Below are positions 1 through 64,000 of a stretch of 64,000 nucleotides of DNA, in pieces. The notes under the pieces are model-generated. The model saw nothing but the letters and a program-made list of their open reading frames with translations. It was not told the DNA's origin and did no database searches. The position numbers were made by a program, and so were the translations under genes. Source of the stretch: Ustulina deusta (Eukaryota > Ascomycota > Sordariomycetes > Xylariales > Xylariaceae). Within the stretch, counting starts at the first letter, position 1. Each line of letters opens with the position of its first letter. Where the stretch lies: NCBI GenBank assembly GCA_023159155.1, contig JAJNNX010000001.1, positions 186,001-250,000 on the forward strand. Direction: 5' to 3'.

Positions 1-2002
1 TGATACTCAGCCGACTTCACGATAGGTCTGGCACCTCATTTTCTCCATCTTACATTTATATACTATATAGATGGGTGGGAGTGGTAGCAGCAGCATCGCC
101 GTTCTGAGTACCTTGCCTATCACACATAGAAAGTATCTAGAGATACCCTTGTTTAGGCCTGCTTTATGTGTTTGAAACCGTTGGGTTTTCAGTACCTAAA
201 CTGCTTATTCGTATAGGTAGGGAAGACAGAGAAGCTGGGGTCTACGGAACGAGGAGAATGAACAGTTAGGATAGAGTCTACTTATTTACATATACACATT
301 TGCTCGTGGCTGATCTGTGCGTGCAGAATGGTACGAGATAGACAGGAGTGGATGTGCGGGTATCCGGATTTCTGCGTATTGTGAATTCGTCCTCTCATTT
401 TTTTTCTTTCTCTCTCTTACAGAAAACAAGGGGCACGGAGAGTACATTTGCAGATATAGGCAGACGTCTAGGCTCATGTTCGTCTGATGGCATGTTTCAT
501 TCGGAGTTTGTCTGTGTTTCTGTCCTCGCTATCATCCATATCCATGTCACTTGTCACTACGACGGCCAACCTTTGTTAGGAACGTATACATGCGTGAAAA
601 CCTACTGCGATATATTTTAGCCCATTAGAGGTCCCCTTGCTTGTAAGATAAAGTTTAAATTTATGGGTGTATCGTTGAGTCTATCTCTCTTCGTGTTGGC
701 GCAGCCGTGGCCCCATGGCACCTGTTCACTTTGCTATCTCTCCCTCTACGTTACTCATGCACGTGTCTATGGAACCCTCGCAATGATGACATACATCCCC
801 TCCTTTCCTTCCTGCTCTGGACTTGTGTTCGCACTTCAATAGTTGCGCATTGAGAGACGAAGGGACATATTTTCTACTGATACAATGTCATTCTCGTCGC
901 TGCGGGTATAGTGCGGCCAGACTAGATGAAAGGAATTTCTTCTCCTAAATCCACGACCCTCAAATTAGACAGTAGTCCACTTTGGTTCATCAATGACTTT
1001 CATGATACCCATTAAGAGATACAAAAACAGCCTTCCAATATATCGCTTGATTTGGGCAGGGTGGGGGTATCTATCCCAAGCTCTCTCTTGGAAGAAATAG
1101 ACCACTTTGTCTGCTTGTGAGTGATGAATACGCTAGCTCAAACGAACAGGTTCCAATGTCGAGGGGTTTCCCTTATCGTTTCACGGATCAAGATGACTGC
1201 AAGTCGCGCTTGTCGGAGGCTTGTATCCGGACCTGGCGACGGGATCTGCGTTGGTGGACTACTTCATCGAGGGCGACTTAGAGCGTTTGCAATAAGAATC
1301 TTGAAAAATTATACCCTTCATGAAATACACCGACCACGCCCTTGATGTACTTATAGAGTTGCGAGTGGTGGTTTATTGTTCACACAAGTCCTTCCCTACA
1401 CCTAGCTGGCGGAGCTGCAGCAGGCTAATGCAGTGAGGCGACGGTCATGAAACACTCCTTCAGGCCCGTCATGTAGATGGCTTTAAAAGAAGCTCTCACA
1501 GACTTGGTCTGCTGAAGCATGGTCCACACCTTGATGTACAGGCCACACCGCCATTCAACTGGCTAGATTCATGCTTGCTGTCGGAGGCGAACACAATAAT
1601 TGTTGGTACAAAGGATGGTGTGAGCTGGGGCATCGCAACAATTTTGATGCAGCAGAACTGATGGAGGATGCAGGACCCGTTACTGGGCATGAGGTGGGCG
1701 AGAGGGCTTGAGACGCGCATCTGGGTATGTGCATCCCCGGGGCCAAGTACGACGTTGAGCGAAAAGGTTCGGGCTGGAGGGCCTGAAAATAGAACAATGC
1801 TGCGGGAGACGGATGCCTTAATAGTCGAAAGATAGGAATCCCTATTCCTAACTCAAGATAATTACTAAGGCGAGCTGATGTTTGGAAGCAGTTGAATAAT
1901 GCGATCTTGTCAACCCGGTTCTAGGGAAATAGGTATTGCTGTAAATTCGTCTGCAATGCATGGCTTCTGAGGCTGTTCTTGTAGTTTTGGCGAGGGGGTG
2001 TT
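1..2002. other. Intergenic, no gene recognised
   Basis: I see no convincing coding region on either strand. Open frames are short, overlap each other in conflicting frames and show no protein family I know. The stretch is the 3' flank of the F-box-like gene that reads towards it. A gene with many very short exons cannot be excluded by eye. Confidence 0.5.
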
Positions 2003-3780
2003 TCAGTCGCTATCGGAAAAGTCAACTTCGTGCAACTCGTCGGGATCGTGTGGATAGCTGATTGCAATCTGCCCGTTTAAGTAATCGACGAAATACATGT
2101 TCAACCGCATCTCTTCCCCTTTAGTCAGTTTTGCGTCGTGCCATTGGTTGAGTAGCTCAACTCTTATGCCCCGATTGCCAACGTGATGTAACATTTGCGC
2201 AAAGCCCCAAAGATTGTCAAATGTGAAAATAGTTATGGCGTTAACTGTGAGAGTCGCTAATCTGGGTAGTTTACTCAGAGGCTCGAGAATTAAGTCATCA
2301 ACTAGGCTACCTCCGAAGCTGAGTTCCTCTAGACGAGGAAGGGCTGTGGCAATACGGCTAATTTCGTCGGAGCACACACAGGTTTGCATCAGATTCAAGG
2401 TAGTTAGACTGAATAAATGACAAATCGAATGCGTAAGTTCGGGGTACATGGATAGGATGAGCTCGTGAGTAGCGTCTTGTGAAGCAATGGTAAGTGACTT
2501 AAGCTGGTCTTGTTGGGCAAGAGCGCTCCATGTTGCTACTGTGACCTCTTCAGAAGCATACTGGTAGTCCTGGATGTGTAACTTTTCAAGGCGGATCTCA
2601 GGGGCTTGCAGAACTTGTTTTAGGATAGGCAAGGCAGCTCGAAAATGGTGAAAACTTAGTTCACGCAACGCTTTACAACTGCTGATCCATTTCGCGACCT
2701 GTGCTAGCTCTTCTTCAGTTAAAATATCAAGCCCGCTTCTATCCGTTGCTTCCCTTTCGATAAGGAGCCTTTCTAGGGCAGTACATTCGGAGAGTACATG
2801 GACGCTCTTAAGGGTGGATGCCGGGAGGCTCCTGAGATCTAGGACTCTCAACGATTCAGCGTGGGTCTTGAGAGCAGCGAGAGTGACTTCGCCGAGATTG
2901 TTCCGACTATGGACTTCGAATATTTGGAGAGTGTTTGGCCGAAGAGCAAAAAAGAAAGCGGCCATATCTTCGGCAGCAGTATCGCTAGAACAATGGAAGC
3001 AGGTCAACTCGGCGAAGTTAGGACAATACTCGGTGATAGCATTAGCAGCTTCCACGCCTAAGACAGATCCATCCTGTATTTGCAACGACGTTAGAGCGCC
3101 GAGGCGGCTGAGCCAAGTTGGAAGAATGTCGCGCGGAAAAACAGAGGCCTCGAGATGAGTCAAAGCCATGGTAGTACCGTTGTTGTCGGCAAGCCCTTTG
3201 GTGTACTGAATAATGGAGTCTGCACATCTGCTGGTGATAGCTGGATTGTCGAAGGGAGGAGGTCTGGACCGGGTCCTCTTGATAGACTTATTACCCCGTT
3301 GTAAGACTAGAAAGTCTTGCATCAAACCCTCAAAAAAGAATTGACGAAGGGACCAGTCAGACCGAATATCATCCAGACATTCGACAAGGCTGCCCAGGGA
3401 CAGAGCGCGAATGTATGCACAATACGGATACCTACACCAGTTAGGGTCAATAATTACCATTTTGATCACGATCTAGAGGGTGGCAAAACTATCGAAGGCT
3501 TGCAAAACATGACTTGGGCCTGAGAAGGAGCCCTTATGTTCTAAATGTTACCAGAACAGAAGAATATGACTCTAAGCTAAGAATTACTCACGGTGTAGCT
3601 CCTAGACTAGACAAGATAATAGACCTCCAGAGCCGGGCAGCTTGAGCTGTATGGAATATAAACGGGTCCATAACTTCCAGGATGCTGTGAAGACTGTCAG
3701 CAGGAGAAGTGTGTCGCATAGTCCTTAGCTAACCTATAGAGTTGCTCCACCGCGATACTGGCGATTCTACGGCTGACCAT
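2003..3780 (-). CDS. F-box-like / leucine-rich-repeat-type protein
   Basis: I infer a spliced protein of 522 residues from exons 3780-3734, 3684-3592 and 3431-2003. The short N-terminal part (about residues 1-60, with ILEVMDPFIFHTAQAARLW) and the following CAYIRALSLG resemble the start of fungal F-box-like proteins. The rest is a series of degenerate leucine-rich repeats (SLRVLDLRSL, ALRELSFHHF, SLTTLNLMQT, RLEELSFGGS). Such proteins usually act as substrate receptors of SCF ubiquitin ligases, but the F-box itself is weak here, so the Skp1 link is inference. The C-terminus is acidic (DELHEVDFSDSD). The first intron (3685-3733) is ordinary, 49 nt with a GCTGAC branch site. The second (3432-3591) is an introner-like element. 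The gene is divergent from rad9. Confidence 0.75.
3432..3591 (-). mobile_element. Introner-like element, copy A (intron 2 of the F-box-like gene)
   Basis: This 160-nt intron interrupts codon phase 2. Read on the minus strand it begins GTGAGTAATTCTTAGC and continues AGAGTCATATTC. It contains a CTCCTTCTCAGGCCC core and ends with GGTAATTATTGACCCT, then TGGTGTAG. These three blocks recur in the same order in the P450 intron at 46300-46482. Compared with that copy it has a 6-nt insertion near the donor and a shorter middle. A strong internal stem is not obvious in this copy. Confidence 0.8.
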
Positions 3781-4616
3781 GGAGCAATGATATAGAGTAG
3801 CGAACTCGCGACATGCACCAAGCTCCTGGCATATCAGGAGCATTATGTCCTGTGGCAATATTGTTTTGTTCATGTCGCCCGCTTCGCGGTATGCCGGGTA
3901 GACTGGTCGGGTGGAAGGGTATATGTATGAGAAAAATAATAGCGAGAATGATGTTGCATTTGATTAGAGTACTTCTACTAGGGGTAGTAGGGGTAAGAGG
4001 ACAAAGAAGAGGGGAGTGAAGCTGCACAAGACAAATTGGACGTCTGGATGTACATATGTATCCAGCAGCTCACCTTTAGGTGAGGTAAGTACCACGTAGG
4101 TAGGAAGTACATTAATATGTCCTGGCTAAATATATATGTACATAATACCTATCGACCTACTGTACGCAACTTGAAGGTTAGAAGTATCTTATCTTAGATT
4201 CTGTACCTAAGAAGGTACGGGTACCGGGGACTGTGTACATGCACATGTAGGTACACAAATACCTTGTGACGCGTTCTAAAGTGCCTGCGCCTGCCGCCAC
4301 TTGACGCGCCGTTCCTACAGCTGGAACCACTGGGCACCACCTAAGTGGGTAAAGATACCTCTTATATCGCAGGTGGGCAATCATTCATGCAACTTCATTC
4401 ATATTTTGTCTGGAATGCCTCAGTTGTACCTATCGAAGTCTGATAAAGATGACATATATACCCTTACATGCTTGAGTTTGAGATACCTAATACCTACCCT
4501 AGGTACCCAGATATCTTCTCACGCCGCCTATTGACCTAGGAATCGGCCGATTCAGACCTTTGGTCATCAGATGCATCACGAACTATCCACTGCACTAATA
4601 GACAAGGCCAAGAGCT
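3781..4616. promoter_or_regulatory. Divergent intergenic region between F-box-like gene and rad9
   Basis: The region holds the two promoters of the divergent genes. It is rich in the GGTACCTA/TACCTAGG-type words seen in other gaps of the window (about 4200-4260 and 4485-4510). I see no open frame with family resemblance. Confidence 0.5.
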
Positions 4617-6281
4617 ATGGCCGTATTAAAGTTCACCTTGAGTGAAGATGGGGTGAGCGTCCTACGGGATGCGCTTACATGCCTCGGTAAATTTAGCGAT
4701 GAGGTGTCTCTAGAAGCCAAGAGAGATAGGGTGCGTGCATATTTGCCCTGGTGTGTTTCTGTCTGTCTTATGCTACCTATTGCTGTTGTTCATCGCGTGC
4801 TGAAACGTCGTCTTCTCCGTCAAAGCTGGTTTTGACGGCTCTCAACACATCCAAGTCGGCATATGCCTCCGTCGCCTTCGCCACGAACCGTTTCTTCTCC
4901 AAGTACCATTATGCAGGAGTTGCGCAGAACCGCGAGAAGTTCTTTTGCAAACTCTACACCCGGGTACGTCGAGGCTTTGCGTGTCATCTAGTATTCTGTG
5001 TAGAGACGCTGATAGAGCTCATGGTAGGTGCTGTTGTCTCTCTTCCGGAGTCGAAGTGGGGACCCCGTGCATGAGAGGGAGAAGGACACAACCATCGATC
5101 GATGTGATGTCGTCGTCACTGATGAACCTGGCAAGAAGAGCAGATTTGTTGCTAACATCGTCTTCCGGAATGGTGAGTGCCATCTCACAAACCACCGCTG
5201 TGCCTCTCGCTCACCTCGAAAGGGATAACCACCAAGTACCGGCTGCCTTTCGAGGTCAGTCCGCCAGTGCATGCTAAATTCGACAAGGCTGAGGCCATGA
5301 ACAACTGGGCCATATCACCCAGGACTCTGCGTCAGCTGATGGACCATTTTGGCCCTGGTATTGACTATCTGGACATTCATGCCGAGGAAGAAGTTGTGAA
5401 CTTCACTTGCTTCACCGAGAAAGCTGCTAACAGCGATGGTAAGTCTCGTTACCAGATACTCGGAATTATCGCTAATGCAACATGCTTAGAGGTCTTAAAG
5501 AAGCCACTGCAAACATCTATTGCCGTGGCACGAGATGAGTTCGAAAACTTCCATGTAGAGGAAGAAAACCTTCACATTGTCATCAGTGTCAAGGACTTCC
5601 GGGCCATCATCCACCATGCTTCCATCTTAGGGGTCGATGTCTTGGCTAATTATTCGATGCCAGCCAGACCCATGCAGCTCAAATATGACGGCGACGGTAT
5701 CAAGTGTGAGTTCCTACTTATGACCGTTGGAGAGCGTGGGGTATCTGGTCAAAAAACCAAGAAGACTCGAGCGAATGCAAAAGGGCCTGCTGGGCCGCAG
5801 CTCGAGTCAACGGTTAGCAGAGCCGACTCCCATACACCCGCGCCAGTACAACCACCAGCCCCTAGAACGCCACAGTCTCGTCCGAACCCTATGCCTTCTC
5901 TGAGACCGCCTATAGAGCGTCCTTCCCAGCGCCCCCCTCCAGCTACTCTCGAGTCCGAGTCGCTATTTGTACCCCAGGATAACGACGAGCAATGGGAACC
6001 AGTCAATGTTGATGAAGAGGAAGAAGAAGAAGAGAACGCGCGTTTGGGCTGGGATGCTAGTGGTAACCCGGTAAGTGTTTTCTTTGTAATTCACACTGGC
6101 TTCTGAGAGAATACTGACCAGGACTTAGAATCCGGCAGCGGTGAATATGCGCACCGTGATGGGCAACCAACCAAGCGCTCCTCAGCCCGGCAGAGACGTT
6201 GAGTCTGATCCAGACCTGACCCAACTGGAGCCAACACAGCGTCTTTCTCAAGTCCGCAAATTTGGCCTCTTTGGTGATTAG
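4617..6281 (+). CDS. rad9: DNA damage checkpoint clamp subunit Rad9
   Basis: Rad9 forms the PCNA-like 9-1-1 clamp with Rad1 and Hus1. The clamp is loaded at damaged DNA and activates the ATR/Mec1 checkpoint in the nucleus. Six exons (4617-4730, 4826-4963, 5028-5172, 5223-5438, 5490-6070, 6129-6281) join to 448 residues. The N-terminal two thirds is the clamp fold, starting MAVLKFTLSEDGVSVLRDAL and containing LNTSKSAYASVAF and LLSLFRSRS. It ends near residue 300 with MQLKYDGDGIKCEFLLMTVG. The remaining tail is Pro/Ser-rich and acidic (VDEEEEEEEN), as expected for the regulatory tail that is phosphorylated in Rad9 proteins. It ends with TQRLSQVRKFGLFGD, typical of fungal homologues. The five introns are 50-95 nt and unrelated to the introner family. 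The gene is convergent with the RCC1-like gene, with 109 bp between stops. Confidence 0.93.
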
Positions 6282-6390
6282 GGCAAGGCACGAGGCAGCT
6301 GTGTATCCACGTGGAACAATTGCTGGCGCGCGACGCATATTGATTGCGAGAGCTATTGGTAATGAAGCCTAGTGAGGCTCACGGTCACGG

Positions 6391-7497
6391 TCACAAGAAA
6401 ACACCCTCCGTCATGATGTAAATCCAGCTTGTCGCACAGCCAGCTCCAATAGTTGTTATAGTCGACCCCTCAGGTAGATTCTTCACCGAAGCAAGCACGT
6501 TCCAACGCCCTTTGACGTCGCCGGATTTCTTATCAGTGTGAGGTCCACAGTTGCCGTGCTCGCCCCAGCCCCAGGTCACTACCTCGCCAGCCTCCGTTAA
6601 AGCTACAACATGCTCGCTTCCAGCTGCGATATGGGAGATTTCCGAGAGGCCAGGGGGAGGCAACTGACCATGGTCATCTCGGCCCCATGCTACTAGCATC
6701 CCATCCCGTTTGAGAACGTAAATACCCCCCCAACTTGCCGTCACGGTTTTCCAACTGGGTATCTCGGGGGGCGCTTGACTTTTTAATTCCCATTTATCGG
6801 CTCCCAGAACCAAGATCCTCCCATCCCCGGGTTCTGCAACGAGACAGGTCGTGTATTGACAACAGACAGCCTTGACTACTTTGAACGGGACGCCGCTGAT
6901 CTTCCTGGGCTTGGCGACTATGCCTCTGGCGTCGGCGCCATCCCCTGGCTGGCCCAACTGACCTTTCCTTCCGTTACCCCAACCATAGACATCACCATTG
7001 TCGAGGACGACAACGACATGCCTAAACCCGGCCGCGAGGCTTGTCACCGCAGTCCCAACTGGAGGAAAGTCCGGTATAGATGCGGATGTCCCCCCTATAC
7101 CCTCAGTATCACCGCAACTATACAACCTCGTCGCCTGGCAATTTTGATCCTCAGCAACAAGGATCGTAGTGTCCCATGTGCAGGCAGCATACGTGATCCG
7201 ACCCGGATTAGTGGAGCTCGGAAGACAGAATTTCCGGAATACCGGACGAATATTCCCTTTATCTTCATCGTTAATAATTCCACAGCAGCCGCTAGCTGAA
7301 TCGCCACTCCAATATGCATTTCCCGATGCCGTGATGATAATTGTATGGTTGCCGCCAGCTGCCACTTGGGTGATTGAGTCGTTATGGAGAGCTTGGCTGA
7401 ACTCAACTTGTTTGGGTACGGACACATCTTCCTTGTGGCCCAACCCTAGTTGGCCTGAGCCGTTGGATCCCAGTGCGAAAAGGCCTTCCATGGTCAT
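6391..7497 (-). CDS. RCC1-repeat protein (alpha-tubulin suppressor/Ats1-like)
   Basis: This single-exon gene encodes 368 residues built of about seven RCC1-type blades. Examples are GLFALGSNGSGQLGLGH, GDVYGWGNGRKGQLGQ, GMLVAWGRDDHGQLP and EVVTWGWGEHGNCG, and the protein ends in GAGCATSWIYIMTEGVFL. RCC1 folds form beta-propellers that bind chromatin, GTPases or ubiquitin-pathway partners. The overall length and the GCATSWI end fit fungal Ats1-type proteins better than the Ran exchange factor. The frame stays open further upstream but only with non-ATG codons, so I start at the ATG at 7497 (MTMEGLF); a second ATG lies at 7491. The partner and role are not visible from the sequence. Confidence 0.85.
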   Translation of the reverse strand: MTMEGLFALGSNGSGQLGLGHKEDVSVPKQVEFSQALHNDSITQVAAGGNHTIIITASGNAYWSGDSASGCCGIINDEDKGNIRPVFRKFCLPSSTNPGRITYAACTWDTTILVAEDQNCQATRLYSCGDTEGIGGTSASIPDFPPVGTAVTSLAAGFRHVVVVLDNGDVYGWGNGRKGQLGQPGDGADARGIVAKPRKISGVPFKVVKAVCCQYTTCLVAEPGDGRILVLGADKWELKSQAPPEIPSWKTVTASWGGIYVLKRDGMLVAWGRDDHGQLPPPGLSEISHIAAGSEHVVALTEAGEVVTWGWGEHGNCGPHTDKKSGDVKGRWNVLASVKNLPEGSTITTIGAGCATSWIYIMTEGVFL

Positions 7498-8022
7498 TCC
7501 CGAAAGCCTAGGTAGCTTATTATTTGCTGCTACACACTCTGACCAAGCTGGGCTGTTCAAGGGCTGTCAACTTGGCACCGGTACAGTAAAAGGGCCAGTT
7601 GGTGTAAGTGGTGTAACGACTAGGTGAGTTAGTGGAGTTCGTAGTGTGGCTCGTTCAACAAACCCAGTTCCCTTACCACCTGCAGCCACAGGTGCCAGGT
7701 GGAGACAACGGAAGTTCCGCTGTATTTTCTCCGATGCCGAACTAGCGCATCTTTGCTAAGCCCCACTGACTTTTCGCTCTTTTATAAAAGTGTTCCCTGC
7801 TCAAACCAACTCTTTCTTCCACCACATCCCAAGTCTTTCTTCTCCTTTCACGGATCACTCGCCTCCACGTTAAGACGATTAATGCGGACCTTGGCGATCA
7901 GGAACTCTCTTGAATTATGTGACGCATTTGCTCGATCACTTTCGAGTTCGCGATTGCTCTTAGACCAATCAACTCCTCACTGTTTGCTGTCGTCATTCGC
8001 CACGACATAGATACGAACGACA
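7498..8022. promoter_or_regulatory. Divergent promoter region, RCC1-like gene / TYR1
   Basis: The gap between the two divergent starts holds a perfect TTTTATAAAA palindrome about 235 bp before the TYR1 ATG and a pyrimidine-rich leader after it (about 7800-7860). It could serve as a TATA element in either direction. No coding region is seen. Confidence 0.5.
7783..7789 (+). promoter_or_regulatory. Possible TATA element upstream of TYR1
   Basis: The sequence TATAAAA sits inside the palindrome TTTTATAAAA, followed by a CT-rich stretch typical of fungal transcription starts. Its role is inferred from sequence and position only. Confidence 0.35.
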
Positions 8023-9901
8023 ATGCCCTCAATGGCACTGACGGGCGTTCCTCCCGAGATGGAGAACTTCATCGTCGGTATTATTGGTATGGGTGACATG
8101 GGGAAAATGTACGCTCGAAGGCTCAGCGATGCTGGTTGGAAGTAAGCATCCCAAAACGCGTCGGCGAAATAAGCCAGCTGAGCCTCCATAATGTCATTGG
8201 TAAGCTTTCTCCCTTTTGCCACTATTTTGTCCCCTCGCAAATGATGACTTGAGTGCATTTGGCTCGAGCATTGCCCTCAGCTAGTCGGATCAGTCATTCT
8301 GGCTCCCGCCATGGCTGTTGGCTTTCCATGATGTCAATTCTCAGCTACCTTTTCAATTCTGTCTGAAGTACACCTACATAGTTCCATTAGCTTGCCTTTT
8401 TGTGGTCAGTCAGGATACTAACGGATTCTATGCAGATTGCGATTATTGTAGAAACGAGTACGTCCATACTTCGAAGTGCTAACACGATGCGGGTAGGATT
8501 AGGGCTTGTGATAGAGAGGACCAATATGAGGATCTATGTAAAGAGTTTTCGACTAGGGTGAATATCTGTAGCTGTTTATTCTCAGAGCGAAACTATGCTG
8601 AGAATTGTGTAGACGAATATACAAATTCTTCGAAACGGTCACCTGGTATCTCGAGCGAGTGACTACATTCTCTACAGCGTAGAAGCTGCGGGCATCGGTC
8701 GTGTCGTTGCCGAGTATGGTCCTTGTATGCATCTTCCTGCTCGCTGCTGTGCGTGGAATGGTGACTAAAGTAAAATAATTTTGACAATAGCGACTAAGCA
8801 GAATGCTATCGTGGGTGGCCAGACGTCCTGCAAGGACCCCGAAATCAAAGCGTTCGAAGATCATCTTCCCCCAGACGTGGACATAGTGTCCTGTCATTCG
8901 CTCCATGGCCCTAAGGTCGACAGCAAGGATCAGCCTCTGGTACTAACCCTCCCGCCCAAAATCACAATCTAACCCAACTAATGGGTCAATATTAGGTCCT
9001 CATCAAACACCGCGCTTCCGACGCCTCATTCAACAAAGTCGAGACCGTCCTCCGGTGTCTACAGTCTAAACATGTATACCTCACGGCACACGAGCATGAC
9101 CGTATCACCGCAGATACCCAAGCCGTAACACATGCCGCTTTTCTCAGTATGGGCAAGGCTTGGCACTCATCGCGGCAGTTCCCCTGGGAGGGGGCGCGCT
9201 ATGTCGGCGGGATCGAGAACGTCAAGATCAACCTGACAATGCGGATCTACAGCCAGAAATGGCACGTATACGCGGGCCTCGCGATCCTGAATCCTGAGGC
9301 CCGGAAGCAGATTAATCAGTACGCTGAGTCCGTGACGGAGCTCTACAAGCTGATGCTAGGCGGCCACCACACCGAACTCCGGGAGCGCGTCCTCCTGGCC
9401 AAGGATAAGGTCTTCGGGTCCGACGACAACCCCGGCGATAACTCCAAGTGGGCTGACAAGCCGTTGCTGCGTGACGCCGTGCTCGACCAGTTCAGCCTAG
9501 GCCAGCGCGCCACCGACCTAGCGCCGCTGCCCAACAACCACCTCAGCCTGCTCGCCATGGTCGACTGCTGGAGTGCGCTCGGCATCGTGCCGTACGACCA
9601 CATGATATGCAGCACACCACTGTTCCGCCTCTGGCTTGGCGTCACGGAGAGCCTGTTTCGTAACCCAGCGCGCCTCGACGAAGCACTGCGCGTCGCTATC
9701 GAGGACAACACATTTCGCAGCGAGGATCTCGAGTTCACGTTTGCGGCGCGCGGATGGGCCGAGTGCGTCGGGCTCGGCCACTTCGAGACCTGGAAAGAGA
9801 GGTTCGTCAACACACAGCGCTTCTTCGAGCCCCGGTTCGCCGAAGCCATTGAGGTCGGAAACGCGATGGTGAAAGCGGTATTAGAGAGTACCAAGTCATG
9901 A
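8023..9901 (+). CDS. TYR1: Prephenate dehydrogenase (tyrosine biosynthesis)
   Basis: This enzyme oxidatively decarboxylates prephenate to 4-hydroxyphenylpyruvate in the cytosolic tyrosine pathway. Five exons (8023-8141, 8497-8557, 8613-8724, 8791-8939, 8996-9901) give 448 residues. The N-terminal Rossmann motif is FIVGIIGMGDMGKMYARRL. Further marks are ACDREDQYEDLC, AIVGGQTSCKDPEIKAFE and the strongly conserved DVDIVSCHSLHGPKVD. The helical dehydrogenase domain follows (GKAWHSSRQFPWE, ENVKINLTMRIYSQKWHVYAG). Length and order match fungal Tyr1. Intron 1 is 354 nt, far longer than the gene's other introns (55-66 nt). The last exon is clearly GC-richer than the first four. Confidence 0.95.
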
Positions 9902-11191
9902 ATTAACTAGCCCGTTTGTGTGATTGAGTTCAGAAGAATGAACAGCTTGTGATCCTCGGGCCTAATATAGGTCACAGACTACTCGTTAAAGGGGAATCTT
10001 CGTCTTCATACTACTGATTTCAATTACTGTATATATGTATTGAAGTTATGATTCATGGAGAATACATATAAGGCGTAAAATCTCTAACTTACGTAGATAC
10101 CTTTGAAATAGTACTTCGGAAGTATCCAAATAAACAAAGCCCAGACCCCCAATACACATTGCTGCATTTGTCCTGGGATTGTTCATTGATCACGATTTGT
10201 AGACCGGCTTATCACTCCCGTGATTTATCAGCTTCCTCTCTCTCTCATGTCTACACTCTACCCAGCACGGAAGCTCAATCTTACCCCGTGCCGCAGATGC
10301 ATTTGGGCATGGCGAGCGTGTCGCTTCCCGGGTAGAGGAAAGGGGGTCGTCTATTCCCTGTTGCGTCTAGCCAGAGACGTGACGGGGCTGGCATAGATTG
10401 GATCCCAATCCCGGTATAATGCCACACTACAGTCTTCGGAGTCAGCAATTTCCTTTTTTTGAGAACACGCTGTATCTAAATGTTTACGAGCGGAAGAAGC
10501 TCCAAAGACGCGATATTAGCCTAGATAGGAGTCTTCCTATTTCTTGGAATGGCTAGACTAACGTGAGAAAAAAAGGTAACAAGAGTTACTTGCGGTGAGG
10601 TGATAAATGTGCACCGGTCTCGGTCAATGATCTGCGCGCCGGCTGACTCGGCAATATCTATCATTTGGCCATCAACATTTGACCGCCTCGGGTGAGAACG
10701 AAAATGCTCTCTCTTTATGCGCCATTTGGGTAGAGTCTTAGGTCATATAGTGAGCTGTGTGAACGACACGTCTTACCGAAGATCGTGGTAGCAAGGATTT
10801 TGCGGGGTAAATCGGCATCCCCTCTTTGATAGTTTCGTGGGGAACCTGAGCGGCTCGGGCAGATTTACATATTGAGAGCGATATGCGAAGTAGGAAGGAA
10901 GTATAGATGCCGCGGAATGCAGACGACGGAGGATAGGACGAGGATCCTCACTGTCGGGGTTCATCGGAGTCGATTTTGAGGCTTTAGATAGCACGATTTT
11001 GCTCGGGAGATGTTGGCAAATGACACCATATTGTATATATATGTTCAGACATACTCGATGCGAAGACGGATTAGTGGCAGTGCATAATTGTTTGTATAAG
11101 CGCTTCTATGCGTTCAGGAACCAAGTCCACAAGCTCTGCTACCGATAATGGACAATTATGTGACATCCTTGGACGAATAAACTCCATTCCT
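9902..11191. other. Intergenic, no gene recognised
   Basis: This is the 3' flank of both TYR1 and the 2-hydroxyacid dehydrogenase gene, which converge here. The first part is AT-rich (about 9990-10130). A 73-codon minus-strand frame near 10.8-11.0 kb has no family resemblance and I do not support it as a gene. Confidence 0.5.
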
Positions 11192-12742
11192 CTAGTAGCC
11201 CCTCTTTCGGCTAACTTGATTGAGGAATTCGGCTTTGCCCTCACTCAGTCTCTCGAGGTTGATATCCAGGATAGCCAACAGACGTTGGAAATAGCTATTC
11301 GAGTTCCCGCTCACATGCGGCGTGATAATTACGTTTTTCTTCCCCCAAAGCGGGTGGCCTCTAGGCAAGGGTTCAGGGTCGGTAACGTCAAGAGCGGCGC
11401 CGCGGATCCAGCCCTCGTCGAGCGCGGTGATCAAGTCGTCGGTGACGATTGTAGCGCCGCGCCCGATATTCGAGACGTACGTCTGTTTCCCCGCCAGTAG
11501 CTTGAACTGAGCGGCGCCGAGCATGCCGCGCGTCTCGGGGGTGAGCGGCACGGCGACGACGAGCAGGTCGAGCCCGCTGCTGAGAAACTCGCCAAGCTGC
11601 TCAGGTGTGGTGCCCGAGAACCATCTTGTCGGCAGCGTGCCTTCAGGATCTCCTAGTCCCGGGGGGTGCCACGAATGGTCGCGCCGTGATTCTGGGGTCG
11701 GCCTCGGTCGGTTTGTGTAAGCGTAGACCTCCATGCCCATGGCTGTCGCTACGCGCGCTAGCTGCCGGCCTATACTGCCGTATCCGAGGATGCCGCTACG
11801 GATGTGGGAATCAACTTTGTTAGCTAGTCGGTCTTCGATTATCGGGTTTCCCTCCTGGCATGGGTGATTGATCCTCGGACTGAGTGCGTGGGAAAAGGAG
11901 GTAGTCTATTGATGGTGCTTACACTCTCTGGGTGACAACGTCTAGTGTGTCTACAACGCCCGATTCACGCTCCCACTTACCATCTCGCATGTTGTCGAGG
12001 TAGTGCGGGACTAAGTTGCGAGTTAAAGACGCCACGAGTTAGACAGTGCTTTGACAATTCCCAAAACTCACTGCGTTACCAAGAGAGAGTGAGACTCACT
12101 GCTGTGTTGGAACGCAAGATAGGTACATATCACCCACTCGGCGATGGGTGGCCTGGTGCAAGCGTGGTTAGTCTTGGCCCATGGAAAAGCGCGTGTGAGA
12201 AGTCTCCGGCTCTCTAATATATTGCTTCCAGCACGCTCTTCTCTCCGGCAATCACTATAGTATCGAATGGATGGTTTCTCCCTCGGGAATCTCGGAATAA
12301 ACAAACAAACGGCACAAGTAGCGTAGTTAGGCTTCATTTCTTACCCTGCCACACCATTCGCCGTGCAAAATGGAATCTTGGTGTCCTTGAACAATGGATT
12401 CTCGAGGACATAGTTAGCGCCTGCGCTCTGCAGCTGTACAAGCTGCATTTTCGGTGCCTCCTCTATCGTGGGAAGCCGGGGGCCCGTCAGGACAACCGTC
12501 ACTGTCGCCCAGTCCTCGTCTGTCAGGTTCGGGATGGCAGCGGTCGTGTCTCCCCATGGATTGAAGCGCAAATGCACGACCTGCAGCCCCGGAAACTTGG
12601 TACGGAGATGCTCTCGGTATCCGTCCGGCATATCGAGGTCTGACAGAATCAGCAGCTTGTGGCCCTTGAGGTCCTTGTTTGGGGCCATGGCGGCGGGGCT
12701 GCTTCTTGCTTCCGCCGCATTATCGGGAACCATGTAGCCCAT
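11192..12742 (-). CDS. D-isomer-specific 2-hydroxyacid dehydrogenase
   Basis: This NAD(P)-dependent oxidoreductase converts 2-oxoacids and D-2-hydroxyacids. Four exons (12742-12345, 12152-12100, 12010-11923, 11795-11192) join to 380 residues. The N-terminal catalytic half includes LQSAGANYVLENPLF and TANGVAGPPIAEWVICTYLA. The cofactor domain begins at VGILGYGSIGRQLARVA. The three expected active-site positions are seen: Arg in SNIGRGATI, Glu in DVTDPEPLP and His in IITPHVSGNS. The fold and residues are clear, but the substrate cannot be read from the sequence. The N-terminus (MGYMVPDN) could instead start at the fourth codon. The first intron (12153-12344, 192 nt) is long but does not match the introner family. 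Confidence 0.9.
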
Positions 12743-13574
12743 TCTCTTTTCTGTCTGTTTCTTCCCCTTTCTTCTTCTTGGCTTCTTGACTTCTCTTGGC
12801 TAGGCAGAATAATGGAAATCCCTGTATAGGTCAGTACAGTGAATGTCGTTGAAGTATAAGCCAGTTGTGCCGATGTCTCGTGGTGGTCCACTATTATCCC
12901 TTCCTCTATACTGGCGAGTTATAAGAAAGTGTGTGGTCAAGGCTAACCAATAGTGTCTGCAGTTCGCTCGTCACCAACTGACAGGCATAGATGGCGACAT
13001 CGGATTTATCGGGGTTGCTTATCACCGCCGGCAGTTTGCTCGGAGCAGATACACTATATATCTAATAGGTATGGTAGCTCGCACATTTATACAACCTCAA
13101 AATTCACTTTGTTGTGATTACTTGGGGATCCGTTGTCCCATGTGACTTGCATTGATACAAACTGGACCTCCCCATTTTTATTGTGATAACTTCAACCTGA
13201 CCCTGGCAACTCAAAACATTGTCAAAGCATTGCCGCACCAGTAAAGGTAGAAGAGGGCATAAAGCAATGCAATTCGTTGATTTTGACGAGACATCCATTT
13301 GGTCGCCGGAGTCAACAGGCCTCGGTTTTTTGTTGTCTTACAGCTTCGCAAACTCTGAGCTAACAGGCTAGTATGAAAGCGGCCATTGTGAATTCAACTG
13401 AGGGTAGTAAGACAGGCAAATATTGAATGTGGTGGGCCGGAACGGGACGGTCATTATTTGAGGAACAAATACTTAGTTAAGTAGTAATGCTTGTCACGTC
13501 TCGTAGACATTAAGTGGTCTAGGATAGATAAATGTTCTTCTATTCTAATACCACCCTGTATCACCAAGGCCTTC
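12743..13574. other. Intergenic, no gene recognised
   Basis: The gap holds the promoter of the 2-hydroxyacid dehydrogenase (near 12.75-12.9 kb) and the 3' flank of the carboxypeptidase gene. No coding signal was found. Confidence 0.5.
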
Positions 13575-15761
13575 TTAAAAGTTTGCCCACAAGTATTTCT
13601 GACCCGCCCAGGATTCCTCGCCAGATGCGATAATTTGGTTGGCAGGGAGAGCAAAGCCGTATGTACCCGTGTCTCGGAGTTCAATCGCCCAGCTGTCATG
13701 GAACGGATTAGCTAGTCATTCTGCCATACATTCTACCAAAACGTGAAGGGGCGGTTGGAACTTACGCGAGCTCCGCTACAGTCACATCGGTGAAGTAATC
13801 GTTACTACCTCCGGCTGTAGCATAGAGTGTAGAGCATGTCTGTCCAGTCGTGAATCGAGTTCCGTGGACTTGGGCGATGGCTGTTCCAGTGCTGCTAGCT
13901 AGAGTATTCTGCTTGGACTGGTTCGGTGCTGTTGCGGAGCAGGAGTAGCCATATGGACTGGGGGTCTTACGTTAGTGTGTTCGTGTAATGGAATTCATGA
14001 GGCTAATAACATACGTCAGGATATATTGACCGTAGCTGTGCCAGTCAATATATAACTTGATACCCTTTCCAGCCCCAAGCGTATCTCCATATGCTGAAAA
14101 TCTTCTATTAGTATTCATGGTAATCGATTTGCTTCGGCGTTCAATCTTACTGCGAATTCCAGTATTCTCTGGGGTATCGCCAGCTGCTGCTCCACGATAG
14201 CTATGTTTATTGTTTAGCCATTCGCCATGCTTCATGTTCAAGCGACTTATGAGATTGCTTCGTTCTAGCACTCGTACGATAATGATGCGTAAGACTGCCT
14301 ACTGTTAAGAAAAGTAGCTTACGTTTCTAGATTTCTCAGTCAGAAACATTCAAGACTATCAGGAGTGGATGAGGAAAACAGGAAATGAGTTAAAATAATG
14401 GAGGGAAACAACCAACCTGATCCTGGGCTTGTAGAAGAGCCTGCGCCGTCCCACTTGTACGGCCAGTTTCTATTTATATCTGTGCCCACTGAGCTCTATT
14501 TGACAGTATGGAGTCAGTAATTGTCCTTTCTGTCTCATTGTTGAAAAAAATGGAAGGGGTTTCGGGAGTTTGCAATAGTGATAGAAACACTTTAATGAGG
14601 TAACTCATGCTCCTGAGACATGTCAAAAGGAGGCGTAAAAGACTCCAGCGGACTGACCGTGCCAGAACGCGTCTGTCGATTTTTGCGCCATAGTCGACTT
14701 GTGGTTTGCGTGTAGACGAACCCTATCCATTTACTATCTTTAGTATTGAGCTTATGTCTAGAAGTGTCAGTCAAACCTACCGTCTGGGTTGACAATTGGC
14801 AAGACGTAAAAGTCATAGTTGTCTAAGACAGCTTTGACGGCAGTATCATTCCCGTAGTTGTTAATGAGCTGATAGGTGATGTATTCGACAGTCTGTGTCT
14901 AGTGTTAGATCATGTTAGAGAGAGAGAGCGGGCAGACTGAAATGACCATTGAAGTAATCCATTCCCTAGCGTGAACATTCCCGTGGTAATAGATGGCGGG
15001 CTTGGAACCTTTACCGCCGCTTCCCCAAAGATGGATACCCTATTTAGGAATATAGAGTCAGAAATTGTCATTTATCATAAAAATGGAAGAGTTTCAGCAG
15101 CTTGCAGTAGGGATAGGAGTAGAAACCCCCTAATAAGGCAACTCGTGCTCCTGAGGCTGCCAAAAAGGGGCATAAAAGACTCCGGCGGACTGACCTGGAT
15201 CGCTCTCCCTTCAAAAGACGTGCCGGCGGTGATCAACTCCGAATTAGAAGGAAACGCAGCCTGCAAACTCTGCAAGAACGTCAAGTGATCGGCGTAAGGA
15301 TGGTATGCGCTGAACCACGAGAAGCTCGGTAGAGCGGCGGCGGCCTTAGCAGCATTGGCGGTTGACACGCTTGTTTCCAAGCCTAGGTCTCAATTAGTTC
15401 GCTCCGTCTACGAAAACACTCATCTCGTCGGCTGACCTGGGAATGGCTGCAGCTCTCCTTCTAGGGCAATATCTGCCCCGAGATCTTCTGTCAGTGTCTC
15501 CGCTTCGTAGTTGAGGGCATTAAATGCATCGAGGCTCTCAGGAGGGACGGCAACATCGAAATGGTGAGTATCAATATGCCCACGGTTACGAGAGAGTTCG
15601 ATGGCGGATAAAGACGCAAGCCGGGCCTCAAGATCTGCCGGGTCACCGTCGGTTATGACGCGGAAGACGTGGTAGCCATCGTATATCTCCCGACCCCGCC
15701 TGTCGATTTGGACGCCAGCAACCAGAGGCGCAATGAACAGCGCTGCACGAAGGAACCTCAT
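13575..15761 (-). CDS. Secreted zinc carboxypeptidase, M14A family
   Basis: This metallopeptidase removes C-terminal residues from peptides outside the cell. Ten exons (15761-15437, 15382-15195, 15039-14947, 14892-14781, 14722-14658, 14495-14413, 14200-14151, 14093-14015, 13957-13766, 13692-13575) give 434 residues. A signal peptide ([17 protein letters not shown]) precedes an inhibitory propeptide and the mature domain (from about residue 115). Zinc ligands are His and Glu in [12 protein letters not shown] and His in [12 protein letters not shown]. Substrate-binding residues lie in [12 protein letters not shown], and the catalytic Glu is in [12 protein letters not shown]. Two of nine introns are introner-like elements. 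Intron 14201-14412 needs a weak GTTGTT donor to keep frame; the better GTTGGT donor 4 nt upstream would break it. The enzyme looks intact if that splice is used. Confidence 0.9.
14496..14657 (-). mobile_element. Introner-like element, copy E (carboxypeptidase intron 5)
   Basis: This 162-nt phase-0 intron begins GTCAGTCCGCTGGAGTCTTT on the minus strand. Before the acceptor it contains GGACAATTACTGACTCC and ends CAAATAG. It aligns along most of its length with copy F in the same gene. Its 3' block matches copies A-C. Internally, GTTTC (14559-14563) faces GAAAC (14584-14588). Removing it joins the exon ending RQTRSGT to the one starting [11 protein letters not shown]. Confidence 0.75.
15040..15194 (-). 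mobile_element. Introner-like element, copy F (carboxypeptidase intron 2)
   Basis: This 155-nt phase-0 intron begins GTCAGTCCGCCGGAGTCTTT and has GACAATTTCTGACTC before an acceptor reading CTAAATAG. It is a clear paralogue of copy E. GTTTC (15091-15095) and GAAAC (15122-15126) face each other at the same relative place. The intron lies shortly before the HxxE zinc-binding motif, so the enzyme depends on its removal. Confidence 0.75.
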
Positions 15762-18253
15762 CTTGTCATGTGTGCGGGGGAGGTGATGGAAGAACCAGCG
15801 AAGATTTCTTGTTCTATGGCACCGCTTCTTATACTACCGCATAGCTTGTCCGTGTCAGTTGAACTGGCCCTCGTAGAGTAGCACTCCTCTTCCCACATAC
15901 CCCATTGGGCAGGTCCGTCCCACAGTCTATCGTCGATCATGCGCGATAAGAATGCCTACATCGCTCTGCCATCCCCTACGGGGTTATTTTCTTGTGTATA
16001 GTATACATTGGATTCTGCATTGGACTTCCTGGGTTGTCTGCGGTTGCGGAAAGCCTCTCTCTACCATCGCCCGGCGTGTGGGCACTCTATTCATCTTTCA
16101 CTATATGCCACTGGCCCCTTTTATACTGTCGCTGGAATAGCATCAATGATGAGAACGTGTGCTATAAGGAAATGGTTGGTGGAGTCTGGCATGGGCTGTT
16201 CAGCAAACGAAGTCGGGTCGAGTCGAGCGCATCATATCCATACCAAATGGTGCCAGAACTACCTACATAGGCGATGTCGAGGCAGTCGAGAGGCAATTAA
16301 TTTCCGTTCGCTAAGGTCTGGACATTTTAGCCTGCCGGGTCGTGTAGTGTAGACTGGCGACGTGGAGAAGGGCACCCGAATGCTGCGCCATGCTGGCCCA
16401 AGTAACATGTGTGGTGCTTGGGCTTGACTTGGCGATGAGCATAACTCCAACAGGCAGTTCGAAATGATTTGCGTCATTCTTCCACTGTGCGAGCTTCCCT
16501 ATTGGGTGTAAGACGAGAGTTCTAGATGCCATTCGAACTGCGCTCTCCTATGCCATCATATGCCTTGCTGGTATGACAGTTTCCTTCTAGAGGTAGTGCC
16601 TACGGTGGCCAAGTATTGTTGACTGCAGCACTATAAAGTAATCGTCTGGGCATCGAAGATAGTGGTAGTTCTATTCGCAGCATTTCACAGTTGCCAGATG
16701 AAGATGGAACGCCGGTCTTGTTTTTGGAATGCGCGAAAGGGTAGATGGCGATGTTTCGTGGGTTTCAACGCTTGTTCTGGTGCGTGTTGCTCATCTTTCT
16801 TTCCTCATTCTCTGCACGAGGTATTCAGACGTAGGCCTATATTTTTGATGCACCCGCACAGTCCCCGTCGCCTGTAACATCGTGGGCAGCGTCGATAGTT
16901 TGAGGGCGAGACAGCTCAAGACAAAACCCGGGTGCGTCTAGAATTTGCCACGATGCAATTCAGTCGAGCATCCTCAACACATGGCCAGTTAAATTTATTA
17001 CCTTTTTTTTTCTTCTTCTTTACTTTTGGGACACTCAATTCCTTAGACCTATCTCATGGTTCAAGATGCCCAAGGTGAGAATGAAGACGATGGAACAGAC
17101 TTCACTTTCCATGCGCGCATTACCCGGTAGATGGTTGGCGTGGGGACATATACCTAGCGGTAATTGTGCACTCACTTAATACCAGTGGATAAATCTTACC
17201 TGGGTTAGACCCTGTCATCAGTCAAGCCTTTGGCGGTTAAGATGCATGCGCCCTGGCTCTGGTTGATCATCCTCAGCTGACATTCAGCACCGGAGGATTG
17301 GCGAAGATCAAAACCCGGCGTTAATCGCCGCTTGACGATCACCATGGCAAGGATAGGATGGTATGTTTAGCGGAATATTCGTCAGTTCCCAAGCCGAGAG
17401 CCGAGGAGGTAGCCAGCCATCGGAAGTACACTAACCTGTCGATGCGTTAATGCCAGGGCAGGTCGGGCGTTACAAGGCTTGGCAGACTTCGGACGCCATA
17501 ACCGCGCTGCTTGGCAGCGGTGGATCTTCAAGACACGAACCAGAGATCTCTCAGATCTCTCGGTCTTGAAGGTTTCAGCGAGACCCTGAAATCTAGATAG
17601 GCAGAGAGATCTTCCCAGACCCCCAGACCTACTCGACAATGATCGGTCACATGGATTCTCCAAGTTGAACAACCTGGGCCATGCTCAGCTCGTGAGACCC
17701 GCGCCAGGCCAAAATCGACAGGTCGAAAGACGACATGCGCAGGCGCTGCGACGGAGACTGTTTCACAAGCCCCAAGATGCATACCAGTCCAGCTGACGGG
17801 CTCCTTTGAATGCGTCTTTAGCGCTTTGCTTCGACTACAGTAGGTACACCTGCACCAATACCTTGCGACACCGCGACGGCTCGATGGACAGGTCTCGCTA
17901 ATTATGCGCTCTTGAAACTTCGTAGAAACCACTCATTTGATTTCAGGCCTGAGGGCGGCGCTTCTCAGGGGTTGGGCCGACAGGCGCCCGCGGTGGTATA
18001 TATGTCCTGGCCCCAACTGAAGTCGCGCGGCCATGTCACGATGCTCACCTGAAGTGAAGCACTCTCTGTTCTTTTGGCACTTTGCTGGGCGAAGCTTTCG
18101 TTCTTTCTTTCTCGTCTTTCGTTCGAGCTTCCGCCGGTCGGGATTCTGCTTTCGCTTCTTCGGCCTGCCTTCGTGCCCGCTTCATTATCTTCGTGACTGA
18201 ACCATCTTCAGCGCATTCTCTCCCTCATATCCGCGCTCAAACGCTAGCCCAAG
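15762..18253. other. Long intergenic region, no gene recognised
   Basis: This 2.5-kb gap separates two divergent genes for secreted proteins and so contains both promoters. Several short frames overlap on both strands between 15.9 and 17.9 kb without any family resemblance. A pyrimidine-rich leader runs from about 18060 to 18200. A multi-exon gene of unknown family around 17.3-17.9 kb cannot be ruled out. Confidence 0.45.
17997..18003 (+). promoter_or_regulatory. Possible TATA element of the two-module secreted protein gene
   Basis: TATATAT follows a GC-rich block (CCCGCGG) and lies about 250 bp before the ATG, upstream of a CT-rich leader. This is the usual arrangement of a strong fungal promoter. 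The role is inferred. Confidence 0.4.
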
Positions 18254-19790
18254 ATGCATTTCCTGTGGTTGGCTTCATTGGCTCATTTGGCCGTAGCATC
18301 GCCTGTCGCATTGCCAAATCCGTCCCGTCGAACAGTTGCACAGCTAGACCAGGCAGCGTTCGAGGAGGCTCAGCAGCCCGACACGAGCGCAACCAAGGCG
18401 TTCGCAGGCACTCTCATCAAGGTGGGCTTGTTCATGTTATACGGGAACGTGAACCAAGTAGCTCCGTTAACTAACCGGGTTGGGCAGACGGCAGACGATC
18501 GATGTTTATTTGTTGACGAGCTTTCGGGTGATTTTAGAGCAAATCTCACTCCCATTCAAGTCGCCGAATGTGGCTCTACGGATGGCCAAGAATGGGACAT
18601 TATAACGAACGGAAAACATAATAATGCAGTCGATTCGATGCTCATCGTCAGCACTCTGGTCCGTTGCAAACAGCCACCTGTCCTAGAAATGATGCCTAAC
18701 AAATGCCCAGACAAATGCTTGTTTCAACTTCGACCCAAGGCGGCCGGCTGGGAACCAAGCTATTCTATTCAGTTGCGGTGGGCGAGCAGATGGTGGCGGT
18801 GACGTGACCGATTCGCAACTGTTCCCTTTTAATGGTGGTGCCGGTCCCCTCTCTTTCTCACCGGAGAACGACCCGAGCACATGCTTGACTGTCTCGGATA
18901 ACGTCATTGATGTCGCCCCATGCCAAGCGGGGGACTTACACCAGCTCTTCTCTTTCGGTGATACCCTGTCCCTTGAGCCCAATTCTACTTCCACCGAGGT
19001 AACCGGCACGTTCACCCGCCCGGCGACTACATTGAATCCTACATCGACGACTCTGGGTCAGGGCATCACGACGACCACTGCTACTGGCGTCGCGACAGCA
19101 ACTTCTGTAACGACAAGCAGCGTCGTTGTAGGGATAGCCAATCCTACTGAAGCCGTTCCTGTATCCCGTGCAGGGGGGGTGTTACAACCAACAGCTGTCG
19201 CTGAATCGCATCAGCGCGATGATACCGCGACGCGGGCGTTCGAATCCATCAGCATTCAGTCGCCTGATGGACGCTGTCTTTTTATCGACCCAACCGCCGG
19301 GGATTTCCGCGAAAATCTTATCCCGGTGTCACTGGTGCGTTGCGCTGGCACACCCAACGAGAAGTTTGACATTATTACGAGCGGAAAACATAACACCGCG
19401 GATAATTCTGCCCTCATAGTGAGCAGCTTGGTAAGCCCTATGAGCTGCGATATTGGATTCTTCAAGACGATATTCTAATGTATTTACAGATGAATGGGTG
19501 CATCAGCTTCGATGGCCGTCGCCAGGCAGGCGATACTGTCACTATATTCTCCTGCGGGGGTAGGGCAGACGGAGGTTGGTCACATCACTCCTTCAGCTAG
19601 CAACGATACTAACAATGCCGAAGGCGGCGAGACCAACAGCGGCCAACTCGTTCCCTTCACGGGTGGAACTCAGCTAACACTTGCGCCCGAGAGCGAGCGC
19701 AATGTGACCTGCATTGTGTCTGGAAATGACCGCCTGGATTCCGCTCCTTGCACAAATGACGATTCGCAAGTCTTCAAAATATTAGCATGA
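18254..19790 (+). CDS. Secreted protein with two copies of a lectin-like module (function unknown)
   Basis: Five exons (18254-18421, 18488-18658, 18711-19430, 19490-19574, 19624-19790) give 436 residues. A signal peptide (MHFLWLASLAHLAVA) is followed by module 1 (about residues 47-235), a Thr/Ser-rich linker, and module 2 (about 300-436). The modules align closely: DRCLFVDELSGDFRANL with GRCLFIDPTAGDFRENL, WDIITNGKHN with FDIITSGKHN, and FSCGGRADGGG with the same string. Each has a QLFPF/QLVPF segment and ends in a Cys-containing strand and a Q(L/V)F motif. The pattern recalls beta-trefoil carbohydrate-binding domains, but I do not recognise the family with certainty and claim no activity. 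The introns at 18659-18710 and 19431-19489 sit at the same place in both modules. The other two introns are each unique to one module. Confidence 0.8.
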
Positions 19791-20301
19791 TGAATTATGG
19801 AGAACTATGTGCTAGATGCATGAAGGGGTTTTAAACTATTTCGTGGTTTTCTGGTAGTACCGGCCTCGATGATTTGGATTGAACAAAATCTTTTTCTCTA
19901 TATACCTTTGTCACATGTATAAATATTCGGTGGAGTTGCTTCTGAGTGTTCCGGTAGATTATCAAAACGATCAAGTCACACGACAATAGTGAAGTGCATA
20001 TTTTCGTTCCCATATTTCCGCCGAACACTCTCCCCTTAAGTTTAAGTCGTTGCAAGCGGTGCATATGGAGTGCTAAGCGGACTGCAGAATCCGGAGATAT
20101 TGGCCATGCTTAGCAGGTATGATGATTCTGGTTGTTTTCTTCAATACCGGTCGATTACTATCAGCCGCTAGAAAGCCGCAGCTCTATGTAACACATTCCT
20201 GCCCCAATGGTATTCATGGAAATAAGGCACAACAGAAAAGAAGAAAAGGAAAGGAAAGGAAAAGGGACCATATAGAGATGCCCAGTTTTGCTTTATCATT
20301 A
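19791..20301. other. Short intergenic region
   Basis: This gap holds the 3' ends of the convergent two-module secreted protein gene and the NmrA-type gene. It includes an A/G-rich tract at about 20230-20265. No coding signal. Confidence 0.5.
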
Positions 20302-21373
20302 CTATTCCACGTTCTCAAAAGGGCTCTCTTGATCCAGCCACTCCCTGAAAGTCAGCAACCCGGGATAGTCAGTACGACGCGCCTCGATATCTGCACGATA
20401 CCCGTCGCTCGCAAACCAGCTGATCATCACCCGTAGCTCGGGCAACATAAAAGTGAGAGCGCTTCCAAAGAACGAATATGCCACGGGGGCGGGTTGGCCC
20501 GTTACGCTCTCAAACGACTGGTTCATCTCATCAAAGTTCAACTCGTCTCCAGCAAGACCGACCGCTTTACGATCCCATTTCTTCAGGTCGGTAAATGCCT
20601 GAGCCGCAAAAATGCCAATGTCCCTTGTAGCAACCCACTGCACTGGCTTGTTGTCAAGCCAATTACGCAACGCTGCCAGGAAGACTTTGGTAGGAAACCC
20701 GGGGGCCAGGTTGTCCATGAACTATCCAACCCAAGATTAGCAACTAGTACACTTGCAAGACAATGACAATAGCCTCAATTATCATCCCGCTCGGCGCGCG
20801 GATTACGAGCCGGGACTAGATGTAACTCCAGAAAACACAGGTGGAAAGGTCACTTACGGCAACGGGACGCAAGATGGTCCAGCCCATGTTTTCTCCAGGT
20901 TTCCCTGTTGCAGTAGCGTCGCGAAGATGATGCTCAATCTCGCACTTGGTCCGGAAATGTGGGATGGGGGTTGGATTGTCCCAAGAAACATGATCGCCTC
21001 CTCGCTCAACACTGCTGTATACGAAGTGCTTGACACCAGCCTTGATAGACTCGTCTATGAGTGCCTTTCCCTGCCTAATCTCCCCTTCCGAGGTGACCCC
21101 TTTGCCCATGGAGACTTGTACCGAGTAAACGCCCCATACGGGTTGTCCCGCCACATTCTGCGCTTCCCTGAAAAGGCCGGGAACTTCATCGAGATCGCCT
21201 TGGACGAGCTTGATGGAAGGAGATCTTGAGCTTAGTCTCTTGGCAGCGGACCTAGAAACGTCTCTGGTGACGGCAAGGATGGTGAAAGTCTCGGCTTTTT
21301 GGCTGAGCAAGGCTTCAATGACGGCGCCGCCCTGCTTTCCCGTGGCGCCCGTGACGAGGATGACTTTAGCCAT
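20302..21373 (-). CDS. NmrA-like / atypical short-chain dehydrogenase
   Basis: Two exons (21373-20858 and 20721-20302) encode 311 residues. The N-terminal NAD(P)-binding motif is MAKVILVTGATGKQGGAVIE. KHFVYSSVERGG occupies the position of the modified active site, followed by WTILRPVAFMDNL across the splice, and then a C-terminal substrate-side domain. NmrA-type proteins bind NAD(P) and act either as redox sensors, as NmrA does in nitrogen repression, or as reductases in secondary metabolism. The sequence does not decide between these. The frame stays open upstream of the chosen ATG, but the Rossmann motif fits this start. Neighbours in the same block are a SnoaL-like protein, a DUF1772 protein and oxygenases, which favours a metabolic role. 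Confidence 0.88.
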
Positions 21374-21754
21374 GATGGCTATTGCGGTGTACGATGTATG
21401 TATGGAATGTGTTTTAGAAAATCTAAAACAAAATGGGATGTTGAAAGGGGAAAGGAAATCGAACGGGCAGATAGGTCCTTTACTTGGTATCATCACTGTC
21501 CCTTTAAACTTCATCGGGCATCATACGGCGAACTTAAATGATAACGGTCGGCGCCGAACAAGCACCGTCCTGCATTATTGCATCCAGGCTCTAAACTTCT
21601 ACCGCGAAGCAGCGGGATTCCACGAACTCATAGGAAAGCCGGATTTCTATATGAAGTTCGTATCCGGCCAAGGCCAAGGCCGCTGGTTGAGGGCCTTGGA
21701 GAGCCGGCGATCGACGTCCTACTTTTCCACTTCGCTGCTCGTATTCTGTGCGGG

Positions 21755-22315
21755 ATGGAGGTTTCCAGATGGCGGCGTATGCAGACAATCGACGCACTTC
21801 TCGACGGGTACAGCAGCCTCTCAGTCGCGAAACTTCTCGAGCCGCTCGCGCCCGGCTTCCACCACCAGACGCTGCCCGGGAGTCTGGGCATGCCCGTACG
21901 CGACAGAGACGCCTTCGCGAAGCACGCGGCAGGGGTGTTCGGCGTGTTTGAAGAGTTCAGGATGACGCCGAGGACGGTGGTCGACGACGCGGCCGCGGGC
22001 ATCGTGGCCATCGACGCACAGATGCTCGGCACCTTGAAACGGGGCAAGGGCGAATGGAACAACGAGTGCGTGATGATGGTCAGATTGACCGAAGATGGCT
22101 GCAAGGTTCTCGACGTCAGGGAGTTCGTCGATAGCGCGAAGGCGATCGAAATGGCGCGGACACACGCGCCCGAGGCTTTCGGCGGCAATGTGGACGACGC
22201 CTCGAACGCGAAGGAGGAGAGCCTCTTTGGCTGGGCAGTGATAGGTTCGGACTCGTGGATTCACGTCGGCGCGGCAGTTGTTGTTCTAATTGGCTTACGC
22301 CGCATGTTGTCGTAA
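21755..22315 (+). CDS. SnoaL/NTF2-like protein with C-terminal hydrophobic segment
   Basis: This single exon of 186 residues starts at MEVSRWRRMQTIDALLDGYS; the open frame upstream of it has no ATG. The body fits the NTF2/SnoaL fold seen in small dehydratases, cyclases and isomerases. It has the usual elements KLLEPLAPGFHHQTLP, FGVFEEFRMTP, AAAGIVAIDAQM and CVMMVRLTEDGCKVLDVREFVDSA. After the domain comes a linker and a hydrophobic stretch, WIHVGAAVVVLIGLRRML, that could anchor it to a membrane. Codon use is strongly GC3-biased compared with the 3' flank. The substrate is unknown. It is divergent from the NmrA-type gene. Confidence 0.72.
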   Translation: MEVSRWRRMQTIDALLDGYSSLSVAKLLEPLAPGFHHQTLPGSLGMPVRDRDAFAKHAAGVFGVFEEFRMTPRTVVDDAAAGIVAIDAQMLGTLKRGKGEWNNECVMMVRLTEDGCKVLDVREFVDSAKAIEMARTHAPEAFGGNVDDASNAKEESLFGWAVIGSDSWIHVGAAVVVLIGLRRMLS

Positions 22316-22804
22316 GTGGAAGGCCATGAGCCCGCCTTCTAGATACAGAACACAGGATGCGTGTCGTATCGTGTTGGCAGACACTACGTATTAGAGGATC
22401 CGCTCTTCTAGTCCGACAGCCCCTATCCAAAATACACGCATACCTTGACCTGTGTAACAAGAGCCTGGCATGATGCAGAGGCGTGTGGCAGTATTTGAGA
22501 TGGATTCCTTGACAGCTGTTCGGCTTCACATAGCCTGTCTTTCAATCTATGATCTATTTTACATAATGACACTGAACGCCTATGGACTTCGATACGGTGT
22601 TATAGCTCTCGATTTACGTGGTCTCGCAAGGTCGTGTATTTCAAAGCCTTAATAAATTATTATCTTAAGTATCTGTGTGTTGCCGAGTCCAACCCCTCCC
22701 CAAGAAAAACGATCAGCATCATCTGATATATTCCGGCATGCATGGATATCGGCTAGCTGAACCATGAAGGGCGTACGTTGATATTTTCCCAAAAACACCG
22801 CTCT
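22316..22804. other. Short intergenic region
   Basis: Convergent 3' flanks of the SnoaL-like and DUF1772 genes. No further gene seen. Confidence 0.5.
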
Positions 22805-23392
22805 TCAGCCTCTTAAAGTCTGCGTGAGTGCCAGAGTGCCCGCGATTACCGGGGTGATGAGGCGCACGGTATTAAACTTGATCCATTTGCGGGCATAGCT
22901 CTCTGCCAGCCTGTTGTCTACCCGGTCCTTGGGGTCCTTGAGAGCGTCAAGCTTTTCGTTGATTGGCTGCATGTTGATGGCCGAGTGCACCACGGTGATC
23001 AGATGGCACATGGCCGAGATGGCATATACCCTCCAGTCGCCGAGTCTGCCGCTCGCGCCCTGGGCCGAAGCCGCCCATGCCGTATACCCGTATCCGAAGA
23101 CGCCTAGGGTGCTGATGGGCCGGAAGAAAACGTTGCCCACTTTCCAGAATGTGGGCCATTGTCGTCCAAGCAGACGCGCTCTCGCCGCGTGGTCGGGTGA
23201 AGATGGTGGTGGGAAGTCCACGAGCAAGGCTGGGACGCCCATGAAAGATTGAGTGATTGCGTTGCCTGATGGATAAAAATTAACGATACTGCCATGTCTA
23301 TGTGGTTGCAGACAAGTTCCCGTGTACTCACCGAAGAGGATGAAAGAACATGCGATGGTGGTTCCAACCACAAGCTCGGGTGCAACGGCCAT
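22805..23392 (-). CDS. DUF1772 / anthrone-oxygenase-like membrane protein
   Basis: Two exons (23392-23332 and 23265-22805) give 173 residues. The 66-nt intron falls inside SFILFG/NAITQSFMGVPAL. The protein has about four hydrophobic segments, at the N-terminus (ELVVGTTIACSFILF), near FGYGYTAWAASA, near YAISAMCHLITVVHSAINM, and at the C-terminal VRLITPVIAGTLALT. HSAINMQPINEKLDAL and a downstream W-K-F-N-x-V-R-L are typical of the DUF1772 family. Some members are cofactor-free anthrone oxygenases of fungal aromatic polyketide pathways, while many others are uncharacterised. Its place between SnoaL-like, P450 and FAD-monooxygenase genes fits a tailoring role, but that is inference. Confidence 0.8.
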   Translation of the reverse strand: MAVAPELVVGTTIACSFILFGEYTGTCLQPHRHGSIVNFYPSGNAITQSFMGVPALLVDFPPPSSPDHAARARLLGRQWPTFWKVGNVFFRPISTLGVFGYGYTAWAASAQGASGRLGDWRVYAISAMCHLITVVHSAINMQPINEKLDALKDPKDRVDNRLAESYARKWIKFNTVRLITPVIAGTLALTQTLRG

Positions 23393-24428
23393 TTTAACGT
23401 GTCTTGCTCGATGCTATTATCTAACAGTTTGGTAAAAGCGAGACGTCTGTCAAGATGAAGTGTTTACATATTCTCAACCTGGCGTTCGGGTGCTCGCGGT
23501 CATAAATGTAGCGAGCTAAGTCAAGCCTCTCCCGTGTAATGGCTAGCCACTGCTCTCGTGTCGCACCACCATTATTCGTATGTTGCTTGATCGTACACAG
23601 TCGATGTAAGCTAATCACGATCGCAAACCCTATTGTGAAGCGCCGAGAGCAACAATACAGGCTTGCATGAAGTCCGGCGAGCTCTTAGGGCCGACTCTCG
23701 CCCCCGCGGTAGCGATCGACGAAAGGTTTTATTGTTAGCCTGGCATCGTGGCCAAGGTGCGTTGATTCAAGATTCACGAGCCATTAATTGTAGACATTGG
23801 GTTTTTTGAGACCTTGTATCTTGAGTTATCTCGTGTAATATGTCCAGAACGTACGCTATGTAGGTAGTCGGGATAAAATTCTGCCCCCCCCCAGCCCGAT
23901 AGTATACATTTAACCTAATCTTTAGGTTTTAGAACGACGATCTATTCTAGTTCGGTAATAAGGAAAATATAGTGCCTGATTATGACTTTGCTAGACTGGA
24001 TACATGGCGCTGAGTTGCTTGATGCTAGAGAATGTCAATACCACCGCGCTATTGGGGTAACTCGACTTTGTAGGCTCGATTCGCCCGTCAATAGACCTTG
24101 ATCCCCAAAAGACCATTTCTTTCCTACGACATGGTAGTATCATGTTTGATTTTCCACGAGCTGCGAGTTACATCCGTGAACATTATCTGTCATGAGGGAC
24201 CACACTTAAACCGCCTTTGAGACCATTTGCATTGGATCCTAATAATGTCTCTGTGTTCGTTTTTGGCAATAACGAGGTAGTGTAATTAGCTATATACAAA
24301 AAGTACAACAGCAGAAATCCGAGCTTGACCCGACGGATACCAGCTCCTTATTAAGCCTTTTCGCCGCTATATCTCATTGATTTGATCTTGATGTGTCATG
24401 TATGTGCTTGTCTCATTCGGCTGTTTGG
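23393..24428. other. Intergenic, no gene recognised
   Basis: The gap holds the promoter of the DUF1772 gene and the 3' flank of the first P450 gene. The second half (about 23.8-24.4 kb) is AT-rich. No coding signal. Confidence 0.5.
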
Positions 24429-26376
24429 TTATGATATATCGGTTCTCGATTTTTCCAGAGTTATTGCGTCATGCTGAGCAAATTCGTATCTCTCTCGCTC
24501 ATCTCGTGCATTAGACTCTTCCCATAACCGTAGAGCCTCCTGTTTCCGGGCCTTACTTCGTGGCTCGAATGACATCTTAAAGGGGTCAGGCTTGATGATA
24601 AGCAGTGAGTTAGATTTATCCAGAGGGACCGGTATATCGATGCCCGTAGCCAAGTCTTTCTTCGGTTTAAGATTGAAACACCAGCTCAGCGCACCGCAGG
24701 CGACTATGAGTTCGTCTTGGGTCAGGGTTTGTCCCAGGCACTGTCGCTGGCCCCAACCGAACGAAGTCATGCCCTTGATAGTTGGGAACTGCGTAAGCGG
24801 CTCCTGGTAGGTTGGCCAGCCAGGTTCGAGCCACCTCTCGGGGCGGAAGTTGTCGGGATCCGGGTACTTTATAGGGTTTCGGAGAAATGCCCTGTGTTGT
24901 TAGCGTAGAAGATTATGGGAGAATGTCGGGATTTCCGCCGCAGCTTACCAATCAAGTGGAAGAATCCGTGTTCCTTTAGCAAGATAATAACCTCGATATA
25001 CGTCGTCAGCTTCCATTTCGTGGGCAACGCCTACCACAGGTTAGCCTTGGGGACCATGATGCTCGCACACGATAGGCTTGCATACCGGTTGGGACATTTG
25101 GCCTCCATCTCATGGTCTCTTTGATGCATGCTCTTAATGTTGGTAACCTCGGTGCGTCTTCAAGCGTTGGCATTCGGCCATGGCATTCCTCATCGATTTC
25201 CTTCTGCACGATGCTTTGCCACTGCGGGTGATGCACCATTGAGACTAACCAGTAAGAGAGGGGGCCGGCCACGGTAAATATGCCAACAAGGGCTATCATT
25301 CCAATAACACAAGACGCCTCATAATCCCCTGAGAGATTTGAACGCTTATGGCCCTTCTCTAGGTATTGCTGAGCGAAGCAGGGTCTCTGCACGCCTAGCA
25401 TCATCTTCCTACGAGTATTAATCAGTCGTTCCATCCACCAATCCTGCTGCTCGTCATGGCGTTTGCGCTCTGCTCTTTTCCAGGGATTTATCATCTCAGG
25501 TAGATGCCACAGTGGCGTGAAGACGTTGGTGATGGGCCCGGCTGGTGACATCTGGGTCAGGAGCCCCCATGCACTTTTTGTACAATACTCGCTGAGACTC
25601 GGATCATCCCACGTCAACTGGCACATGACTTTTGATGCCATGTCTTCCAAGCTGGACTGAAAATTGTCGGATTCTTCTATCAATCTTACCAGCCATCTCT
25701 TGGCCTCATGGTACATGACACCGTGATAGTGGGCATTGCTTGCCTCAGTTAGATAAGCGTGAGTTAAGCGACGCTGACGAGCCCAGTACTCTAGGATTAA
25801 TCGTCAGCAATGGTAATGGTGTGCGTGTTAGACATCTTACGGTTCTTTCCCATCAACGGCAAGTATTCCATGGAACCGTCGGTACTTTTGGAGTCACATA
25901 TCGATCTTATCATCGGCCGGTCAGAGTTGTATCTTGCTCTCCTGACCATTAGTTCTTCCGCTACAGCTTCATCTGTCACAACGAGAACTTGGGAACCCAG
26001 CATTTCCGTCATGTAAAATCCATTTAGGCCACTATCTGTATATTTCAAGTTAGCAAGGCTATTTGAGGGCATGCGGCAATATTAGAGAGTCGATTCTGTG
26101 ATAAAAATAGAGGTACGAGAATAGAGACTGATTGTTGCTCATTCAGCCGTGCTGTGCGCGAGAATTGCTAGGATTTTACGTACACTGTTTGGCCCATTCA
26201 TACAACTTGAGCCACATGAAGTTGATTGGGAGGTCATGAATACGTCCAAGATAAGGAATGAGTGTCGGACCTGGCACCTTTTTGGGATCATTCATATGCC
26301 TAAACAACGCGTACAGGCGAAGGAGGCTGAGGCCAACAAGGGCGGTCACTAAGGTGACAAGCGTCAAGTGGTGCAT
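24429..26376 (-). CDS. Cytochrome P450 monooxygenase (first of two)
   Basis: Five exons (26376-26184, 26035-25841, 25790-25086, 25030-24949, 24891-24429) give 545 residues. An N-terminal membrane anchor (LTLVTLVTALVGLSLLRLYALF) is followed by the Pro-rich hinge KKVPGPTLIPYLG. The I-helix region is VGIFTVAGPLSYWLV. The K-helix motif is ETMRWRP, the PERF-like motif FRPERWLEPG, and the haem loop FGWGQRQCLGQTLTQDEL with the Cys ligand. A long charged C-terminal extension follows the haem domain. The I-helix lacks a clear (A/G)GxD(T)T. This form occurs in secondary-metabolism P450s of the multicyclic-substrate type, but the substrate is unknown. The ER-bound enzyme needs a P450 reductase. Confidence 0.92.
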
Positions 26377-27713
26377 GACAGCTATCCGACGAAATCATAT
26401 AAAGGGGAAGGACGAGAAAGTCCATGAATCCGATTTCTTCATGATAGATGGTGGAAGGGTATAGACCTAAAGATATGAACATTCAGAGTCTCATCTGATA
26501 CCAACAAGAAACGAAAGGTTTTAAATTTCAGAAGATTGAATGGCAGTCTGCCGCTGAGAACCTAAGTGTGAATGAACCTCGTATTCTGTCGTAACATGTG
26601 GTATATTTCATTTTCCCAGGAGTAGGCGTAATTCGGTTCATACGTGTAGAATTGGTACAAGTCCAAGAATTCCGGCCTCATACAATATCTTCGCGTTGTT
26701 AGTCGATATGATCCATAAGGTTTCAAGGTATGGGGATAGCCCAGAATCCACAGAGTTGGGGAGCTTTGGCCACATTAATCCCTTGATACAGGTCAACTTC
26801 CCTTCCTCAATAAGGTTTTATAAGGAAGTCACTGAGGCGATCAGCAGGTGATTAGCCAGAACACGGTCGCTGGTCTCTACCATTCACATGATCATCACCC
26901 CCCCAAAATAATATAGGCACTCCCCTAGATTCAAGAATCGCTCATTTAGACCTTAGGTTGTTTCATTGGTAAACAGGGATCTGCATGTTAATGAGGGTTT
27001 AGACGATATTTCACTGTTTGGCGGTATGGTAAGATAAGGAGTCGTAACCTGTAAGCTGTCTGTCAATACGATGCCCAACTACAGTAGCTTATCAATAATA
27101 TGCCTATTTCTAGAGTTTTTGACACAAGGTATTCTTAAGTACATACGTACTCACTTAAACGCCGATCTTCGTGAGGCCACGTCGAGAGCCGAAAAATCTG
27201 GGAACTCCACAGGAGTATTCACAGTTTAGGGTTTCAAGATAGGCGCTCATCTGGAAAACCCATGTGTTAATTTGTTAAGCAGTGGCGTGAACGAGTATAC
27301 GGACGGTGCGCTAGTGTCGCAAGACATAGGCAAGCAACATGCCCAAGGTGACATATAGAGCCTCGTATAACTTATCGTTTTGTCAAGCCATGTGCATCAC
27401 TGTCCGATCCCCGCATATCCAAATTCATCGGCATATATGTCAGATAGTAACAAACAGTTTCGTGGGACACCAATTGTCAATGTGGTTGACATCGCCTCCA
27501 TTCGACTAATCAGCAGATAGCCCTTGCCGGTAACTCATGCATCACAAACCATCAGTTGTTCGTATCCCCGGATCTCGGCCGTTAGACTAGGCAAGCTTCG
27601 AGCCTAAGTAACTGAGGTTGTTTTAATGATACATAGGCATTCAGCCATCTATATCTAGAACCGATCCTGATCCTACTTCCTACTTCTCGAGGCAAATACA
27701 TTCAAGAGAAAAG
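26377..27713. promoter_or_regulatory. Divergent intergenic region, P450 / FAD monooxygenase
   Basis: The two oxygenase genes diverge across 1.3 kb. They could share regulatory sites, but I recognise no specific operator. No coding region is seen. Confidence 0.5.
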
Positions 27714-29357
27714 ATGGGCTCCATTCAGACTGCCACTGACTGCAAACCTGTCGGGTCGTACCCCCCGACGGGTATCGATGTCTTAATCGTGGGCACAGGT
27801 CTTGCTGGCCTAACAGCGTCCATTGAGTGCATACGCAAAGGTCACAACGTACGTATGCTTGAGCGAATGGATGATATCAACACTGCAGGTGTGTGCCCGT
27901 ACCTCAAGCCAGTACTCAATCTAGCTCTGATCTTTCGTTTTAGGGGACATGTACTTTATGGGCCATAGTGCCGTCCAGTTCTTCCGACACTGGCCAGAAT
28001 TACTCCGTGAGTATGAGAACATTTCTATGGGCAATGCATGGCTCGAGACGTTCAAACACAGCGGTGAACGCACAATCCCTCCAATGAAGGTATCCGATCG
28101 GCTGCGTCGCGCAGGGATGGATCCAAATACGCCCCCGGGAACTTTCCAGATGAGACCACTTGTTTACAAGATGTTCGTCCGCCAAGTGGAAAAGCTCGGA
28201 GTTAATATAGAATTCGGTAAGAGAGTGGTCGACTACTGCGAAGATGAATCACGCGAGAAAGCGGTCGCTATCACGGACCAAGGGGAGCGTTTCGAAGCGG
28301 ATGTTGTGATCGCTGCGGATGGCGTCGGCTCCAAGAGCCAGAAACTTGTAGGCGGGCAGGTGAGAGCAAGGAGCTCTGGCAGAGCCATGTGGAGAGCTGC
28401 TTTCACTTCGGATCACCTAGACAAGAACCCTGAAGTCAAAGAGTTCTTCGGCCGGATGGGCGGAGAGAAGAACGATGAGCCGATTGTTAGGACGTTTTTA
28501 GGGTGGGTTTTCAGTACCTTTTATCGCGAGATGTGATCTGACGTTACGGTTTCCTAGGCCTGGAACATACGCGTTGACTTTGACTCGGCCCGGAGCGTTC
28601 ATCTGGATCATGAATCATGATGTAAGTGCTATTCAAGCCGCGTACTATATTTGTTAATAACAGTATACAGGTAACTGGATCTGAAGAAGAAAGCTGGACT
28701 CATACAGTCGAATTTGACGAAGTAGTCAACAACATGGACAAGGGAGTCGGTCCAGTGCCATGGGCGCCAATTTTCAAAGAATTGGTAAAAATTACCCCTC
28801 CTCAGACAATTCTCAATTTCGAGCTCTTCTGGCGTAATCCACAGCCGTCTTGGTGCTCACCTGGTGGTCGGGTGGTTCAGATTGGGGATGCCGCACATTC
28901 TTTTCTACCAGCATCCGGCAACGGCGCCACCCAGGCTATCGAGGACGCGGTGTCATTAGCGACATGCCTTCAGATTGGCGGTAAGGGGAATATACCATTA
29001 TCTGTCAGGACTCACATCCGATTCCGCTTCATTCGATGTGCTTGTGCACAGAAGCTAGGGTTTTCCAACGCCGAGCTGCTTCAAGATACGGACTGGAACG
29101 AAGTAAAGATTGACCCTAAACGTGCACAGCCAAAGCTCCCCAGCTGGATCTGGAAACATGACCCGGAACGTTACGCCTACGAGAACTATCACAAGATGGC
29201 TCAAACTGTCAAGCGGGGGATACCGTTCGATCAAGTTGACACTGTCCCTCCCAACTATCCACCGGGCTACCGGTATCAACCGTGGAGCATTGACCAGATC
29301 ATGGAGGATGTCAGGAACGGAAAACCCGTCAACCTAGGTGACGGAGAATGGGAATAA
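27714..29357 (+). CDS. FAD-dependent aromatic monooxygenase (group A, salicylate-hydroxylase-like)
   Basis: Four exons (27714-27888, 27944-28502, 28558-28621, 28671-29357) give 494 residues. The FAD-binding GxGxxG motif is DVLIVGTGLAGLTASIE, with the ribose-binding acidic end VRMLERMDD. The DG motif is ADVVIAADGVGSKSQ and the second FAD motif is VVQIGDAAHSFLPASGNGATQAIEDA. The enzyme would use NAD(P)H and O2 to hydroxylate an aromatic or enolic substrate. This class is common both in aromatic catabolism and in polyketide or alkaloid tailoring. All introns are 49-55 nt. It lies head to head with the P450 gene. Confidence 0.92.
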
Positions 29358-29761
29358 GCTCGAGGGGCTGGATGGTTTCTTACAGCATAATGCTACCAAT
29401 GACCAGTTGGCAACATGGGGGTATGAGAGTTAGGGGACTGGAGAACAAGTGGCTAAGTGTGTTAAGAATGGTTGCTTAAGTCGATATTGGTGCGTAAGCG
29501 CCTACCAATCTCGACCGATAGCAAAATATTTTTTGAGGAATCAGTTGATAAGTATTACCTTAACTTAATTATGGGCTTATTGGCTCCCATTATGGCTTTG
29601 CCAAATACATCATTGCTTTCAGATCAATTACGCGAGAAGTAGACCAACATGGCTGAAGGTGAAAACTACTGCAATACGGGAAGACCAATGTCCGCAAGAC
29701 AAGTGGTTAAGATCTTACTCATCAATGTGCTAATATATGACTAATCGCTACTTTGATCGAT
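29358..29761. other. Short intergenic region
   Basis: Convergent 3' flanks of the FAD monooxygenase and sedolisin genes. No further gene seen. Confidence 0.5.
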
Positions 29762-31791
29762 CTAAATGTTCTTAGTGCCTGGAGCAGCAGCGGCCAAAAG
29801 TTTGTCGAAAAGGGGAGTCCCGAGGCCAGTCACAGGATCCCATCCAGCAGTGGCGTTCCAGCGAGCGCCGTTACGGCCAAAAGCCGAGTTGCTAGTGCAG
29901 CCACTCCCGTATCCAGTTGTGACGTCCGTGAAGGCGGCGGCATTGGAGTAAAGGAAAGGGTTCAAGAAGCCCAATGGTGCCAAGCCCTGGCTCTTTCGAG
30001 CGGCATTGAGCAAAGCTACCACGCCGGAAAAGACAGGCGCGGAAGCACTGGTACCCGACAACAGCGCGCTTCTACCCTTATCGACAACAGCGAAGGATGC
30101 GCCCTGGGCGGCAACATCCGGGAAACCTCGGTTGGAGGCATTGAAGTAGGGCGAGTAAGTCGTGCCAATCTTCGAGAGATACGAGCTCACGGCGCTGTCC
30201 TGCCAGGACGGCCGGGCGTGAAGCGTGCTGAAGCCACCGCTCGAGAAGCTAACAGCGGCCTCCGGGCTGACCCCACGAGTGGCGCCGACGGAAGTGATGT
30301 ACGGACAAGCACCAGGGAAGGTAGGTTGGAAATACGCAGCACGATCGGTCACGCGGATACACGAATCCCCGGGGCCGGAGTCGCCGGAGGAGAATACTGT
30401 AACACTCATCGTCAGCTATCTCATCTGAGCGCGATTGATGTATTTCGGGAACCCGCAAACCCCCCCTTCCGGATATGGGTTCGGCACGTGAAAGGCATCC
30501 CCTGCACCCAGAGTGGCCGGGACGAAAAGAACGTGACTCTGAGAATTACTTACAAACGCTGACGCCTCGAGCACCGAGTTGCATGAACATATTGCACACC
30601 TTAAGCGCGTAATCAGATGGCACACTTTGCTCCTCCTCACCATATGAAGTCGAGATGGTTTGGGGTAGGGCTGAGTCGGGCTGGTCCAAGAGATATGTCA
30701 AAAACTCCAGGTACGGCTCGTTGCTCGACGGGCCAGGCTCGTCATCGGTAGGCACTAGAGGCCTAGCCGCAGTGGTCAGCATAACTAGGATTTGAGGCTT
30801 TTGGGGCTATCAAGTCCACTTACCCGCGACCACCGGTGCTGTATTCGAGGATGGGAATGGGAGCGCTGACGCCGAGGATATACTGAATGTCTAGGTTCGC
30901 CTCGCCTAGTGTAGATTAGTACGAAATGGCTCGATAACCAATGGACCCAAACATACCGCTGTCACTGTTGCTGTTCTGATTGTTCAACCCCCCGTTCACT
31001 AGCTCGACGCTGAAGTTCTGTCCCACGGCGCTTGTCATCCAACGCGACTCGAACGAAGCCAGATCGGAATACCTGGCATATTCCTCCAGATACGAAGCGA
31101 ACGCGACCAGATTGCCGCTGGCAGTAGGTGTGTATTGGATGTTGTACAATGACTTGAGGCAAGCCGGTGTGATCTGGCTGGTGTTGCAGTCGGCGGCAAC
31201 ATCGCCGGTCGCTTCAACGCTTGCAACCTTTGCCTCTTCCTCCACAGGGCCAAGAATATGCATGTCAAAGATGGTGGACTTCTTCGCGCCGAGCTGTCCG
31301 AACCGAGTGGTCGGCTGGATCAAGTCAATATTCTTGGCGAGTTCATCCGGCACACTGTAGTCGAGTGTTCGGAGCTTAGGGCCGCCACCTTTTTCATACT
31401 GATACCACGCAAAGGTCGTATTCAGCAGCTCGTTGGCCTTATCCACGGTGGTTGAGAAGGTGATCCAGTCGTTGTTGACGAGAGGCTTGATGTTGCTCCC
31501 ACCCAGCCAACGAACAACGGAAGAGACAGCTTCGTCTGTTGGTGCAGTGTATGACCGCAGCTCGAGCCGACTCAAGTGCTTCCCGTAGCTGGGATGGCCT
31601 GGGGTTGACATTTCAATCACTGCTTGCTCCAATGCGGCGGCATGCTGCTGTGGGAGCGCGACTCGGAGTGTGATCGGCTCGTCCAGAGCAGCTTGGCGGA
31701 CCTGTGTCCATCCTTGGGGAACGGATGGCAGGCTGTCCATTAGCCGGGCCGTGGCGGCCGTGGCGAACAGAGCAGTAGCTAAGGACAACAT
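29762..31791 (-). CDS. Secreted sedolisin (tripeptidyl-peptidase-like, S53)
   Basis: Acidic serine-carboxyl peptidases of this family cleave proteins or tripeptides outside the cell. Four exons (31791-30957, 30905-30824, 30762-30554, 30396-29762) give 586 residues. A signal peptide ([15 protein letters not shown]) leads to a pro-kumamolisin domain ([28 protein letters not shown]). The catalytic Glu and Asp lie in [10 protein letters not shown]. The oxyanion Asp is in [13 protein letters not shown] and the nucleophile Ser in [13 protein letters not shown]. The C-terminal calcium-site region is [10 protein letters not shown]. The frame is open upstream only with non-ATG codons, so I start at the ATG giving the signal peptide. 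Intron 3 is an introner-like element placed just before FSSGD, so activity requires its removal. Confidence 0.93.
30397..30553 (-). mobile_element. Introner-like element, copy D (sedolisin intron 3)
   Basis: This 157-nt phase-1 intron begins GTAAGTAATTCTCAGAGTCA, which differs from copy B by one base in 20. It then has a CCGGCCACTCTGGG block at the place of CTGGCCACC in copy B. Its 3' part keeps CGCTCA, CTGAC and TGTTACAG in the order and spacing of copy B. GAACCC (30449-30454) and GGGTTC (30477-30482) form an internal inverted repeat. Confidence 0.75.
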
Positions 31792-33224
31792 GTCGGCAAG
31801 AATCTGGAGCGTGTCTAGGAATCTCACGACTGGAAATGTCGAAGACGGCCTCGTAGGGAGACCCCATAGTGAAGTGAGGTGAACCTCGCCATCTTATAGG
31901 CGTAGTCGTCCCCTTTCTCTGTCGTATTGTTACATTGATCCGTGTAGCCCTCCGGGCCGGTTGCACACAAACGGATGCCGCAGCGCTTAATGACAGTAAG
32001 GACCCCTGCCAGCATTGTCGACTTGCCGAGTCTGGGCGACCTTCCCGCGCATCTGATGGGCCAATACTACCGTGTCTACCTATATTAGGCAGGCGGCCCC
32101 CGTTGCGTGCTCTAACACGAGCAAGATAAGCTTTCATTCACAGGATGCTATCCACGTCCTGAAGCTCACTCCGCGAGCTTGATTGAAGGTAGCATCGAGA
32201 CAGCGTGTTTGACACTATGCTCGATACGACGCTTAATGATACGTTCTTGGCGCGGAGGGCGTGCATCATAACAATGCGCCAAGCTATTAATCTGCTATGA
32301 AGTTGGCCAGTGATATTCTATTGAGCCGAGATGCTATTGGTATAAGTGGTCTGGGTATAGGGATCAGCCACGGGAATCGCCCGGTACCACCCATCAGATT
32401 TCGGCTTGTCAAATCGCGCGCAAGCATTTGACCGTCTTCTTATGCTTGTGATTTTTGTATCTGCGAGTTCAGGGAAAAGCTGATGCAATTATTGGCTGGA
32501 ACACCAGGAACCACTGAGACATGCTGGCTGTATACTACTAGTAGTATATCATCGACGTAGTATTCTATGCGTGCGCTAGATACTACTCCGAGACTCGAAA
32601 GCGGTCACCTAACGGGTCCGAAATAGCGTAATCCAATTGGCTTCCTCGAATAGGGAGGGGATACCGGCAATCGCATCCTGGACCAGACACTGAGGTTTGC
32701 CGATTATTACCACAATAATATAATGTAAACTAATCTATATAACAATACGCTCATCGAGCAAACTTAACGGGGTATGTTGTTCCTCATACCACGTAGGTAC
32801 GTGACAAGCGAATTGAGAAGTTGCTGCAATTCCATATTACGGATGGAGTAATCACGTTTACTCTGGAGAGTAGTTGTGTTCGACCTTCTAATTCAAGACA
32901 AGAGGGGGGAAGAGGAGTTCGATGGACTGAGTATTGAGATGGCTGGCTTCCGTTAGCCAAGCCGACTATTAATGAGCTAGTATTATCGCCTTTCATGCTG
33001 GACGATGGCAGATCAACGCTTTGTGCATCTAACTCATTTCATTTAGTAATGCTCTTGTAGTTTCAACAATCCCGAGACCATGTTCAGCCATCAGGCTCGA
33101 GGAGCCTAGAGGCAGGAGGATACATTGAATGATCACCGTTTCGAGGCCACCTAGCCAAAGAGGGAGGTCAGACAAGAAAATCGGGTTTCAGAAGAAGAAC
33201 AGCATTGTACACTCTTCAAGTATC
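31792..33224. other. Intergenic, no gene recognised
   Basis: The first part is the sedolisin promoter. Beyond about 32.5 kb base composition becomes progressively AT-rich and open frames become short. No coding signal. Confidence 0.5.
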
Positions 33225-33900
33225 TATGAAAATGGTTAAAACTTGCCATTGGAGCTATATATATAAAATATAAGTTTTAAGTAATAATCTATGTTCAAAA
33301 AAACAGAAATAAAATAAACAATTAACTAAACTATAATAACTTCCTTTGCTACCTATAACACTGCTCCTTAGAACAAATGAAAATATAACCAGGGATTAAC
33401 TTGTAAAGACGATTATAACTTTTACATGACAACCGAATCTATACCCCTATACTTAGCCTGCAAGTCCTTAACACGGAGCTTTAAATTTTGTGTGCTCTCT
33501 CTTAGAAGTATAAGAGAGGAAGTTAACACGGTAGCTAAAAAGCTCTTTGATTATTGCTATATTACCTCTGTATATATATAAAGCACACTAAAATAGGTGT
33601 GTAATCTAATTAATAATATCTTGTTTGGTATAAAAGGTTAAAGTATACCACTAAAAAGCTGTTTATAATTATAATCATTGATTATTTATACTAACGTTAT
33701 AAGCATACATTATGTATTTTATTAGAAAAAGTAGCAAGTTGGCAGGATCGTGGTCTTTAAAGTTCTTGCTGGCAACGTTAATAATAGTTATTTCCTTAGT
33801 AGTAAACAAATCAAGCCGAAGAGATAGCTTAATTATTTATTTCCACCCATTTCCGGGACTGACATGCTTACTGCTCATCGAGCGAAAGAGCCCTTAAAGA
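33225..33900. repeat. AT-rich island, probable RIP-mutated repeat relic
   Basis: This stretch is strikingly A+T- and TpA-rich compared with its flanks and ends abruptly at about 33.9 kb, where a GC-rich stretch begins. Frames are broken by stops. Repeat-induced point mutation of old transposons leaves this kind of sequence in many Pezizomycotina. I recognise no terminal repeats and no transposase, so the source is unknown. The RIP reading is inference from composition. Confidence 0.5.
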
Positions 33901-33964
33901 TGAATAAATCGCCCAAATCCGAGGTCTTCTGCCCATGACGATGCCACCGCGCGCCTGTGCGTGC

Positions 33965-34660
33965 GTCCTCACACTACCTCGTCGTCATCACTGATCTCGA
34001 TGACGGCGCCGGCAGCGACATCACGCGACCGCTGGGCTCCTTGTTGAAGGGCTCCCTGGTCTGCCAATATGGCATTCACGAAGGGAAACGTAGATAATGG
34101 GGCGCGAGGCGCCTTTGATGACGGTTGCGATGCGCTGGCTCGGCCTCGGCCACGGCCACTCTGCGATGCCGCTGCGCGCGGATCAGGCACTGCCCCTCCC
34201 TACTTGGAGGGGTTACGATGCGGGTCTGGTTCGAGCTGGCGGCGACGATGCTGCCTGATTCCCTAGAGGCGCAGTGCTTCTGGAAGCGTGACAGCTGCGT
34301 TGCGACAGCGGCCGCGCATTTGAGCAACACGAGGCTCTCGGATATGTAGCACTTCGTTAACGGCGAGGATGTCTTCTCCGGTGTACCAGAAGGGATCAAC
34401 TTCTCGTAACTCGATGGGCGTAATGCGCGGGTGTTCAGGCGCGCGATCGGCTTTTCAAGTATCTTGCGAAAGGAAAGCAAGCCGTATCAGAGCCGCGTCG
34501 TGCATTGATGACGAGGGGCAGGTCCTCGGGATTGGCTTGGCAGCGGTGGGAAGGTGACTCGAGGCACTCTCAAATTAGTTGTTGAGAAAGTTAAGGCCGA
34601 GGCTGGTGGCTTTCAGAAGGAGGTCGCCGATCGATGAAGCCATGCAAAACGCACAATATG
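33965..34660 (-). pseudogene. Possible decayed or unresolved gene with SUMO-binding-like end
   Basis: On the minus strand, coding-like pieces follow one another in different frames. One is a 134-codon piece (34480-34079) with a helical stretch SESLVLLKCAAAVATQLSRF. Another is a C-terminal piece (34190-33969) rich in Ser, Arg and Ala that ends VIEISDDDEVV, which has the form of a SUMO-interacting motif. A frame change is needed near 34190 and I find no convincing intron that provides it. It may be a pseudogene, a gene with introns I could not place, or chance open frames in GC-rich DNA. Confidence 0.3.
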
Positions 34661-34928
34661 ACGGCTCGAAGAGCGCGCAGAGACGTATTTGTACGCGTTG
34701 TTGGCTTGGGCGTTGAGGGCGCCGCAACTCATTTCTGGCCTCGCCATTGTTGTCTTCATCGTCTTCTTTGGTGGCGGCATCGCGTGGAGATCGTGGAGGC
34801 CGGACCAATTGACGGATGGTTTTGAAGATAACGTTCTTGTTGTCGGGGAGGAAAAATACTACAGAGATAAAGTTGAAAGAGAGAGAGGAGGGGTTCAAGG
34901 AGTAAAAGAGAAAGCAACAACAAAAAAG

Positions 34929-35015
34929 AGCACTGACCCGGATTTGAACCGAGGACCTATCGGATGTATTTCGGGAAACTGCAGCCGATTGCTCTACCGC
35001 TGAGCTATCAGTGCT
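34929..35015 (-). tRNA. tRNA-Cys (GCA) with intron
   Basis: The minus strand folds as a tRNA. The acceptor arm is AGCACTG/CAGTGCT, the D arm GCTC/GAGC, and the anticodon stem ATCGG/CCGAT. The T arm is CTCGG/CCGGG around TTCAAAT. The anticodon loop begins CTGCAG, giving anticodon GCA (cysteine). It is extended by about 14 nt (TTCCCGAAATACAT region) directly after the base 3' of the anticodon, the standard site of nuclear tRNA introns. The CCA end is not encoded, as usual in eukaryotes. Confidence 0.92.
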
Positions 35016-38000
35016 ATTGATGGAATGTCGATGTTATTCAACGTACATATAGCCCTTTCACATTAGCTCTGTGTTCCAGAGTTTACCCGTCCAAACAAGC
35101 AAGTACCGAATAGGCTAGGTAATACCGAGACTAAAAGCGGGTTTCAGTGTCAGATCGATCAACTGGTCAAAGCGCCTTTTTTTTAAAGCAAAGAACGGTT
35201 AGTCACGTGGGTGCCCGCTCCCCGCCCAACCCGTACTCCAACTGAGAATCTTCTATATAAGTCGGTGCAACGGGGGGTGGAGAATCGGCTTTGCTGTATC
35301 GCCAGCTAACACACTCTGCACTCTCAGGTCCGAAAGCTCCATCTAGGATGTAGCTATTAGATAGAGAGTAGGCGAAAAGGCTGGCCAATCTTTGGAATCA
35401 TCCCGACTATACGGCATCTCCGTAACTCCAGCATCTCCTACCGAGTCACGGGTTTAAGTATTCCCGTTAGCCTCTCCGCCCCCCACAGAGTGATTTTCAG
35501 GCCAATTTCGCGCTCTCGTGCTTTCGTTCCCTCGCGTATTTCCCGAAAGCTCTTATTCCCTTTTGAGACTCGACGGCATAGAATACGGATGTCATTCGCT
35601 CTATCTGTAGGGACAGGAGTACCGGGTACATAGCACTGAGATCAAGCACCTGTACACTTCCACCTACCTACCTACTGTAGAGTAGGTAAGTCTCAGAGGC
35701 GATAAAGGATGTTCACCTCGGAGTCAGATCGGTGGAAGAAGGGAGATGTAGATTACTCGCAAGAGCTCATTAATTGTTGGCCGGCTAGCCCTGACCTACG
35801 TCATTCACCGATGGGGCCACCTGGCTAAGAGTTTCAGGGAATAGTCAAGATGTTGGGTGGCTTAGGTGACGACAGCGGATTGTTTTCCATGGAAAAATAA
35901 ACTGGAGACTACCTACCGGTAGTAGCTTTTCTCCTAGTTACATATAGTGTAGTGAAACCGTCAGCCTCACTAACAACTGATTTTGCATCGAATGCCTGTG
36001 CTGATATAAGATCTCATATAACTTCCAGGACCGGCAATAATACCTGTCTTATAGAAAAAGCATTTTTTCCATTGACTGCAATTGGTTTAGGGTGCCCAAC
36101 CTGTGAGGCATTTAGGATGGCTAACCATTAGTGCAAGGGAAATATGCCGTATAGTAGGTACTGTAAATAGATTCTATTTACTGCATATTATTAGAGTACC
36201 TAGGTCGTACCTATGTAGGAAAGTTCTAACTGTCCCCCTAGACTGGCGGGAAACATGAGAAATCGAAGCATTCACGTAACCAAAACCAGGCGGACAAAAT
36301 TTCCCTTCTCTTTATTATTATTATTGTTGTTATTGAATTTTTTTTCTGCTGTAGCGGCGATCACCCTGTTCGTCGCATTGCCTCCTGCAAGGAGAGATCC
36401 AGTAGCGTAGCGCTCAAAGTGGGAATACTGAAATACCTGGGGCCAATGATCCATGTCCGATTCATGACAACTGAAGATCGTAAGTTTAAAGTGGAAGAGA
36501 ATGGGTCAGGTATTCAAATCGTCGTCAGTCACCAAAAAAATAAAATAAAAATAAGGTAGGGTTAACGATCAGAGAATTGAAGGTCATGTCCACCACCATC
36601 TATACTACATACAATCGATAGTGTAGTACCTCGTGTAAAGCCATTGGAACAAGATGACCAAAGTTCACGCACAACCGAGTAGTGTCGGGTCGTTCCTGAA
36701 TAAGACGTAAATTAGATAAGATTCACATTCCAAGACAATTTTCCCTTTGACCCATTTTAGTGTCAATACGGTTTCATCAGTAATGGAAGCCTGACCGCTT
36801 CAATAGTTCTGCTGTATGTACATTCTGCGGTGTGTCGGTTGGCGATGACAAAAAGTCAAGTACCTAGCCCATGCTTTACCCGTATTCCGGATATGGCTCG
36901 TGACATTAGCTGTCAAGTAATTTCATGCTGTGTAAATGCGATTGGCAATCAACGAGTAAATAGCGCGGCGATCATTTTGTCGGTGTTCCTTCCCGAATGC
37001 CGGTGCACTCGGGGGTGCCCTCATTTACTGATTCCGGTAGTCTGTAGAACAGACCTGTAGTGTATACTGCCATCATAGTAGGTACATAGTCTACACTGCA
37101 TTCTTAGGCACTGTCCTAGGTGTAATCTGGAAAAGCGCTGATACTGCAATGAGATTCGAGTACCTATTGCTGCAGGTATCGTCTAGCAGCAGAGTGGCTT
37201 GTGACCCGAAAGCCTGGTCGACTACAGGTGTAAGCGCTCCTTGCTACTGACAGTTCATTGTCATCTGCCCGCGGTGAAGGAACCGGGATCGTATTTGAGA
37301 TGAAAGCGTCCATGTGCGTATACTAGGCAAGATACATTGCACTATGAGAGGTTACTAGGTTCCCCGAATCTGCGTGGAGATGCACTCATGAAGGTCTAAG
37401 TGCACGTGTAGCAGCAGTAGTGCAGAGAGGTCCGATCTAGCAGAACCCGGACAGAAAACGGGGATTGCATAGCTGACAGGGGTATTGCAGATGCGCGATG
37501 CGGGAGGAGTGTTGGGTTGGCCTGTTGGGTTGCGGGAGAGGAGCCTTGTCAGCCAATGAAGAGGCGAGAAAAACGACGGGGATGACTGCGAATAATACAT
37601 CATAGGTATATCATGCCGTGGAGCCGTTCGTCTGCAACAGTTATCGCTGGCGCTGCTGGTCAGTGGTTTTTTTTCTGCGCCGCTCGGTTGTTCGCCTTTC
37701 TCGCCATGTCGGCACCATCGTCATCCCTCGTCACCGCGAGAGCATGACACGGCAGCCAAAAGCTATTATGTATACTAGGTAGTCTACACTAGGGTCTGGG
37801 CATGACATTCCAATTGATGCACAAAGGGTTTTTCTTTTTTCCCATTTCCTCTTGCTGGGACCCTTATCCTGTTCCTTGCTTTTCCTGGATACCTGCCCAG
37901 TCTCGTCTGCCGTCGCATTAATAAGGCGGCCAGGAATCGTATCATCATCAATACCGTTAGTGTACCAGTGTGCAGACATTGTAGCACACTTATACCTGGT

Positions 38001-39259
38001 CCAACTGCCAAGGAGTTAGTCATCGCCCCTTGTTTCCCTTTCCCTTTCGCTTCCACTCTCCCCTTTCACTTCCTCTTCCGGTCTGGTCGCCAATTGCCGC
38101 CTCTCTGCTCCCTCCAACCCAGCAGCCAACCAACCCAACCCCTCTTCGCACATCCCACATCCCAGGTACCTACCCTAAGCTAGGATACCTGTGCATCCAT
38201 CTCACCTGACGCCCATCACGCCGGACTTCTGCGTGTCAGGCTCACGTACAGACTTCCTGGCCGGCGGTGCTGGCCCCGGGGCTGCTGTGCGCATCACCTG
38301 ATTGTCTTGCGCCCTGCTTTCCCACTTCTCTCTCCGCACACGGCGGCTGCAGCTGCAGCGTCGTCGAAACATCCCTAGTGTACGTCCAATATTGCCCAGA
38401 GCGGGTCCCGGGACATAGGTGCACTAGGCACACTAGGCACTGGCGATCTCTGACCACCTGGGCAGCCTGCAAAACAGAAACCAGGGTGCTCCCCTACCGC
38501 CCAGCACTGACGACACCCGTTGTGTACCCCAGACTGCGCTGTACTCCGTCCGGTGCTTGACGACCTGAGTGCTTCTGCTCGTCAGCATACACTGTCCCGA
38601 GTGTTTCGCACATCGTACACATAATAGCACGCACGATTTTTATGGCTTGATGTATACTCATTGCAAGGCCTCGACCTCGTGATTGTTTTCCCGCCCCTCC
38701 TGTGCCCGCGTTTTCTTTTCAGCTCTGTCCTGCCGGCACTTGGTCCGCCGTCCGTATGTAAGTCCCGTTTTCGCCTTCTTTCCTTCCTCCTGCCGCTCTC
38801 TTGTCCCGTCTGGGCGGTCCTCCTCGATTGATCCATCCACGCCTAAATCCATCTCATTTACTTCTATATACGCATAGACTCGCGCTCGCGCTCGCGCTTT
38901 TCTTGTCCTCATTTGGCTGCTTTGCCTGTCACTACATTACCTAACCGCCATCCCTTGCACGCCCACTCACTACACCTCCTGGTATTAATCAATCCATATC
39001 CCGTCCAGCCCACCTGTGTGTATGGCTTTCCCCGACCTATGAGACTAGGCATTCTCTAAGCTCGTCGTCCTCCGCCTCATTTCTCTGTTGACTATCCCTG
39101 ACTCTACGTCACTGCATGCTTAGAGATTGTGCATGTCATCTCTGCGAGGTTGTCTGCGGCTCATTACCATGATATAACTTCCTTCTGGACCCTTTCTTAT
39201 TTCTTCTGCCTCATCGCCCATCGTCAACATCCTCATTACCGTAGCTCTAACATAAGAAA
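35016..39259. other. Long gene-free region upstream of the arrestin gene
   Basis: About 4.2 kb without a recognisable gene. Words of the CTACCTACCTA/GGTAGGTA type recur (about 35655-35690 and 38165-38190). A short (TTA)n/(TTG)n stretch lies near 36310-36335. From about 38.0 to 39.2 kb the plus strand is pyrimidine-rich, which fits a long 5' leader and promoter of the arrestin gene. Short GC-rich frames on both strands between 38.2 and 38.9 kb conflict with each other and show no family. Confidence 0.5.
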
Positions 39260-41962
39260 ATGTCAAGACCTGATTGGAATCGGCCGAGGTGTGCCGACCA
39301 GCACCTTACCCATCCTCTAGGTGGGAACGTTTATTACAGCCCCGGGGTCGAAGAGCGCAGGAATCGTGCCGATCAATCGTTTCCGAGCCCGCAATTTCAA
39401 TCCCGTTCCCGGCGACATCAGTCGATTCACATTATTTCCTATCCTTCGGGCTATATCCCGGACGAAGTAAGAGCCGATTTGGTCAAATGCAAGAGAGCTG
39501 CCAAGGCAAAAAGGAAGAGTAATAAAAACAGCGAAGCAGAAACGGTAGCGGAAGAGGCAGCTGTGAGCAGGTCATCCCGACGAGTTTTTGAGAAGGTCTT
39601 GGCCCCGTTCAAGCTGTCAACTGCGCATCCAGTTGCTGCCGACGTTCTCCCTCCAGCAGGCGTTCCCCAGTCACCTACCGAGCTCACGCCTGTTTCCCCG
39701 CAGAGGGAACACCCGTTGTCCATGATATCAGTACCCCCACCTGGCGCGGCTACTATGGCCAGCGCTGCGATGCCCGAAACGCACAGAGCGTCTGCAGTGA
39801 GCGCAGCTCTCCAAAGCGCGCACCTGAATAACATAATATCGGTCCGCTCAGCCAAGAGTATCATAAGCTCGGTGACGGAAGTTCCAAAGCCGGTTGCCAG
39901 TGGAAGCGGTGTACAGTGCTCGATAATCCTGGCCGAACCCAACATATTCCTCACTGGTTTCGATCACGACGGTCACCCGCGACGCGAGGTTGCCAACTCC
40001 ACCGCGCTTCTCCGAGGCAAATTGCAGCTTAACGTCACCAAGAACGTAAAGCTGAAATCGGTCACCCTCAAACTACATGGAAGAGCCAGGACAGATTGGC
40101 CTGAAGGAATTCCACCCATGAAAATCGAACAGCACGAAGAGGTATCGTTACGGACACAGGTTTTGACCTTTTTCCACGCTATGCATGATACGTGGGAAAC
40201 CGAGTTTGGGGACCAGTGCACCTATTCACTCAGGTGCTGGACAGAAAGTGCAAAAAGAACTCCTTCAATTCCTACATCGTCTACCTTACACCCGGCCTCC
40301 AATCGAGGCTCTTCCCTGATTACTGCCCGGGACTACAAGCGGTTATCGCTTCAATCCGTTCAGTCTCGGAGCTTTGGAAAGGGAGATTTACAAAGTACGG
40401 AAGTGGCGCAACCCAGGACTTACAAAACATTTTATCCGGGCAAGTACGAATACTCATTTGAGCTGCCAATTGACCATCACCAGCTAGAGACTACGAAGCT
40501 TCAGTTTGGGTCAGTGAAATGGGATCTAGAGGCGACAGTAGAGCGAGCAGGCGCCTTTAAACCCAATCTCCACGGGTCCAAGGAAGTCCGCATTGTCCGG
40601 GTCCCCGATCAGCTCTCCCTCGAGATGACAGAGCCGATCTCGATCAGTAGGCAATGGGAAGACCAACTTCACTATGATATCATGATATCAGGAAAATCTT
40701 TCCCGATAGGAACGCAAATTCCAATTGCATTCAAACTTACACCATTGGCCAAGGTACAGGTCCATAAGGTAAAAGTATTTGTTACCGAGTCGGTTGAGTA
40801 TTGGACAAACGACCGAAGAGTCACTCGAAAGGACCCAGGCCGTAAAATACTACTATTCGAAAAAGCAGCCGGAAAGCCGCTGGACAAACAATTCGCGTCA
40901 TCAGAGATAAGGGTGCTAAGCGGTGGCGAGCTTTCGCCTGACCAAAGGTATGAGGCACGAGCGGCTGCGCAGAAACGTAGAGGGTTGGAAGCCTCTTTAC
41001 CCGAGGCATCAGAAAACATGCTCGGAGATCTAGATCTGGGATTGGAATCGTACTGGGGGTCAACCGAGATGGAAATGAATGTTCAAATCCCAACTTGTGA
41101 GCAGATGGCGAAGGACAAGAATCTGCGCCTTCATCCAGACTGCAGTTGGAAGAATGTCAACGTCTACCACTGGATAAAGGTATGCGTTTTGGTTATTCTC
41201 GACCATCATCGATGGTGAAGGTGAAGGGGCTAACACAAGATTGGGACACAGATCGTCATGCGTATCTCCAGACGCGATCCGGAGGATCCAGCCGGCAAGA
41301 AACGCCGCCATTTTGAGATCAGCATCGACTCACCCTTTACCGTACTGGATTGCCGCGCAACCCAGGCGAACACGGCTCTTCCCGAGTATTCGGGTTCTGA
41401 ACGACCAATTTACCACCAACAAGCGAGTTGCGGGTGTCCCGATGCCGAAATCCTTGCGACCAACCCCAGCCCAGCTTCTAGTTCGGGCAGTATACCATCG
41501 GTCGAGTTCAACATCAACCCTACAAACAACGAAGGTTCAAGCATCACATTACCGCCCGCAGCCCACGTACAGCAACATCCGGCAGCCGGTTCTCAGCTGG
41601 TTCAGCGGCCGATGCATTTAATACGTTATCCGAGCCACAACCCTCCCGCGTTCGATGCCGATGACCCTCCACCTCCGACGCTTACACCCCCTCCCCAATA
41701 CGACCTAGTCGTGGGAACGCCAAGTGTAGATGGCTTGGCTGATTACTTTGCGAGACTCGCCGACTACGATGGCGATTCCGACAGTGGTGACGAAGACGTG
41801 AACGTGCGAAGCCGACTGACAGAGCGTACTGGGCGTGTCAATGTGCCCCATCCACGAACACCTGGTGGGCGAATGGTACCCAGTCGGAGCCTCGAGATCC
41901 AACGCCCCCCTATACCGGATACGCTCCACATAGCCGGTGCGCTTCAGCAACGGAGAGGCTAG
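39260..41962 (+). CDS. Alpha-arrestin (ART-family ubiquitin-ligase adaptor)
   Basis: Two exons (39260-41179 and 41252-41962) give 876 residues. The arrestin N domain starts at about residue 222 (VQCSIILAEPNIFLTGFDHDG, LRGKLQLNVTKNVKLKSVTL). It continues through TFYPGKYEYSFELPI and LQFGSVKWDLEATVERAG. The C domain follows (VRVPDQLSLEMTEPISISRQW, FPIGTQIPIAFKLTPLAKVQ, ending near VYHWIKIVMRISRRDP). The long N-terminal region is disordered and basic. In the C-terminal tail TPPPQYD contains a PPxY motif and LPEYSG is a weaker candidate. Such motifs recruit the WW domains of Rsp5/NEDD4 ligases to ubiquitinate plasma-membrane transporters. Which transporter is targeted cannot be told. Confidence 0.88.
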
Positions 41963-43279
41963 TTGCCCAATTTTGATTGCGGGATCTGCGAGACCATGCT
42001 CAGTCGTCTTGTTACGGGTTGATCAGTCTCGGTTTAAATGATCTAATTGAACCAAACAACTTCTCGTAATGCATTAACGCTGTGCGATTTGCCCGCAAGG
42101 AAATCCGATCGAGTGCAGGTTATCAGATATGGTACTACATTTATATTGACGACGCCGCCTCTTGTGCCTGTCGGGACCTGAATATGGCACGGCTTCTTGG
42201 ATGGACAAGAGCGAAGCTGTTCAACCGATTAGGCCATCCTATGAGTGCCACGAGTTTAATTGGTGGATTGAATTGGTTAACCCGGCCGTTCAGGTACGGG
42301 CGCGGCCATATTATATATCGTCTGCGCAATCATGTAGACTTCTTTAACATAATGCTGTGTGTTGAGTCCTCTTTGGAGAAAGTTGGACGTTGAGCTTGGG
42401 CGTCGGCTGGGAAAAGAGGACTTCATGACCTACCTATTTATGCATCCTGGGAGTTTGCGGGGAATACCCACCTTTTACTTACTGTGCATGATACCTAATC
42501 GAAATTTTATCGTTTCTGCATGAGAATAATTCTTATGCCGGGTCTGAGTTCCTACGTTTTTGTTTTGTTATCTTCACGGTGAAGGCTCTACCACAACTTG
42601 ATTTTGAGACGCGTGTCTGGCAACAACTACCTATCCTGAAAGACGAGAGCTCTCACGTAGCTATCTCTCGTACCTTGAATATGGCGGTGGAATAGGCATA
42701 CTGGTAGCAGACTAGGAGACGGTCCATTTCCCGTACCGTACCACTTGTCGGGTGGTTTTTCCGGAGTTTTGGGAATGACGGAGGATGTAGGTTCCGTCAA
42801 ACGCAGAGCCTCATCTCTTATAGGTGGAGAAAATCCCCCTTGCAACCAAGCAACATGCCATGACAGTTTTGCGAGCCTGATTTTGCAGAGCATACCTCTC
42901 CAAGAGCGTTAGGGATAATGCCAAGAACGGTAGACCATCCGAAGTAGTCCCTGCTCGAGAGTCTCCTGCAGGAAAGAGGATAGAATAGGCGGGATTGCCT
43001 CCCGCAGAGCACATTCCGAGTTAGCAAAACGCCGTGCTATGGAGAGAGGCCTGTGGAATTATCAACCATGTGGAAAAGCCTACGTGGCGCTGATTCATGT
43101 TATAATAGGGGGAGGAGACAGGCACACATATATATAGCTTGGATATAATTGCGACACTGGTCAATTTAGTTCAGTTGAGTACCGTCAGTGTTCCTACTTC
43201 GCCTATTAAGCTGCATGCTATACCTTGTTACTACTACCTTGGGTAGATTAACTGTTTGATTCACGTATCAACTTTTGTC
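41963..43279. other. Intergenic region before the xylanase gene
   Basis: This gap holds the 3' flank of the arrestin gene and the xylanase promoter. No coding region is supported. Short frames near 42.1-42.4 kb and 42.6-43.0 kb have no family resemblance. Confidence 0.5.
43126..43137 (+). promoter_or_regulatory. Probable TATA element of the xylanase gene
   Basis: CATATATATAGC lies about 145 bp before the ATG, at a reasonable distance for the short leader of a strongly inducible secreted-enzyme gene. I did not find a convincing XlnR-type GGCTAA site by eye. Confidence 0.45.
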
Positions 43280-44755
<1,476 letters not shown>

Positions 44756-45290
44756 GAGGTAGATCTACATAAAGGAGTGCGTATGTATATATATGTATAT
44801 ATATTACCTAGGTGCATCACTAGTCCTGCCTATACTACATATACCATCCTAGGCGTCTAATCTTTTCACATGAGTTAAGGGTCAGGTCGCTGCACATACA
44901 ATACAGTATCAAATGTAGTATAAATGGCCCCCTCCATGCCCCTCCCCCTCCCCACACGTCCTATATATAGGTGGGCGATGTGAGACTTCATTGGGATGGG
45001 CAATGTAGAATTCCGCAGCAGGAAAGTATAGTGTTCATTGGTAAACTGAATCATTCTATTCCATTCCATTCACCACATAGGTAAGGTCAAGCATCCAACG
45101 CAATAGTCGCAACTTTCCCCAGACAATGTCAATTACTTGCCATGACACGCCTTCTCCTAGAATAAAGAGATGGTTTAGTTTGTTGAGAGCAGAGATCGCC
45201 TGTAGAAGAAGGCTAGAGTCCTCGCGCAATATCGGTTGTTCATGGCATGCCCATACCTACCCAGGTAGACTCTTGAGGCCCGGGCATTAC
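44756..45290. other. Short intergenic region
   Basis: Convergent 3' flanks of the xylanase and second P450 genes, with a (TATATG)-like stretch near 44780-44805. No gene seen. Confidence 0.5.
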
Positions 45291-47442
45291 TTATTGTAGC
45301 TTCACCCGCTCCTCCACGTGAACCCACATATCGGATATCGAATCTGCAAGAATTGAAGTGTTAGAAATTGCTAGTTCATACGGAGGTCTGAAAAAATACA
45401 TAAACAGAAAGGTTACGAGAACGGGAAGTAAAGAACCCGGGAATGCGTACGCAACCCCGTCAATATGGCATGCTTCCATGGCTTCTCGGGATTGACTAGT
45501 GTCCAGTCAAAGTTCCGGAATAGCTATAAAAATCGGGTTAACCCTGCTCTCAGAATCCACGCTGGTGGCTACAAACAACGTACTTCAAATAGGACGACAG
45601 CAAGCTCACGCAACGCGATGGACTTGCCAAGACATAGCCAGCGTCCGTGGCCGAACCCCAGCATGAGCTCAAACTGCATCGCTTTCACTGGACCATTATG
45701 GTTACTAATTTTCTCTTTCGTTGAGGGGGGGGGGGGGGGGTTGGTTGAGAAACGGCCGAAACTGGAAGATGCTGTGCTAATGAACTCTGAGCTATCCTTA
45801 CGTCTCGTTTCATCTGCCTCAAGCCAACGTTCAGGGCGAAATACGTCGACATCGGCATCGTCCCCATACACACTCTTGTTCCTATGCATAGCCTTAATTG
45901 ATGGTATGACGTTGACACCACCTGGTAGATATACTTCCTGGCCATCAATCGTTACAGTGTCTCCCTCAGGAGGAGTGTCACGAGACAGCGAATTGTTCAC
46001 TGGAGGGAATATTCTCATCCCTTCTTTGATGACTGCCTGGAGATACTTGAGCTCCCTAGCCTGCGCAAACGTGATGATTTTCGGCATCTGTGGTGCTTTG
46101 CCAGACGCCACTGCATCGTCGATCTCCGCCTGGAGGGTTTTGTATACCCGCGGGTTAGTGAACACATAGAGCATGATTCCCCTCAATGCTCCACTGGTGG
46201 TATCGGATCCCGCAACAACCTGCAGTAAGTTTTCCGTCTTCAGATCATCTCCTGATAGGCCTCTCTTCATGAAAGACGTCAGCATGTCTGCCCTTGGCAC
46301 TACAACAATCGGGGTCAGTAATTGCCATTTTGAGCGTGATATAGGGGAGGTGGGGGGGACGGGGGAGAGGGGAGGTTCAAAACCGTTGGGAGCTCCCAAA
46401 ACATGAACCTGGCCTGAAAAAGGAGCCCCCCTACTCTAAAGGTGGCCAGGAAAGGTCGAATATGACTCTGAGAATTACTCACCGACCCCGAGATTCTTTT
46501 GCTCGTTAAATTCTTTCTCCCTGGCCTCTACCATGGCTGCATTGAGCATAGACATTTTAAAAAAGCCCTTGTTGCTGTCGATATCTGGGTTTGGCTGTGG
46601 ACCGACGAAAGGTATCCAATTAGTCCACCAGGTGCCGAGAGCGATTTGCCTGTTGGCCACTTTCAGCCCTTTGTGAATCGATTCGACGTACTCGTCTGGG
46701 TCTTCGTCGGTATTGAGAAGATTGTAGCCACGGCCGAAACCTATCGTACTAATGACGTCGAGGGTAAAGAAATGTATCTTCTGTGCCAAGTCCATCGATC
46801 TTCTCTGGCCAGCATACCTAGACCGGATGAGATTCAGCAGATCAACGGTGCAAGTCAGGATATCGGCTTCTAGCGTCAGATTCTCGATTCCGGAGTACTA
46901 TGATTTTTACGTGAGTGAAAATGGTCCGAGGAAAGCGTCGACAGACTGGAGCGTGGGAGGAAACCTACGCCCCGGATCATTTGTCGTCTTCTATTCTGAT
47001 GCTTTTCGGTGTCCATCTCGGTGAAGACATTGTCACTCCGCCAATCGTAACGGACCCCACGGTAGTACCACTTTGACTTTTTATATCCAGGGTGCGTATT
47101 CGTGCGAGACCACAGATCGGGGGAAGAAGTAATTACCATCGTCGGGGAGACGACGACGATTTGCCCTAACAATAGGTAGCTTGTTAGCGGAGGCGTGTGC
47201 TCTTACAGCCGTTGAGACGATGATATACCATATTTCCGATGAAGCTCAGTATACCAGTTGTGGTGGTCTTCACTCAACAGGGCCAAGGCATGTGGTATTC
47301 CGGTTACCCTCAATAGGAATGGTCCCTTGATGTGGCGCAGCTGAAAGAATAGTTGAATTCTTCTAAACAGGAAGACACTGAGTACGAGGGCGGCGCCAAT
47401 AGTCAACCATGGTTTCAGGAATAGGTATGCGATAAAATCCAT
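45291..47442 (-). CDS. Cytochrome P450 monooxygenase (second of two)
   Basis: Seven exons (47442-47229, 47165-46969, 46897-46483, 46299-45802, 45687-45584, 45523-45451, 45343-45291) give 517 residues. There is an N-terminal membrane anchor (LTIGAALVLSVFLF) and a hinge HIKGPFLLRVTGIP. The I-helix is LLQVVAGSDTTSGALRG with the proton-relay Asp-Thr. The K-helix is KEGMRIFPPVN (ExxR), the PERF-like motif VFRPERWLEADE, and the haem loop GFGHGRWLCLGKSIALRE. It resembles pisatin-demethylase-like/CYP3-clan fungal P450s more than the first P450. Intron 3 is an introner-like element. Intron 4 (45688-45801) contains a run of 16 C on the coding strand. The last two splice sites are chosen by frame and family pattern. 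Confidence 0.9.
45725..45740. repeat. Homopolymer run of 16 G (plus strand)
   Basis: The run lies inside intron 4 of the second P450 gene, where it reads as 16 C before the acceptor. Such a tract could act as an extreme polypyrimidine tract and is prone to length change and sequencing error. Confidence 0.85.
46300..46482 (-). mobile_element. Introner-like element, copy B (second P450, intron 3)
   Basis: This 183-nt phase-1 intron is the best reference copy. It begins GTGAGTAATTCTCAGAGTCA, has a CTCCTTTTTCAGGCC core, and near the acceptor carries GGCAATTACTGACCCC followed by GATTGTTGTAG. In the middle, the palindrome TGGGAGCTCCCA (46387-46398) sits between GGTTCA (46374-46379) and TGAACC (46404-46409), so the RNA could form a hairpin. 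Its length is a multiple of three, but it contains in-frame stops, so retention would truncate the enzyme. Confidence 0.82.
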
Positions 47443-49718
47443 TTTGATACCGATGATTTAATATAGGGTTTCTCCGAAGTTGTGTGTGTAGTATAGCAGC
47501 GGTTAGTCACATAAATGCTCTAAGAGTAGGTAGCATATAAAGAAGGAGGAGTAGCGAGAATGGCTTTCCTCGGATTAAATGAAATATATTAAATAGCTGA
47601 CTGCTTATACTTACAGATGAGTGTGGTCACGGGGTTATCTCATGATCGGCATTATGATGCGTCCACTGACGAATAGTGATTGTGAATGAAGAACCACATC
47701 ACTTTGTGTCGTCACGGTATGACTGTCCACGTTAAAGGGTGGCATTGCCGCGCCATTCGTTTCTCTTTCTCGGCCTACGACGTGGCATCAGACATGCTAT
47801 TCGATAGATAGTAACTACTAGTATGTTCTGTACATCAGATTAGCTGCATTAGTACTATGTCTCTATCCAGTCACACTCAGTCCGTCGCAGCTCGCTCACA
47901 GTAGATCGAGGATTGGAGAAGGAGGGCAGGGTTCATTAGTCTCCGCCTTACTGACCCTTAATCTGGTACAATCACGTTTTGCCGACCCTTAAACTAGGCT
48001 TCCTCAGCAGACGGCTTCTTCAAGTAATATTTAGGTGCAATAGGTATTACATGTATGTGGCCTTCCAGGATTTACCATCGAAACTTGTGGTGACTGGGTG
48101 AGGAATGGCATCGGCGGAAACTCCACCAATCTGCCTTCTCCAATATCACCTCTGGAGTTTAATAGGCAGAAAAATATGCATCATTAGTGACTAAAGAGTG
48201 AGCGTCTCACATTACCCCATCCCTCCGGCATGTGGGAATATATTAGCGATGAATTCGGTACCGAAATGTACCTAGTATCGAAGGCGAAGCGATCTCCTCT
48301 GATCATGAGTCCCTAGGCATTACGTATATGCTACTAGCTGGAGGGTTTCTCACAGAATCATAGCGTGATATGGATGTCTTGACTTACTGAAAATTCCCTG
48401 AATACTTTGTATCCACCAGTGCGTGCCGGCCTGAATCTATCCCTTCGATACGCCACTCCAATAAAAACCCCTGGTTTGGTAAGAGCGAGCTGATATGATA
48501 CATTACTTTCCCCAAAGGTTGAAAGCATCGAGATCTCACCGCCCAGGGGTCCCCGCACGATCACCCGCAGTTCATATCCCTGTTTGATAACCACCTTGAA
48601 CAAAGGATATTGATGCATAAAGCCAAGGACTAACTAGTCTACGAAGGTCTTCGGATCCTTGGGGCGACAACAAGAGGCTATCCATACCTCTATCCTTGAC
48701 CTACGAAATCCTGAAAACTGTCAACTTGATCTTGATTTTCGGCTACGGTAGGGCTAGCACAGTGATAGAAGCTTTCGCCGTAAATGGTAGCGTCACTAAA
48801 ATGGCAGATGTGATAAGAGTCTAAGCTAATGTTTCTACGCAAGAGAAAATGGCCTTGACATAGTCCATGCAGCATGCATGACTTGAATAAATTGAAAAGC
48901 CCGCCAGTGATGTGTAATGTAGGTAGCTCGGCGGGATGCAAGGGATCTACTAGTATATATTTGCGCGACCTTTGGCTTTCCTATCCACGCAATAGAGTTG
49001 GGGCAGTCCGTTTTCATGTAATTATAACTATTGTTAACTACTTGATATGATTGGAGCGGGGGCGAGGTTCTACTTAAGGATGAAAATTTGTACGTTGACT
49101 TATATGGGCTGGGCTATATAGCTCGCGCCGTAATGTTAAACTACTCTTTCAGCTTGATTTTATCTCGTTCCTTTTTTTGTAGGCCGTTGTGTCTTTTGAC
49201 TACAGTTTAATGGAGTTTGCGCAGCCGGTTCTGCGGTTCTGCCCAATCTTTGCATCATGTCTCATATCGGACAACATCCCACGTATTTCTTTGTGCGTAG
49301 TATCATTCATGCTAGTAGAGGATGCAGGAGTTGGTTTGGTAGCAGAGCTAGAGCTGCGGACTGAGAGCAGGCGGAGCCTTGATGTGGCTTGGCACCCAAC
49401 ATTGTACTATTGATGTTACCAACCGGTGAGGAGTGTTTTCCAGGTGTTTACATCCTGCCCTTGGGTGCACTTGTATTAGTAGTTAGAGAAGCCTGTTTTG
49501 GTTTGCACCGTCTTTATCAATTTGCAGTGACAAGCTCCTGAATGAAGTGAGAGAATTGTTGGTTAGTTTGGCGCTTATAAGCTGAAAATTGGGTTTGGAT
49601 TTCCTTTCGGCACTATCTACCACAATTTTCAACTCAATTATGTCGATCTATAATATAGAAAAGAGATACAGGGTGGATAAATATATTTACATATAGTTAT
49701 ATACACAGAAAGACAGAC

Positions 49719-49759
<41 letters not shown>

Positions 49760-50361
49760 GAAAGGAGAGGGAGAGAGACTAATGTGTCAATGTTGTTTAG
49801 ACGATTCACAGCCACTGGGAGTAGATATACACAAAATTAACATTGATGGCTCCTGATTAACACTGTCCTATCAATATTTATACCTACTCGTCTGGCCGGA
49901 GCAGTATCCTCTTGACTGAGAATATGCATATTGGTTGTGACGATAGCCTTGTCCGAAAATTGACATCCTTGAGGAGCATCTAAATATCGCGAGGCTCAGT
50001 GGGGGTGCCGCATAACTAATATTCTGTCCTGATCACCTAGATCGAGCCCGTGAAGGGTACCTTGTAACCCTTGCCATCTCTGCCTTGTGTCCTGGACCCT
50101 TACCCACCGAATGAAATTACTCGCACATGTGACCCAGCCCAAACAATTCACGTCCTGTACGCCTTTTGAGACCCTAAGAAAATCACACCCTGATTGGGTA
50201 ATTAGAAACCTGGGAGATAGAGCTCATGCGATAGATGTATGACAGACTGTTGTCATGGATGGAAAGTGCGTAAGCTCGCTCTTGGTCTTGGAAGGCGGAT
50301 CGGAGGGGCAATGGAGCAGTGCTTAGTGTTCCGTGCTGTTTCGCGCATAGGCGTTCAAGTT
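47443..50361. other. Intergenic region, no gene recognised
   Basis: This gap of 2.9 kb follows the P450 start. An 86-codon ATG frame on the minus strand (48618-48358) and a partly overlapping frame upstream of it look weakly coding but belong to no family I know and could not be joined. Beyond 49 kb the DNA is AT-rich with a dinucleotide repeat. Confidence 0.45.
49723..49754. repeat. (AG)16 microsatellite
   Basis: Sixteen perfect AG units, followed by a longer purine-rich tail (AAAGGGAAAGGAGAGG and on to about 49779). Confidence 0.9.
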
Positions 50362-50958
50362 CTAGAGAACGGATGCGCCCAACATCGATCCCTCCATCTC
50401 CATATTGTCCATGGGAACTTCCATTCCGGCTCCGCGTGACTCCATGCCAGCCAGACGAGCCTCCATGGCCTCCAGTCTCTTCTCGACACTCTCGAGTCGA
50501 TGGCTAACGCTCATGAACCCTTGGGTGATGTCGTGATTCATACGATCGAGCTTGTTACTCAGACTTCGGATGCTTTGAGCCATGGGCGTATTCTCTTGGC
50601 CGGGCTGAGCAGCCGGGACTCGGGCCTCGTGGTTGTGTCGGCCATCTTGGACGGCAAAGCGCCACTGGTTGTTCAACTGCACCTCACAGACAGCCTTGGC
50701 ACGCCAAGGGCAGTCGACCTTACGGGTGCTCGGATTTCGCTTTTTCGCGGTGCTGTTGTACTTGACACCACCTCGATCACAGACCAAGTCATACCGGGTG
50801 GGCTTGCCATCACGGTAGTTGCTGGCTCGCAGCTTGACAACGCCGTAGCCCTGGTCCTTCGCGACACGCTGCACAGCACTCAGCAGGTCGTCGAAGCTCC
50901 GGTAGATGCCCTCGGGGGGCGGGGCCAGCGCGCCAGGCTCACCGCCGCCGGAGGTCAT
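50362..50958 (-). CDS. FAR1-type zinc-finger DNA-binding domain protein
   Basis: A frame of 198 residues. Residues about 18-120 show the FAR1/WRKY-GCM1-like fold: IYRSFDDLLSAVQRVAKDQG, VKLRASNYRDGKPTRYDLVC, CPWRAKAVCEV and WRFAVQDGRHNHE. Two Cys (in DLVCDRGG and VDCPW) and the final H-N-H supply the zinc-ligand pattern. The C-terminal half is a coiled coil of heptad type (LSNKLDRMNHDITQGF, LESVEKRLEAMEARLAG). The domain is related to the DNA-binding part of Mutator-like transposases and is often found as stand-alone fungal proteins. No transposase core is present here. The Pro/Thr/Ser-rich frame seems to continue upstream of the chosen ATG, so the N-terminus may be longer. Confidence 0.75.
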   Translation of the reverse strand: MTSGGGEPGALAPPPEGIYRSFDDLLSAVQRVAKDQGYGVVKLRASNYRDGKPTRYDLVCDRGGVKYNSTAKKRNPSTRKVDCPWRAKAVCEVQLNNQWRFAVQDGRHNHEARVPAAQPGQENTPMAQSIRSLSNKLDRMNHDITQGFMSVSHRLESVEKRLEAMEARLAGMESRGAGMEVPMDNMEMEGSMLGASVL

Positions 50959-51899
50959 GGCGCCGGGGGTGACGGGGGTGGCCGTGGTGGGCGTAGCGGT
51001 CGGGGGAAGCTGACGCGGCGTGCTCAGCGCACTCGCCGTGCCGTTCGGGACAACAACGCCCGCGGCGACGGCCGAGTGGTGAGGATTCTGCTGGAGCGAA
51101 ATTTTGGCGGTGTTGTCGGGAGACGGGGGGAAAACGAAGGGACGAGGACGAGCCTCACGTCGAGCGTCGTTCTCGACGACGCTGTCGGGGGCCTGGGAGG
51201 GGAGTTGGGGGGCGGCGTGGCAGGTGGCCGTTTTTGTTGTTTTATTTTTGGCGGGGATCGCGGTTGTTGTCCAACAAAGCGGATGCAGACGCGGGCGCGG
51301 ACACCGTGGACGAAGCGCTATTCAGACGTTGTTGTTGGTGGTGCAGGTTGAGATTCTCACGGTACTGAGCCGTGTGTGGCGAGGGAAGATACGGAGCGGG
51401 AATAAGTAGATGGCAGAGAAGAGGCCGTGCGAGATGGACCCTGTTTTGATGGGATCCACAAAGCACACACGGAGTGATTACTGACCAGCTCTCTATCTAT
51501 CCAGGCAGATAGAGGATGGATGCTTTCGGACAGGCCGCAGCTGGTCGCCTGAAAAAAAAAAGGAAAAAAGGGACGGGTGGGGGCATCTGTGGCTAATTGT
51601 GGCACAGGTGTGGAATATTGGCAATTCGCTTACCTGGCGGATGCAGCTGCAGTCTCTGGATTACCTCCCTCCGTAGTAGTCCGGTGCACTGTACCCAGAC
51701 ACTGTATAGGCAGGCCATCTGCTGAGTTTAACGTTTAGATATTGGCCCAAGTCTCACGGACACCTGGTCCTGAACCATATGTACCTACACTCAACGTCTA
51801 ATTGCCATCTTTTCTATCCTTGTTCTCCAATGCACTTATGCGTGGGCTCATGACGCGACAACACTCGCAATCCTATCCACGCCCCCGTCAGACACACCG
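50959..51899. promoter_or_regulatory. Divergent region between FAR1-type gene and small conserved gene
   Basis: The part next to the FAR1-type gene (to about 51.3 kb) is GC-rich and may hold extra N-terminal coding sequence or a leader with an intron. The rest holds promoters. I could not place an upstream exon. Confidence 0.45.
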
Positions 51900-52438
51900 A
51901 TGGCGTCCAACGGTGGCCAAGACATGAAGCAGGAGGTGACGCAGGGCAAGGCCCGCCTGTCCGACAACGAGGAGACGTCAGAAGAGCAGCAACTCCAGCG
52001 TGATCTAAAGCACTTGGATCTTCTACTTGTCAGGGTATGCCTCCATTCATCAGTATGTTCATGGTCGTGACCGGGCTCGATAGCTTAAGACGAATGGACT
52101 CTATCTAGTGTCGGGATATACGAACTACCATACCTCGGATGCTTAGTGGTATGCCGGAAGTGGCCCGAAACCGCCCAGAGTGTACGTAAACACCGAGTGA
52201 TGGTGCTTAGATTCGACATGGCTAAATTTCTGTCACAGCTCTTGAAGTCATGTTTGGTGAACTGGTCAATCACATGAAAAACGCCGGTGCCGAGATCCAA
52301 GACTTCACGACGCTGTACACCAGCGAGGAAAACAAGAAGGTGCTTGAGAAGGCCAGGAAGAGTCGTGCCGCCAACCCTAAGGGCATCAAGACCTGGCTTT
52401 ACAAGGACCACCCGGACTGGGCAGATGTTCCTCGATAA
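51900..52438 (+). CDS. Small conserved fungal protein, function unknown
   Basis: Three exons (51900-52034, 52109-52181, 52239-52438) join exactly in frame to 135 residues. The N-terminus is hydrophilic (MASNGGQDMKQEV). It is followed by a helical segment with HLDLLLVRCRDIRTTIPRML, then LEVMFGELVNHMKNAGAEIQ. The end is charged and Trp-containing (ARKSRAANPKGIKTWLYKDH, PDWADVPR). The pattern of a helix, IRTTIPRML and a final NPKGIK-W motif looks like a conserved ascomycete family, but I cannot name it. No signal peptide or membrane segment is seen, and no function is assigned. Confidence 0.65.
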
Positions 52439-53411
52439 AAGGGATATATCGTCATGTCTTTGCGATCAATACCAGCTGCACTCGAGATAGATTGACTGAT
52501 TTTCATCTTTCCGTTCGGTGCCTCAACTGTGCTTGTTTGGGATGTATCAAATCAAAGGAGTCAAACACCGTGGTACCACCCAAATATCCTATGCGGGATA
52601 TTCTAATGGACACAACCTAACTGGCGTTCTTGGTGTGCCTAAGATGCATAGGTAGAAATTCTTTTCTCTTGAAATCCAAAAATACCATTACTACAATAGT
52701 TAATCGTGCTGCAAAATACTTCCAGGTTGTGGTTGAAACAGCAATTACCTAGCAGTACAAAAAGAATTATATATAGCACCATCTAGGTATGTATCTTGTA
52801 CCTGGCATACCTCTCCTCATGCCTGCCTATGTATCTACGTAACTACAGAGGTCTCCCCTCCAGTCTCATCTTACAGAAATACATACCAGGTCCTATGTGG
52901 TAGGTACCTTGAGGTAAGATATGACCTGGTTGGTACCTTGGGAACAACATCTGGAACAAACTACAAAGTACCTACCCACCTGGCAGTATATATGCAGCTA
53001 TCAGTTATTGGAACAACCCCCACATGCACTAAGATGGTAAGAGACGGGAGTAGGTACCTAGGTACACGGGGACTGAGAACCCTCACAAAGTATAATGCAC
53101 GGCCCTTGTCATCTGCCACTGCGCGAGCTGCAACCCCACTGACGTCCACCACCACCTGTAAAAATTCACTGGAATTTTCGAAAACACTGGTCCACCTAAA
53201 GTTTGCCCCTCAATCGGTCTAAGTTGTGTTATTTTTCCTTGACCAACTCAGCGACCAACGCCACGTCCACACACCGGCTTCTCGTTCTCTCCCGGGCCGT
53301 GACATTAATTATTTGTTGTCGTCCATTCAGACACCAAGCAACAACGGCATCAGCCCTCTTGCCACAGAATCGTAAACGAATCCCGCGAGCGACGGACGAA
53401 AGCCTGCCAAT
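52439..53411. promoter_or_regulatory. Intergenic region upstream of eIF3c
   Basis: This contains the NIP1 promoter and leader. It is dense in TAGGTACCTA-like words (52785-52800, 52895-52915, 52965-52980, 53050-53065). No coding region is supported. Confidence 0.5.
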
Positions 53412-56097
53412 ATGTCTCGGTTCTTCCGCAGCGGCGACGACAGCTCTAGCGAGAGCAGCTCGGACGAGGAGGAGCTCTACTCCGAGGAGGAGGAAGAGAA
53501 GGATGTAGAAGGGTCCGAAGAGGAAGACTCTGACGACGAGGACAAGGACGAGGACGAGTCCGAAGAAGAGAGTAGCGATGACGAGGGAGTCAAGAAAACC
53601 GGCGCCTCGCGGTTCTTGCGCGGCGAGTCGTCCGAGAGCGAGGACAGCGACGAGGACCAGCCAAAGACGGTCAAGAGTGCCAAAGACAAGCGGTTTGCCG
53701 AGCTCGAGGCCACCATCGATGCCATCGAGAAGAAGCAAAGAATCAACGATTGGGGTGCCGTATCTATTGGTATGTGAAGACCAACATGGCACACAAACAA
53801 ACCCGTTGGGTTCCTCATGGCATGTTTGTCGCTAACCATGTGCAGAATTTGACAAGCTCAACCGCCAGGCCGTCAAGATGACCGACGGCGGCAAGGTCCC
53901 CAAGCTCTACGTCAAGGCCATCGTCGAACTCGAAGATGCCATGAACGAAACCATCTCGAAGCAGAAGGTCACCCCGAAGAAGATGAATGCCACCAGCGCT
54001 CGTGGCCTCGTCGCTGTCAAGCAGAAGATCAAGAAACTCAAGCAAGATCACCAGGCTGAAATTGATCGATGTCGAGAGGACCCGCTCGATTTCCTTGCCT
54101 CTGACGAGGAAGAGGAGGAAGTCGCCGCTCCGAAGCCCAAGAAAACCAAGGCCGAGACCTACACCGAACAGGTTGAACAACAAGACGACGACGGCTTCGA
54201 GACCGTCATCAAGGGCGGTCGCACTCTCCAGTTTACCCCCGAAAGCATCTTCAAGCACTTACGTACCATATTGGAGTCTCGTGGAAAGAAGAATACCGAT
54301 AGGCTCGAGCAGATCCGCATCATGGAGAAGTTGCACGCCGTAGCGAATACTCCATACCAGACCATCCGTGTTCTGTTGACCCTTGTATCGGCTAGATTTG
54401 ATCTCGGAACCGGCACATCAAATTCTATGCCTCTTGAGCAATGGAAAGCCGCTGAGAAGGAGCTTTCGACCTTGTTCGAAGTGCTTGAGCAGAACCGAGA
54501 CCACATAGTCATCGAGAACGCCGAGGAGTGGGACGATGACGAGAAACCCCCCACATTACAGGCTGGAGAGAAATATATCAAGGTTCCTGGCAGTGTAGTA
54601 TCATACGTCGAGCGTTTGGACGACGAGCTCACTCGCTCGTTGCAAACCATCGACCCTCACACTTCGGAATATATCGAGCGTCTGACTGACGAGGGTGCTT
54701 TGTATAACGTCATCTTCCGGGGCTTGCTCTATTACGAGACCCTCGGCAAGGACTCTTCTCTGCAAATACCCCAAGACAGCCTAAACCGGATCCTCATGCG
54801 AAGGTTAGAGCACGTATACTTCAAACCCGCCCAGGTGATCAAGATCCTTGAGGAGAACGCCTGGAAACCAGTACCCGCCGCCGTTGAGTCTGTGATCACT
54901 CCTAGAGGCAGCGTTACGGATGCCACACAGCTCCTTAACGTGCTCTGCAACTACCTTTTCGTCAACAGTGAGGGCATCATCCGCGCCCGTGCCATGCTTT
55001 GCCAGATCTACTTCCTTGCGTTGCATGACGAGTATTACAAGGCCCGCGACATGATGCTGATGTCACATTTGCAAGAGTCAATCAACAGCTTCGACGTGCA
55101 GACCCAGATTCTCTACAACCGTACTCTTGTACAGGTTGGGCTCTGCGCATTCCGCAAGGGCCTTGTCTATGACGCACAGAACACACTTCAAGAGATCTGT
55201 GGCAGTGGCCGACAAAAGGAGCTCTTGGCCCAGGGAGTTATGATCCAACGGTTCGCCCAAGTCTCTCCAGAACAAGAACGGCTTGAAAAACAAAGACAAC
55301 TCCCCTTCCACATGCACATCAACTTGGAGCTTCTAGAGTGTGTTTATTTGACATGCAGCATGCTCCTCGAGATTCCGCTGCTAGCCCAGACGGGCTCATC
55401 CCCAGATATCAAGAAGCGTGTCATCAGCAAGACATACAGGCGTATGCTCGAATACCACGAACGACAAATCTTCACCGGCCCACCCGAAAACACTCGTGAC
55501 CACGTTATGCAAGCGTCCCGGGCTCTGGCCGCTGGCGAGTGGAAGAAGGCGATCAACTTCATTCACAGCATCAAGATCTGGGATCTCATGCCGAACACGG
55601 AGGAGATCAAGACCATGCTTTCCAAACAGATCCAGGAAGAAGGTCTGCGAACGTACCTCTTCACCTACGCGCCCTTCTACGACACCCTTGCCGTGTCTAC
55701 CTTATCATCTATGTTCGAGCTCGATGACCGCAAGGTCGCCTCCATCGTAAGCAAGATGATTAGCCACGAAGAGTTGGCCGCGGCTCTCGACCAGGTCACC
55801 TCGACGGTAATCTTCCGAAAGGGCGTCGAGCTGTCCCGCCTTCAGAGCCTGGCGCTCACATTGTCAGACAAGGCCGCGGCTCTCATCGAGACCAACGAGC
55901 GGACGCTTGAGCAGCGGACACAAGGCACAGCCAACGCTTTCGACAGGAGAGGCGGGCAAAATCAGCGAGGTGGTCGCGGAGGAGGACAGAAGACGGGTCG
56001 GGGCGGAGCAAGGACGGGTGGAACGGGACAGGGACAGAGACAAGCCGGCGGCACGCAATTTACGGGAGGTGTGCTCGGTGGCGCTGTTCGAGGGTAG
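53412..56097 (+). CDS. nip1: Translation initiation factor eIF3 subunit c (NIP1)
   Basis: eIF3c is a core subunit of eIF3. It binds eIF1 and eIF5 through its N-terminus and sits on the 40S ribosome. Two exons (53412-53769 and 53846-56097) give 869 residues. The N-terminus is Ser/Asp/Glu-rich ([12 protein letters not shown]) after [30 protein letters not shown] spans the splice. The central helical repeats include [39 protein letters not shown] and [20 protein letters not shown]. The PCI domain lies in the C-terminal third ([39 protein letters not shown]). The end is an RGG-rich tail. Length and order match fungal NIP1. Confidence 0.97.
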
Positions 56098-56500
56098 ACG
56101 AATATCAGGCGTACATGTAGTGCTTTTTCCGTCTCTTTTGTATCTCGTGTGCATAGGGCCCGGGTCGCCTTTCGATGAAAAAGTGTCATTGGCGAATGGG
56201 CTGGTCTAGGGCTAATTGGACGGTCGAGTAGCATATCCATGTCTACTGAGGGAATTAAAATGATTTCACGATGATTGTATAGCGGGATTCTGATGTTCAT
56301 GTTTTTCTTGAATATTAGAGTGTTGTGAATGCTGTGTGCATTATGGTGAGTCTATAACTGGGTGGATATCTCATCTTCGCATGGAATCCTTCTACTGTAA
56401 ATATGCATCAGAAATCTGTCGTCTCCCAACCCATATATACTCGAGGTCTATAGTCTATATTCCCCATCTATTTTACACAGGGTATGCAAGGCCCAGTACT
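56098..56500. other. Short intergenic region
   Basis: Convergent 3' flanks of eIF3c and the hemerythrin-domain gene. No further gene seen. Confidence 0.5.
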
Positions 56501-57494
56501 TTACATTCGCAACTTCCGCACTTCGTCGAGGGACCAGTACCGACGCATGTTTTCGGCGCCGAGGGTGCGGACCTCCTGGTCGAGATGGGTCCAGAGTACG
56601 GCCCCCCAAGTACTACAACACTCGGGGTTAATAATTGTCACTGTTGAGTGTACTCGGTAGGGTTTCACAACGGCTGGAAGCCTTCCCCGGCCCAGGGTTA
56701 AAAAAAAAAAACCCTGAATGCGGCCTGAAAAGGAGAGTTGCTACTCTGAAAGTAGCCGCAACAGCAAGAAGAGAACTCGGGGAATTTATGACTCACTCGA
56801 GCTGGGCTTTGAGGGCGGCCATCTGTAACTCGGTCTCGCCGGAGAGGCAGCGGCTCAAGTAGTCCTGCAAGCCGTCCATGCCTTTGTGAATGTCGGCATG
56901 CTGGCGCAGGAGTTCGGCGGCCTCCTTCCTCTTGCCGTCGTCGTCGTCGTCTTCCTGGTCCTGGCCGTCGGCGGGCAGATTCCGCTCCCGGCCGGTACGG
57001 AACTCGGGCATGCGCCTCGCGAGCTCGGGAAAGACGTACCGCTCCTCGATGGAGTGGTGCAGCTCGAGGTGGGAGACGAACTCGAGCCCGAGGTTGACGA
57101 AGGCCCGGATGGACATGCCCTGGGCCCGACGCCCGCTCGACGCCGACCCGTACAGCACGTTCCACGACGACCGGAAGTGGCTGTGGAAGACGTCCATGTG
57201 CTCGGCGAGACGGTTGTATTCCTTGAACTCGTAGGCACTGAGGGGCGGGAGCTTGGGTTCACCTGAGGAGGAGGAGGAGCTGGCACTCGCCGCCGCCGAT
57301 GCGGAGGCGGAGGCGGAGGACATGTTGGGCGCCGCCGAGGTGGCGAGGGCGCGGGAGCGGGAGAGGGAGGTGGGAGTATTCGGCGCGGGGATGGCTGCGT
57401 GGGGTTGTCGGCCACGGGGTGTACTACTTATTCTGATGGCGGCCCGACTTATAAGAGCCGTGATTACGCGGCGCATACTCATACCATGTCTCAT
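56501..57494 (-). CDS. Hemerythrin (HHE) domain protein
   Basis: Two exons (57494-56797 and 56612-56501) give 269 residues. A basic, Ser-rich N-terminus (MRHGMSMRRVITALISRAAI) could be a mitochondrial presequence; a later start at MSSASAS is possible. The HHE domain runs from about residue 85. Candidate di-iron ligands are His in EHMDVFHSHF, His and Glu in LHHSIEERYVFPE, His in HADIHKGM, and the last His and Glu in THLDQEVRTLG. That last pair is encoded only in exon 2, after the introner-like intron. A Gln/Asp-rich loop (DGQDQEDDDDDGKRK) is inserted in the domain. The family binds O2 or metals or senses iron; the exact role is unknown. Confidence 0.88.
56613..56796 (-). mobile_element. Introner-like element, copy C (hemerythrin-domain gene)
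   Basis: This 184-nt phase-2 intron has GTGAGTCATAAATTCC at the donor, CTCCTTTTCAGGCCG as core, and GACAATTATTAACCCC then GAGTGTTGTAG at the acceptor. GCTACT (56740-56745) faces AGTAGC (56751-56756), and AGGGTT (56694-56699) faces AACCCT (56710-56715) across a run of A. If it is not removed the frame stops at once (GAG TGA) and the last metal ligands are lost. Confidence 0.8.
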
Positions 57495-59748
57495 AGGTGC
57501 CCTACATTTATTTGGTGGTGTGTTGCTCTTATATACCTAACTCAAGTACAGATGCATAGAGGGTCGCATCGTCCAGGAAAATCGCTAAAGGCTGCCTCGC
57601 TAACCCTATAGGATTATTCCTCCTTGCGGGCACTGACGGATTGCATACAGTCTCTATTCAACGCACCTAGCATTTTGGCTTGGAGAATTTGGGTATGTCA
57701 GCTATTGGAAATCACAAATACGGGGATACCTAACGAGGATACCTAACGAGGAGGGAGTTGTCGCGGGGAGGTGGCTTGAGCGTAGTAAGCCAACCAATAA
57801 TAGCTTAGTGTTAGTATTTTCACCTTCTTGGTTGGGGTGGTAAGTGCCTACTAGGGTATACACACTGTGTCTCGATAAGGAGCAAGGCAGCTCACAGTGA
57901 GGGACGAAAATCGTACAGTACTCTTAGGTAGACTACTAGGATACCAAGTACAGCACCTATCGAAGATCATGCATGTGATATAAATTCTTCCAAGTTGTCA
58001 GGTTATTATGTATAACTAGATAGGTACATACATAGTGTATGATAACTTGGAACTACAACTACCTACGATGCATGATTCTTCACCTGCTTGTCCAAATGCC
58101 TACCTACCTGTATCTTAACGTCTGAACCCTTTTCTTACACCTCCCATCGCTGGATAACCTCAGGCCGACTGGCTGTTTGCATTGCCTCTCGTTTGTTTGC
58201 TCGCCTGTCCTTCTCATGTGCCGGCCTCGCCTGCTTCTAGCCAGCCCCATCCATCCACCCTCGAGCTCTCCTCACCGCTATTGCCGAGAAAGTGATGAGA
58301 CGCCTTTCTAGATCGTCCAGTACAAACATACGACAGCCCCACCCCGAGGGGAAGCAAGCACGCGCGGCATCCCGTCTGATCGATCCGTAGAAACGGGCGT
58401 AGGGAAAGGAAGCGAGGGGGAAAGAGAGCCAAGCGAAAAGCGGGCTTCCCCATCTATTGTTGTTCTGTCCACTCGAGGGAATGAGACGATGGCTTCGCCG
58501 ATGACACACGCCACGTGTGAGGAGATTGGCTCGCTCGCTGTTTGGACAACGAGAACCTGACGGCAGCCCACGGCTCTCTGCACCGCGTCGGCGTCGAGAT
58601 CGGTTGAGCTACCCGTGAGATTTCCCTCCCTACTCGCGTAAGAGGCCGGCGATCGGGCCTTCTCCTCACTGCACATCCCGCCGTGCCTGAGTTTCTGCCC
58701 TGCGTCTCGTCAGAATCAGATACCGGGCTCCTGGTCCCCAGCTCCGTTTTATTTCCTGCACCTATGGAACGATGGGATCACAAGCTGCGTTTCCGCCTGC
58801 GAGATGGCGTCGTGAGACGTGGCGATTGCCTGTGGTTGGTTGCTTAGTTTTCCTCCCTATGTGGCGCTATCCTCATTTCCTCGTTACTCTAAACCCGATT
58901 ATACTAGTGACCAAGTTGCATGGGACCCTATCGCAACCGCCCGTGTCAAATTGATATATCATCGCTCAACCGTAATTGATAGAAACCAGGTCGAGGCAGT
59001 TTCAGGACCCCGCTGGCGAATGACAACCATCGCATGGTTCCTGATAGCCGTCCGTGGTGCATGTCGAAATGATGAATATGTCGTACAGACGCGACGAACA
59101 CCGACTTCGGTAACACAAATACATTATTATTCAACAACCGTCATGCAGAGCAACGTTACACCGGTGCTTGTGTCGATGTCGGTTGGACACGAAAATGATA
59201 ATGGACATATCACTCATACATGTTAATATCAACGACGACAATACTCTAGGAATCATATCTCTACGTCAAACGCAATCATCACAATCACTACATCGACGAG
59301 AACAAGATTGTGAGACTGCAGTGTTCGAGAGTTTTCGTAGATTGGTGACGTCTGCGGCGTGAGAAGCAACGATGGATTACTCCACAGAAACCAGAAAGAT
59401 ACAGTTGAGGCTCTGAATACGTGATACCGATTCACTCCTAGGTAGGTCTTCGCCCAGGTCTCTCGCCGACGCACCGCAAAGGTCCCGGCAATCCAATGTG
59501 ATATCATACGCAATAAGTCTCGGATCTAGCTATCCAGCCCTCGTTTCGAATAAGACATACAAAGGGAGAAGGAATAGCCGGCCTCGGCTCAGGCCGTGTT
59601 AGGTGATTTGGTATGTATATATATATAGCCTTAGTATTCCCCGCCTGATTCCCTTGTTCTTTGAAGTGTAACCAACCTTTGGCACCCTTGAAGACTGCTG
59701 CTAAAATCGAGTATATTATCTACGCCCTTAATCAGGTCCTTGTTATAT
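57495..59748. other. Intergenic region, no gene recognised
   Basis: This 2.25-kb gap holds promoters of both divergent flanking genes. A 12-nt direct repeat ATACCTAACGAG lies at about 57726-57750. Short frames between 58.2 and 59.5 kb conflict in frame and belong to no known family. Confidence 0.5.
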
Positions 59749-60622
59749 ATGACTTCCCCCTTCGATCCCCAGCCGGGGACGTATTCTCATGTCAACGGCC
59801 ATCCCGCTGATCTCCTCGACCGCCTTGCCGTGTCGGAGCTGTGCAAAGGATGGCCAGTCTACCGAGATGCATCTGAGTGGAAGAATTTCCGCTCGCTCTT
59901 CTGCCAGGATGCGTTCGTTTGGACAAGTAAGTTGAACCCTCATCCCTTGACTATAGCACTCGGTCTCCCAACCCCATGTTTGACCCAAAGCTAATACCGC
60001 CCCTGTCTATCTAGCCTGGAGCACACGCCAATCCATCGACAGCTTCATCCAGGTGTCGAAGGAAGGCAAGTCTCGTGGCGACTTCATCATGCACCGCGAG
60101 TGCGGCACATGCGTGGATCTCAACCCAGAGACTCGCCGCGCCGTCGGCAAGATGAAGGCCACAATCACCCAGCGGTTCGCCATCCCCGGGGATCCGAAGT
60201 GCGGCGTCGAGCCCGTTGTCTTTGACGTCGACTGCGACTGCCGCTTTCACTTCTTCTGCCTCGAGCAGCCGGCCGCGTACGCAGGCGGCGCTCCGGAGTG
60301 GAAGGTCCGCTACGTCAAGCTCATCTACGACAAGGACAAGGTCGTTCCCGTGGACGGCAAGACCGCGCCGACTTTCTCCAGAGACGTCTTGCGATGTCCC
60401 GAGGGGTACCGGTACCTAGGCGCCGCGCAACGCATGCTTGGGCATGACATCGACGAGTTCCTTCCGACCATCCAGGGGGCGGAGAAGGGGGATTCTCATC
60501 GCTCGTGGCTGGGCATGTACGAGAAGATGAGTCAGTGGCTGGGCGGCGATGAAGACATAGACCTCTCGTCTCCCACCCCTAATGGCAATGGCGTTAAGGA
60601 GCACGAGAGACTGCACCTCTGA
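59749..60622 (+). CDS. SnoaL-like (NTF2-fold) protein
   Basis: Two exons (59749-59926 and 60015-60622) encode 261 residues. The start [10 protein letters not shown] is the first ATG in frame. The fold is announced by [38 protein letters not shown] and [20 protein letters not shown], followed by beta strands ([50 protein letters not shown]). This is the pattern of the scytalone-dehydratase/SnoaL superfamily. [16 protein letters not shown] is a feature of a fungal subgroup found near oxygenase genes elsewhere. Catalytic residues are not certain and no substrate is assigned. Codon use in exon 2 is strongly GC3-biased. Confidence 0.8.
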
Positions 60623-63600
60623 CGGTGATGGTAACTGTTTTCATATGAATTCACACCATTAAGGCGCAGATGGATTCCTCACTCGCAGGTTGAAATTATT
60701 GTGGGGCGGGAACAACAACAAATGTTGTATCCGAGTTGGCTTTTTTTTTTTTCTTTGCTTGTGTTAACTAGATAAAAGGGGAGGGCGGAACGGGCTAACT
60801 TGAATTGCATCAAAATATATGAATAGAGAAGAGGGCTTACCGAGTACTTTTTTTTGGGCTTATCTTACCAAGAGCGAACGCACGAGTCCCTTCGGAACTC
60901 TGGCTCAAACTTGGAGTCCAATATCGTAGCCAAATGACAACAGAACCTTAGGGTCAAGACCAAGTTTGTGTGAGAAAAAGCCAGCATTCGGCACTAGCAA
61001 TAGTAGTCATGGATTACAATCCTAGTCACAATAGTAGAGTAGTGGCCGACAGAAGAACATATATTGGTGGAAAGTGGAGGTACTGACGCAATATCGCTAA
61101 TGTCTATACATACAAGCCTTGGTCCCATGATTGATCGCGTAACGGAGTGCGTGTGGCGAGCAAGAGTACGGTAACCTAGGCACTTGAACCATACCCCCTA
61201 AGAATACATTCATATGAATTTCGGTATGTCTTCTACAGTCTCTACTACTCTTTCGCGGTAGGTTGGATTGAAATTGATACTAGCCAAAGTATACCTTTCA
61301 TTAAACGTTACGAACTTGTTAGTTAGCTATCTGGCTATAATTACCTTTTCCCTACCGATCGAATCGAGGAGAGAGATATCAGTTGCCGCCACCGGCCGCG
61401 ATTCCTAATATCCTCAATGTGAATTATTATATGTAATTCACGAACAGATGAAGCACGATTCCATACCTTCCGTGTTGTCAAAAATGTTCCGTTGCGACTT
61501 TGTGTTGTGATACTCCGAGTATTAGTATGTCCCCTGTAACACCTAGACCAACAGGGTCAGAATAGATATTGAAGTGGTGTGAGTGGGTCACAGGGACTAG
61601 TACATGCTTTTTGCTCGTATGGGATATAAACACCATGAGCGTTGTTTTTCATGACCGTCTGGAAGATCACCACCACATGGGGAACACTGCAACAAAATTG
61701 ATTTTTCTCATTTCATACACTTGATCAATAGATTCCCCAAGAAGTTAAAGTTATTACTATGCTAGGAAGTGTAGGTTCGGCCTATCTCCTAGTGTAGGGG
61801 CGCTGCTGTATTTCGACAAAATGTGAACATCTATTTACAGTTGCCCACTTCAATATACTGAACTTGCCCGCCTTTTTTTGAATTCGTGAATTTGATATAA
61901 TTCATAAACATAAAGATGTCATATCCTACAACCGGTGGCCTTTGTCAATATTACCGACTAAATCCAGCCCGATGCTATTACCTAGGTGGGCTCGACCCTG
62001 ACGGCTAATATCTGTTGAACCAGCCAGGGGCAGTAAGTCACCCACCTCGCTCTAATGACAAAATACCACCTCAGCATGTCCGTCAGGATTAAAATTACAC
62101 TATTGTTCAACTAACTCTCTAGAATTGTCCACTTTTGCACAAATGATAAATTCAGCGGCCCATCAGAGAAACAGTTCTTAGAGAATCGGTTAGCGAAAGC
62201 TAGAGAACAACCGATGCCGTCAACTACACTCATAGCACCATTACGCCAGTTGTAAGAGTACACAATCATCGATTACCGAAAGTCTCAACACAGAGAGCCG
62301 GTTTGAGCTTTTTCAGTCAGCCCACATAGCGTTGCTTTCTGTCCTTCTGTCAGAAAATGGTTGTTCCAGAGTGAATAGACAGACATATCTGCAGTCAGGT
62401 AGTAGGTAGGTAGTAGTTAGGGCTCAAGAGAGTAGTTCATTGATTCCTGAACCTCCTAGATATCTAGAGGAGGCCACCCATATATATATAGACAGAATCC
62501 CACTATATCCACTCCCATAGGGTAAGTGTGATATATATCCCTGACACCTCGATCCCGTAGACTCGGGCCCAGCAAGATACGCCATGCTGTCCGTCCCTTC
62601 ATCCTACCTTATTACCGCATTCAACCGAATAATCTAATATGATCTCTTGCGAGAAGGTCCTGCCATAATTTCAGGGCACGAAAATGTGTGAACTACCGGG
62701 CTGGCGAGTCGTTCTGAAGACAATCTGAAGGGAAAGCCACCACTGAGGAGAAACCAAGAATTCATATGCCGGGGGAGGAGAGGGAGAGCCAACTAGGCGA
62801 AATAAGGTTCAAAAATGTCTAACGATGAATAGCGTCGCCGGAGAGCCGCACACTTGTTCGGAAGAGTTCAGAGGTTAATAAACCCGTTGCTACTATTGAA
62901 ATAGGCGCCTCAAAGAGATATAGTTGAAGCTTGTGGAAGAGAAGAAGCACTTGAAACCTACATTATCCTCAGTCGGCGCAGTCGTGGACCTCAAAGATAG
63001 ACCTTGGTAGGATGGGCGTCTTCGTTCATCGTTCCGATCTCCACCGGCCCGCCGTGCATTAGCATTTTGACTTGTTGCCCGGCCTAGAGCGTGAAAATGT
63101 AATTCCATTTCCCAAGTGTCATACGGCTGCGAGAAAAAAAAAGAGAGCATTCCGTATTTCATAGCATAGATCTCGCCAGCGTGTAGTCCTACGTTCTTTT
63201 GGCGCAATAACGTATACTTTCAATATACCCACCCCATTATACCAATCTTGACGCCAAGCCCCGTATGTTGAAACCGTTCACTCGTCGATTTTTAGGAGAA
63301 TATCGAGTTACCTTCGTTCCTGAGTATGACTACCAAGTAGATGGCTAGATGCACTAAGAGAGGAGTAAGGCCACAGCGTTCGTCGTAGCCTAGGTGGTGG
63401 TAGCCTAATACGCCGAGGGTCGAGATGAGCGTGAGTGGGGGCATGCATGATTGGAGTTTACGTATCGTTTAGTATTTCGGCCCAATCGTCTTTTTCTCGT
63501 GGATATTGTAACACCCAATTTACTTGAGAGGGGGGCGCTTGGGCTGCCATAGACGTTCAGGGGCTTATCTTTAACGCTGACGGATTTGGTGTCATCTTGG

Positions 63601-64000
63601 GGTATCCAATGTCTCCATAACCAATCCTATTATTTCAAAATGCGGTCTCTTTGGATCGGGGCGGTCAAAGCTAAGGAGTATCTATAGTTACCGCCGAGAA
63701 CGGTCTTTAAGAGATGTGCCTCGTCACTGCGGGGAATCTTAATCTAGAGCTCTTCTCTAGAGTGTGGCTGGCTGAAGTTACCGGCTTAGGCCAGAACATC
63801 TCCGTCCGGTATGGCGTAGTGGCTGTTATGTGTGTCTCAAATGTACCCGACTAGGATAGGCGTCCCAGCCGGACGCCGCCAGGAATAAGAGTTCTTGCCC
63901 AATAATTACGCCGGGAGGGGGTGAATGAAGAAGAAGCTCGCAAGACGAAAAGGGGGAGGTTGATGAAGTAATGGCTCAAGGGCCTGGTTGCTGCTAAAAT
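60623..64000. other. Gene-free right end of the window
   Basis: About 3.4 kb of AT-leaning DNA with short frames only. It includes T-rich runs (60740-60752, 60847-60855) and a GGTAGGTAGTAG stretch at about 62398-62418. A minus-strand 104-codon frame at 63207-62893 has no family resemblance. I see no gene; one may start beyond the window. Confidence 0.5.

Follow-up and report, generated by a model that had tools for sequence, protein, structure and literature searches.

Introner-like elements of the Dothideomycetes are described as hundreds of look-alike introns, in several families per genome, of which some are active and others decayed (PMC4457414). Look-alike introns spread genome-wide are also reported for introners across eukaryotes, including ascomycete families described as having neither target-site duplications (TSDs) nor terminal inverted repeats (TIRs), and Micromonas introners have been inserted en masse into coding exons, with some families carrying TSDs and TIRs (Gozashti et al. 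2022, PMC9860276). Taxonomically closer are the sequence-similar [D1,2] stwintrons of the Hypoxylaceae and Xylariaceae (288 stwintrons over 14 genomes) and the canonical introns cropped from them, which appear at new positions with no flanking duplication and with near-terminal inverted repeats. Here we describe a set of introns first noticed in a 64,000-nt stretch of the genome of the wood-decay fungus Ustulina deusta (Xylariaceae; 56 Mb), referred to as the window. They resemble the elements of Fulvia fulva, Dothistroma septosporum, and Zymoseptoria tritici in occurring as many copies of several families in unrelated genes, and in that genes with two gained copies exist (PMC4457414), but they come from another fungal class and the likeness is one of description. 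Like the ascomycete families surveyed by Gozashti et al., family 1 of the set lacks detectable TSDs, whereas the inverted repeats are near-terminal, not terminal, in comparison with families described there as TIR-free; mass insertion into coding exons is shared with Micromonas, although in family 1 of U. deusta there is no TSD. In contrast to the stwintrons, which occur in the same order and family, the U. deusta elements are single canonical introns with different letters in the repeat arms and a 3′ arm lying over the branch site, and they occupy no fewer than 179 places within a single genome.

The original prediction of a multiplying introner family was supported, with corrections to its labels and to the number of families. 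All six segments that it had marked as introns have the coordinates and lengths assigned to them (155–184 nt, minus strand), start with GT, and end with AG (Table 1), and removal of each is predicted, by frame, to restore the reading frame. From their sequences, we hold it to be nearly certain that these are introner-like elements, that is, whole spliceosomal introns, mostly 140–185 nt long, that multiply as units in U. deusta.

Table 1. Putative introner-like copies in the window, with the near-terminal repeat of intron C. E-values are from profiles built without the window copies (family 1) or without introns E and F (family 2).
Feature	Position	Strand	Family	Length (nt)	Phase	Host gene	E-value	Remarks
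Intron A	3432..3591	-	1	160	2		7e-29	
Seventh copy	10427..10593	-	1	167				degraded, GC-AG
Intron E	14496..14657	-	2	162	0	zinc carboxypeptidase (M14)	4.9e-33	
Intron F	15040..15194	-	2	155	0	same M14 gene as E	3.5e-38	
Intron B	30397..30553	-	1	157	1	sedolisin-type peptidase	4.5e-9	diverged
Intron C	46300..46482	-	1	183	1	cytochrome P450	3.5e-39	
Intron C, 5′ arm	46463..46472	-						CTCAGAGTCA; near-terminal; position and pairs read by eye
Intron C, 3′ arm	46308..46317	-						TGACCCCGAT; starts within branch-site motif CTGAC; by eye
Intron D	56613..56796	-	1	184	2	hemerythrin (HHE) domain gene	3.2e-25	internal insert

By sequence, introns A–D are assigned to one introner family (family 1, consensus 156 nt) and the two carboxypeptidase introns E and F to a second, related one (family 2, consensus 158 nt). 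The family 1 test profile was built from 18 copies outside the window, found with intron C or an acceptor 16-mer as probes, and recovered all four introns. Neither E nor F matched a model of A–D at E ≤ 10, and a family 2 profile built without them retrieved both. The weaker matches of that profile fell within family 1 copies in 16 of 16 cases, and family 2 is therefore considered related to family 1, each of these matches being weak singly. Profiles built without window copies gave no match in reversed sequence, the family 2 profile included. Thus homology among the six introns held, but as two related families rather than the single one proposed; both contain a 3′ module roughly 50 nt long, and each has subfamilies. 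The donor block GTGAGTAATTCTCAGAGTCA exists, but its copy labels had been partly wrong, with B and C exchanged: it is full in C, present at 19 of 20 positions in B (GTAAGT...), interrupted by an insertion in A, and weaker in D. Similarly, the core and acceptor blocks ascribed to A, B, and C are exact in C and present as variants in A and D, but neither is found in B. The donor and acceptor blocks contain GTGAGT, CTGAC, and TAG. Intron C carries a pyrimidine-rich insert of about 26 nt. The additional, seventh copy in the window scored 3e-9 in the search with the A–D model and 5.3e-8 with the profile built without window copies, and the reading frames on its flanks look decayed. An Rfam scan of the window at gathering thresholds returned a single tRNA and nothing else.

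Many look-alike introns in unrelated genes had been expected genome-wide, and we located 206 distinct places over 52 contigs, representing several subfamilies; 179 are backed by BLAST or profile matches and 27 by pattern alone, and these counts, being drawn from BLAST and pattern searches, are lower bounds. Pattern searches of the genome gave 42 matches to the acceptor 16-mer with at most one mismatch (2 in the control), 36 to a family 1 donor 25-mer (0 in the control), and 50 to a family 2 donor 24-mer (0 in the control). A consensus search yielded 89 candidates, 40 of which were scored, each with an E-value of 1.7e-24 or better; nhmmer at E ≤ 1e-5 found 70 matches in 231,087 bases and none in the reversed sequence, and a search with intron E gave 27 matches genome-wide, E itself included. 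Capture–recapture with two probes (40 and 36 places, 17 in common) estimates about 85 copies near the consensus, a figure unusable as a total since the copies caught by one probe differ in divergence class from those caught by the other. The density in the DNA examined suggests that total copies number, very roughly, in the thousands. Two young subfamilies stand out, one with 11 other full-length copies at 91–94% identity to a 140-nt query and the other with 21 at 90–95% identity to a 158-nt query, and in both the matches end at the GT and AG of the query. Copying therefore appears to have been fairly recent, with older copies drifting while fresh subfamilies expanded; no pair of copies at 98–99% identity was seen, identities having been taken to one query member per subfamily.

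The copies appear to lie mostly in sense orientation within coding exons, and their predicted in-frame removal runs through conserved domains. After splicing, 40 codons were open on each side in 45 of 67 copies in the sense direction and in 13 of 67 in antisense (random, 23%), with 33 copies open in sense only and 1 in antisense only, and without splicing the reading across 120 nt on each side was open in none of the 67. Pfam domains cross the splice junctions of introns B, C, D, E, and F, and do so in 6 of 10 spliced segments of a chosen set; the protein hosting intron A had no Pfam match. Intron B interrupts a conserved region of the sedolisin-type peptidase (..GVSV|LFSSGDSG..), and the product of the intron C gene is matched at 100% by an annotated P450 of U. 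deusta, P0121, in which splicing falls exactly at C. The host genes are unrelated (P450, sedolisin, HHE, M14, MFS, ALDH, catalase, and GH92) and the copy flanks inspected are unlike one another. Proteins of other organisms were also searched, at low sensitivity, for peptide tails derived from the introns, which gave one candidate, none being scored, and carries no weight as evidence of absence.

Absence from orthologous sites was assessed at two sites through the unspliced open reading frames (ORFs) of relatives. Intron C was absent in three of three, with P0140, P0145, and P0151 uninterrupted across the site on contigs of 20–57 kb. Intron B was absent in five of six (P0001–P0005, three of them on contigs longer than 40 kb), but the expectation failed for the sixth relative protein, P0056, in which an intron ends at the position of B, so that intron B is perhaps not species-specific. 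No target-site duplication was detected among 59 family 1 copies. Their sites are nevertheless biased, with CA|TG at 11 of 59 and T at +1 in 40 of 59, which is unexpected under a random-break model. The base at −1 is G in 8 of 59 family 1 copies and in 18 of 18 family 2 copies; for E and F, this G is needed within the exon to keep the frame.

Most subfamilies looked at possess an inverted repeat that lies at about 8–20 nt rather than at the very ends; it starts about 8–10 nt inside the 5′ end and, near the 3′ end, reaches the branch-site motif. In intron C, 7 of 10 pairs remain. At this near-terminal stem 74% of cells were paired versus 72% in shuffled alignments (1 of 500 as high) and 14–40% when the arms were slid, double changes numbered 24 versus 14.7 in shuffles (5 of 500), and covariation was as high in 1 of 500 shuffles. 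There was no excess over shuffles in pairs with a double change (6 versus 6.0) or in pair types (18 versus 17.0); the signal is small, and sequence kinship alone can raise the other stem measures. The best pairing lay at the matching position in six of seven sequences (p = 0.0225, 0.018, 0.0005, 0.06, 0.18, and 0.001), one of which pairs weakly (p = 0.18), and the seventh pairs best elsewhere (p = 0.10). Whole-intron folding of family 1 was not beyond chance (mean z −0.30, 4 of 59 below −2; upstream-exon control, mean z 0.07, 0 of 59 below −2), and family 2 was mildly stable (mean z −1.27, 6 of 18 below −2). A donor/branch-site pairing of GTGAGTAATT with AATTACTGAC proposed by RNAalifold showed no excess (81.2% versus 81.1% shuffled) and was rejected.

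Introner identity together with the copying scheme set out here forms the explanation that we favor with good confidence. A new copy would insert precisely into the coding strand of an exon, with no detectable duplication of target bases; donor, branch site, and acceptor would arrive with it, allowing immediate splicing out with the protein unchanged. The near-terminal stem may hold the excised intron RNA closed, and that RNA would be put into DNA either by reverse splicing or by break repair with reverse transcription. For the mechanistic component by itself, copying via excised intron RNA, the balance tips only slightly in favor. A more ambitious reading, which we consider less likely than not, is of a modular superfamily of thousands of copies, making up a large share of host introns and moving as folded intron RNA; because the branch site lies within the stem, the stem would close only after splicing, and each active subfamily would have its own matching arm pair, as suggested by two sister copies, one with C16–G127 and the other with A16–T127.

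The principal competitor to copying through intron RNA is a nonautonomous, MITE-like DNA transposon whose transposase binds the near-terminal repeats and makes no target duplication, with mainly the sense exonic copies surviving as introns. The positional constancy of the repeats, the CA|TG bias, and the TSDs, TIRs, or both described for most introner families outside the ascomycetes (PMC9860276) would fit such an element, but we judge it rather unlikely, given that family 1 lacks a target duplication in 59 copies, full-length matches stop at GT and AG, the sense bias is strong, the repeats are nonterminal and overlap the branch site, and ascomycete families are described in the same source as without TIRs and TSDs. 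Twin introns of the [D1,2] type, or their direct derivatives, are very improbable even though they occur in the same fungal family, where two Xylaria clusters of 184–185 nt are of similar size and 10-nt near-terminal inverted repeats are also found (PMC12403724), and canonical introns derived from them are reported (PMC8469720): family 1 has no rule of G before GT, the frame is restored by removal of the whole unit, and in stwintrons the NTIRE letters differ and the branch site is outside the stem (PMC12403724).

Old introns inherited by common descent, and alike through duplication of genes or gene pieces, would be in line with E and F, which share one gene and could reflect local duplication, and of the intron in P0056 at the B site. 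The unrelated hosts and unlike flanks contradict it for the set, as do the relatives without introns B and C at those sites, and we give it hardly any weight. That the likeness reflects shared splice signals and nothing more is negligibly probable; those signals are indeed part of the donor and acceptor blocks, but similarity spans the whole 156 nt (at best 90% to the consensus) and reversed sequence yields no matches.

Ascomycete introners are already known as a kind, repeated stwintrons are known from the Xylariaceae, and among titles in the PMC-subset literature we found no report of introners in Ustulina or Kretzschmaria. We read the U. deusta elements as a new, large, multifamily set of fungal introner-like elements, in which one genome of a Sordariomycete contains single canonical introners in large numbers and of several families and ages. 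The host belongs to the Xylariaceae, a family with known multiplication of twin introns. Among introners, the fungal ones show a DNA-transposon origin least. Proteins from more than 12 named Xylariales exist, and hence genomes exist, which opens individual sites to tests of intron gain, loss, and mechanism. The origin of new introns is a long-open question for which the U. deusta copies are a good test case.

The six look-alike introns of the original prediction, placed in five genes, were recovered when the sequence was extracted: all lie on the minus strand, are 155-184 nt long, start with GT and end with AG. Their shared blocks also exist, but had been mislabeled: the donor, core and acceptor blocks are all complete in intron C, not in B, whose donor block differs at one position and which has neither the core nor the acceptor block. 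Nor do the six belong to a single family. Our first family-1 profile contained introns A-D among its 22 copies and so matched them by construction; a leave-out profile of 18 copies, all from outside the window, detected these four and a seventh copy, with no matches in reversed sequence. The model of A-D missed introns E and F, but a family-2 profile that left both out of its construction matched them.

Introners and other features in the window and on contigs C1, C45, C51 and C58 (E values from profiles built without the window introns; domains from Pfam)
Feature	Position	Strand	Host gene	Domain across junction	E value	Remark
Intron A, family 1	3432-3591	minus		none found	7e-29	
Intron B, family 1	30397-30553	minus	sedolisin-type peptidase	subtilase	4.5e-9	
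Intron C, family 1	46300-46482	minus	cytochrome P450	P450	3.5e-39	
Intron D, family 1	56613-56796	minus		hemerythrin	3.2e-25	
Intron E, family 2	14496-14657	minus	zinc carboxypeptidase	M14	4.9e-33	
Intron F, family 2	15040-15194	minus	zinc carboxypeptidase	M14	3.5e-38	
Seventh copy, family 1	10427-10593				5.3e-8	GC donor
tRNA gene	34929-35014	minus				Rfam, 58.6 bits
Family-1 copy in segment L045	C51:381450-381604					altered acceptor end
Three copies per ~3 kb	C58:46607-49631					one or both families
Three copies per ~3 kb	C1:2589320-2592475					one or both families
Three copies per ~3 kb	C45:422877-426030					one or both families

As predicted, the window introns have many copies in unrelated genes across the genome (56,056,783 bases, 123 contigs), in which the window spans C1:186001-250000. 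The acceptor 16-mer (at most one mismatch) gave 42 matches versus 2 for the reversed pattern, the donor 25-mer (at most three mismatches) gave 36 versus 0 in the control, and the 24-mer family-2 donor from intron E gave 50 versus 0. Intron E as query found 27 matches, itself included, and the best match to the family-1 consensus had 90% identity over all 156 bases (best 40 of 89 candidates scored). Once merged, the BLAST, pattern and profile matches fall at 206 distinct places spread over 52 contigs; BLAST or a profile supports 179 of these, and 27 come from a pattern alone, 15 of the latter from the acceptor 16-mer with its two control matches. These counts are lower bounds, as 40 of 89 candidates were scored for the consensus and 40 of 43 for a family-2 member query, and the probes are biased toward young copies. 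At E ≤ 1e-5, an iterated profile matched the window and 53 other segments (231,087 bases) 70 times; reversing the same bases left no match even at E 10. Segment flanks away from the probes held 12 copies (11 of family 1 and one of family 2, leaving out two more family-2 flank matches) in ~158 kb, or ~1 per 13 kb, and the window holds seven in 64 kb. Scaling from the flanks puts the genome total in the thousands, at ~4,000 (Poisson range ~2,000-7,000), a rough guide only, since neither the flanks nor the window are a random sample and both are probably rich in genes.

The copies behave as introns in coding exons. Both ends could be placed for 67 of 69 copies. With the copy spliced out, the flanks stayed open for 40 codons in both directions in 45 of these 67 when read in sense and in 13 when read in antisense, versus 23% of random places; reading was open on the sense strand alone in 33 cases and on the antisense strand alone in one. 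With copies left in, none of the 67 was open over 120 nt on each side, and two were over 60 or 90 nt. Pfam domains spanned the junction in 6 of 10 spliced segments picked for recognizable-looking protein: MFS, aldehyde dehydrogenase, HlyIII-related (a family name that does not imply a toxin), P450 (below the Pfam cut-off), GH92 and catalase. The other four comprised one methyltransferase domain ending before the junction and three segments without a Pfam match. The P450 encoded after splicing of intron C matches an annotated cytochrome P450 of Ustulina deusta at 100% identity, with 83% of the query aligned; this wood-decay fungus, also called Kretzschmaria deusta, is assigned by NCBI taxonomy to the Xylariaceae (Xylariales, Sordariomycetes). 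Introners seem to occur in all three phases (phase 1, 24; phase 0, 17; phase 2, 15, among 56 copies with at least 25 open codons on both sides), counts that are rough since the frame was chosen by open length alone and is wrong for at least intron D. Multiple gains within single genes seem to have occurred, as at the three-copy clusters on C58, C1 and C45. The L045 copy has TGTTGTATTAG in place of TGTTGTAG at the usual acceptor end; the next AG lies 3 nt downstream, and its use keeps the frame open for 100 codons downstream. The family-1 consensus also has a conserved CTCCTTTTCAGGCC mid-intron (positions 57-70), which resembles a pyrimidine tract plus acceptor and is a possible decoy or alternative 3' splice site.

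Gain was assessed in relatives, whose database ORFs were called on unspliced DNA; organism-named proteins come from annotation and have probably been spliced, which makes them uninformative on introns. That some of the ORFs are unspliced is visible from ends running into other introns, as in P0056, which starts inside one, and the starts of P0001, P0003 and P0005 and the end of P0151 look the same. Among the 120 matches listed for each site, 9 proteins were examined for site B and 8 for site C. The expected absence from relatives was borne out at site C, across which P0140, P0145 and P0151 (contigs of 20, 23 and 57 kb) are unbroken; P0143 is likewise unbroken, but was excluded from the count because its 2.7-kb contig could be cDNA. 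At site B it held in part: P0001-P0005 are unbroken (P0001, P0004 and P0005 on contigs of 41-52 kb, P0002 on 4.7 kb and P0003 on 1.5 kb), P0001 being 88% identical, whereas P0056 (89% identical over 71%) starts inside an intron whose end coincides exactly with site B. A further protein that crosses site B, P0015, is of unclear kind and was left out of the count. The P0056 intron implies that the insertion predates Ustulina deusta or that the site was hit twice. Its intron-derived letters are compatible with a CTGAC spaced from the acceptor just as it is in the introners.

Pairwise identity among the family-1 copies compared averages 64%, with a nearest-neighbor median of 77% and a best pair of 92%. 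With a member of that pair as query, 11 further copies matched in full length at 91-94% of 140 nt; a family-2 member found at least 21 others of full length at 90-95% of 158 nt (40 of 43 candidates scored), a query from another subfamily found 10 at 79-88%, and one old-looking copy only five others; this spread points to overlying bursts of different age. Weaker family-2 profile matches, each weak alone (E 0.002-0.8), fall inside family-1 copies in 16 of 16 cases, in the 3' part, with none in reversed sequence, and indicate that the two families are related.

Near-terminal inverted repeats were found in both consensuses. In family 1 the 5' arm, CTCGGAGTCA, lies ~10 nt inside the intron and the 3' arm, TGACCCCGAG, runs on from the branch-site motif, with 9 of 10 positions complementary; the family-2 arms, CTGGAGTC and GACTCCAG, are complementary at 8 of 8; one copy in segment L086 pairs throughout 13 nt with one wobble. 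The best pairing lay at the matching position in six of seven sequences tested (p 0.0225, 0.018, 0.0005, 0.06, 0.18 and 0.001) and elsewhere in the seventh (p 0.10). Across 69 family-1 copies, 74% of stem cells were paired versus 72% when shuffled (1/500 as high), and 14-40% when the stem was slid off position; double-changed cells numbered 24 versus 14.7 (5/500) and covariation was 0.143 versus 0.117 (1/500), with no excess over shuffles in pairs with a double change (6 versus 6.0) or pair types (18 versus 17.0). The family-1 signal is modest, and relatedness of copies can inflate these figures. A comparison of two sister copies shows 11 differences in 140 positions, six of them in the 5' arm, a clustering that is partly ascertainment because one sister was found through its 5' end; the differences include one matched exchange, A16-T127 versus C16-G127. 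Folded as a whole, family-1 introns show no remarkable stability and family-2 introns a mild one.

No target duplication was found in 59 family-1 copies. Family 1 favors CA|TG sites (11 of the 59), and the exon bases after the intron were T at +1 in 40 and G at +2 in 29. All 18 family-2 copies compared carry G at -1. Its donors mostly have C or T at position 3, and those of family 1 are mostly GTGAGT or GTAAGT; on one reading, family 2 would need the exon G for U1 pairing given its position-3 base, and family 1 would not.

Taken together, the precise GT/AG ends, the lack of target duplication, the strong bias toward the sense strand and the repeats near the termini fit the copying of new introners through excised intron RNA, a route proposed for fungal introners (PMC9860276) and also considered for the stwintrons of Xylariales (PMC12403724, PMC8469720). 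A DNA element that inserts without target duplication is a possible alternative source. The near-terminal stem would act after splicing, in a debranched intron, because its 3' arm overlaps the branch site and pairing would compete with splicing.

A literature search in a PMC subset listed no paper with a title on introners in Ustulina deusta, and repeated twin introns are already known from the same fungal family, the Xylariaceae. The elements described here are a new, large case of fungal introner-like elements, a known kind.
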